Shown here: positions 1-38,569 of the stretch, piece after piece
How the letters are laid out: each line of letters opens with the position of its first letter
Numbering within the stretch: the stretch's first letter is position 1
Source: Kiritimatiellia bacterium
GTDB taxonomy: Bacteria > Verrucomicrobiota > Kiritimatiellia > RFP12 > JAAYLN01
Length of the DNA: 38,569 bases
Direction: 5' to 3'
Assembly: GCA_017509565.1 (NCBI GenBank)
Contig: JAFWPM010000034.1
Coordinates: 1 to 38,569, forward strand
The notes under the pieces: generated by a model
Database searches by the model: none
The model's input: the letters and a program-made list of their open reading frames with translations, nothing else
Told to the model about the DNA's origin: nothing
Position numbers and translations under genes: made by a program

Positions 1-624
1 CGGCTCGGCGCCCCGGTCGCGGGAGTGTCGCCGTGGGAAAAGCGCATAGGGGTGGCGCTTGACGGCCGGGGCGCCGCCGCATCGGAAACCGGCGGCAATC
101 GATCGCAATCGACGGCCATCGACAAAGCACGCGGCACCTTCGCCGTCGTCACGCCGCGCACCTGCGGAGGCTTCGCGGAGAGCGGGGCGCTGGAGTGCGG
201 GCCGCTTACCTTTGACCTCGACCTTCCGGGCGAGGCACTAAACAGACCCGCCGCCGTCTGGGCCTCTTCCCTCGACGGCGCGCCGCTGGAGGAATCGCGG
301 CGCATTCTCGTCGCGCACGTCACCGACGCGCGCAACACGGGTGCGGTCTTCGACACCGACGCCGCGCGCACCTGGCAGAAGCAGGGCCGCACACCGGCCC
401 TCGTCCGCCGCGGCCGCGCCGCCATCTCGCTTGCGCTCCACGGCGGCGCCGCGCCGGCGGTATACCGCCTCTGCCCCGCCGGCCGACGCATCGCCGAGGT
501 CGCCGCGTCCTGCCGCGAGGGCGGGCGCGAAGCGCCGCACTCGCGGATCACCGTCTCCTTCACCGCCGACACCGCCCTCGACCCTTCCTGCGCCACCATC
601 TTCTACGAAATCGTGCGGCGGTAG
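1..624 (+). CDS. C-terminal part of a GH5-like secreted glycoside hydrolase (5' end outside window)
   Basis: The frame is open from base 1 to a TAG stop at 622-624, so only about 207 C-terminal residues are present. It aligns along its whole length with the C-terminus of the large GH5-like gene at 12958-15846. Shared landmarks are GVSxW near the start, TPRTCGGFAE, the block RPAAVWA.SLDGAPLEESRR, and the identical ending PSCATIFYEIVRR. This part is the beta-rich domain after the catalytic barrel, so no catalytic residue is visible. Two short repeat elements lie in frame: a 10-bp triplet at 95-124 and a palindrome at 214-249. The linker before TPRTCGG differs completely in length and sequence from that of the paralogue. 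The next gene has its own promoter just downstream. The paralogy is certain; the enzymatic activity is not known. Confidence 0.8.
   Translation, partial: RLGAPVAGVSPWEKRIGVALDGRGAAASETGGNRSQSTAIDKARGTFAVVTPRTCGGFAESGALECGPLTFDLDLPGEALNRPAAVWASSLDGAPLEESRRILVAHVTDARNTGAVFDTDAARTWQKQGRTPALVRRGRAAISLALHGGAAPAVYRLCPAGRRIAEVAASCREGGREAPHSRITVSFTADTALDPSCATIFYEIVRR
95..124 (+). repeat. Triple 10-bp direct repeat inside coding sequence
   Basis: Three consecutive 10-mers, GCAATCGATC, GCAATCGACG and GCCATCGACA, lie in frame in the linker of the GH5-like fragment. They encode a stretch ending NRSQSTAIDKA. The same unit occurs three times in the intergenic palindrome at 18071-18100. The paralogous protein at 12958-15846 lacks it and carries a different element at this linker. 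Confidence 0.65.
214..249 (-). repeat. In-frame palindromic element, GNRA-loop family, copy 1
   Basis: Read on the minus strand it has the family frame: TGCC, then stem TCGCCC, loop GGAA, stem GGTCGA, then GGTC. There is one C/T mismatch in the 6-bp stem. The sense strand encodes DLDLPGEALNRP. The related gene at 12958-15846 has a copy at the same protein position (13345-13380), so this copy probably predates the duplication. Confidence 0.65.
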
Positions 625-635
625 CGTCCGCAGCC

Positions 636-664
636 ATGACGGAATGCCACGAATATGCTAGAAT
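636..664 (+). promoter_or_regulatory. Promoter of the GH50-like gene
   Basis: A -35-like ATGACG at 636-641, a 17-bp spacer and a -10 box TAGAAT at 659-664 preceded by TGC (extended -10). Transcription would start near 671, only about 4 bases before the ATG at 675, which predicts an almost leaderless mRNA. The promoter occupies the in-frame start at 636, which supports the later start. Confidence 0.55.
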
Positions 665-674
665 CATAGGCATT

Positions 675-3518
675 ATGAAGTTCACATCCACCATAGTCGC
701 ATCGTTCGCGCCATTGCTCGTCGCGCTTTCCACATCTTTCGCGCAAACCCCAGCCACCTGGGACTGCGATCCGGTCGCCTGGCGGGAAAACGGCGAAACA
801 CTTGAGGCAATCGGCTCGGGCTTCGCGCTTGCCCCCTGCGCCAAGGGCAGAAAGGCCGAAATCACGGCCCGCGTCACACCCGTCTCGACGGAATGCCCGG
901 AATACGCGACGATCGGCCTCGCCGTATTCGACGATCTCGAACACTTCTGGAAGCTTTCACTCGTCAAAAAGCCGGAATCGCGCGGCGGCGGCACCTTCTG
1001 CGAAATGAAGTGCCAGAGCGGCGGCACGTGGGCAGACGAAATCGACGGTTTCCGGCGCGTTGCGAACGAGGGCAGGGGCGACTGGAAGTGGGGGCGCACC
1101 TACGAAATGACGCTCTCGCTTTCGCCGGAGGCGGTCGAAGGCGCGATTCGCGACGCGGAGACCGGCGCCCTCGTGCGGCGTTTCCGCCTGGAAAACACCG
1201 GGAGCGCCGCGCCCTTCGCCGGACGTCCCGCGGTCTCCGCCACGGGCGACCTGCGCGGCCGCGCCGAAGTCGTCCGCCTTTCCGTAGGTGATGAAGTTCC
1301 GGACACCTGGCGGGTGTTCCCTGAATACCGTCCCGTCGGACTGGACACAGGGGTGCATGGCATGGCGACCGGGTTTTTCCATGTGGAAAGCATCGGGGGC
1401 GTCGAATGGGCCGTCGATCCCGTCGGGCGCGGCGTCATCCTCGCCGGCACCGACTGGTGCAACCCGCGCGGCTCCTACAGCCAGAAGCGCGGCTACAACC
1501 CCTACGAGCGCTTCGTCAAGGCGCACTACCCCTCCACGGAAGCCTGGGCCGCCGAAACTGCCAGCCGCCTGCGCGACTGGGGCTTCACGTGCCTGCCATG
1601 CGGCGGCGACGAAAGCCTCTACTACAAAACTCTCGCCCACGCGAACGCCGCCGACCGGCTCTACTTCTCGCACCGCCTCTGCCTCGGGACGGCCGACCCC
1701 GACTGGCGCATAGCCGAATACCGGCGCTCGCCATGCACCGCGCTGCCGAACGTCTTCCACCCGCAGTTCGAGGCGGCTTGCGACTGGTGGGCGCGCCAGC
1801 GCTGCGCCGGATGCAAGGACGACCCGTGGCTTCTGGGCTACTTCATCGACAACGAACTGGCCTGGTGGGGTGAGGTCTCCGAAAACAAGGCCGGCGGGGT
1901 CTTCGACCTCGTGGCGGGCAAGCCGGCGTCGCACCCGGCCAAGCGGGCGCTCCTGCGCTTTCTGTCCGAGCGTTTCAACGCCCCCGCGGACGCCGGCCTT
2001 ATCCGCAGGGCAGGCCCCGAGGACAAGCGGGCCTTCCTCCGCCTCGTCGCGGACCGCTACTTCGCCGTCACCACCGGGGCCATCCGCCGCGCCGACCCGA
2101 ACCACATGATCCTCGGCTGCCGCTTCGCGGGCGGCCCCAAGGGCGTCGATCCCGTCGTCCTGGAAACGGCCGGAAAATACTGCGACATCGTCTCGTTCAA
2201 CCACTACCCCTGGGCCGATCTCGACCGCAACGTAGTGCAGCAGTCCAAAGCCGACCCGACGCGCGTCCTCGACCTTTACCGCGAGGCGCACGACATCGCG
2301 AAGCGCCCGCTGTTCCAGACAGAGTGGAGCTTCCCGGCGCTGGACACGGGCCGCCCATGCACCTACGGCGCCGGGCAGCGCTTCCACACCCAGGCAGAGC
2401 GCGTCCAGGCGACGGAACTCTACGCCAAGACACTGCTCTCGCTGCCCTTCATCGTCGGCTACTCCTACTTCCGCTGGCTCGACCAGCCCGCCGAGGGCAT
2501 CAGCAAGTACTTTCCGGAAAACACGAACTACGGGCTCGTGAGCGAGGAGGGCGTCCCCTACAGGGAACTCACCGAAATGTTCGCGCGCGTCCAGGGGGAC
2601 GCCTTGCGCTGGCACGGGGCGCCGCCCCCCGAGGAGCGGGAGTCCCAGTCCGCGCCCGAACCTTCCGAGCGCGAGCAGTACCTCGCCGCCGCCCGCCCTG
2701 TGCCCGGAGCGGCCCGCCCTGTGCCCGGAGCGGAAGCTCCGGGTCCCGTCGCCTTCTCCCGCGACGGCGACGCCTGGGTGCTCTCCAATTCGCTCGTGCG
2801 CCTTTCCGGGCGCGTCGGCGGCAAGTACATGGCCGACGAGATCGCCTACCGGCCCGATGGCGACCCCCTCGCGGGGCCTCGCCCCGTCGGGCGCTGGGGG
2901 GCGCTGCTTCAGGGCGCCTCGGACAACATCCCGTACTGGGTGGACGTCTCGCGCGTGACGGACGTCTCGTTCTCGCGCGACGGCGCGACGGGCGTCGTCA
3001 CCGCCACGATCCGCGCCGAAGGCGGCGGGGGGAGGGAGGTGGCCGGCGGTTCGGCGCCGTCCGCGCTCGGCTTCGCTTTCACCCACCGACTTTCGCTTGC
3101 GCCCGGGACTCTCGATATCCTCGCGGAAATCGTCTCGCTCGAAAACACGGGTTCGGCGCCGATTGACGTCCGCTGCATCTTCATGCGCCCATTCGCAGTG
3201 CAGCGCGATCCCGTCGAATTCCGTTCCGTGCCGAATCTCTGGAAAGGCCCGGTCGAGGGCTTCTGGCTCCTCTCCGACGGCTCCCGCTGGGGCGTTTCCA
3301 CGCGCGATTCGCGGGTCCTGAAGGCGACGCTCTGGCGCAAGGACGGCGAAACGGCGCAGCACCCCGACGTGCGCTGCATGGAAGGCAATCCGTTCGTCCT
3401 CGCGCCCGGCGCAACGTATCGCCCGACGTCCCCGATCGGGGCAAGGATCAAGTTCCTGCCGCCAGACCCAAACGCCGACAATGGCCCGGTGTCCTCGTAC
3501 TCCGTTCTCGGACAGTGA
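675..3518 (+). CDS. Secreted GH50-like (beta-agarase-like) clan GH-A glycoside hydrolase
   Basis: A predicted exported endo- or exo-acting beta-glycosidase of about 947 residues. The start at 675 gives a good signal peptide, MKFTSTIVASFAPLLVALSTSFA, and fits the promoter at 636-664. An N-terminal beta-sandwich (about residues 25-220) is followed by FFHVESIGG.EWAVDP, the usual entry to agarase-like barrels. A TIM barrel then has YFIDNELAWW (acid/base Glu about 394) and FQTEWSF (nucleophile Glu about 550), ending with GYSYFRWLDQP. A C-terminal beta-sandwich follows. A palindromic repeat at 2691-2745 encodes the Pro/Ala linker between barrel and C-terminal domain. The stop overlaps the start of the carboxypeptidase gene (TGATG), so the two are probably co-translated. 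GH50 is the best family guess from motifs; GH42-like or an unclassified GH-A family is possible. Confidence 0.75.
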   Translation: MKFTSTIVASFAPLLVALSTSFAQTPATWDCDPVAWRENGETLEAIGSGFALAPCAKGRKAEITARVTPVSTECPEYATIGLAVFDDLEHFWKLSLVKKPESRGGGTFCEMKCQSGGTWADEIDGFRRVANEGRGDWKWGRTYEMTLSLSPEAVEGAIRDAETGALVRRFRLENTGSAAPFAGRPAVSATGDLRGRAEVVRLSVGDEVPDTWRVFPEYRPVGLDTGVHGMATGFFHVESIGGVEWAVDPVGRGVILAGTDWCNPRGSYSQKRGYNPYERFVKAHYPSTEAWAAETASRLRDWGFTCLPCGGDESLYYKTLAHANAADRLYFSHRLCLGTADPDWRIAEYRRSPCTALPNVFHPQFEAACDWWARQRCAGCKDDPWLLGYFIDNELAWWGEVSENKAGGVFDLVAGKPASHPAKRALLRFLSERFNAPADAGLIRRAGPEDKRAFLRLVADRYFAVTTGAIRRADPNHMILGCRFAGGPKGVDPVVLETAGKYCDIVSFNHYPWADLDRNVVQQSKADPTRVLDLYREAHDIAKRPLFQTEWSFPALDTGRPCTYGAGQRFHTQAERVQATELYAKTLLSLPFIVGYSYFRWLDQPAEGISKYFPENTNYGLVSEEGVPYRELTEMFARVQGDALRWHGAPPPEERESQSAPEPSEREQYLAAARPVPGAARPVPGAEAPGPVAFSRDGDAWVLSNSLVRLSGRVGGKYMADEIAYRPDGDPLAGPRPVGRWGALLQGASDNIPYWVDVSRVTDVSFSRDGATGVVTATIRAEGGGGREVAGGSAPSALGFAFTHRLSLAPGTLDILAEIVSLENTGSAPIDVRCIFMRPFAVQRDPVEFRSVPNLWKGPVEGFWLLSDGSRWGVSTRDSRVLKATLWRKDGETAQHPDVRCMEGNPFVLAPGATYRPTSPIGARIKFLPPDPNADNGPVSSYSVLGQ
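2691..2745 (+). repeat. 21-bp direct duplication plus palindromic element, GNRA-loop family, copy 2
   Basis: Two perfect 21-bp units (2691-2711, 2712-2732) run into a hairpin. The element frame is CCTGTGCC (2718-2725), stem CGGAGC, loop GGAA (2732-2735), stem GCTCCG, then GGTC (2742-2745). The perfect stem extends to 8 bp as CCCGGAGC/GCTCCGGG. It encodes the linker ARPVPGAARPVPGAEAPG between two domains. The stem differs from the other copies at several positions but stays fully paired. Confidence 0.7.
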
Positions 3519-4387
3519 TGAACATCTTCACAATCGGCATAGTGTCGATATCCTCGATTCTCCCGCGCGCCCAGTTGGACCTGGGCACGAACGCGCTTGT
3601 CCAGGCCGGGTACCGCGTGAAGGTCGCGCCGAACGTCGTCGGCCCGGCCGTCGCGCCCGCCGACGAGCGCGCCCGCCTGCTTGAGGAGTTCTGGCTCGAT
3701 CCGGAGATCGACCTGCTGCTCTTCTCGCGCGGCGGCGAAGGCGCCGCCGACGTGGTGCCGCTTCTCGACTGGGACGCCCTCCGCGCCCGCCCCGACCTCC
3801 CGGCCGTCGGCTTCAGCGACGTGACGGTCCTGCTAAACGCAATGCTGGAAAAGGGCGTAGGCCACCCCATTTCTGGTCCGATGCTCTCCTATGCCGGCCG
3901 CCTCACTCCCGAGGCGCGCGAGTGGTTCCGCGCCGTTCTTGCCGAAGCCCCGCTTCCGCCGGTGCGCCTCGATGTCCTGCACGCGGCCGGGGGAGGCGGC
4001 GCCTCGGGCCTCCCGATGGGCGGCCACCTCACGCGCCTGCACTGGCTCTGGCGGAACGGCCTGCTTCCCTCAGCCAAGGGCCGCGTCGTATTCGTGGAAT
4101 GCACGGCGAAATACCCGCCTTCGCAGGTGCGGCAGTGCCTTGAGGAACTGCGCGGCGGAGGGGCCTTCGCCGGAGCCTCCGCGGTCGTCCTCTGCGACTT
4201 CCGCCACACCGGCGCCGACCGCGCCGAGCTCGACGCCTTCCTCCCGGAGTTCGCGTCATCGCTGACCTGCCCCGTTTTCTCCGGATTCCCGTATGGGCAC
4301 ATTCCGGGCATCCTCGCCCTCGACTTCCGTCGCCACCTCGCAATCACGCCGGACGGCACCCTCGCCTGGCCGGCGCCGGCGCGATGA
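3518..4387 (+). CDS. ldcA: Muramoyltetrapeptide (L,D-) carboxypeptidase, peptidase family S66
   Basis: Predicted to remove the terminal D-alanine from murein tetrapeptides during cell-wall recycling, in the cytoplasm because no signal peptide is seen. The family's Ser-Glu-His triad is readable: Ser about 100 in VGFSDVT, Glu about 194 in VFVECTAKY, His about 261 in FPYGHIPG. The length of 289 residues is normal for S66. ATG at 3518 overlaps the upstream TGA by one base; a GTG at 3515 would add one residue. Its coupling to a secreted polysaccharide hydrolase is unusual. A peptide-antibiotic immunity role of the MccF type (also S66) is an alternative, but no biosynthetic genes are nearby. Confidence 0.85.
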   Translation: MNIFTIGIVSISSILPRAQLDLGTNALVQAGYRVKVAPNVVGPAVAPADERARLLEEFWLDPEIDLLLFSRGGEGAADVVPLLDWDALRARPDLPAVGFSDVTVLLNAMLEKGVGHPISGPMLSYAGRLTPEAREWFRAVLAEAPLPPVRLDVLHAAGGGGASGLPMGGHLTRLHWLWRNGLLPSAKGRVVFVECTAKYPPSQVRQCLEELRGGGAFAGASAVVLCDFRHTGADRAELDAFLPEFASSLTCPVFSGFPYGHIPGILALDFRRHLAITPDGTLAWPAPAR

Positions 4388-4468
4388 GCCGGGACGGCGC
4401 GAAATCCACATCCAACCTTAATCCCGAATGGAAACAATGAATGCCATTGTCATCCCATGTTAAAACGC

Positions 4469-4496
4469 TTGTGGAACGCTAGTGAATGAATACAAT
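4469..4496 (+). promoter_or_regulatory. Candidate promoter before the GDPD gene; also a shared 15-base motif
   Basis: TTGTGG (4469-4474), a 16-bp spacer and TACAAT (4491-4496) resemble a sigma-70-type promoter, with transcription starting near 4503. The motif CTTGTGGAACGC(T/C)AG at 4468-4482 recurs at 28560-28574, where no plus-strand gene follows. It may therefore be part of a dispersed repeat and not a promoter. Weakly supported. Confidence 0.3.
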
Positions 4497-4500
4497 CGAC

Positions 4501-4506
4501 AGGAGG
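4501..4506 (+). promoter_or_regulatory. Shine-Dalgarno AGGAGG that fixes a TTG start
   Basis: A full AGGAGG lies 5 bases before TTG at 4512. It favours this start over the in-frame GTG at 4482, which has no such site. Confidence 0.6.
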
Positions 4507-4511
4507 CCGCT

Positions 4512-5336
4512 TTGAAGATTCGCAACATCGCGCATCGCGGGCTTTGGGACGCCGCAGTCCCCCAGAACACGCTTGATGCATTCCGCCGGGCATGGGCCGC
4601 CGGCGCCACATGGATTGAAACCGACTTCCACCACACCATCGCCGGACAGATGGTCTGCGTGCATGCGGAGGGGGAACTGCGGGCCTACACCGGCTGCGAA
4701 AAGGCAATAGCGGAGCTTACACCCGACGAAGTCGCCTCGCTGCGCCTGGATCCCGCGCGCGCAATCGAATCGGGGCTTTCGGTGCCGCCGGCCATGCCAT
4801 GCGACCAGGCCCCATGCGACGGCCCGTTCCGCATCCCATTTCTCGACGAGGTGCTGGCCACGGTCCCGCCATACGGCACCGTCCAGGCCGAAATCAAGGG
4901 CTACTCGCCGCAGTATGCCGACATATTCGACGCCGCAGTCCGCGCCGCCGGGCTTTCCGAATGCAACATCGTGGTCTCGTCTTTCAACTTCGAGGCGCTG
5001 GCCGACTTCCATGCCCGCAAGCCGTCCTACAGAACGCTGTGGCTCGTCGGGATGTCGCGCTCGTCCGAGCACGACATCCCGGCCATGGTGGCGCGCTGCG
5101 CCGCCGCCGGCATTGGCGCCTTCTGCCCGGGAATGACGGTCCACGACCGCCCGTTTACGCCGGCCGAGGCCGACCTCGTCCGCGCAGCGGGGCTTTCCTT
5201 CCGGGTATATGGCGTCAACTCGCCGGAGGCGCTGAAGACAGCCGCGTCCATCGGCGCGGAGGCGTTCACGTGCAACTACTGGCGGCAGGCGTTCGACTGG
5301 GCCCGCGAAATCGACGGGCTTGAACTGCTCCCATAG
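4512..5336 (+). CDS. Glycerophosphodiester phosphodiesterase family protein
   Basis: Predicted to hydrolyse glycerophosphodiesters to glycerol-3-phosphate and an alcohol, or a related phosphodiester. The GDPD signature is at the N-terminus: IAHRG (His about 8), PQNTLDAF and WIETDFHHT, with a later HAE where the family has its second catalytic His. AEIKGYSP carries the conserved Glu/Lys pair, and the C-terminus has VYGVNSPE. About 274 residues, normal for the bacterial family, with no signal peptide, so probably cytoplasmic. The TTG start is chosen for the AGGAGG 5 bases upstream; GTG at 4482 would add 10 residues. The regulator gene follows 29 bases later on the same strand. The substrate cannot be told from sequence. 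Confidence 0.85.
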   Translation: MKIRNIAHRGLWDAAVPQNTLDAFRRAWAAGATWIETDFHHTIAGQMVCVHAEGELRAYTGCEKAIAELTPDEVASLRLDPARAIESGLSVPPAMPCDQAPCDGPFRIPFLDEVLATVPPYGTVQAEIKGYSPQYADIFDAAVRAAGLSECNIVVSSFNFEALADFHARKPSYRTLWLVGMSRSSEHDIPAMVARCAAAGIGAFCPGMTVHDRPFTPAEADLVRAAGLSFRVYGVNSPEALKTAASIGAEAFTCNYWRQAFDWAREIDGLELLP

Positions 5337-5365
5337 CCATCGCCGCCGGAACTGTTTTTCTCCCA

Positions 5366-6613
5366 ATGGATCGCAGGGAAACATCCAAGCCACCCCAAAT
5401 CGGATTCGTGCGCCCGAGGCGCCGCCGCGTCCTCGTCTCCATGGTAATGGACGGGGCCTTCGGCCTTGACGCCGTTCGCGGCATCAACGACTGGAACCGC
5501 GACAACGGCGCGAACTGGAGCATCCGCTTCGTGGACGGCCCCAAACTCTACGCCCTTGCGCTCCACTGGCTTGTGAGGGAGAAGAAAATCGACGGCGTGA
5601 TAACCCTGTACCACGGGCGCGAAGAGATGGCCGCGCTCCGGCGCGCGGGGATACCCGTCTCAATCATCGACGCCAACATGGAAAGCCACGAAGGGCGGCC
5701 CCCGAGGCAGGGGAGCGGCGTCGCATACATCGGGTTCGACATACAGGCGCTCGCGCGCGAGGCGGTGGACCACTTCCTCTCACGCGCGGATTTCCGCTCC
5801 GGGGGATATGTCGAAAACTCCTTTGACCACGGCTGGTCCAGGAAGAGGGGCGACGCCTGCATAGCCGAGTTCCACCGTCGCGGCCTGCCGACGCGGCGCT
5901 TCCTCCACTTTGGGGAGCCGTCGCGACTGGGCACCGGGCGCGGGCCCGATCTCGTCGGCCTCGCCGCATGGCTCCGCGACATTGAAAAGCCGGCCGCCGT
6001 AATCGCGGCGAACGACCTGACGGCGGCCGACATAATCAGCGTCTGCGCAGGGCAGGGGATTGCGGTCCCGCGCGCCGTCTCCGTCCTTGGCATGGACGAC
6101 AACCCGCTCGTCTGCTGCCGCTGCGAACCCAATGTCTCAAGCGTCCATTTCGACGGCTACCGTGCCGGCCATCTTGCGGCCGAGTCCCTTGCCGCGATGT
6201 TCGAGGGGAGGTCGCCACTGGAGTTGTCGCCGGTCTACGGCATTTCAAGGATCGTCCAGCGCGGTTCCTCGGCGGCGACGCCGTCGATCGGCGAAATCGT
6301 GCAGAAGGCCCTCGACTACATTGGGGCCAACGCCTGCGCCGGGGCTACGGTGGCCGACGTCGTTCGCCATTGCGGCTATTCGCGCTCCCTTGTGCTGATG
6401 CGCTTCCACCAGATGATCGGGAAGAGCATCGAGCAGGCAATCAGGGCGCGCAAGCTCGACGAGGCCCGCCGCCTCCTTCGGGAGACCAGGCTCTCGGCCG
6501 AGGAGATGGCGCCCATGTGCGGCTATGAGAGCGCCAGTTCGCTCCGGCGCGCGTTTCTCCGCGAGACGGGCTTCACGCTCAACGCCTGGCGGAAAGCCTG
6601 CGTCGAGGAGTAG
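5366..6613 (+). CDS. XylR-type transcriptional regulator: PBP1-like sensor plus AraC HTH
   Basis: A 415-residue one-component sugar regulator. Residues about 15-290 form a LacI/PBP1-like ligand domain, with RVLVSMVM at the first strand, FVDGP, VITLYHGREEM, and the late motif AVIAANDLTAADII followed by SVLGMDDNPL. Residues about 305-410 are an AraC double helix-turn-helix with GYSRSLVLMRFHQMIGKSIEQ and the second helix region CGYESASSLRRAFLRETGFTLNAWR. No N-terminal LacI HTH is present, the arrangement of E. coli XylR. It ends 2 bp before the stop of the convergent GH39-like lipoprotein gene. Its target is unknown; candidates are the upstream plus-strand genes. Confidence 0.88.
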   Translation: MDRRETSKPPQIGFVRPRRRRVLVSMVMDGAFGLDAVRGINDWNRDNGANWSIRFVDGPKLYALALHWLVREKKIDGVITLYHGREEMAALRRAGIPVSIIDANMESHEGRPPRQGSGVAYIGFDIQALAREAVDHFLSRADFRSGGYVENSFDHGWSRKRGDACIAEFHRRGLPTRRFLHFGEPSRLGTGRGPDLVGLAAWLRDIEKPAAVIAANDLTAADIISVCAGQGIAVPRAVSVLGMDDNPLVCCRCEPNVSSVHFDGYRAGHLAAESLAAMFEGRSPLELSPVYGISRIVQRGSSAATPSIGEIVQKALDYIGANACAGATVADVVRHCGYSRSLVLMRFHQMIGKSIEQAIRARKLDEARRLLRETRLSAEEMAPMCGYESASSLRRAFLRETGFTLNAWRKACVEE

Positions 6614-6615
6614 CG

Positions 6616-8670
6616 CTACCTTTCGAGGACGGCCCCCTCGAAGTATACCGGGTTTTCCGAAACCAGCAGCTGGAAGAGCCCGTCGCCGGTTTTCACGGAC
6701 GGGACAAGCCTCCCGGTGTAGTCGCGGAACTTGACGTCGCCGCCGTTGAAGCGCAGCGCCATGCGTTCGGGCCTGCCCGTCTTCCAGATGATTCCGGCGT
6801 CCGTCCCGTCCGGGCGGGTCCATTGCGGGAAGAACAGCCCGGCCGCGCCGTCGCGCCATTCGCCCGGTCTCTGCCTTGATCCGACCGGCCTGGCGAGGAT
6901 GAAGTTCCTGTATGCCCCCCAAGCGGGTTTTGGCGTAAAGTTCTGGTGCGTCAGCCCGAAGTGGTGTTCGCTGTACTGCGGGTCCGTTTCGCGGCCGCGG
7001 AACTCATACCAGAAATACTGGCCGACGCCTTCCGCGAAGGCTATCGCCATCGCCCGCGCCAGATAGCGCGCCTGGCCGTCCTCGCCGGCGGAGCCTGCCG
7101 CGCCGCGCCCCTTGGCGCCGGAGACGATCACGCATCCGCGGCGGCCGCCGTCCAGGCGCGTCACGCTCGCGGCGGCCACCATTTTCCCGTTCGCGTCCTC
7201 CGTTTCAAGAATCGGGAGGAACTCGTCGCCATCGCGCAGCAGCGCCGGCGTCTGGTAGCGGCTGACGCGCTCGCCGGCCGGGTCGCCCTTGTAGCCAAGG
7301 TCGCGCGCCAGTGGCGTCGGGAACGCCCTTGCGTCCTGCTTGGGCAGCGCGCCGTCAATCCACCATGCCGATTCGCTTATCTTCAGCGAATTCCGGTATT
7401 TTTCCGTGGATTTGCCGCTTGAATCCTTCTCGTTGACGAACACGCCGGGGGCCGTCTCGTTGACTGCGAACCACATCGGCATGCCGCCGAGGTCGGCCAG
7501 GACACCGCCGTTGTCCACGAACCTGCGGACTTCGTCGAAGGTGTCGGCCGGGAAGGTTTCGTCAAAGGGGTATACCACAAGATCCAGGTCGCCCGCCGCA
7601 ATGCGTTCGCGCAGCCTCGCCCCGAAGCAGGCCTCGACGCTCGACCCTGGCGGCAGCGCGGCCTCTATGCTCTCGGCGATGTCGGTTGGCGGGGCCCCGT
7701 TCGCCCCGGCGGATGTCGCGGCATACGCCGCCCGCCAGCCCGTCTTTCCGGGCCTCGCCATTTCAAGGCCGGCGCGCAGGATGTTGAGCCCCGATACGCG
7801 CGCGTCATGGGTGGGCCACCCATGCTCCGTTATGACTATTGGCTTCCCCGCGTCCCCGTATTTCGCCATCAGGGCGCGAAGCTGCTCCAGCTTGGCGTCG
7901 AGGTTGCCCTCAGGCTGGATCGGGTGGCTGTATGGGTGGATGTTCATCACGTCGAAGCTGTCCGCCCCGCCAAGTTCGTAGACCTTGCCGATGAAGTCCA
8001 GCGGCACCCCGGCCGTTCCGCCGAAGAGGACCCTGACGTCCGGCCTTGCGCGCTTGGCCGCGCGGTATGCCGCGCGCAGGACCTTGAGGTAGTTGCCCGG
8101 ATCGGGATGGTGCTTCCAGAAGTGTTCGAGATTCTCCTCGTTCCAGATTTCCACCTCCGGCATCACGTCGCCGTAGCGCGCCACCGTGGCCTCGATGAAG
8201 CGCTCCCAGTCGTCGAGATGCTCCCAGACCGGATCGGCCCACTTCGGGACGTCGAAGAGGATTGGCAGGACCGTGAGCCCGCGCGCCGTGGCGTCGGCCA
8301 CGACGGCGTCGTAGTGCGAGAAGTCCAGCGGCGCCTCCCGCGTTTTCTGGATTCGCCACCACTCGAAGTCAAAGCGCACCCTGCCTATGCCCGTGGAGGC
8401 TATCTGCCGGCATTCCTCGCGGCGCTCACCCGGATCCCTGACCCTGTGCAGGTGGGCGCAGACTCCGTAGGGCGTCTCCGTGGCGACCACGCGGATCTGC
8501 CCCGCAGTTTCGGTCGCGGGTTCCTCGGCCGGTTCCGCCGCCGGTTCCGCGGCGGAACCTGCGCCGTCCCCTGCGCCGGAATTGCCGGCCGGCCTTTCCG
8601 GGCCGCATGCCGAAAATGCCGCCAGCGTTGCGATGAGTCCGGCCACCATGGCCTGTGTGCGGGTTTGCAT
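6616..8670 (-). CDS. GH39-like surface lipoprotein with a domain inserted in the catalytic barrel
   Basis: A 684-residue clan GH-A hydrolase, probably membrane-anchored. The signal sequence ends in FSAC with the lipid Cys about 22, followed by a Pro/Glu/Ala spacer to about residue 57. The barrel starts at YGVCAHLHR; EIWNEENLEHFW gives acid/base Glu about 178 and VITEHGWPTH gives nucleophile Glu about 282. About 240 residues then intervene (290-530) before the last strand, QYFWYEFRGRE, about 551. The insert contains LDLVVYPFDETFPADTFDEVRRFVDNGG.L, which looks like a glutamine-amidotransferase/ThuA-type fold. AAAGGA-like bases lie about 9 bp upstream of the ATG. The start is 13 bp after the parC stop, so co-transcription with topoisomerase IV is likely. 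The substrate is unknown. Confidence 0.75.
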   Translation of the reverse strand: MQTRTQAMVAGLIATLAAFSACGPERPAGNSGAGDGAGSAAEPAAEPAEEPATETAGQIRVVATETPYGVCAHLHRVRDPGERREECRQIASTGIGRVRFDFEWWRIQKTREAPLDFSHYDAVVADATARGLTVLPILFDVPKWADPVWEHLDDWERFIEATVARYGDVMPEVEIWNEENLEHFWKHHPDPGNYLKVLRAAYRAAKRARPDVRVLFGGTAGVPLDFIGKVYELGGADSFDVMNIHPYSHPIQPEGNLDAKLEQLRALMAKYGDAGKPIVITEHGWPTHDARVSGLNILRAGLEMARPGKTGWRAAYAATSAGANGAPPTDIAESIEAALPPGSSVEACFGARLRERIAAGDLDLVVYPFDETFPADTFDEVRRFVDNGGVLADLGGMPMWFAVNETAPGVFVNEKDSSGKSTEKYRNSLKISESAWWIDGALPKQDARAFPTPLARDLGYKGDPAGERVSRYQTPALLRDGDEFLPILETEDANGKMVAAASVTRLDGGRRGCVIVSGAKGRGAAGSAGEDGQARYLARAMAIAFAEGVGQYFWYEFRGRETDPQYSEHHFGLTHQNFTPKPAWGAYRNFILARPVGSRQRPGEWRDGAAGLFFPQWTRPDGTDAGIIWKTGRPERMALRFNGGDVKFRDYTGRLVPSVKTGDGLFQLLVSENPVYFEGAVLER
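8531..8559 (-). repeat. Perfect 11-bp-arm hairpin in the lipoprotein spacer
   Basis: Arms GGTTCCGCCGC (8531-8541) and GCGGCGGAACC (8549-8559) pair perfectly around a 7-base loop. It encodes the Glu-Pro-Ala spacer after the lipidated Cys. A repeated Ala-Glu-Pro codon pattern could create this by chance. Confidence 0.4.
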
Positions 8671-8683
8671 AGTCCTGTCCTTT

Positions 8684-11035
8684 TTAGAATAGGGAGCCCT
8701 TGACCGTCTCCTCGTCCCATCCGCGCGGCTTTTCGTCGGAAATAGCCTTGATCGCCTTCGAGGTCATCTGCTTGCCCCGCGCCGAAACGCCCTTCACCAG
8801 GACTTCGCCCGGCGCGAACAGCTGCTGGTTGACGCGCTGCCCCTTCGCCGGCTTGTATTTGACGTATAGCGACTCGGGCGTCCCCTCCGCGAAGTACGCG
8901 ACTTTGCTCTTGTCCGGCGCAAAGCTGTAGTCCTTGTTCAGGATGCATCCGCCGAACGAGAACCGCTTGATGTAGGTGAAGCCGAATTTCGGCTCCGTGT
9001 AGACCGCCGTGAACTGGCGCTCCTTGTCGAACACCTTGCAGTAGATCATGCCCTTGTCGATGAAGAACTTGTCCGGCGGCGACACCACCTTGTAGCGGCC
9101 GTCCTGCCATATCACGACGATCTTGTCGAGCGAAGAGCACTTGAACAGTTCCTCGCCGCCGCGAATCGCCGTCCCGATGTAGCCGTTCTCGCGGTCGATC
9201 TTGATGGACAGCTCGCTCGCCGTCAGCGCGCGGACTTCAATCTCCCCGAAGGGCGTTTCCGAAATCTGGCTGATGCGCGGGTACTTTTTGCCGTAGCGCC
9301 TGATGAGGTCCTTCAGATAGCGCACGGCGTATGCGCGAAGGTGCTTCAGGTTTTCGGCGACCTCGGCCTCCTCGGCCAGGATGCCCTCGATCTCCCTGCG
9401 GTTCTTCTCGATGTCGTAGCGGGAGATGCGCCTGATGCGGATCTGGAGCAGCTGCTCGACGTCGTCCAGCGTCACGTCGCGGCGGAGGCCCGGGCGGAAT
9501 GGCGCCAGGCCGTCCAGCACGGCCTGCTGGACCGCCTCGTAGGTCTCCTCCTCCTCGATGCGCTTGTAGATGCGCTCCTCGATGAATATCTGCTCAAGCG
9601 TCTTCGAGTGGAAGGCCGAGTCGAGTTCGCCGGCGCGGACCTCAAGCTGCCGCTTGAGGATGTCGAGCAGCAGGTTGGTGTTGACCTCCAGTATCTGCGG
9701 GACCGACATCTCGCATGGCCGGTTGTTCCACAGGACCACCGGGCGCGACGACAGCGAGACTTCGCAGTTCGTGAAGGCGTATAGCGCCTGGGTCACCCTG
9801 TCCTGGACTGCGCCGACGGAAAGAGTCAGCTCGATTTCGACCTTTTCTGCCGTCAGGTCGGTAATTTCGCGGACCTGCACCTTCTTCTTCGAGATGGCGT
9901 CCTCGATGCTCGCGATCAGCGACTCCGTGGTCTGGCCCCACGGGAGCGACGTTATCGCCAGCTTGTTCTTGTCGCGCGGCTCGATGGTGGCGCGCACCTT
10001 GATGCGGCCCGTGCCATCGGCGTATTCCGACACGTCCACGATGCCGCCGGTGATGAAGTCGGGGTAGACCTTGAAGGGCTTTTTCTGGATGATCGCGATC
10101 TGGGCCTCGATGAGCTCGTTGAAGTTGTGCGGGAATATCTCCGTGGAGAGCCCCGCCGCGATGCCCTTGACGCCCATCATCAGCAGAATAGGCACCCTTG
10201 CCGGGAGGATGATCGGCTCCTTGGCGCGGCCGTCGTAGCTTGGCGTGAAGGCGGTGATCTTTTCATCGAAGACCTCCCTGCGGGCGAGTTCGGTGAGGCG
10301 GCATTCGATGTAACGCGGGGCCGCGGCCTCGTGCCCGGTGAAGATGTTGCCGTAGTTGCCCTGGCCTTCGACGAGGTAGCGCATGTTCACCAGGTTGACG
10401 ATGGCCTCGTAGATGGAGGCGTCGCCGTGCGGGTGGTAGTGCATCGTGTCGCCGACGACGCCGGCGACCTTGCTGAAGCGGCCGTCGTCGGCTTCGCGCA
10501 GGGCGTGCATTATGCGCCGCTGCACCGGCTTGAGCCCGTCCTCCACGGTCGGGATGGCGCGGTTGCAGATGGTGTATGTCGCGAATTGCAGGTAGTTGCT
10601 GTCGATCAGGTCCTTGAGCGGGCCGTGGCCCGTGTGGCCTGGGGTGCGCCGCCCGGCCTGAAGGGCCGTTGCGTCATGTTGTGGTGGCGCGCCATCCCCC
10701 TCCGGTTCAGGCGCAGTGCGCCGCACGGCCTGAAAGGCCGTTGCGTCATGTTGTGGTGGCGCGCCCTCCCCCTCCGGTTCAGGCGCAGTGCGCCGCCCGG
10801 CCTGAAAGGCCGTTGCGTCATGTTGTGGTGGCGCGCCCTCCCCCTCCGGCTCAGGCGCTGGATCTTGGGCCGGCGCTGGCGTGGCAGCGGGGGTGCTCGG
10901 TGTGCCTTCGCGCGCGGGCGCCGCCCCCCCGGGTTCGCCGCCAGTGGAGCCGGGCGAAGTGTCGCCCTGCGCCTCCGCGAAGAGGTTTCCAAACAGGTCG
11001 TCCTGCGCGTCGCCGTTTTGGTCTTGCCTATTCAT
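8684..11035 (-). CDS. parC: DNA topoisomerase IV subunit A
   Basis: The DNA breakage-reunion subunit, which acts with ParE to decatenate chromosomes. The core begins about residue 136 (GHGPLKDLIDSNYLQFA). It has TVEDGLKPVQRRIMHA, the DNA-binding HYHPHGDASIYE, and the catalytic tyrosine about 242 in AAPRYIECRL. A coiled-coil tower region follows, then a reduced C-terminal beta domain. The length of 783 residues includes an unusual Pro/Glu/Ala-rich N-terminal extension of about 132 residues, more than half of it three near-identical 24-residue repeats (DNA at 10640-10861). The start overlaps the end of parE by 8 bp. The ParC/ParE assignment over GyrA/GyrB rests on the similarity of both subunits to the Bacteroidetes-type topoisomerase IV pair and on the short C-terminal domain. 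Confidence 0.88.
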   Translation of the reverse strand: MNRQDQNGDAQDDLFGNLFAEAQGDTSPGSTGGEPGGAAPAREGTPSTPAATPAPAQDPAPEPEGEGAPPQHDATAFQAGRRTAPEPEGEGAPPQHDATAFQAVRRTAPEPEGDGAPPQHDATALQAGRRTPGHTGHGPLKDLIDSNYLQFATYTICNRAIPTVEDGLKPVQRRIMHALREADDGRFSKVAGVVGDTMHYHPHGDASIYEAIVNLVNMRYLVEGQGNYGNIFTGHEAAAPRYIECRLTELARREVFDEKITAFTPSYDGRAKEPIILPARVPILLMMGVKGIAAGLSTEIFPHNFNELIEAQIAIIQKKPFKVYPDFITGGIVDVSEYADGTGRIKVRATIEPRDKNKLAITSLPWGQTTESLIASIEDAISKKKVQVREITDLTAEKVEIELTLSVGAVQDRVTQALYAFTNCEVSLSSRPVVLWNNRPCEMSVPQILEVNTNLLLDILKRQLEVRAGELDSAFHSKTLEQIFIEERIYKRIEEEETYEAVQQAVLDGLAPFRPGLRRDVTLDDVEQLLQIRIRRISRYDIEKNRREIEGILAEEAEVAENLKHLRAYAVRYLKDLIRRYGKKYPRISQISETPFGEIEVRALTASELSIKIDRENGYIGTAIRGGEELFKCSSLDKIVVIWQDGRYKVVSPPDKFFIDKGMIYCKVFDKERQFTAVYTEPKFGFTYIKRFSFGGCILNKDYSFAPDKSKVAYFAEGTPESLYVKYKPAKGQRVNQQLFAPGEVLVKGVSARGKQMTSKAIKAISDEKPRGWDEETVKGSLF
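10640..10861 (-). repeat. 72-bp tandem repeat (about 3 copies) within parC
   Basis: Units begin at 10654, 10726 and 10798, spaced exactly 72 bp and differing at a few positions. Each contains a hairpin CGGCCT-GAA-AGGCCG; the first copy has GAAGGGCCG in place of GAAAGGCCG. Each encodes 24 residues with the core PPQHDATAFQAGRR. A similar hairpin core, GCCTGAAAAGGC, occurs at 20939-20950 in the alpha-galactosidase gene. Confidence 0.9.
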
Positions 11036-12872
11036 GGAGGAACTCCTCCGTCAGGACGAGGTTGTCGAGTATGTATTGCCGGCGGTCCTTGGTGTTGCCG
11101 CCCATGTAGAACTGCAGCGTCTCGCCGATTCCGCTGTCGCGGTTGCAGTCAATAGGTGTCAGACGCATCTTTTCGCCTATGAAATCCTTGAATTCCTTCG
11201 GGTTTATCTCCCCGAGACCCTTGAATCGCGTTGTCTCCGCGCCCTTCCCGATTTTCGCCAGCGCCTTCTGCTTCTCGGCCTCGTTGTAGCAGTAGATCGT
11301 CGTCTTCTTGTCGCGGACGCGGAACAGCGGCGTCTCCAGCACGAACAGCCTGCCGTCCTTCACCACCTTGTCGAAGAACTTCATGAAATAGGTGATGACA
11401 AGATTCCGGATGTGGTAGCCGTCAACATCGGCATCGGTCGCGATCACGACCTTGTCGTAGCGCAGCCGCTCGAATGACTCCTCGATGTCGAGGCTCTTCA
11501 TGAGGTTGAACAGCTCCTCGTTCTTGTAGACGGCATCGCGCTTTAGTTCGCAGACGTTGAGAGGTTTGCCGCGAAGAGTGAAAACCGCCTGGTAGGCAGG
11601 GTCGCGGCTCGATATGAATGTCCCGGCGGCGGACTTGCCCTCCACGATGAAGATTGTCGAATCGTGCCCGGTGTCCTTCGCGATGTTCAAATGGTGCTTG
11701 CAGTCGCTGAGCTGCGGCACCCTTACGGTGACGGCCCTGTTGCGCTCGCGCGCAAGTTTCTTCACCTTCCCGATTTCGGCGCGCATTTCGCTGGTGGCCG
11801 TGATTTTCTCGACCAGTTTCGCCGATTCCGCGGGCGTACGGTGCAGCAGCTCCTCGACGACCCTCTTGATTTCGTTCACCCAGCCATTTCGGAGGTCGGG
11901 CATGCCGAGCTTGTTCTTCGTCTGCGCCTCGAATACGGGGTTCTGCACCCTCACCGCTATCGCGCCGACGATGCCGTCGCGGACGTCGTCGCCGTCGAAG
12001 TGCTTTTTGGAGAACTCGTTGACCGCCTTCAGAAGCCCTTCCTTGAAGGCGGTCAGGTGCGTCCCTCCGTCCGTCGTGTACTGGCCGTTGACAAATGAGA
12101 AATAGCTTTCGCTGAACCTGTTCGTGTGGACGAACACGAGTTCAAGTTCCTTTGAGCGGTAGTGGAATGGCTCGTAGAGCTTCTCGATGTCGGCCTCGTC
12201 GCGGATTAGGTCAAGCAATCCGTTCTCGGATACGATTTTAGTTCCATTGTAATCCAGCGTCAGGCCGGCGTTGAGGTAGGCGTACATCTTCATGCGCCGC
12301 TCAACATGCTCCTCCAGGAACTGGAATTTCTTGAAGAGTTCGGGGTCGGGGTGGAATTCAATCAGAGTCCCGTTGCGTTCCTGCGACTTCAGCTTTCCGC
12401 GCTTCTTTGAAACAAGGACGCCCTTCTCAAAAAAGGCCTCCGAGAATTCGCCTTCGCGGACAGAACGGACGTGGAACCTGTCCGAAAGGGCGTTGACGGC
12501 CTTGGTTCCGACGCCGTTCATGCCCACGGAGAACTGGAAGACCTTGTCGTCGAACTTGCCGCCGGTGTTCATCTTCGAGACGCAGTCGACGACCTTCCCA
12601 AGTGGAATGCCCCGCCCGTAGTCGCGCACCGAGACGTCCCCGGAATTGAAGTCGAGCCTGACTTCAACCTTCTTGCCGAAGCCCATTATGAATTCGTCGA
12701 TGGCGTTGTCGACGACCTCCTTCAGGAGGATGTATATGCCGTCCTCGTATTGGGCGCCGTCGCCGAGCCGGCCAATATACATTCCGGTCCTTCGGCGGAT
12801 ATGCTCCATCGGATCAAGTGAAATAATCTGGCTGTCGTTGTAGTCAGCCAGTGTTGCCTGCTGTTCTGCCAT
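11028..12872 (-). CDS. parE: DNA topoisomerase IV subunit B
   Basis: The ATPase subunit of topoisomerase IV, about 614 residues. The GHKL ATPase motifs are EVVDNAIDEF (catalytic Glu and Mg-binding Asn), DYGRGIPLG and MNGVGTKAVNALS. The TOPRIM domain has IVEGKSAAGT (most relatives have EGDSA) and DADVDGYHIRNL. The C-terminal RFKGLGEINPKEF is typical of the family. The start at 12872 (MAEQQATL) is preferred to one nine codons upstream because a TAGAAT -10 box at 12900-12905 abuts the upstream ATG, leaving a leader of about 20 bases with GGAAGA as ribosome site. The Lys in EGKSA replaces a residue that is usually acidic and metal-associated. Confidence 0.9.
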   Translation of the reverse strand: MAEQQATLADYNDSQIISLDPMEHIRRRTGMYIGRLGDGAQYEDGIYILLKEVVDNAIDEFIMGFGKKVEVRLDFNSGDVSVRDYGRGIPLGKVVDCVSKMNTGGKFDDKVFQFSVGMNGVGTKAVNALSDRFHVRSVREGEFSEAFFEKGVLVSKKRGKLKSQERNGTLIEFHPDPELFKKFQFLEEHVERRMKMYAYLNAGLTLDYNGTKIVSENGLLDLIRDEADIEKLYEPFHYRSKELELVFVHTNRFSESYFSFVNGQYTTDGGTHLTAFKEGLLKAVNEFSKKHFDGDDVRDGIVGAIAVRVQNPVFEAQTKNKLGMPDLRNGWVNEIKRVVEELLHRTPAESAKLVEKITATSEMRAEIGKVKKLARERNRAVTVRVPQLSDCKHHLNIAKDTGHDSTIFIVEGKSAAGTFISSRDPAYQAVFTLRGKPLNVCELKRDAVYKNEELFNLMKSLDIEESFERLRYDKVVIATDADVDGYHIRNLVITYFMKFFDKVVKDGRLFVLETPLFRVRDKKTTIYCYNEAEKQKALAKIGKGAETTRFKGLGEINPKEFKDFIGEKMRLTPIDCNRDSGIGETLQFYMGGNTKDRRQYILDNLVLTEEFLHE

Positions 12873-12899
12873 GTTTTCTTCCGTCAAAATCTCCCTCAT

Positions 12900-12905
12900 A
12901 TTCTA
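12900..12905 (-). promoter_or_regulatory. -10 box TAGAAT upstream of parE
   Basis: TAGAAT on the minus strand, 27 bases before the chosen ATG at 12872; it predicts a leader of about 20 bases. No convincing -35 hexamer is seen 16-18 bp upstream. The same hexamer serves at 659-664 and 19577-19582. Confidence 0.4.
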
Positions 12906-12957
12906 CCAAAAATCCGGGCGGCCATGCGCGGCCGGGCGATTTGGCGCGAGAATGGCG

Positions 12958-15846
12958 CTACCGTCGCACGATTTCGTAGAAGATGGTGGCGCAGGAGGGA
13001 TCGATGGCGGTGTCGGCGGTGAAGGAGAGGAGGGTCGCCCGCGAGTGCGGTCCTTCGCGCCCGCCCTCGCGGCAGGACGCGGGGACCTCGGCAATGCGCC
13101 CGCCAGTGGGGGAGAGGCGGTAGACGGTAGGGGCGGCGGTGCCGCCGGCTGGGGAGAGCCGGAGGGAGATGGCGGCGCGGCCGCGGCGGACGAGCGGCGG
13201 GGTCGCGCCCTGCTCGATCCAGGAGCGCACCTCGGGGCAGTCGAAGACGGCGCCGGAGTTGGCGGCGTCGGTGACGTGCGCGACGAGGATGCGCCGCGAT
13301 TCCTCCAGCGGGGCGCCGTCGAGCGATGTCGCCCAGACGGCGGCCGGCCTGTCCTGCGCCTCGCCGGCAACGGCGAGGTCAAAAACCAGGGCCCCGCACT
13401 CCAGCGCCCCGCCTTCGGCGAAGCCGCCGCAGGTGCGCGGCGTGATTGCCCGGAACGAGCCGTCTTCGCGACGGGGCGCCGCCCCGCCGCCAGAAGTGAA
13501 AACCGCTGCATCGGGCGTACCTTGCTCGCAGATGGCAGGCTCCGATGGCGCGGCTTGCCCGCTCGTGGCTGTCGTTTTCACTTCTGCCGGTGCGGCTGTG
13601 CCGCCTCGGATTTCGAGCCGCGCCCCGACGCGGCACCCCCACGCGCTGACCCCTTTGCGCGCGGTGCCGAACTGGCGCGCCGCGGCCGTGGTCCGGAGCT
13701 GCGCTTCGCGCCACGTTTCGGCGCTTTCGGTTTCGGGCGGAAGCGGCGGCATGTCGCCGCGCAGGAAGAGGGCGAGCGTGGCGTATTCGCTTGCGCGCTG
13801 GATCGGGTCGCCGTGCAGGTCGAAGAACCGGATCGGCACGGAGCCGGGCGCCTCGACGCCCTGCTTGTTGTGGCTCCACGCGAAGCGCCAGAGCCCGCTC
13901 CAGCCTTGCAGCGCGGCGAGCGAGCCCGCGACGAGGCCGCTTGCGGCGCGGTGGCGCCCTGGCGCGGCCCAGTTCCACTCGGTTATGCAGAAGGGCTTGC
14001 CGAAGACGCGCCGCCACGCTGCGCTCGGGACGCCGCCGTTCACGACGAGCGGGTTTTCGGCTTCGATGACGGTCGGGAACTGCCAGTTCTTGCCGAGAAA
14101 GCGCGGGTGGTAGGCGTAGAAGTGCGTGTCAACGTAGCCGAAGGCCTGCATCGGCACGAGGTACTGCCCCGGATAGTAGCCGGCGTTGAGGTTGGAGAGC
14201 GGGGCGCGGCAGCCCAGCGCGCGCACTTCCGCTTCGAGGCGCGCGAAGAGCGTCGCCTCGCGCTCTGCCAGGAAGCGCGCCAGATTGCCGGACGCTGCGC
14301 CGTAGACATCGGTGGGGAGCGGCGCGCCGCCGCTCCATTCCGCCCACGCCTCCGCGAATCCGGGGCATTTCTTCAGGCCGTCCACGCCGTCGCGGCCGAG
14401 GTTGCCTTCGTTGATGAACCCGAGGGCGCAGAGCGCCGGCTCTTCGGCGAGAGTCCGGCCCGTGTAGCGGTTTTTGTGGCCGAGGAAGAGGCGCGTCCAC
14501 GCGACGAGGTTGGAGTACGCCGGCTCGTAGAAGGCGCACATCAGCTTGAACTCGCGGTCTGGAACCGTGCCGGGCCTGTCGATGCCGATGGCGCGCCAGG
14601 TCATGCCCTTCGTGCGCGAGACGAACAGGTCGGTGGTGATGTAGAGCCCGTGGCGGATGCAGGCGGCGACGAGGGCGTCGAACTTCTCCCAGTTCCGGTC
14701 CGGCACGTCGAGCGCCGCGCCGTCGCCGCGCGGCTTTGCGCCCGAGAGGAAGGCCTCGTGGTGGTGGATGCGCACGGAATTGAAGCCCATGCGCGCAAGA
14801 TTCGCGGCGAAGCGGTCCGCGTTTTCGGGCTCGGGGACGTTCGCGCCGTGCACGAGGTTGACGCCGCAGAAGCGGACTTCCTCTCTGGGACGCCCCTCGA
14901 ACTCAAAGCGCTCGCCGACGGCCACGACGCGGCCGAATTTCCCGGCCGGCTCATGGTGCGGCACGACGGCCGAGAAGTCGAGCGCCGAACCGGGCTCGAT
15001 CCAGTCAGTGCCTGGCGCGGGCGGCGGAAGGGGAATCCAATCCGGGCCGGCTTCGACGCGGACGGTTTCGGGGATGCTGAGGGAAAGCGGTGCGTTGGGC
15101 ACCCGGAAGATCACCCGCGTCCCGTATTCCCGCCCGGCCTCCATTTCGTCCGCCGCGAGAATGATGCGCAGCGAAACGTTCTGCGAACCCCAGCGGATGT
15201 TGTCCTGCACGAGGATTTCCTGCGGTTCGGAAAACTCCAGCGTGAGCCACGGGGAAATGGATGTGGCGATGGCGCCATCGCCATCGTGCGACGGCGATGG
15301 CGCCGTCGCCACATCATCCACCGCACCGAGGAACTCGAATCTCCGCACCTTGCCGGAGAAGATGTGCGGGGAGGGCGGGATTGCTGTGCCGACGGCAATA
15401 TGGGTGTCGTCGGCGCGAAGGCCGCCGGGGATGGCTGCCTTCGGGACCGTGCACTGGATGCCGGCGAAGCGCGGGGAGCCGTTTCGGCTGGCCGTCACGC
15501 TCCATTCGGCTTCGATTCCGCCGTCGCCCGTCTCGCGGAAATCGGCGCGACCGTTGAGGACAAGCCCGAAGTCGGCGGCGTTTTCCGTGGCGGGGCTGCA
15601 CTCGATCACGAACGCGCCGCCGGGCGTCCCGGAAGAGCCGTGGGGCTTCCAGTTGGAATCGAAGGACCAGGGAACGAACGTCGCACCGCCCGGCAGCGAG
15701 AGCCCGCCGCCGAAAGTGGCGGCGGCCCGGGCGAGTCCGGGGGAGGGGACGGTTTCGCCAGCTGGCCGCATCCCGCTCCCGGACGCGGCGGCCGCAAGGA
15801 GAAGCGCGGCGATGGATTTTGCAAGGCGTTTGCGGATGTCTCTCAT
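12958..15846 (-). CDS. Secreted GH5-like (clan GH-A) glycoside hydrolase, multidomain
   Basis: A 962-residue exported hydrolase. The N-terminus, MRDIRKRLAKSIAALLLAAA, is a clear signal peptide. Residues about 40-290 form a beta-sandwich. The barrel begins at VRFCGVNLVHGANVPE and MGFNSVRIHHHEA; acid/base Glu about 480 is in GFINEGN and nucleophile Glu about 623 in FCITEWNW. A C-terminal beta domain follows and is paralogous to the fragment at 1-624. Three palindromic elements are embedded in frame: 15260-15315 (residues about 178-196), 13491-13586 and 13345-13380. The start overlaps the stop of the GH16 gene (ATGA), so translation is probably coupled. GH5-type fold is confident; a cellulase, mannanase or other specificity cannot be decided. 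Confidence 0.8.
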   Translation of the reverse strand: MRDIRKRLAKSIAALLLAAAASGSGMRPAGETVPSPGLARAAATFGGGLSLPGGATFVPWSFDSNWKPHGSSGTPGGAFVIECSPATENAADFGLVLNGRADFRETGDGGIEAEWSVTASRNGSPRFAGIQCTVPKAAIPGGLRADDTHIAVGTAIPPSPHIFSGKVRRFEFLGAVDDVATAPSPSHDGDGAIATSISPWLTLEFSEPQEILVQDNIRWGSQNVSLRIILAADEMEAGREYGTRVIFRVPNAPLSLSIPETVRVEAGPDWIPLPPPAPGTDWIEPGSALDFSAVVPHHEPAGKFGRVVAVGERFEFEGRPREEVRFCGVNLVHGANVPEPENADRFAANLARMGFNSVRIHHHEAFLSGAKPRGDGAALDVPDRNWEKFDALVAACIRHGLYITTDLFVSRTKGMTWRAIGIDRPGTVPDREFKLMCAFYEPAYSNLVAWTRLFLGHKNRYTGRTLAEEPALCALGFINEGNLGRDGVDGLKKCPGFAEAWAEWSGGAPLPTDVYGAASGNLARFLAEREATLFARLEAEVRALGCRAPLSNLNAGYYPGQYLVPMQAFGYVDTHFYAYHPRFLGKNWQFPTVIEAENPLVVNGGVPSAAWRRVFGKPFCITEWNWAAPGRHRAASGLVAGSLAALQGWSGLWRFAWSHNKQGVEAPGSVPIRFFDLHGDPIQRASEYATLALFLRGDMPPLPPETESAETWREAQLRTTAAARQFGTARKGVSAWGCRVGARLEIRGGTAAPAEVKTTATSGQAAPSEPAICEQGTPDAAVFTSGGGAAPRREDGSFRAITPRTCGGFAEGGALECGALVFDLAVAGEAQDRPAAVWATSLDGAPLEESRRILVAHVTDAANSGAVFDCPEVRSWIEQGATPPLVRRGRAAISLRLSPAGGTAAPTVYRLSPTGGRIAEVPASCREGGREGPHSRATLLSFTADTAIDPSCATIFYEIVRR
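13345..13380 (+). repeat. In-frame palindromic element, GNRA-loop family, copy 3
   Basis: CCTGCGCC (13353-13360), stem TCGCCG, loop GCAA (13367-13370), stem CGGCGA, then GGTC. The stem is perfect. Against the copies with TCGCCC-GGAA-GGGCGA, the loop-closing pair has flipped from C-G to G-C, a compensating double change. It is antisense to its host gene, which reads LAVAGEAQDRPAAVW here. Confidence 0.65.
13491..13586 (+). repeat. Inverted repeat with 13-bp perfect arms, inside coding sequence
   Basis: Arms CAGAAGTGAAAAC (13491-13503) and GTTTTCACTTCTG (13574-13586) enclose 70 bp. In frame it encodes part of the linker that ends AAVFTSGGGAAPRRED, just before the conserved TPRTCGG. The paralogue at 1-624 has no such element there but a 10-bp triplet repeat instead. 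Confidence 0.7.
15260..15315 (+). repeat. Long hairpin with 23-bp arms inside coding sequence
   Basis: Arms 15260-15282 and 15293-15315 pair with a single mismatch around a 10-base loop. The left arm itself contains an 18-bp perfect palindrome, GGCGATGGCGCCATCGCC (15265-15282). In frame on the minus strand it encodes DVATAPSPSHDGDGAIATS within the N-terminal beta-sandwich of the GH5-like protein. Confidence 0.85.
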
Positions 15847-16748
15847 TGCTCGTCGAAAACCCGGACGAAATCAACCTCGAAGAAATCCGGGAGCGACGCG
15901 TCGAAGAGGGCGGGATCGGGCTTGCCCCACGTGCGGCGGCCGGCGGTGAGCCCGCCGTCGTTCCCGGCGCGGCGGTAGCCGCCCGCTTCGGTCGAGACGA
16001 GGACGAACTGCTCGGTGAGCGAGACCGGCGCGTTCTGCTCGCCGACCTTCTTGCCGTTGGCGTAGAAGGAGTAGCCGCGCGGCGACCAATCGACGCCGTA
16101 GTGGCACCAGCCGTCGGGCATCGTCTCGGCGTCGAAGGAGAAGTGCCCGAACCAGCGGCCCTCCTTGCCGTAGCCGTTCCAGCCGTTGCCGCAGACGATC
16201 TTGCCGTCCTTGTGCTGGCGGTAGCTCTCCATGATGTCGGTCTCGACGCCGCACGCGGCGGGGTCTGGCGAAGAGCCGATGCCTGGCGCCTGGAGCCAGA
16301 AGGCCGCGTGCCAGCCCGCGCACTTTGGCAGGCGGCAGCGGATTTCGTAGTAGCCGAACTTGTGCATGAAGAGCGGCGTCTTCTTCGGCCCGAAGGGCCA
16401 GAAGCCGCGCGCGTCCGGCTCGCGCGGGATGTCGTAGGTGAGCGAGCCGGTCTGGAGGTGGGGCGAGCAGAAGTCGTCGCCCTTCCTGAGCAGGTGGAGC
16501 CGCACCGTGCCGCGACCCGTCATCTCGACGCCCTCGAAGTCGTGGGCGAAGGCGGGGAAGTCCTGCCCCCAGAACGACTCGCGGCACATCCACTTGGTCT
16601 TGTCGATCTCGGTGCCGTCGAACTCGTCGTGCCAGGCGAGGCGCCACGACTTGCCGGGCGGCAGGAGCGACGGCGCGCGGTCGGCGACGGCGGCGGTCGG
16701 GATGCCGGTTGCGGGAACGGGGGAGATGTCTATTTCTGTAAAGGGCAT
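15843..16748 (-). CDS. GH16 family glycoside hydrolase
   Basis: A predicted endo-beta-glycanase of 301 residues with the GH16 jelly-roll layout: LAWHDEFDGTEID.TKW near the N-terminus, FGYYEIRCRLPK..GWHAAFWL, and the retaining catalytic motif ExDxxE as VETDIMES (Glu about 169, Asp about 171, Glu about 174). WCHYGVDWSPRGYSFYANG and the end FFEVDFVRVFDEQ are also typical. GH16 covers laminarinases, lichenases, agarases, porphyranases and carrageenases; the GH50-like gene nearby makes galactan use plausible but not shown. No signal peptide is evident from either possible start (ATG 16748, TTG 16754), which is odd for this family. The stop overlaps the start of the GH5-like gene by 4 bp. Confidence 0.88.
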   Translation of the reverse strand: MPFTEIDISPVPATGIPTAAVADRAPSLLPPGKSWRLAWHDEFDGTEIDKTKWMCRESFWGQDFPAFAHDFEGVEMTGRGTVRLHLLRKGDDFCSPHLQTGSLTYDIPREPDARGFWPFGPKKTPLFMHKFGYYEIRCRLPKCAGWHAAFWLQAPGIGSSPDPAACGVETDIMESYRQHKDGKIVCGNGWNGYGKEGRWFGHFSFDAETMPDGWCHYGVDWSPRGYSFYANGKKVGEQNAPVSLTEQFVLVSTEAGGYRRAGNDGGLTAGRRTWGKPDPALFDASLPDFFEVDFVRVFDEQ

Positions 16749-16815
16749 GACCAAAAACCTGAAAGGGCTTGCAGGCCCGAATCATCGCGGGACTGCGGAG
16801 AAAAGGCAAGAAACG

Positions 16816-18039
16816 CTAGAACTCGAACGCGAGGCGGATGCCGTTGGCCTCGGCGGCGGCGGTCACGCTTTGGCTCGTGTTGCGGTAGGCGCTGCGGCAA
16901 CCATATGCGTCAGAGGACGTGGATCCGCCGCGCTTGACGCAGGTCCCGTCGATTTTCGGCATGTCGCCAATCGGATTGACTACGGCCTCGGAGGTGTAGG
17001 TGCGCGCCGAATCGCGGCAAAGCTCCCACACTCCGCCGTGGAAGTCGTAGAGTCCCCAGGCGTTGGGCTTTTTGGTCGCCACCTGGTGATCGGAATCGCC
17101 TGAGTTGTTTTTGTACCAGGCGAGTTTGTCGAGATTCGCGGAGACCGTCGGTTTCGTGGAGGTCAAGTCCGGATCCCACGGGGAGCCGTCGTTGAAGGTG
17201 CTGGCGGTATCGGCGCGGCAGGCGTATTCCCATTGCGCCTCCGTAGGGAGGCCGAATCCGTGGAGGCCTGTTTTTTCGGCAAGTCGCGCAAAGACGGTGT
17301 CCGAGCGCGTGGGGGAGTCGATGGTGTGGGTGTATCGGATCCACCGGGCCGGACAGGCCTCGTAGCCATCGACTGTCAAGTTTGTGATCTTGCCGGCCAT
17401 GTTCGTCCATTGCTTGCGCGTGACGGGCGTGACGCCGATGAAGAAGGGCTTGGTGAGCGTCACCTGATGCCGCGTCTCGTTCGCATAGTGGTTCAGTTCG
17501 TCCTCAGGCGACCCCATGTGGAACGTGCCGGCGGGGACGCACTTGAGCCAGAGCTCGTCCCAGAGGAAGGCTTTGCTCGTCAAGTCCGGTTCGACGGAGC
17601 CGAAGTGGGTCGGCCATGCATCGGCCTCCATGCCGCCCGAGACGTCGACGCGCAGGTAGACGCCTTCCAGGTGGTTCGTGTAGTGCGCCGAGACGACGAC
17701 GGTCGCGTTGGAGGCGAGGTTGCCCTTCCAGTCGGTGCGGGCCTTCCAGACGATCTTCTTTCCGGTGCCGTCGGCGACGAAGTCCGAGAGCGAGGCCGAG
17801 ACGTCGCCGGAGAGAGTCTGCACGGCGGAGACGGGCAACGGGACGCCGTTTGTGAGCACGTCGAGCGTGACGAACGCCGGCTCGCCGCCGTTGTCGAGGT
17901 CGTAGCTCACGATCACGTCCTGCTCGCCGTTCTGCGTGAAGGAGACGTTTGAGACCTGCGCAAGGTGATCGACGTTCACGGTATCGGCGGCTACGACGGC
18001 GGAAAGGGGAAGAAGAGCGAGAAAAAGGGAGTTTTTCAT
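16816..18039 (-). CDS. Secreted SUMF1 (FGE-like) domain protein 1, catalytic cysteines absent
   Basis: 407 residues. The start at 18039 gives the signal peptide MKNSLFLALLPLSAVVA. Residues about 25-165 form a small beta-domain shared with the upstream paralogue (VSNVSFTQNGEQDVIVSYDL). The formylglycine-generating-enzyme-like domain follows: VPAGTFHMGSP, PFFIGVTPVTRKQW, LPTEAQWEYACRA, LYDFHGGVWELCRD, and KRGGSTSSDAYGCRSAYRN. True FGEs have two cysteines after the GGS motif; here only one Cys is present and it is not clearly in either position. A sulfatase-activating role is therefore doubtful and a binding or structural role is more likely. It lies 65 bp downstream of the paralogue and 67 bp upstream of the GH16 gene, probably in one operon. 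Confidence 0.82.
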   Translation of the reverse strand: MKNSLFLALLPLSAVVAADTVNVDHLAQVSNVSFTQNGEQDVIVSYDLDNGGEPAFVTLDVLTNGVPLPVSAVQTLSGDVSASLSDFVADGTGKKIVWKARTDWKGNLASNATVVVSAHYTNHLEGVYLRVDVSGGMEADAWPTHFGSVEPDLTSKAFLWDELWLKCVPAGTFHMGSPEDELNHYANETRHQVTLTKPFFIGVTPVTRKQWTNMAGKITNLTVDGYEACPARWIRYTHTIDSPTRSDTVFARLAEKTGLHGFGLPTEAQWEYACRADTASTFNDGSPWDPDLTSTKPTVSANLDKLAWYKNNSGDSDHQVATKKPNAWGLYDFHGGVWELCRDSARTYTSEAVVNPIGDMPKIDGTCVKRGGSTSSDAYGCRSAYRNTSQSVTAAAEANGIRLAFEF

Positions 18040-18065
18040 GGTTGAAATTTCCGGAGTTTTGGTTT

Positions 18066-18100
18066 CGAATGCAGTCGATTGCAATCGATTGCATTCGGCA
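18066..18100 (-). repeat. Intergenic palindrome built from three 10-bp units
   Basis: A 32-bp palindrome (18066-18097) with one mismatched pair, lying between the two SUMF1 genes. It also parses as three 10-mers: GCAGTCGATT, GCAATCGATT and GCATTCGGCA. It could be an operator, a transcript-processing hairpin or a dispersed repeat. The similarity to 95-124, inside a gene, favours a dispersed repeat. Confidence 0.6.
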
Positions 18101-18104
18101 TTAT

Positions 18105-19553
18105 TTATCTCACGACCAGCACGAAGGCGAGGTCGGTCGCCGTGTCGATGTAGCTGTCGGCGAGGGCTTCCGAGCCGAGTCGCCATCCGGCGAGCGTCGC
18201 GGCGGGGCGCGTTTCGAGGAACCCAACCTCGGAGTCGCCGAAGCCGCGCTGCGCGCCCTGCGCCGCCTGGGCGGCGTCGCCCTCGTCGGTCTCCACCACG
18301 ACACGGAAGCCGTTGATTTCCGTTTGGGCGTTCGGCACGTTTTGCGTGTCGCTGTGCCGCCGATAGTAGGAATTGCAGGCGGATGCGTTTAGCGTGTACG
18401 CGCCGCCGCGGGAAACGCGGAGCGTCCCGCTTGTGGCACCGACCGGATCGGTCGCATCGTCGACGGAATACGCCCCGTACCAGTCACGGCAGAATTCCAG
18501 GACGTTGCCGTAAAAATCGTAGAAGTCCCAGTCGCTCGGCTTCAATTTGGCGACAGGGTGCGGAACCCCTTTCGCGTTCGCCTGACCCCAGCCGAGCGCC
18601 GCGTAGCCGTTGTTCGCGCTGGCGCTGCCGTCGTTGAGTTCGTCGCCGGAATGTCCGGCTCGGCAGGCGTATTCCCACTGCGCTTCGGTGGGGAGATCGA
18701 ATTGGAGCGTCGTTTTGTTGCGGAGGCGCGCGATGACGCGGTTGTCGTTGCCGATGTCGTCCTGGTTTTCGCCGGGCCAGTTCGTGCCGCGGAACTGGAC
18801 ATAGTTCACGAGCGTGACGGGATACGCCTCCTTGCCTTCGAAATCGTCTTTGCCGTTCGGGTACTCGTTGCGGAGGTAGACGTACTGCGCGCGCGTCACG
18901 GGCACGACGCCGCAGTAGAAATCGCGCGAGAGCGTGACGTTGTGGACGGGTTCGCAACTGTCCGCTCTAGTGTCGCCGTTGTCGTAGCCCATCGCGAAGG
19001 TCCCGGCCGGGACGCGGCGGAGCCAGAGCTCCGTCGTGTAGAAGGCGGGGCTGTTGATGTCGGGCTTGCAGGCGGTGTATTGGACGGGCCAGTAGGTGGA
19101 GTCCTTGCCGCGCGAGAGATCGACGACCATGTAGAGGCCCTCGAAGTGGTTCGTGGCGAGGGCGGTCACGCGGACGGCGGCGTCCGTGAGGCCGACGTTC
19201 GGGAGGTCGGCGCGGGCCTTCCACACAATCGACTTTCCGGTGCCGGGTTCGACGAGCGAGGCGGTGTCGGCGGGGGTGGTGGAGACGTCGCCGATGACGC
19301 TCTTCACGCGCGTGGCGCCGACGGAGACGCCGTTGGTGAGGACGTCGAGCGAGACGAAGGCCGGTTCGCCGTCCGACGTGACAAGGTCGTAGGTGACCTT
19401 GACGTCGTGCGAGGCGGCGTCCTGCGTGAAGGCCACGTTCGAGACCGAGACCGTGACCGTGGCGGATGCGGCGCCGGCCGCGATTGCGGCAAAGGCGGCA
19501 GCCATGCCGGTGCGCGGGCGGTTCGCCCGCAGAATTGCCCGAATATTGTTCAT
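18105..19553 (-). CDS. Secreted SUMF1 (FGE-like) domain protein 2 with C-terminal extension
   Basis: 482 residues. The ATG at 19553 is fixed by AGGAGGAG 6 bases upstream and gives the signal peptide MNNIRAILRANRPRTGMAAAFAAI..ASA. It has the same N-terminal beta-domain as the next gene (VSNVAFTQDAASHDVKVTYDL), then an FGE-like domain: VPAGTFAMGYDNG, YCGVVPVTRAQYVYL, LPTEAQWEYACRAGHSGDELNDG, FYDFYGNVLEFCRDWYG, VSRGGAYTLNASACNSYYRRH and GFRVVVE, where such domains normally end. About 60 further residues with no FGE resemblance follow, ending DTATDLAFVLVVR. Only one Cys lies in the region of the FGE active-site pair, so formylglycine activity is doubtful. It is the first gene of the SUMF1-SUMF1-GH16-GH5 unit. 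Confidence 0.82.
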   Translation of the reverse strand: MNNIRAILRANRPRTGMAAAFAAIAAGAASATVTVSVSNVAFTQDAASHDVKVTYDLVTSDGEPAFVSLDVLTNGVSVGATRVKSVIGDVSTTPADTASLVEPGTGKSIVWKARADLPNVGLTDAAVRVTALATNHFEGLYMVVDLSRGKDSTYWPVQYTACKPDINSPAFYTTELWLRRVPAGTFAMGYDNGDTRADSCEPVHNVTLSRDFYCGVVPVTRAQYVYLRNEYPNGKDDFEGKEAYPVTLVNYVQFRGTNWPGENQDDIGNDNRVIARLRNKTTLQFDLPTEAQWEYACRAGHSGDELNDGSASANNGYAALGWGQANAKGVPHPVAKLKPSDWDFYDFYGNVLEFCRDWYGAYSVDDATDPVGATSGTLRVSRGGAYTLNASACNSYYRRHSDTQNVPNAQTEINGFRVVVETDEGDAAQAAQGAQRGFGDSEVGFLETRPAATLAGWRLGSEALADSYIDTATDLAFVLVVR

Positions 19554-19559
19554 TATTTT

Positions 19560-19582
19560 CTCCTCCTGTGCCAGATATTCTA
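19560..19582 (-). promoter_or_regulatory. -10 box and Shine-Dalgarno for the SUMF1-GH16-GH5 unit
   Basis: On the minus strand TAGAAT (19577-19582) is followed by AGGAGGAG (19560-19567) and the ATG at 19553, predicting a leader of about 17 bases. The -35 region (CCGACT at 18-bp spacing) is poor, so an activator such as the adjacent XylR-type protein may be needed. Confidence 0.5.
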
Positions 19583-19664
19583 ACGCAGAAGGAGGAGGAA
19601 AGTCGGAATTTTGAGAAAAATATTTTGCGGGTACAGGCGGAGTTCCATTGGGGCGTTCCAAATT

Positions 19665-20828
19665 CTATTTCAGCCAGGAGTTGCGCTTGCGCCATTCGCG
19701 CATGGACATTCCGTAGCGGGAGCGGAAGAGCTTGTCGAGAGCGCTGTCGCTCCCAAAGCCGCACATTCCCGCGATTGCGCCGATGGCGGTATCGGTTTTA
19801 GCGAGGAGCGTGGAGGCCTGTTCCATCCGCACATGGATGATTTCGTCGAGGACTGAATGGCCGAGTGCTTCGCGGAATCGGAGGTCGAAGAGGCGGCGGG
19901 ACCCGGGGAAGCGGGCGGCGAGGTCGCGGGCGGTGAGGCCGTTGCAGGCTTCGCGCCGGATCATCTCCAGCGCCTTGAGGATGTGCGGTTCGCGCCGGCC
20001 GCGGCCGCGGGTCGATTCGCGCCGTTCGACGAACAGCGGGCCGACCCGCTCGACGTGGCGCGGCGCGCAAGTGCCGCGCATCCTATCGTCCAGCAGCCGC
20101 GCCGCGATGTAGCCGACGCGTTCGAAGTCGAAGAGCAGCCGCGAGACGTTCTCCGGCGGCGGGGTGTCGGTTTCCTCGCTTCCGGCGGTGCAGAATATCG
20201 CCAGGTCGCGCGGGACGTTGCGGGACGCCGCGCGCGCCGCGTCGAGGATGTTCCTCGCGGTCGGCCCCTGCACGGCGAAGATCGCGCATCCGCGCGGCAG
20301 CCCCGCCACCCATTCGCGGATGCGCGCGATGTAGGATTCGACGCTTTCGCCCATTTCCGCCTCCAGGACGATGCACCTCTTCCCGCACGCTTCGACGCGC
20401 CTTTTGAAGGCCGCTATGCGGTATGCGCTCCATTCGTGCGGACGAACGAAGCCCACGGCGGCGTAGCAGGACGGCTTAAGGGCGGAAAGCTCCCGAAGCG
20501 CGGTGTCCGCCACAGCGTCGAAGTCGATGATGACACGGGGGGCGTCGCCGCAGAGCGCCCCGTCGAGAACGTCGATGTACGCGACCGGGACGCGCCCGAA
20601 CAGGGTCGGCGGGAGGTCGTCCATGCGGCCGTCGCCCTCAACTATGCAGCCGGCCGGCCCGTGGCGCGCGATGATGCCCCCGATCATCGAGGCGCGCGAA
20701 TCCTGGCGCCGGAGTTCCTCCACCTCCCAGCCGCGCGCGGCGGCGTAGCGCCGCATGCCTGCCAGCCTCGCGAGCTGGCAGGTGTCGCCCGAAATCATGT
20801 GAAGATAGAGGATTTTGGGGCGGCTCAC
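19665..20828 (-). CDS. XylR-type transcriptional regulator: PBP1-like sensor plus AraC HTH
   Basis: 387 residues with a GTG start at 20828. The first strand, PKILYLHMISGD, is the usual opening of these PBP1-like sensors, which supports the GTG. The ligand domain runs to about 270, with CYAAVGFVRPHEWSAYRIAAF and RLLFDFERVGYIAARLLD. The AraC domain covers about 285-385, with HILKALEMIRREACNGLTARDLAARF and the second HTH IGAIAGMCGFGSDSALDKLFRSRYGMSMREWR. There is no N-terminal HTH. It sits 8 bp after the alpha-galactosidase gene, so it is probably the last gene of the esterase-galactosidase operon, and about 110 bp upstream of the SUMF1-GH16-GH5 unit. It may regulate either or both. Confidence 0.88.
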   Translation of the reverse strand: MSRPKILYLHMISGDTCQLARLAGMRRYAAARGWEVEELRRQDSRASMIGGIIARHGPAGCIVEGDGRMDDLPPTLFGRVPVAYIDVLDGALCGDAPRVIIDFDAVADTALRELSALKPSCYAAVGFVRPHEWSAYRIAAFKRRVEACGKRCIVLEAEMGESVESYIARIREWVAGLPRGCAIFAVQGPTARNILDAARAASRNVPRDLAIFCTAGSEETDTPPPENVSRLLFDFERVGYIAARLLDDRMRGTCAPRHVERVGPLFVERRESTRGRGRREPHILKALEMIRREACNGLTARDLAARFPGSRRLFDLRFREALGHSVLDEIIHVRMEQASTLLAKTDTAIGAIAGMCGFGSDSALDKLFRSRYGMSMREWRKRNSWLK

Positions 20829-20836
20829 GGCGGGGG

Positions 20837-23173
20837 TCAGCTCCGGACGGTGGAGAGTTCCAGCACGAACGAGTCGTCGCCGGGGCCGAGGTCGAAGGGG
20901 ATGCCGGCGGCGGCGAGCGCGGCGCCGGAGAACGCCCTGCCTGAAAAGGCCGTGTGGGGGTTCTGTGCCTCGCCCGGAAGGACGGGTCTGTCCTGTGCCT
21001 CGCCCGGAAGGGCGAGGTCTATCTCCCGGATGCGGTAGCGCCGGTCCGGATCGAGGCCGAGTAGGCGCAGCGGCGCAAGGCGGCCGTCGCTGGCCTTGCG
21101 CGAGAGGCCGCAGACCGTGACGACGGCGCGTCTGCGGTCCGGCGCGACGAACAGCAGCGCCGCGTGGTCGCCCTCGTAGGGGGAGGCGAGCCGGTAGGTG
21201 TCGCCGCCCTGTATTACCGGGCGCAGCCGCTTGTACTCCGCGACGCGCCGGCGCGCGTAGGCAATTTCCCCTTCCGAGAGTTCTTCTGGCCGGAGTTCGA
21301 TGCCGAGGCGGCCGGAAAAGGCCACGTCGAAGCGGTACTTGAGGGAAGAGGAGCGGCGCGTGTGGCGGTTAGGCGAGGCGGTGACGTGCGCAGCCATGGC
21401 GCAGGCGGGGAGGAACTGGCCCCAGCCCCACTGGATGAGGGCGCGTTGCTGCGCCCCGGTGTTGTCCGAGGCCCAGAATTCGTCGGCGAATGCGAGCGCC
21501 CCGAAATCGGTGCGGCCGCCGCCGCTCGCGCACGACTGGAAGACGATGCGCGGGTGTGCGGCGCGGAGGCGGGCGAGGATTTCGTATAGTCCGGCGGCGT
21601 AGTCGAACCAGAGATTGCCCTGCCGCTCCGGTCCTAGCCAGGGCGAGGCGAAGTTGGCAATTTCGGCGTTGGCGTCGATTTTCACGTAGGAGAGGCCGGG
21701 GACGGCGCGGATGGCGTCGTCAACCGCGCGGAAAACGGCATCGCGCACGGCGGGGTTGGGCAGGTCGAGCACGACCTGGCCGCCGCCGCGCTGGAGGCGC
21801 CGCGGACGGCCCGGCTCCCGCAGGGCCCAGTCGGGGTGGTTGCGCAGCAGTTCGCTTTCGACGTCGGCCATCTCCGGCTCGAACCAGAGGCCGAGCTTGA
21901 GGCCGCGCTTCTTCGCCTCCCGGGCTAGCGGCGCGAGTCCGCCGGGGAACTTCGCCGGATCGTGCGTCCAGTCGCCGAGGCCGTGCCCGGCGTCGTTGCG
22001 CGCGAAGGCGCCGCGGCCGAACCAGCCGTCGTCCACCACGAAGCATTCCGCGCCGAGGGCCCTGGCTCCGTCCATCATCGCGACGAGGCGCTTTTCCGAA
22101 AGGTCGAACTTGACGCCTTCCCACGAATTGAGGACGATTGGGCGCGGGGCGCCCGCATGCGGCATGAGGTGGCGGCGCGCCCAGGCGTGGAGGGCGCGCG
22201 AGGCGGCGCCCTTGCCGCGCTCCGACCACGAAAAGACGAATTTCGGAAGAGCCAGCGTCCGGCCCGGCTCAAGGACGTAGGGGCCGGAGAGGTTTGCGGC
22301 TCCGGCCGAAACGCGAAGCTCGTGCGACCACTCGTGGCGGAAGCGCATTTCCCACGCGCCGCTCCAGCAGAGCGCGCCGGCGAGGACCGCGCCGCTCTCC
22401 TCCCGCGCCGGTGCCGGTCCGACCGAGAGCATGAACGCCGGGGCGTTCTCCCAGGAATCGTGGACTCCGCTGCGGGCGCCGAGGACGACCTCGCGTCCGC
22501 GCAGCAGTTCGTCCTCCGCGACGTTCGCCTCGCTCGCCCAATGGCCGGAGAGCGAGAGCAGGTGGAACCTGTCGCCAAGCCCAGTAGTTTCGAGGCAGAA
22601 TGAATCCATGCGCGACAGCGCGACCGGCCCCTCCTCATCGTGGCGCAGCTCGACCCATGTCTCGAAGACGTCGCAGTCCGCGTGCGCGACGAAGTGCTGC
22701 ACGGCCGTGAACGACGGATGCGCCTTGTCGGCGTATGTGATTGCGACGTGGCTTCCTTTAGCCGCAAAGGGCGCAGGGTTCCCAAGGGAACTATCTGACT
22801 GCGAGCCAACTTTGCGCCCATTGCGTTCTTTGCGGCTGGAATTATCGCATGCGATTCCCGTACACGTCCAGTCCACCGAGCAGTCGCCGTCCGCGTGGCG
22901 CACCTGGAGCGCGCCGCGGGAGTTGCCGAGCGCGAAGCCGTTCTGCCCGCGCGTCGAGCCGAACGCGGGGTATGTCTCCGCCGTGCCGGCGGCGAGGTGG
23001 TTGCAGGCATACGGGCGGGCGGCGGCGAGGACGGCCAGCTCATCGGGATCGCCGCCCTTCGCGCCGAGGTGGGCGAAAGCCCAGACGTCGCCCCGCCTTG
23101 CCAGGACAAGCAGCGTGTCCGGCGTTTCAAGGCAAATCGTATTATCCCCTTTCATTTGGCGTCGAACCGTCAT
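20837..23173 (-). CDS. Alpha-galactosidase, GH36 family
   Basis: Predicted to remove alpha-1,6-galactose from galactosides such as raffinose or galactomannan side chains. 778 residues: an N-terminal beta-supersandwich to about 330, then the barrel with FVVDDGWFGRG, WTHDPAKFPGGL, GLKLGLWFEPEM, nucleophile Asp about 500 in YVKIDAN (most GH36 have KWD), CASGGGR, and acid/base Asp about 570 in WASDNTGAQQR. No signal peptide is seen, so cytoplasmic action is likely. Two repeat elements are embedded in frame: 22760-22837 (residues about 111-141) and 20939-21019, near the C-terminus. The ATG at 23173 overlaps the esterase stop by 4 bp (ATGA); an ATG six codons on is an alternative. Confidence 0.9.
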   Translation of the reverse strand: MTVRRQMKGDNTICLETPDTLLVLARRGDVWAFAHLGAKGGDPDELAVLAAARPYACNHLAAGTAETYPAFGSTRGQNGFALGNSRGALQVRHADGDCSVDWTCTGIACDNSSRKERNGRKVGSQSDSSLGNPAPFAAKGSHVAITYADKAHPSFTAVQHFVAHADCDVFETWVELRHDEEGPVALSRMDSFCLETTGLGDRFHLLSLSGHWASEANVAEDELLRGREVVLGARSGVHDSWENAPAFMLSVGPAPAREESGAVLAGALCWSGAWEMRFRHEWSHELRVSAGAANLSGPYVLEPGRTLALPKFVFSWSERGKGAASRALHAWARRHLMPHAGAPRPIVLNSWEGVKFDLSEKRLVAMMDGARALGAECFVVDDGWFGRGAFARNDAGHGLGDWTHDPAKFPGGLAPLAREAKKRGLKLGLWFEPEMADVESELLRNHPDWALREPGRPRRLQRGGGQVVLDLPNPAVRDAVFRAVDDAIRAVPGLSYVKIDANAEIANFASPWLGPERQGNLWFDYAAGLYEILARLRAAHPRIVFQSCASGGGRTDFGALAFADEFWASDNTGAQQRALIQWGWGQFLPACAMAAHVTASPNRHTRRSSSLKYRFDVAFSGRLGIELRPEELSEGEIAYARRRVAEYKRLRPVIQGGDTYRLASPYEGDHAALLFVAPDRRRAVVTVCGLSRKASDGRLAPLRLLGLDPDRRYRIREIDLALPGEAQDRPVLPGEAQNPHTAFSGRAFSGAALAAAGIPFDLGPGDDSFVLELSTVRS
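20939..21019 (+). repeat. Composite palindromic elements in the GH36 gene, GNRA-loop family copies 4 and 5
   Basis: Copy 5 is CCTGTGCC (20992-20999), stem TCGCCC, loop GGAA (21006-21009), stem GGGCGA, then GGTC (21016-21019), perfectly paired. Copy 4 (about 20961-20988) has the same left half but one C/A mismatch in the stem. A further hairpin, GCCT-GAAA-AGGC (20939-20950), resembles the core of the parC 72-bp unit. In frame they encode LPGEAQDRPVLPGEAQNP. Confidence 0.75.
22760..22837 (+). repeat. Inverted repeat with inner hairpin inside the GH36 gene
   Basis: Outer arms AGCCGCAAAGGGCGCA (22760-22775) and TGCGTTCTTTGCGGCT (22822-22837) pair at 14 of 16 positions. Inside lies GTTCCC-AA-GGGAAC (22778-22791). 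It encodes a Ser/Lys/Arg-rich insertion (residues about 111-141, including NSSRKERNGRKVGSQ) in the N-terminal sandwich. Confidence 0.7.
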
Positions 23174-24546
23174 GGCGATGCGAGGGTGCCTGAATCGTAT
23201 TTGGTGGCCTTCTGGACGCCGCCGATGCCCATGGCGGCGTCGAAGCCGCCGTCAACCGTCCAGTTGGCCATGCCCTTCGGGTGCCAGCCGTGGGTGCATC
23301 CCTGGTTCCATGTGATTTTCTTTGGGACCTCGAGGACGTTGTAGAGGACTGCGAGCGACGACGGGGGCGACACGTAGTCCCCCAGGCCGGCCCCGGCGAT
23401 TTCGACGGGGCACGTTACGCGGCGCGCCGCGAAGACCGCGTCGAAGTACGCCATTTCGGGGAACCAGCAGTTGGGGCGGTAGGTGGATTTCAGACGCTTG
23501 AATTCCGCCTGGCCGGTCCAGTCGAGGCCCCAGGTGACGCTTGTCGTGATCTTGGTGACGCGGTGGAAGCGCGAGGCGGCCATGAGCGCCTGCCAGCCGC
23601 CCTGGCTTCCGGCGGAGAGCGAGAGGTTCGCGCCGTCCCATTCCGGCAGGGTGGCGATCCATTCAAGCGCGCGGATTGCGCGCAGGGCCATTCCGAGCCA
23701 GTAGCTGGATTCGCGGTGGCTGTTGCTATCCGGGTCGAAGCCGTAGCCGTATCCGGGCTTGGAGACGGACGCGAAGAAGCCCCTGACATATTCGTCCCCG
23801 CGGCCGAGGTCGAAGCCGTGGCCGTTGGACTCAAAGCGTATGCGGTCGTGCGGCGGCGACGACGGTGGCAGGTGGTCGGCCGTCGAGGCGCCGCGGTACG
23901 ACACTTCGGCCGGGAGGCGGTTCGTCGCCGAGGCGCCGGCGGGGATTGTCAGCCAGCCCGTTACGGGGTTGGGGCCGGCGCAGGCGATCTTGACGGCGTA
24001 GAGCCTCACCTTGCCGTCGGGGCAGGGCGTTGGGGTCAGTTCGGCCGCGACGGGGACGTCCGCAAGGGCGGCGTCCTGGGCGCTCCAGAATTCGTCGTAG
24101 TCGGCCGGTTCGGTGCCGGGGCGAAGGGCCTCCGGCGAGACGGCCGCGCCCCCCATGAAGAATACGCGCGGCTCCCAGCGGTGGTTCTTGCGGACGCGCC
24201 TGCCGTCGGCCGTTACCACGTTGGCCTCGACGCAGACGAATCCCGGCGAGTCGCAGGACGTGCGGATTACAAGCGGCGCATCGCGGGTGGGCAGCGGCGC
24301 CCGTCCGGATTCGGTCCTGCCGTCGTCGCCCCGGCGCTCCCAGTCAACGAAGAAAATGCCTTTGGGGATGTCGCCGGCCGCGCCGTCCAGCCAGATGGAG
24401 AAGGCCATCTCCTCGCCGGGCTTGAAGAACGGGCAGTCGCGTCCGAGCGAGCCAAGCAGCGTGGCGGAGTCCCAGTTTACTTCGGCAAGGGCGGCCGCTC
24501 CAAAGAGAATTGTGGCCATTGCGGCTGGAATGGATTGCATCGGCAT
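23170..24546 (-). CDS. Acetyl-xylan-esterase-like (AXE1 / cephalosporin-C deacetylase family) hydrolase
   Basis: A predicted alpha/beta hydrolase that removes acetyl groups from polysaccharides or oligosaccharides. 458 residues: a beta-rich N-terminal part (about 25-130), then the AXE1-like domain with DYDEFWSAQDAALADVP, VSYRGAS, nucleophile Ser about 314 in LSAGSQGGW, an Asp in GAGLGDYVSPPSS and the catalytic His in GCTHGWHP. The N-terminus ATILFGAAALA may be a signal peptide, but it lacks basic residues near the start, so export is uncertain. The gene is followed by the GH36 gene with a 4-bp overlap and then the XylR-type regulator, the layout of a small polysaccharide-use operon. Family call good; substrate inferred. 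Confidence 0.82.
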   Translation of the reverse strand: MPMQSIPAAMATILFGAAALAEVNWDSATLLGSLGRDCPFFKPGEEMAFSIWLDGAAGDIPKGIFFVDWERRGDDGRTESGRAPLPTRDAPLVIRTSCDSPGFVCVEANVVTADGRRVRKNHRWEPRVFFMGGAAVSPEALRPGTEPADYDEFWSAQDAALADVPVAAELTPTPCPDGKVRLYAVKIACAGPNPVTGWLTIPAGASATNRLPAEVSYRGASTADHLPPSSPPHDRIRFESNGHGFDLGRGDEYVRGFFASVSKPGYGYGFDPDSNSHRESSYWLGMALRAIRALEWIATLPEWDGANLSLSAGSQGGWQALMAASRFHRVTKITTSVTWGLDWTGQAEFKRLKSTYRPNCWFPEMAYFDAVFAARRVTCPVEIAGAGLGDYVSPPSSLAVLYNVLEVPKKITWNQGCTHGWHPKGMANWTVDGGFDAAMGIGGVQKATKYDSGTLASP

Positions 24547-24608
24547 TGTGGAATGGGTATGGGGGGCATGGATTTGGCCGCAGGGGCCGTGAAAAACCGC
24601 GGCCTTGC

Positions 24609-25718
24609 CTATCCGACGGTCACGAGCTCGTAGTCGCGCGTCCCGGCGCCGACCTTCTCCGCGTGGACGAGCTGGCGCGTCCAGTCAGTCCCCTCGCAGA
24701 CGGAGCTGAGGTGGTCGCGGCCGCAGTCGCCGCGGTCGCCCAGCGCGCTGTCGCGGTTGGGGTCCGCGGCGTTTACGGCGTCGGCCGCCGCCTGGTCGCA
24801 GGCGACTGGGTCGAATGACGCGAAGATGCCGACGTCGGGCACGATTGGCGCGTCGTTTTCGCTATGGCAGTCGCAGTTGGGCGAGATGTCCATCGCGATG
24901 TCGATGTGGAAATTGGGGCGGTTCTGGATGACGGCCTTTGCGTATTCCGCCATCTTGCAGTCGAGGAGATCCGGGGCGTTCCAGTTGGAGGGCGAGATCG
25001 CGTCCGCCGGGCATACGCCGATGCAGCGTCCGCAGCCGAGGCACTTGTTTTCGTCGATTACGCACTTGCGGTTAACTATCGACGGGGCGCCGTGGGCGCA
25101 GATGCGGGCGCACTTGCCGCATCCCACGCACTTGTCGGCCTCGACGGACACCTTGCCGTCGCAGTGCTGGGCCATCTTGCCGGCGCGGGAGCCGCAGCCC
25201 ATGCCGAGATTCTTGATCGCGCCGCCCATCCCGCACATCTCATGGCCCTTGAAGTGGTTCAGCGTGATGATGATGTCGGCGTCCATCACGGCGCGGCCTA
25301 TCAGAGCCTCCTTGAGGACTATGCCGCCCTCGATCGGCACGGCCACCTCGTCTGTCCCCTTGAGCCCGTCGCCTATGATGACGGGGCAGTCCACGTTGTA
25401 TGGCAGGAACCCGTTGAGCCAGGCGGTCTCGATGTGTTCGATGGCGTCCTTGCGCGAACCGACGTACAGCGTGTTGCAGTCCGTCAGGAAAGGCTTGCCG
25501 CCGAGGGCCTTGACCTTGTCCACCACCGTGCGGGCGAAGTTCGGGCGCAGGAAGGCGAGGTTGCCGCGCTCGCCGAAATGTATCTTGATCGCGGCGAACT
25601 TCCGGTTGAAGTCGATGCCGGCGAATCCGGCCTTGTCCATTACGCGGGAAAGCTTTCCGCAGAGACCGTCGCCAAGCGCGCGGGTGCGCATCGATGTGAA
25701 GAAGACTTTTGATTTCAT
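24609..25718 (-). CDS. DUF362 protein with two [4Fe-4S] ferredoxin clusters
   Basis: 369 residues. The N-terminal DUF362 domain has KIHFGERGNLAFLRP, DCNTLYVGSRKDA, IIITLNHFKGHEMCGMGGAIKNLGMGCGSR. Two complete cluster motifs follow: Cys 197, 200, 203, 207 and Cys 226, 229, 232, 236, the latter ending in CPADAI. No signal peptide. The family is widespread in anaerobes and its reaction is not established, so only a redox or Fe-S role is claimed. The start at 25718 has no clear ribosome site; instead an eight-copy 8-bp repeat begins 9 bases upstream. It lies in the same direction as nth, 75 bp downstream of it. Confidence 0.85.
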   Translation of the reverse strand: MKSKVFFTSMRTRALGDGLCGKLSRVMDKAGFAGIDFNRKFAAIKIHFGERGNLAFLRPNFARTVVDKVKALGGKPFLTDCNTLYVGSRKDAIEHIETAWLNGFLPYNVDCPVIIGDGLKGTDEVAVPIEGGIVLKEALIGRAVMDADIIITLNHFKGHEMCGMGGAIKNLGMGCGSRAGKMAQHCDGKVSVEADKCVGCGKCARICAHGAPSIVNRKCVIDENKCLGCGRCIGVCPADAISPSNWNAPDLLDCKMAEYAKAVIQNRPNFHIDIAMDISPNCDCHSENDAPIVPDVGIFASFDPVACDQAAADAVNAADPNRDSALGDRGDCGRDHLSSVCEGTDWTRQLVHAEKVGAGTRDYELVTVG

Positions 25719-25727
25719 GCCTTTAAG

Positions 25728-25791
25728 GGTTGAAAGGTTGAAAGGTTGAAAAGTTGAAAGGTTGAAAGGTTGAAGGGTTGAAAGGTTGAAA
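25728..25791 (+). repeat. 8-bp tandem repeat, 8 copies (GGTTGAAA)
   Basis: Eight consecutive units of GGTTGAAA with two single-base variants (AGTTGAAA, GGTTGAAG). It fills nearly the whole 75-bp gap between nth and the DUF362 gene, ending 2 bp from the nth stop and beginning 9 bp upstream of the DUF362 ATG. Its copy number would set the spacing of any upstream signal from this start. Confidence 0.95.
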
Positions 25792-25793
25792 GG

Positions 25794-26471
25794 TCATGTG
25801 GCCTGTGGATTGCCGCCGGCGGCCTTGCGGCCGCGGCGGGAGTCGCACCATTTCGCGACGGGGCAGCCGTCGCAGTGCGGGTTGCGCGGGGTGCATCGGC
25901 TCTGCCCGAAGGCGACGATGTAGCTGTTCCAGCACATCCAGTACTCTTCGGGCAGGGTTTTCCGGAGGGCCATCTCCGTTTCAAATGGGGTCTTCGTCCT
26001 TACGAGACCGAAGCGGTTGGATATCCTGTGGACATGGATGTCCACGCAGATGGCCGGCTTCCTGAAGCCAAGGGCCACCACGAGGTTGGCCGTCTTGCGG
26101 CCGACGCCGGGCAGTTCGCAGAGGCCCTCGACGGTGTCGGGAAGGACGCCGCCGAAGCGCTCTCGCAGCACGGCCGGAAGCTCGTGGAGGTGCTGCGCCT
26201 TGACATGGAAGAAGCCGACGGGGTATATCAGGCGCTCGATTTCCGCGACGGGCAGCGCCCCGAGCTTTTCCGGGGTGTCGGCGACCTCAAGCAGGCGGGC
26301 TATGGCGCCGGCGGTGCAGGCGTCCTTGGTCCTGGCGCTGAGGATTGTCCCAAGCAGTATGGCGAACGGGTCGGCCGACTGCGCGGCCATGAGGTCCATG
26401 ACCGGGGCCCGGCGCGACTCGAATTCGCGCCTGAGCGCCGGGACAACCCATTTGAGATCGCCCACCTTCAT
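25794..26471 (-). CDS. nth: Endonuclease III (DNA glycosylase/AP lyase)
   Basis: Removes oxidised pyrimidines and cuts at abasic sites in base-excision repair. 225 residues with every key motif: helix-hairpin-helix LPGVGRKTAN with catalytic Lys about 126, catalytic Asp about 144 in CVDIHVHR, and a C-terminal [4Fe-4S] loop C-x6-C-x2-C-x5-C at Cys 193, 200, 203 and 209. It follows the small secreted-protein gene by 10 bp, so the two are probably co-transcribed from the phosphomannomutase side. Confidence 0.95.
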   Translation of the reverse strand: MKVGDLKWVVPALRREFESRRAPVMDLMAAQSADPFAILLGTILSARTKDACTAGAIARLLEVADTPEKLGALPVAEIERLIYPVGFFHVKAQHLHELPAVLRERFGGVLPDTVEGLCELPGVGRKTANLVVALGFRKPAICVDIHVHRISNRFGLVRTKTPFETEMALRKTLPEEYWMCWNSYIVAFGQSRCTPRNPHCDGCPVAKWCDSRRGRKAAGGNPQAT

Positions 26472-26481
26472 CTGGGTCGCC

Positions 26482-26994
26482 CTACTCGGACTTTTCTGCC
26501 TTTTCGGCGAGGCGCTCCTCGATCATCTTGTTGATTTCCTTCGCGAAGGCTTCGAGCGCGATTTGCTTCTCTGCCTCCTTGAAGGCGCGCTCCTTCTGGG
26601 CGGCGGAAAGCTTTTTCGGCTTCTTGCCCTGGGCCATGTCCTTTTCGTCCTCGTTCTCCTGGAGTTTCTCCGCGCGCTCCTGGGCCTTGGCCTCGTCCGT
26701 GAACGCGGGGGAGAATGAGACCTTCATCGGCTTGAGCTTGTTGCCGAGGAACTTTTCTCCGACGTGCTCGGACGGGTTCTTCTGGAACTCCTTCTGGAGT
26801 TCCGAGACGATCTTCGGCAGCATCGCGTTGAAGGTCTTGATCTTGGCCTCAAGTTCCTTGGCCTGCTCGCGGTTCACCGTCACGAATGTCTTCTCGCCCA
26901 GGAAGTCGAAGACCGTGGCGACGAAGTAGTTCTCGGCGAAGGCGGATGTGGCGATTGCCAGCGCGGCGATTACGGGTGCCAGTTTGACGTGCAT
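26482..26994 (-). CDS. Small secreted charged protein of unknown function
   Basis: 170 residues, not recognised. A clear signal peptide, MHVKLAPVIAALAIATSAFA, is followed by ENYFVATVFDFLGEKTFVTV, then a long Lys/Glu-rich region predicted to be helical or coiled-coil, including AKAQERAEKLQENEDEKD and the tail EINKMIEERLAEKAEKSE. No cysteine. It probably folds in the periplasm as a helical protein. AAGGGG lies 7 bases before the ATG. It is placed between phosphomannomutase (24 bp upstream) and nth (10 bp downstream). Confidence 0.8.
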   Translation of the reverse strand: MHVKLAPVIAALAIATSAFAENYFVATVFDFLGEKTFVTVNREQAKELEAKIKTFNAMLPKIVSELQKEFQKNPSEHVGEKFLGNKLKPMKVSFSPAFTDEAKAQERAEKLQENEDEKDMAQGKKPKKLSAAQKERAFKEAEKQIALEAFAKEINKMIEERLAEKAEKSE

Positions 26995-27018
26995 TTTAAC
27001 CCCTTTTTTGGTTTGGTG

Positions 27019-28365
27019 TTAGGCTCGGATGAAGGACAGGACCTCGTCGCGCTTCGCTTCCATGAGCTGGCGGGTCTTAGCCTCAAGGTTGAGGCGGATT
27101 AGCGGCTCCGTGTTGGAGGCGCGGACGTTGAACCACCACCCGTCGGTGTCCCAGGCGTCCACCGACACGCCGTCGAGTTCGAAAATTTTCCCGGCGCCGG
27201 CGTATTTCGCCTTGATGCCGGCGAGGACTTCCGCCGGCGGGCGGGAGACGCGGGAGTTGATTTCTCCGGACTGCGAATACTTGCGAAGCGGGGCGATGAG
27301 TTCGCTGAGCGGCTTGTCGGACTTCGAGACGATGTTCGCGAGCGCGAATGTGGCCATCGAGGAGGACTCCGCCGTGGAGTTGGCCTTGAAGTAGTAGTGG
27401 CCCGAGAGTTCGCCGGCGAAGATGGCGTCGTTCTGGCGCATCTGCTCCTTGATGAAGGAGTGTCCGACGCGCGACATCATCGGGCGGCCGCCGGCGGCGG
27501 AGATCGTCTCGGCGGCGACCTTGGAGCTGCGGAGGTCGTAGAAGCAGACGGCGCCGGGGTTGGCGGCGAGGAGGTCCTCGGCCACGAGGGCGGTGATGAA
27601 GTCCATCGGGATTATCCCGCCCTTCTCGTCGACGAATCCCGCGCGGTCGGCGTCGCCGTCGAATGCCACGCCGAAGGCGTATTTGCCGGGGTTGGCGCGG
27701 ATGAGGGCCTGGAGGTCGGCGAGCGTGGCCGTCTCAAGCGGGTTCGCGGCGTGGTTGGGGAATGTGCCGTCGAACGTCTCGTAGAGGCCGTCGTAGGTCA
27801 GGGGCGTGCCCTTGAATGCGAACGCCTCGCAGATGCCCATGCCGTTTGCGAAGTCGCAGGCGATGTGGAGCGGGCGCGCGAGGTGCGCGGTTTCGCGGAC
27901 GTGGGCCGCGTATGCCGGGAGGATGTCGGCCTTCTCGACCGTCCCCTTCCTTTCGGCAACGGGGCCGAGGTCGTCCTCCCTGACCATCCGCTCGATGTCG
28001 GCGATTCCCGTTACGCCCGAAATCGGCACTGCGTTCGCGCGGCAGAGCTTGCAGCCGTTCCACTCCCTGGTGTTGTGGGACGCAGTTATCATTACGGAGC
28101 CGTCGGCGTGGAGCGTCGCGTTCGCGAAGTAGCTCATCGGCGTGGAGGCGTGCCCGATGTCGATGACGTCGGCGCCGGCGTCGGTCAGCCCCTTGGCGAA
28201 TGCGGCGAACAGGGGTTCGGAGTGCGGGCGGATGTCGCGCGCGACGACGACGCGCCTGACCCCGGCGAAGCGGGCGTAAGCCCTTGCTATTTTGTAGAAG
28301 ACATCGTCCGTCAGCTCCTTGCCGTAGACGCCGCGGATGTCGTAAGCCTTGAAAATACCTGCCAT
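27019..28365 (-). CDS. manB: Phosphomannomutase/phosphoglucomutase
   Basis: Interconverts hexose 6- and 1-phosphates for nucleotide-sugar supply. 448 residues, start at 28365 (MAGIFKAYDIRG, the family's normal N-terminus). The phosphoserine is about 96 in MITASHNTREWNG, the metal loop is FDGDADRAG, the sugar-binding loop is GELSGHYYF, and the phosphate-binding C-terminal domain has RASNTEPLIRLN. The active-site loops match the dual-specificity ManB/AlgC group and not phosphoglucosamine mutase. A CATAAT -10-like hexamer lies at 28376-28381, about 10 bases before the ATG. The GT2 gene upstream suggests a shared role in surface glycan synthesis. Confidence 0.92.
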   Translation of the reverse strand: MAGIFKAYDIRGVYGKELTDDVFYKIARAYARFAGVRRVVVARDIRPHSEPLFAAFAKGLTDAGADVIDIGHASTPMSYFANATLHADGSVMITASHNTREWNGCKLCRANAVPISGVTGIADIERMVREDDLGPVAERKGTVEKADILPAYAAHVRETAHLARPLHIACDFANGMGICEAFAFKGTPLTYDGLYETFDGTFPNHAANPLETATLADLQALIRANPGKYAFGVAFDGDADRAGFVDEKGGIIPMDFITALVAEDLLAANPGAVCFYDLRSSKVAAETISAAGGRPMMSRVGHSFIKEQMRQNDAIFAGELSGHYYFKANSTAESSSMATFALANIVSKSDKPLSELIAPLRKYSQSGEINSRVSRPPAEVLAGIKAKYAGAGKIFELDGVSVDAWDTDGWWFNVRASNTEPLIRLNLEAKTRQLMEAKRDEVLSFIRA

Positions 28366-28634
28366 AGTGCGTTTACTATTATGATGAAGAAGAATACCAA
28401 ATTGCCGTGCTTCGCGCAAGTGGCGCGCGAGCCTGGGCGCAGAGACTCGGAGGTTTCTGGCATTGTTTGCAAAAGTCATGTGCAATCATTCCATTCAGGG
28501 TATGGACAAGTGGCGCCAGTGTCCTTATTCTCCGCGCCACTGCGTCTCTGCGCTAAAATACTTGTGGAACGCCAGTGTTTCAGCGTATTCCGCGGTTGGA
28601 AAGCATGTGCGCCGGTGGTTTTGCGACTGCCTCG
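28366..28634 (-). other. 269-bp intergenic region with palindromic repeats
   Basis: No credible gene. Both GCGCAGAGAC (28438-28447) and its complement GTCTCTGCGC (28544-28553) are present, about 100 bp apart, as in a large stem. To the right, CTTGTGGAACGCCAG (28560-28574) repeats a motif seen at 4468-4482 and forms an imperfect hairpin (GGAACGC with GCGTATTCC). On the minus strand this hairpin runs into ACAAGTATTTT, so it could be a weak terminator for the GT2 gene. A -10-like hexamer for phosphomannomutase lies at 28376-28381. Confidence 0.5.
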
Positions 28635-29612
28635 CTAGTGGGCGGCGCCGTCCCCCAGCCGCCGCATCAGGGTTAGGAATTTGGCGTCCGGGAGCACTCT
28701 GGAGGCGCGGACAATGCGGCGGGTTTCGAGGAGGCTCGCGCGGCGGCGCCGGTTGATGGCCGGGATTGCCAGAAGGGCGGCGAAGCGTTTCCAGCGCAGT
28801 GCGAGCAGCTGGAGCGCCGCGTAGGCGATGCAGCCAATGGCGAAGGGGAGAAGTATGCGCAAGCGCCCGTAGGACGAGAAGTTCGCGGAGAACGAGAACA
28901 GTATGTTGGCCAGATACTGGCGGATGACAATGTCGTTGTCGAGCCTGCCCGAAGTCATGCCGCAAAGATGCTGGACTGGCTGGGTGGGCACGAACCAGAC
29001 CTCGCCGCCGGAAATCCACACCCTGTGGCAGAAGTCCGTCTCCTCATAGTAGTTCCCGAAGTGCCCGTGGAACAGGAATCCGCCGGCCCTGTCAATCGCC
29101 GAGCGCCTGATCATCATGAATGCGCCCTTTGCCGAGAACACCCTGGCCGGAGCGAGGTTGCCTGGGTCCGGCTTGCCGAACAGCCTGTATCTCTGGCGGC
29201 CATTCCAGCTGAGATCGGAGCCGCACTCGTCAAGCACTCCGCCCAGCCGCGGCAATGTCAGAGTGCCCTGCGCCACGCCGGCTCGGGGATGCGCGTCCAT
29301 GAATCCGACGAGCGTCGCGAATGGGTCGCCATTGACGATGGTGTCATTGTTCAGCAGGCAGACGAACTCCGTGCCGCACAGCGGCAGGCCGAAGTTGTTG
29401 CCGCCGGCGAAGCCAAGGTTCGACGGTGCCGCAAGGTATTTTACAAATGGGTGGCCGGCGCAAATTTCGCGGGTGGACTGGGCGCCGGCGTTGTCCACTA
29501 CAACGCATGGGGGCGCTGGCCTGACGGCCCCGGCGATCGAGTCGAGGCAGTCGCGGAGGAGGTCGTCGCCATTCCATGTCGCTATCAGTATCGTATAGCG
29601 TGGCTGAGCCAT
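28635..29612 (-). CDS. Glycosyltransferase family 2 (rhamnosyltransferase-like)
   Basis: 325 residues. The GT-A fold begins TILIATWNGDDLLRDCLDSI, with VVVDNAGAQST, NLGFAGGNNFG and CLLNNDTIVNGD, where the DxD-type metal site is NNDT. GAFMMIRRSAIDRAGGFLFHGHFGNYYEETDFCHRV carries the acceptor/base region (EETD). Near the C-terminus is a hydrophobic segment (ILLPFAIGCIAYAALQLLAL) followed by an Arg-rich tail, so the enzyme is probably membrane-associated. It is 15 bp downstream of rpoN, with GGAGA before its ATG, and is the last gene of the long leftward unit. The sugar donor cannot be assigned. Confidence 0.88.
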   Translation of the reverse strand: MAQPRYTILIATWNGDDLLRDCLDSIAGAVRPAPPCVVVDNAGAQSTREICAGHPFVKYLAAPSNLGFAGGNNFGLPLCGTEFVCLLNNDTIVNGDPFATLVGFMDAHPRAGVAQGTLTLPRLGGVLDECGSDLSWNGRQRYRLFGKPDPGNLAPARVFSAKGAFMMIRRSAIDRAGGFLFHGHFGNYYEETDFCHRVWISGGEVWFVPTQPVQHLCGMTSGRLDNDIVIRQYLANILFSFSANFSSYGRLRILLPFAIGCIAYAALQLLALRWKRFAALLAIPAINRRRRASLLETRRIVRASRVLPDAKFLTLMRRLGDGAAH

Positions 29613-29627
29613 TGCCCTGTTCTCCGG

Positions 29628-31061
29628 TCATTGCCTGCGGCGCCGCCGGGACGATGTGGGGATGTGGAGTATGTCGCGGTATTTCGCGACTGTCCGGCGC
29701 TTGATGTCAACCCCGCCGCGCACAAGGATGTCGGTCAGCTCCTGGTCGGAATAGGGGTTCTCCGGGTTTTCCCCCTTCACGAGGGAGGCGATCTTTTCCA
29801 TGACCGCCTTGTTGGAAAGGGCCGATGCGCCGTCGCCATCCCCGACCCTGACGCCCGAGGAGAAAAAGTAGCGCAGCTCGAATATCCCGCGCGGGGACCG
29901 CATGTACTTCCCGGCGGCGGCGCGGCTTACCGTGGTTTCGTGGCGCCCGATCTTCGCGGCGACGTCTCCAAGGGTGAGCGGCTTTAGCCGCGAGACGCCG
30001 AAATTGAAGAAATCCTGCTGGTGCTCGACAATCGCCTGCCCGACGCGGAGTATGGTCTCCGAACGCTGCTCCAGACTGCGCGCCAGGGCTTCCGCGCCGT
30101 GCAGGTGTTCGCGGATGTAGCTCTTGTCATCGGCCGACATTGAGTCGTCTTCCAGATATTGCCGCAGGCTTTCGTTGACGACGATGCGCGGCGCGGTGTC
30201 GGCGTCGTACTGCGCGACCCAGCGCCCGGACTTGTCGCGCACGACTTCTATTTCAGGAATCACGTAGTCGGTCGGGGCGATGGCGTCGAACTCCGCCACG
30301 GGGTTAGGGGGGAGCGCCTTGATGAGGGCGATTGCCTCTGACACCGCCTCCCGCGTGGCGCCAAGCCTGGAGGCGATTGCGGCCTCGCGCCCGCCGGCGG
30401 CGAGGTCGTCGATGCAGTCGCGCGCGATTCGCTCCGCCAGCGGCGTCGCGGGGCGCGGGGTGGCGCGCAGCTGGAGGACGATTCGCTCGGAGGCGCTGCG
30501 CGCGGCTATGCCGGGCGGGTCGAATTCGGCCTGCATTTTCGCCAATGTGCGCTCGACGTCGGCTATTGGCGCGCCAGTCACCTCGGCGACTTCGGCGGTT
30601 GTCACCGCCAGCAGCCCGGTGGAGCTCAGGTTCGCCACCAGCGTCTCCGCGATGGACTCCTCCTCAGGAGTGAAGTCGGAGGTGAGGATCTGGCTGCGCA
30701 GGTGCTGCTCCAGCGATACCGGCTGGCGCAGCGACTCGAACATGTAGCGGCGGCGCTCCTCGGCGTCGTCCCCGGCCGGCGCGGGGGACGGCGCGTCGTG
30801 GATCTGGATGTCGTCGTCGTTTTCCGAGGCTTCCGCCTCGGCCTCCAGCCCGTCCCTGTCGATCGGCGGGGCGTCCAGCTCCAGCGATGGCGATACGACC
30901 TCCTCGATGGCCGGGTTTGATTCAGCCTCCTCGCGGATTTTCTGCTCAAGCGCCATCAGCGGAAGCTGGAGTATGTCGAGCGACTGCCGCTGAAGCGGCG
31001 ACATCGTCATCGTCTGCTTCTGGCGCTGCGACTGGTGGAGGCTTAGTGACTGGATGGGCAT
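29628..31061 (-). CDS. rpoN: RNA polymerase sigma-54 factor
   Basis: 477 residues. Region I is the N-terminal Gln/Leu-rich part (SLSLHQSQRQKQTMTMSPLQRQSLDILQLPL) that binds activators. Acidic region II follows (EASENDDDIQIHD), then the core-binding domain, the HTH (LTLGDVAAKIGRHETTVSRAAAGKYM), and the RpoN box, which matches the family signature (RRTVAKYRD). The start overlaps the end of ybeY by 19 bp. Its activators (NtrC-type AAA+ proteins) are not in this window. Its position after the pilin cassette may be only an inherited gene order. Confidence 0.95.
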   Translation of the reverse strand: MPIQSLSLHQSQRQKQTMTMSPLQRQSLDILQLPLMALEQKIREEAESNPAIEEVVSPSLELDAPPIDRDGLEAEAEASENDDDIQIHDAPSPAPAGDDAEERRRYMFESLRQPVSLEQHLRSQILTSDFTPEEESIAETLVANLSSTGLLAVTTAEVAEVTGAPIADVERTLAKMQAEFDPPGIAARSASERIVLQLRATPRPATPLAERIARDCIDDLAAGGREAAIASRLGATREAVSEAIALIKALPPNPVAEFDAIAPTDYVIPEIEVVRDKSGRWVAQYDADTAPRIVVNESLRQYLEDDSMSADDKSYIREHLHGAEALARSLEQRSETILRVGQAIVEHQQDFFNFGVSRLKPLTLGDVAAKIGRHETTVSRAAAGKYMRSPRGIFELRYFFSSGVRVGDGDGASALSNKAVMEKIASLVKGENPENPYSDQELTDILVRGGVDIKRRTVAKYRDILHIPTSSRRRRRQ

Positions 31062-31552
31062 TTTTGTGAATGTTTGCGGTTGCCGCCGGTTGCCGCCGGA
31101 GGCAATCGAATGTCCTCGATGAGCTTCCCGGCGTCATCGCCAAGTTCGGCCAGCCAGCGGCGCTCGCGGCGGTGCATCGCCGTGCGCCGCGCCGGGGTGT
31201 CGTCGTCGCGGCCGGAGAGGTGGTCGAAGGCGTGCGCGATGTAGTAGGCCAGCTCAAGCGACGGGTTCTCGGGACGCTGGGCCACCGCGCATTCGACGTT
31301 GACTACAATCTCCGCCGAAGGCTCGTCCTCGACCCCCGGTATCGGCTCGCAGGGAAGGGTGATCACATCCGTCGGGCCGGAGTGGCCGACCGCGGCCTCG
31401 TTCACCGGGGCGATGCCGGCGTCGTCGCACAGGATTACCGTCACCTCGCCAATCTTCACGCCGGCCATTCCCGCGAGCCTGCGGGCAACCGAAACCATGT
31501 CCTTCCGTCGCGGCTTTGCCATGTGCTGGCGATTTTCGATTTCGACACGCAT
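31043..31552 (-). CDS. ybeY: Endoribonuclease YbeY (rRNA maturation factor)
   Basis: A metal-dependent RNase that acts in 16S rRNA 3'-end processing and ribosome quality control. 169 residues from ATG 31552. NEAAVGHSGPTDVITLPCE and SAEIVVNVECA match the family. The zinc motif normally reads His-x3-His-x5-His; here it is HAFDHLSGRDD, with His about 107, His about 111 and Asp about 117 in the third ligand place. Asp can bind zinc, so activity may be kept. The start is preferred to upstream in-frame codons, which lie in the stem-loop and low-complexity region. It overlaps rpoN by 19 bp. Confidence 0.85.
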   Translation of the reverse strand: MRVEIENRQHMAKPRRKDMVSVARRLAGMAGVKIGEVTVILCDDAGIAPVNEAAVGHSGPTDVITLPCEPIPGVEDEPSAEIVVNVECAVAQRPENPSLELAYYIAHAFDHLSGRDDDTPARRTAMHRRERRWLAELGDDAGKLIEDIRLPPAATGGNRKHSQKCPSSH

Positions 31553-31560
31553 TGTGGCTC

Positions 31561-31591
31561 GGTTCCCGCGGGCGCCCCCGTCTCGGGAACC
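31561..31591 (-). promoter_or_regulatory. Stem-loop in the gap between the GspK-like gene and ybeY
   Basis: GGTTCCCG (31561-31568) and CGGGAACC (31584-31591) form a perfect 8-bp stem that ends 8 bases before the ybeY ATG. No U-tract follows, so it is not a simple terminator. It could be an RNA-processing site or could limit ribosome access to ybeY. Confidence 0.35.
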
Positions 31592-31601
31592 CCGCGCTCG
31601 A

Positions 31602-34600
31602 CTACTCGTCGAATATCTTGAAGAACTGGACGAAATACGGGTAGTTGCCATCGTCGTCCGGTTCCGTGTCCCGCCATATCTGCGCGTACGCCGCGCGCGA
31701 CGCTAGGGTGGTGCCTAGGTCGTTGCGGACGTCGCTGCGGCCGAAGAACGGCGTGAACGCCTCGCCCCTGACGATGATCGAGAGGTTTACGCCGCGCGTG
31801 GAGAAGAGCCCGCATGAGTTGCGGATCGCCGCCTCGCGCCTCGCGTTTGTCGTGAAGAAACCCGTGATGGCCTGCTTCTCGTCGTTCTCAAACTCGTCGC
31901 CGTTCCTGTCGAGGCAGTCGAACATCCAGCCAAGCATGGAGGTCCTGCCGCGGAGCTTGATGTCGTCGGCCGGGTTGTCCAGGACCGGCGTGTCGGGGTC
32001 CACGTGGTGCCAGGTCTTTGCAAGGAGGCGGCCAAGCGACTCCGCGGTCTTCTCGTCAACGGTGACCATGTTCGACGACTTGAAGCCGTCGATGCTGTCC
32101 TCCTCGTCGTTTACGGCCATGCCGTTGAACACGGAGGCGAGCGCGATCGGGTCGGTGGAATTTATGTTGACAAGGCCGCGCACAGGTTTTTTGCGCCCGG
32201 AGAAGAAGTCGAGGACGTTGTGGAACGGGCGCTTTGATGGCAGCGCGTTGTAGAGCGACAGCTCAGGCTCTGTTTCGCTTTCCTGGAATTTTTCGCTTTC
32301 CTTTTCGTACCCGCACAGCCTGATTGTCGCGTAAGGCCCGATTGGCAGCCAGCCAAGCTCGCCGGCGGTGTCGATCCCGTCGTTCCTGACGACCATCTGG
32401 TGGAATGGTTCGCCCATGTCGCCGGCGAACTTCAGCCCTTCGCCCGGCCAGCTGACGCTGTCCACAACGCCCTTGAATTCGTCCTGGAGCCAGTTCTTGC
32501 CGCTGTCGTCCGTCAGGAACTCGCGCTGGAAGGCGGAAAAGCCCGAGGTCCAGTCGTCCGGGTCTTCGCCGCCGTTGTAGCCGATGAAGTATTCCTCGCC
32601 GCCCTCGCCGAAGAATTCGGGTTTGTTCTTGTCCTTGAACTTGCTCTGGAATTCCTTGAAGGCCGAGTGGTTGTCCGAACCCATCAGGCCAACCAGGTAG
32701 TCGGTCGCGTCGATGCCAAGGTCGGAGAGCCTCCTGTCGTACATCGCGGTGTCCGGGGCGCAGTGGGAGGAGAGGGCGGTAAGGGTGTTGGCGTCCTCGT
32801 CGCCGGCGTCGGAGTATGAATACATGCAGGCGAAGCGCGGGTCGATCTTCTCGCCCCAGATGACGAAGTTCACCGTCCTCTTCTTGATCTTGTAGTCGGG
32901 GCCGTCACCCTGCCGCTTCAGCGCCACCGCCGCCTCATCAGTGGAGTAGACCTCATCCCCCGTCTCCTCTGGCTCATCGGCGAACGCGCGCTTGACGCCG
33001 CCGTCGTCGCCCGTGGTGTCGTAGTACGCGGTCAGCCATTGGCGGTCGGCCGCGCCGGAGCTTTCGTATGCGCCGGGGTCGCCGGGGACGCGGTTGACGG
33101 TCACCCCCGCAAGGGTCTTGACGGAGCCGGCGGCGCAGACGTAGATGGAATCCGGGAGCTGGATCATCTTTTTCTCCTTGTCCTCATTGGAGATGGCCTT
33201 GGGATCCTCGATTGCCTCCGGCAGGTCGTTTGTGACGGTTACCGAGGGGATGTCGAAGCCGAAGGCGCCCTTGTCGAGGAACGATTCCGTGCGCTTGAAG
33301 AAGACGTCGGTCCCGTCCTTCACCCTGGAGAAATGCTGGCCGCCGCTGGATTGGATTTTCTCCGCGTACTTGGCCCACACCTCATCGAAGTCGCCGCCCT
33401 CCATGTAGATGCCGAGCTTGCCCTCCGCGGAGCCCTCCGAGGCCGCGTCGCCATCCGCCGTTTCGGCGCCTGGGTCGGAAAGCTGGTAGGAGAACGCGGT
33501 CTTGCCGTTAACCTCGATCGTGAAGGCGACGTGCTCGCCGTCGAAGACATCCGCCTTGATCTCGGGGAGTCCAAGCTCCGGGTCGGCCTCCTGGACGACC
33601 TTGTCCTTTTCGTAGACTTCCTCGCGTGTAATCGAGATGAGCGCCATGAAGCCGTTGAACAGCGGCACTGCCTCGGTGACGGGGCGGGCGAACTTCTGCT
33701 CGTCCACGGAGAGGAATGAGATTGAGTCGTCGTAGGCCGGTTCGTCGTCCTTGTCGGCGTAGTCGATGAGGCCGAGGTAGGCCCAGAGCGCCTGTTCGGA
33801 CACCTTGTCGGCCTTCAGGGTGAAGGCGCCGGCCTTCCCGCCGCAGACCGTGCAACTGGAATCGGAGCAGGCGGCGTCGCTTATGTCCCTGCGCTTGCTC
33901 CGGAAGATGGTTGAAGACGCCGTCAGCCCGGACATCCAGAAACCGGCCATGATCGCCGCCTTGTGGCGCTTGAGCGACTTGATGTGTTCATCATCGCCGT
34001 CGCCGCCGATGCATATCTTGTTCTTGAATGGGAACCTGCCATTGGCGAAGATGTCGTTGTAGTCGGAGGCCGAAACTACATTCGTCGGGATGCGGTCGGG
34101 GGCGGAGAAGTTGAATGCCGAGTATGCGGCGCCGCTGGCGAAGTATTCGAGCAATTCCCCAGTTTCCGGGTCGTTGCCTTTGTTGTTGAGGGCGAGGATT
34201 TCGGCGACGGTGCCGAAGTTGCCGCCCCTGTTGGTCTCCTTGAGCTTCTTGATTGCCTCCTCATAATCTTCTTTTGGCTTGTTAGTAATTCGAATGTTTT
34301 CATTGCCTTTTCCGCTCTTTCTGTCGTTGTTGCGGGCGAAGAGGCGGGAGACCGGGACGATTTCGGAAGCCGAAGAGCCGAAGCCGCGCCTTTTGTCGGG
34401 GCCGTCGGCGCATATCGCCGGGATGTCCAGGTAGCCGGAGGTGTTGAAGGCCATGAAGGCGTAGCGCCCGATGACGTTGTTCATGTTTATGATGTTCGTG
34501 CCGCCGGTCATCGGCACCCATTCCGGCGCAATCCTGTCCCTTGTCTCCTCCGGGTGTTTTTTGTTGAGGTTGTCCGGCGTCGAGTAGTATTGCGCGTAGG

Positions 34601-35117
34601 CGCGGTGGCGGATGCCCTTGGAGAGGTAGCGCGCCATCTGGTCGGTGAAAAGCCTGGCCGGGGCCCTGCGGGACTCCTGTCCTTTCACAAGCTTGTGGTC
34701 GGCGGAGCCGAAGGTGTCCTTCCAGAAGTAGTTCGTCCGGGCGTCCGACGCCCCGTAGCCGCCGCTGTCGAGCGGCAGCCTCGGCTGGGTGGGGCAGCGC
34801 CAGACCAGGTTCTCGCGGTCGATCTGCTCGTTGTTGTAGTGGGTCCCGTCCTTGTCCCAGTGCGGGTAGCGGTTCGTTCCGATGTTCTGGTCAATCGCGG
34901 CGATCGCGTATGCTAGGGCGCTCTTCGCCGTCTGGCGCGCCATCGTCGTGTTGCGGGCGTTGGCCGAACTCGCGCGCTCGATGCGCATCATGATCGCGAA
35001 GGTGATGCTACTTATGACAAGCAGGGCGATGAGGCCCAGGACTATCACCAGCGCCATGCCCGAACGCGCGGACTGCGCGGATGACTTTTGAAGAACTGAT
35101 TCGTTGGAGATAGACAT
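31602..35117 (-). CDS. Giant GspK/PilX-like prepilin-cassette protein (resembles Verru_Chthon cassette protein A)
   Basis: 1171 residues. The start at 35117 (MSISNES) lies downstream of the 7-bp repeats at 35173-35214, which would otherwise be translated. A short basic leader precedes RSGMALVIVLGLIALLVISSITFAIMM, a type-IV-pilin-like hydrophobic helix, then RIERASSANARNTTMARQTAKSALAYA as in GspK/PilX proteins. GLVNINSTDPIALASVFNGM resembles the NxNTA motif of GspK, and the C-terminus has NLSIIVRGEAF..LASRAAYAQIWRD. Ordinary GspK has about 330 residues; the size matches the large 'A' protein of Verru_Chthon cassettes. A Cys-rich loop (CSDSSCTVCGGK) may bind metal. The five upstream prepilins fit a minor-pseudopilin tip complex. 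Family call moderate; role inferred. Confidence 0.7.
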   Translation of the reverse strand: MSISNESVLQKSSAQSARSGMALVIVLGLIALLVISSITFAIMMRIERASSANARNTTMARQTAKSALAYAIAAIDQNIGTNRYPHWDKDGTHYNNEQIDRENLVWRCPTQPRLPLDSGGYGASDARTNYFWKDTFGSADHKLVKGQESRRAPARLFTDQMARYLSKGIRHRAYAQYYSTPDNLNKKHPEETRDRIAPEWVPMTGGTNIINMNNVIGRYAFMAFNTSGYLDIPAICADGPDKRRGFGSSASEIVPVSRLFARNNDRKSGKGNENIRITNKPKEDYEEAIKKLKETNRGGNFGTVAEILALNNKGNDPETGELLEYFASGAAYSAFNFSAPDRIPTNVVSASDYNDIFANGRFPFKNKICIGGDGDDEHIKSLKRHKAAIMAGFWMSGLTASSTIFRSKRRDISDAACSDSSCTVCGGKAGAFTLKADKVSEQALWAYLGLIDYADKDDEPAYDDSISFLSVDEQKFARPVTEAVPLFNGFMALISITREEVYEKDKVVQEADPELGLPEIKADVFDGEHVAFTIEVNGKTAFSYQLSDPGAETADGDAASEGSAEGKLGIYMEGGDFDEVWAKYAEKIQSSGGQHFSRVKDGTDVFFKRTESFLDKGAFGFDIPSVTVTNDLPEAIEDPKAISNEDKEKKMIQLPDSIYVCAAGSVKTLAGVTVNRVPGDPGAYESSGAADRQWLTAYYDTTGDDGGVKRAFADEPEETGDEVYSTDEAAVALKRQGDGPDYKIKKRTVNFVIWGEKIDPRFACMYSYSDAGDEDANTLTALSSHCAPDTAMYDRRLSDLGIDATDYLVGLMGSDNHSAFKEFQSKFKDKNKPEFFGEGGEEYFIGYNGGEDPDDWTSGFSAFQREFLTDDSGKNWLQDEFKGVVDSVSWPGEGLKFAGDMGEPFHQMVVRNDGIDTAGELGWLPIGPYATIRLCGYEKESEKFQESETEPELSLYNALPSKRPFHNVLDFFSGRKKPVRGLVNINSTDPIALASVFNGMAVNDEEDSIDGFKSSNMVTVDEKTAESLGRLLAKTWHHVDPDTPVLDNPADDIKLRGRTSMLGWMFDCLDRNGDEFENDEKQAITGFFTTNARREAAIRNSCGLFSTRGVNLSIIVRGEAFTPFFGRSDVRNDLGTTLASRAAYAQIWRDTEPDDDGNYPYFVQFFKIFDE

Positions 35118-35172
35118 TGCGTCGTCCTTGCTGTTCAGGCGGCCTTCACGCGGCCGCGGATTTGTTCCCGCC

Positions 35173-35214
35173 ATCTTGAATCTTGAATCTTGAATTTCAA
35201 ATTTCAAATTTCCG
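35173..35214 (-). repeat. 7-bp tandem repeats between two prepilin genes
   Basis: Six heptamers in register: ATCTTGA three times, ATTTCAA twice, then ATTTCCG. They are AT-rich in a GC-rich genome and sit in the 102-bp gap upstream of the giant GspK-like gene. A similar 7-bp array lies at 38547-38567, upstream of the first prepilin gene. Confidence 0.85.
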
Positions 35215-35219
35215 ATTCC

Positions 35220-35699
35220 TCACGGCGCGAGCGTCCTGCACACGGGGAGGGCCACCGAAGTCTCGAACGAGGTCAGGTTGCGGTCGTTGCCCGTCTGCCT
35301 GGTGCTGTTGAAGGAAAGGCGGAACGGCGTCCCCCAGGGGTCGAGGACGGGGCCGTTTCCAGTGTAGTTCAGGAAAACCACGCCGTGCTCGTTGTCGGAA
35401 TGGTCGGGGTTGGTGAGCGGTTCGAGCATGTTGGAGGTCACGGTGATCCCTGTCTGCCCGTCCACGCCGCTCGGCCACTCCTGGTAGAGGACGAAATACT
35501 GCTCCCAGGCGCTGATCATCTGGCGCAGCTGGGTCTCGGCCTTTGTGCGCTTGGCCAGGGCGCGGGCGCGGGTGAGCCCGCCGAACGACGCCATCATCAG
35601 CAGGGCGATGATCGTGATTACGGTCAGGAGTTCCGGAAGCGTGAAGCCGGCGCGTGAAATGCGCGCCTGCTGTAATGTGGATCTGGAATTGCTGCTCAT
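35220..35699 (-). CDS. Prepilin-like protein 5 (type II secretion/type IV pilin family)
   Basis: 159 residues. The prepilin peptidase site is G|FTLPELLTVITIIALLMM, with the Glu at +5 and a leader of about 18 residues. The first helix continues to about 45 (RARALAKRTKAETQLRQM). The globular part has WPSGVDGQTG and DPWGTPFRL; that last motif resembles the calcium-binding region of GspG-type major pseudopilins. This makes it the most GspG-like of the set. Its start is 2 bp after the stop of prepilin 4. Confidence 0.85.
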   Translation of the reverse strand: MSSNSRSTLQQARISRAGFTLPELLTVITIIALLMMASFGGLTRARALAKRTKAETQLRQMISAWEQYFVLYQEWPSGVDGQTGITVTSNMLEPLTNPDHSDNEHGVVFLNYTGNGPVLDPWGTPFRLSFNSTRQTGNDRNLTSFETSVALPVCRTLAP

Positions 35700-35701
35700 G
35701 G

Positions 35702-36322
35702 CTACTGCCTTTTCTCGCCGACGTAGATGTCGTCGCGCGTCCCGAAGCGCCTGTCGGGGCCGGCGCACTGGCCGCTTACCGCCGAGGCGTGGCTGGTGTT
35801 GCGGATCGACGCCTGGATCGCGACCCTCTCCGGGTAGTCCGCGTTGCCGTCGATCTCGAACTTGAAGGAGTCGAGGGGCGAGGTCGTCGGGTGGTTGAGG
35901 CGCGATTCGGCCTTGTTGCCGCGCTTCCACTTGCCATTGTCGCCGACCTCCCAGTCCACGCACGTCCTCGTGACGGCGGAACCGCTGAAGGTGTACTTGA
36001 TGTTCTGGACGAGGGTGCCCTCGGTCGCGTTGCCGGAGGTGGCGAAGAACTGGATTTCGGAGGAGGTGAACTTCGACTTCCCGTCGCTGTCGGAAATGTC
36101 GGCGAGCGCCGGATATTCGGACGGGTCTATCGCCTGGGAGAGGTCGCGCGAAATCATGCCCATGATGTTGCGCAGGGTGGCCTGGCTCTGGACGCGGTCC
36201 TCGCCGGTCTGGAAGGCCGCGCTCTGCTGCTGGAAGACCATGGAGACCATCACCACTATGACGAGCAGGATGGCGGTGGAGATCAATACTTCGATTAGCG
36301 AGAAGCCAGACTTGCTGTTCAT
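35702..36322 (-). CDS. Prepilin-like protein 4
   Basis: 206 residues with a very short leader: MNSKSG|FSLIEVLISTAILLVIVVMVS, a canonical prepilin cleavage site with Glu at +5. The helix is followed by RVQSQATLRNIMGMISRDLSQAI, as in GspJ/PulJ minor pseudopilins, and a beta-rich C-terminal part ending in RFGTRDDIYVGEKRQ. It overlaps prepilin 3 by 4 bp (ATGA). The Verru_Chthon 'C' or a GspJ-like role is the nearest comparison, by helix pattern only. Confidence 0.85.
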   Translation of the reverse strand: MNSKSGFSLIEVLISTAILLVIVVMVSMVFQQQSAAFQTGEDRVQSQATLRNIMGMISRDLSQAIDPSEYPALADISDSDGKSKFTSSEIQFFATSGNATEGTLVQNIKYTFSGSAVTRTCVDWEVGDNGKWKRGNKAESRLNHPTTSPLDSFKFEIDGNADYPERVAIQASIRNTSHASAVSGQCAGPDRRFGTRDDIYVGEKRQ

Positions 36323-36996
36323 ATTTCCGTTCCGCTGAAGATGTCGTCCACGTCCGGCTGGAACACGAGGTCCAGGACGAACGGTGTGTTCAGGAATGGG
36401 TCGGCGTCGCGCCTGTCGGTCGCCCAGACTATGACGCGCCTCACCTTGTTCGTCGCCCTGTTCTTGGGCGACTGGTTGCCAACCGGGTTGCCGAAGTAGA
36501 TCGGCGTTTCGACCGGGGAGAGCTGGATGACGTACCGGACGCTGTCGCGCGAGGTGTTGAGCTGCTCGATGAGTTCTCCATCCACGTCGGTCCGCCACAG
36601 CTTCGCGTTGCCGCCGGACGTCCCGGAGCCGAAGCTCTGCCTCACGTCTTCCATGTCGATTTTGAGCCGCTTCCTGTTGCGGCCGACGACGTATGAATTC
36701 TTCGGGAGGACTTCGGCGATGAACCTCTTGTCGTCGTTCCAGGTCTCCCAGTCATGGATTTTTGCGGCCTTCGCCTCGATGTTGCCGAGGACGTCCAGCG
36801 CGAACATCGTCTGCGCCGTGTCGGAAAGCGCGTTGTTCTCAAGGCGGAGTCCGACGGGGAAGAAGGACAGCAGCCCGCCTATGGCCGATGAAAAGAGAAT
36901 CAGGACCATGCTGATCTCTATGAGCGTGAAGCCAGAGCGCGATGCGCCGTGCGGCGCTTCGTGCCCGACCCTGTTTTTCGCCTTCTTTTCTGGCAT
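36319..36996 (-). CDS. Prepilin-like protein 3
   Basis: 225 residues. A 22-residue basic leader (MPEKKAKNRVGHEAPHGASRSG) is followed by FTLIEISMVLILFSSAIGGLLSFFPVGL, with Glu at +5. The FPVGL.LE.NALSDTAQTMFA stretch resembles Verru_Chthon 'B'/GspI-like minor pilins, in which a Pro-Gly break follows the helix. AGAGG lies about 7 bases before the ATG. The rest is beta-rich and not recognised. Confidence 0.85.
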   Translation of the reverse strand: MPEKKAKNRVGHEAPHGASRSGFTLIEISMVLILFSSAIGGLLSFFPVGLRLENNALSDTAQTMFALDVLGNIEAKAAKIHDWETWNDDKRFIAEVLPKNSYVVGRNRKRLKIDMEDVRQSFGSGTSGGNAKLWRTDVDGELIEQLNTSRDSVRYVIQLSPVETPIYFGNPVGNQSPKNRATNKVRRVIVWATDRRDADPFLNTPFVLDLVFQPDVDDIFSGTEI

Positions 36997-37056
36997 CTGG
37001 GAACCTCTTCTGAAACAAATGGGACGTTGGCGCGCCTTGCCGGGGCTGCGCGCGGG

Positions 37057-37911
37057 CTATTTTGTCCCGTATGCGATTTCCTGTTTGCGGTGCGCCTTGC
37101 CGACGGCTTCCGTCACCTCTATCGTGGCGCCGTTCCGGTCGTTGCTGCCTGCGCCGCCGACTGTCCCGTCCGGGTAGAAGAGTATCCAGAAGGAGTCGGA
37201 GGCCGTGTCCTTCTCGCCGCCGCTCTTCAGCTCGTAGGTGAAGTTGTTGGGTAGGACGACGCGGTCGGCGATCTCGAAGCCGTATGCGCTCCCGGTGGGC
37301 CAGGAGGACGAGTTGATGGACGGGCTGTCGTCGTCGTCATCGCTCTTCGAAATCAGGATGACCGGATACCAGTAGCGGTTGCCCATCCCGTCGGCCGCAA
37401 GGTCGCCGCGGCCGTTCTGGCTGCCGACCTTGTTGTCGGCGCCCTTGAAGGTCTGGGCGTAATCCTCGTTGGCCTCGCTTGCCTCTTCGTTCTTGTGCGA
37501 GATTTTGTCGACGACGAAGGTCTTGCCGGTCTTGAAGTTGAACACCTTCATCGTGTTGCCGCCGTCTTCGGTTTCCGCGACGTCGGAGTAGCAGTCGGCG
37601 AAGCCGTTGCCGCTCTTCGGCACAAAGGACACGTAGCCGGCGACCTGGAATACCGAGGCGGCGTATTCGCCGGAGTCGGTGCCGTTCGGTGCGATCATTA
37701 CCGCTGTCATGCGCCCGTCCATGCAGGCGTGCTGGCGCGCGTATTCCATCACATTGTAGGGCAGCTGCGTGGCGGCGTTGATGGCCGCGCCGCGGCGCAT
37801 GCCGAAGCCGCTGGCGACGACGATTGTCGAAATCAGTATCATTACGCCCATCACCGTGAGAAGCTCGATGAGCGTGAAGCCGGAACGGCCAGTATCCCTA
37901 GTACTTCGCAT
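37057..37911 (-). CDS. Prepilin-like protein 2
   Basis: 284 residues. The leader MRSTRDTGRSG precedes FTLIELLTVMGVMILISTIVVASGFGMRRG (Glu at +5). The long globular part contains an acidic SDDDDD run about two-thirds along and ends IEVTEAVGKAHRKQEIAYGTK. Its start overlaps the stop of prepilin 1 by 14 bp, so translation is coupled. This size and helix pattern resemble GspH/FimT-like minor pseudopilins, or Verru_Chthon 'D'; the assignment is tentative. Confidence 0.85.
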   Translation of the reverse strand: MRSTRDTGRSGFTLIELLTVMGVMILISTIVVASGFGMRRGAAINAATQLPYNVMEYARQHACMDGRMTAVMIAPNGTDSGEYAASVFQVAGYVSFVPKSGNGFADCYSDVAETEDGGNTMKVFNFKTGKTFVVDKISHKNEEASEANEDYAQTFKGADNKVGSQNGRGDLAADGMGNRYWYPVILISKSDDDDDSPSINSSSWPTGSAYGFEIADRVVLPNNFTYELKSGGEKDTASDSFWILFYPDGTVGGAGSNDRNGATIEVTEAVGKAHRKQEIAYGTK

Positions 37912-38521
37912 CTTCGTCGTCTTCCTCCTCGGAGTCGAGCTGGTCCTTGAAGCTGTCCGGCCCGACGATGCACTCGTCGGTGTCGAAGCATATCCTGACG
38001 GTGAAAGGCTCGGCCTTGTTGGTCCGCCTCGTCACGTAGCAGAGCGTGTGGCCGCTTGAACCGCTCGCGCTGGAAAGGGGAATTGGCTTGTGGTTGTCGT
38101 CGTCGGTGAAAATGGCCGTCTCGTCGATGAAGCGTATGTTGTCGGTGTTGTTGTTGGCGCGGAGGGCGTCGAATACGACGTAGTTCTTCTTCGACCACTC
38201 GTACCACTCGTAGCCGTTGCTGCTGTTCTTGGCCTCAATGTGCCTGTCACATGAGTTCTTGGCCTCGCTGCGGGAGACCGGCCACTGCTGGTATTCGGTG
38301 CGGTAGCGGTTCATGGCCACGTTGAGGGCCTCGCGCGTGACCGTCGAGCGGCGGACGCGCGACGTCTGGACCAGAACCCGCGAGGAGCCCAGGACGATGG
38401 TCCCGAGGACGGCCATGACCGAAATCACCACGAGGAGTTCGATGAGGGTAAAGCCGGAACGGCCCGCGCGCGCCTTTGCACTCGTGAAATTGACAGACAT
38501 TGGAATTTTGCCGTGAAACAT
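37898..38521 (-). CDS. Prepilin-like protein 1 (first gene of the cassette seen here)
   Basis: 207 residues from ATG 38521 (GGAAGG about 9 bases upstream); ATG 38500 would shorten the leader by seven residues. The cleavage site is RSG|FTLIELLVVISVMAVLGTIVLGSS with Glu at +5. The helix end has TREALNVAMNRYRTEYQQWPVS, again like GspG-type proteins. The C-terminal tail is strongly acidic (DSEEEDDEDAKY). The cassette may continue beyond the right edge of the window. Confidence 0.85.
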   Translation of the reverse strand: MFHGKIPMSVNFTSAKARAGRSGFTLIELLVVISVMAVLGTIVLGSSRVLVQTSRVRRSTVTREALNVAMNRYRTEYQQWPVSRSEAKNSCDRHIEAKNSSNGYEWYEWSKKNYVVFDALRANNNTDNIRFIDETAIFTDDDNHKPIPLSSASGSSGHTLCYVTRRTNKAEPFTVRICFDTDECIVGPDSFKDQLDSEEEDDEDAKY

Positions 38522-38546
38522 TGCGAAAACCTTCCCTATGAACCGT

Positions 38547-38569
38547 GAGATTTGAGATTTGAAATCTGA
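38547..38569 (-). repeat. 7-bp tandem repeats at the window edge, upstream of prepilin 1
   Basis: GAGATTT twice, then GAAATCT (38547-38567), running to the end of the window and possibly beyond. The pattern and base composition are like 35173-35214. It starts 25 bases upstream of the first prepilin start. Confidence 0.6.

Follow-up and report, generated by a model that had tools for sequence, protein, structure and literature searches.

What are the short palindromes that lie in frame inside several genes of the window (the whole 38,569-nucleotide stretch of Kiritimatiellia bacterium DNA analysed here), and what spreads them? The original prediction listed five copies sharing one uniform frame, with complementary stems and GNRA loops. 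All five sites exist, but their extents had to be corrected to 216-245, 2714-2743, 13349-13378, 20958-20987 and 20988-21017. The core unit is 30 nt in length: the box, CTGTYCTG[T/C]G, takes up 10 nt, the stem (CC-N6 and N6'-GG) has 8 bp and the loop 4 nt. The window has eight matches to this box-hairpin pattern at up to two mismatches, against 1.8 expected. The copies are not uniform, since the window covers two subtypes: the copy at 13349-13378 has a GCG box end and a GCAA loop, while the others are of the GTG/GGAA subtype.

The copy at 216-245 (minus strand; CTGTTTAGTG-CCTCGCCC-GGAA-GGTCGAGG; 41.6 bits with the covariance model) is antisense and in frame within the ORF at 1-624 (plus strand), a gene fragment running off the contig end. 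The second host gene (636-3518, plus strand, 960 aa) belongs to a large paralogous family with 14 matches in its own genome. It carries a full copy in the sense orientation at 2714-2743 (plus strand; CCGCCCTGTG-CCCGGAGC-GGAA-GCTCCGGG; peptide PVPGAEAPG). Directly 5' of this copy lies a 21-nt half unit (2692-2712, plus strand), which has the box, the left arm and GG without the right arm; equivalent half units occur in other genes and species. The copy at 13349-13378 (plus strand; CTGTCCTGCG-CCTCGCCG-GCAA-CGGCGAGG) is antisense within a 962-aa gene at 12958-15846 (minus strand), a paralogue of the fragment at 1-624. Finally, the GH36 alpha-galactosidase gene at 20837-23173 (minus strand) has two tandem units, both antisense: a decayed copy at 20958-20987 (plus strand) and a full copy at 20988-21017 (plus strand; CTGTCCTGTG-CCTCGCCC-GGAA-GGGCGAGG; 55.5 bits; peptide ALPGEAQD). 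The GH36 assignment was borne out by Pfam (Melibiase, E 3e-98), while the hosts that had been called GH5-like and GH50-like get no Pfam family.

To characterise the element, a total of 111 copies that have the box and pair at seven or more of the eight positions were read from 51 loci in four genomes: the genome of the window and three genomes of another family in the same order (G018, G022 and G050). The left arms comprise 30 different six-letter words; the stem letters vary between copies, while complementarity is retained. In the covariation test, 95% of the cells are paired and seven of the eight pairs have changed on both sides, with a score of 0.591 against 0.134 after shuffling and at most 0.18 in the slid control. 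Two of the window copies pair imperfectly (6/8 at 20958-20987 and 7/8 at 216-245). The loop was then counted in 82 exact hairpins, for which neither loop nor stem letters had been prescribed. All of them have an 8-bp stem and a 4-nt loop that begins with G and ends with A, while position 3 is A in 61, C in 17 and G in 4. Because C also occurs at this position, the loop is GNNA and not GNRA as in RNA. Stable DNA tetraloops of the type cGNNAg exist, and the loop of the element would be compatible with them. Box end and loop go together in the four genomes: GTG occurs with GGNA in 93 copies and GCG with GCAA in 13, with exceptions of 3 and 0 (p 2e-14). Neither a GT[AG]G/GTAG nor a CGTC tag is present; the foot of the stem is CTGTYCTG[T/C]G in all alignments.

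Are these sequences conserved for the protein or for the nucleic acid? The original prediction had suggested counting copies in and between genes, and 70 of the 111 lie within predicted genes (36 sense and 34 antisense), a fraction that is approximate because the gene caller was home-made and trained on the codon usage of the window genes. Four frames are used: sense +1 by 34 copies (peptide C[SP]VPxxExxG), antisense 0 by 18 (PGTSVPGTxQ), antisense 1 by 16 (ALPGEAQ[DN]) and sense 0 by 2. The two frames giving Arg-rich peptides contain none of the 70 genic copies. The 30-nt core spans 10 codons and forces no stop in any of its six frames. Insertions into protein linkers may therefore survive in either orientation in the frames without Arg-rich peptides. 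Ordinary protein conservation had been named as the reading that would refute a nucleotide-level element; it would here take the form of a conserved peptide or a low-complexity linker. Peptides such as CPVPGTEVPG, ALPGEAQD and PGTSVPGTGQ do sit in linkers and recur in paralogues, as such a reading demands. However, it can hardly be maintained and is refuted by the use of four frames on both strands and by the intergenic copies, as well as by the hairpin covariation and the absence of the element from close orthologues. The prediction of a palindromic element acting at the nucleotide level, like REPs or Rickettsia palindromic elements, thus holds, with both gene orientations, three main frames, copies outside genes and empty sites.

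The even use of the two orientations also bears on whether the hairpin is a cis-acting RNA structure selected in place, for example for mRNA stability, attenuation or protein binding. The perfect covarying stem and the stable tetraloop class are what such an RNA would have. In contrast, sense and antisense use in genes is equal, the loops include GGCA and GCCA, which are not RNA GNRA loops, unpaired changes persist at shared sites, and an Rfam search with the element gave no match. I therefore regard a cis-acting RNA as highly unlikely.

Comparison with orthologues lacking the element, another check that had been proposed, revealed empty sites in G050 orthologues at 88-89% identity. The 89%-identical GH36 orthologue has one unit instead of two and lacks exactly the 30 nt of the unit at 20958-20987; further GH36 orthologues have no recognisable copy. 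The copy at 2714-2743 is missing in the 88%-identical G050 orthologue (L323) and is present in G018 (L273) with an extra half unit. A 57-nt composite in the genome of the window is absent from G050. Orthologous sites also vary by tandem units, one of them by 300 nt, that is, ten 30-nt units. Almost all length differences at orthologous sites are multiples of three. Arrays apparently outside genes, by contrast, also show spacings of 31 and 41 nt, and the triplet rule thus looks like the result of coding selection. Some empty sites may be deletions, and one is flanked by GCCGGG repeats. No clean target-site signature was found. Copies are often kept between species, and current activity is not shown.

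The stem changes at 49 shared sites may tell when the pairing matters. The flanks differ by 5.1%, and the stems have 19 single-arm changes, at about half the flank rate. In addition, 13 double changes are compensated, some 37 times as many as independent changes would give (about 0.1% per pair), although the 49 site pairs are not all independent. These double changes are grouped in blocks. Given this grouping and a single-arm rate that is only halved, the constraint is probably in force while a copy is being produced. As far as such comparisons can tell, whole stems seem to be exchanged or templated anew, with pairing mattering at copying more than afterwards. The stem changes at shared sites do not support the view that the covariation arises only from compensatory selection in place. 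The original prediction had left open selection or templating on the hairpin; templating at copying is favoured, while selection acting mainly on resident hairpins is not.

How far does the element extend? In its own genome (3.2 Mb), the pattern matches 30 times at up to one mismatch, and the reversed pattern 5 times. A covariance model, which had been proposed together with the covariation test, finds 55 places at E<=0.1, of which about 40 are clear copies. It also finds at least 61 copies in G018, at least 48 in G022 and at least 38 in G050, while 40 of 59 relatives have none. At a stricter cut, 26 of 288 genomes of the class are positive. When 84,980 species genomes were scanned, fully paired matches were confined to Kiritimatiellae, Verrucomicrobia, Victivallales or unnamed gut MAGs. 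Matches in other phyla have only 2-6 of the 8 pairs and were dismissed as chance, as were four pattern matches in viral contigs (all 4-5 of 8 pairs).

The original prediction had also suggested looking for a RAYT-type (Y1) transposase. By reading the genes inside element clusters, I located a divergent RAYT-like gene embedded in element arrays in the genome of the window (contig C119), G018 and G022. The protein has 392-416 residues, with an HUH motif (MPDHxHF) followed by YLRDNP, the distance from HUH to Tyr being 58 residues, and a C-terminal extension of about 200 residues, in which a Pfam search found nothing. Pfam misses the transposase (the Y1 score is merely E 0.049), and NCBIfam REP_Tyr_transpos (NF047646) hits the three proteins at E 5.6e-8, 3.9e-6 and 3e-6, all below the curated cut-off. 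The two motifs align with those of recognisable Y1 proteins of the same genome. YLRDNP corresponds to the Y---NP signature of class 2 TnpAY1 (PMC6006769). An AlphaFold model is weak (pLDDT 48); when its fold was compared with the PDB, the 30 best matches were without exception Y1 transposases, among them TnpAREP bound to REP (4er8), but none reached E 0.001, and a PDB sequence search gave no significant match. The dN/dS is 0.18-0.26. Genomes have one to five transposase genes of this family, divergent from each other; in that of the window, the gene on C119 represents the GGNA clade and the one on C19 a GCNA clade. No IS-type ends bracketing the transposase gene as one transposing unit were found.

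Ordinary Y1 genes were also considered as partners. PF01797 finds seven in the genome of the window and many in its relatives, and none has flanking element copies. Some other Y1 genes carry hairpins of their own (AAGGGG-TCTGT-CCCCTT).

The element and the RAYT-like gene are linked. Arrays lie on both sides of the gene in the genome of the window, G018 and G022. The gene itself holds in-frame copies at two linker sites, which are reciprocally occupied and empty between G018 and G022 (94% identical). Ten low-copy genomes contain 26 copies between them, and 23 of these are no more than 1.5 kb from a transposase gene, where 0.036 would be expected. Among the 288 class genomes, the family transposase is present in 21 of the 26 element-positive and 15 of the 262 negative genomes (p 7e-18); both counts ignore shared ancestry. 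In the other five positive genomes, no family transposase was detected. G050 lacks the transposase at the orthologous locus, where the neighbouring array is still there, and keeps its copies; the gene was not found elsewhere in this assembly (87% complete).

Does the hairpin follow the enzyme? A search of 31 transposase loci for the box with an exact 8-bp hairpin gave 74 matches, whereas shuffled loci gave 0-2. Unchanged except that C was allowed as the last box letter, the search was next applied to 20 unseen transposase loci. The prediction held in 16; the 20 loci yielded 37 matches over 74 kb, and control loci 4 over 298 kb. Two of the 4 control matches look like real copies in the genome of the window. 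Across 51 family members, the loop classes (GGNA, GCNA, GAAA, CGNG, TTNT and others) follow the transposase tree: with 44 tips and 8 classes, the class changes 8 times, while the shuffled minimum is 23. Six loop labels are based on looser or manual reading. According to these alignments and trees, the loop follows the transposase and not the RNA GNRA rule. Loop and enzyme evolve together; which drives which is not shown.

It is conceivable that the copies are passive repeats, hairpins that arise and spread by template switching, slippage, gene conversion and gene transfer, with the transposase gene as just another host. The tandem-unit differences at orthologous sites would fit, and template switching can produce block-wise compensated stem changes (PMC8794818) such as the 13 double changes above. 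Such processes leave unexplained the dispersal to dozens of unrelated genes, the single copies that sit at the transposase gene in low-copy genomes and the loop that follows the transposase tree, and I consider passive spread unlikely. Rather, the copies very probably represent a non-autonomous element of single-strand DNA that resembles REPs and has a RAYT-like (HUH/Y1) transposase of its own. Against this stand the mostly intragenic position of the copies, the lack of GTAG/CGTC and the Y1 genes of other families without a flanking element, as well as the copies kept in G050, the five positive genomes without a detected family transposase, the missing target-site signature and the weak fold model.

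Which known system is closest? By analogy, the system would work most like the group 3 REPs of the REP/RAYT systems. In Stenotrophomonas maltophilia (S. maltophilia), their palindrome is perfect over 8 bp, has a short loop that is recognised, and is processed, the GTAG motif being more tolerant (PMC8266576). As in REP/RAYT systems, a short hairpin has a cognate HUH/Y1 enzyme with copies on its flanks, copies form head-to-head pairs (PMC6006769, PMC8266576), one genome has several families with a separate enzyme for each, and a 20-40 nt palindrome occurs many times per genome (here the 30-nt core, about 40 clear). Alternative complementary stem residues are known in REP subfamilies. In-frame REP copies inside tnpAREP are known in subclass 2.4 (PMC6006769), and REPs inside tnpAREP and other genes without frame breaks have precedents (PMC6006769, PMC3733652). 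In contrast to REP/RAYT, the present element has the 10-nt box instead of GT[AG]G at the stem foot, a wider stem variation and a loop class that varies by enzyme clade; its copies are mostly intragenic, not extragenic, and its enzyme has a long C-terminal extension. With no GT[AG]G/CGTC tag and with its copies mainly inside genes, it was not filed as a canonical REP. TnpAY1 subclasses 2.1 and 2.3 also have the class 2 signature and a long C-terminal domain, but no REP has been identified for them, unlike the present transposase with its linked hairpins (PMC6006769).

The IS200/IS605 family likewise has Y1 enzymes acting on subterminal hairpins, whereas here the copies far outnumber the transposase gene. 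Rickettsia palindromic elements (RPEs) resemble the present element in being palindromes inserted in frame in many unrelated proteins. They are longer than 30 nt, while the present element has a 30-nt core, another box, no CGTC at either consensus end and a linked transposase. The small dispersed repeats (SDRs) of Nostoc, reportedly described by Elhai et al. in 2008, are said to be hairpins of 21-27 nt with compensatory changes and nested and tandem copies, which makes them similar. No enzyme is known for them, and their box and sequence are not known to be related to the present ones. RPEs are CGTC-tagged (PMC3733652).

The order of events is inferred, and so is the role of the transposase in moving the element and in reading its box and loop; there was no experiment, and there are no data on cleavage, transfer or target choice. 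Most likely, the enzyme would recognise three features in single-stranded DNA: the 5' box, which is roughly CTGTYCTG[T/C]G, an 8-bp hairpin irrespective of its sequence, and a loop specific to the clade. It would cut the recognised strand and join it elsewhere. As only shape, box and loop would matter, the stem letters may drift freely between copies so long as the arms match during copying. Local arrays may grow and shrink by tandem duplication or slippage. The best reading is that gut bacteria of the Kiritimatiellae type have in this system a new family of REP/RAYT elements ('REPtrons'), outside the described families. It is slightly more likely than not, though far from settled, that the element is the modular DNA code of a new RAYT subclass of the Kiritimatiellae lineage, in which the 5' box is shared, the stem letters are irrelevant, the loop specifies the transposase clade, with loop and enzyme evolving together like lock and key, and the 30-nt stop-free core is built to survive in genes.

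For only a handful of RAYT enzymes has in vitro work shown how palindromes are chosen and spread. The approximately 50 enzymes with cognate elements constitute a natural experiment on specificity, in which the loop tracks the enzyme and the stem does not. In these bacteria, a short mobile DNA repeatedly adds 10-residue linkers to enzymes, its own putative transposase included.

The family transposase, a divergent RAYT-like (HUH/Y1) gene lying among arrays of the 30-nt REP-like element, has a conserved C-terminal extension (residues about 240-390 of L264:4574-5776, SPCVSDGEREIARRAFEAGASVIALRNMGFSPLYKPGGKLFDQTANGKLLLLAP). No Pfam match was obtained for this extension; judged by eye only, it recalls DprA/SLOG-like domains. 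Upstream of other Y1 genes, which are recognisable as such and not flanked by the element, a hairpin of their own, TTAAGGGG-TCTGT-CCCCTTAA, was found at three loci (L241, L242, and L244). The letters GGTCTGTCC are common to this hairpin and the junctions of the element arrays, an overlap that is perhaps due to chance.

Other repeats lie beside elements in two relatives, G022 and G018. An in-frame tandem repeat of about 33 nt, encoding AGRMPALPGAS and carrying the hairpin GCGGGC-ATCCT-GCCCGC, adjoins elements at L280:3860-3970 and L265 and is possibly a further element family. At L281:3700-3800 of G022, palindromic repeats (GGCCGGC-TGACA-GCCGGCC and related sequences) lie inside or adjoin one element copy; the orthologue in G050, another relative, lacks them. 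In the window itself, a 72-nt unit occurs three times in tandem at 10644-10859, giving three 24-residue repeats, in the gene for DNA gyrase/topoisomerase IV subunit A (8684-11035, minus strand). At 25706-25802, between two genes, the octamer TTGAAAGG is repeated in tandem about nine times.

The gene at 636-3518 belongs to a large paralogous family without a Pfam match, with 14 matches in its own genome and similar numbers in four relatives, and elements often sit in the variable linkers of this family. It was also found that the element occupies the same site in two paralogous genes, at 216-245 (minus strand) and 13349-13378 (plus strand). The former copy is of the GTG/GGAA subtype (box end/loop) and the latter of the GCG/GCAA subtype, the closing pair having changed in coordination. 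Either one subtype was replaced by the other in place, or two insertions occurred at one point.
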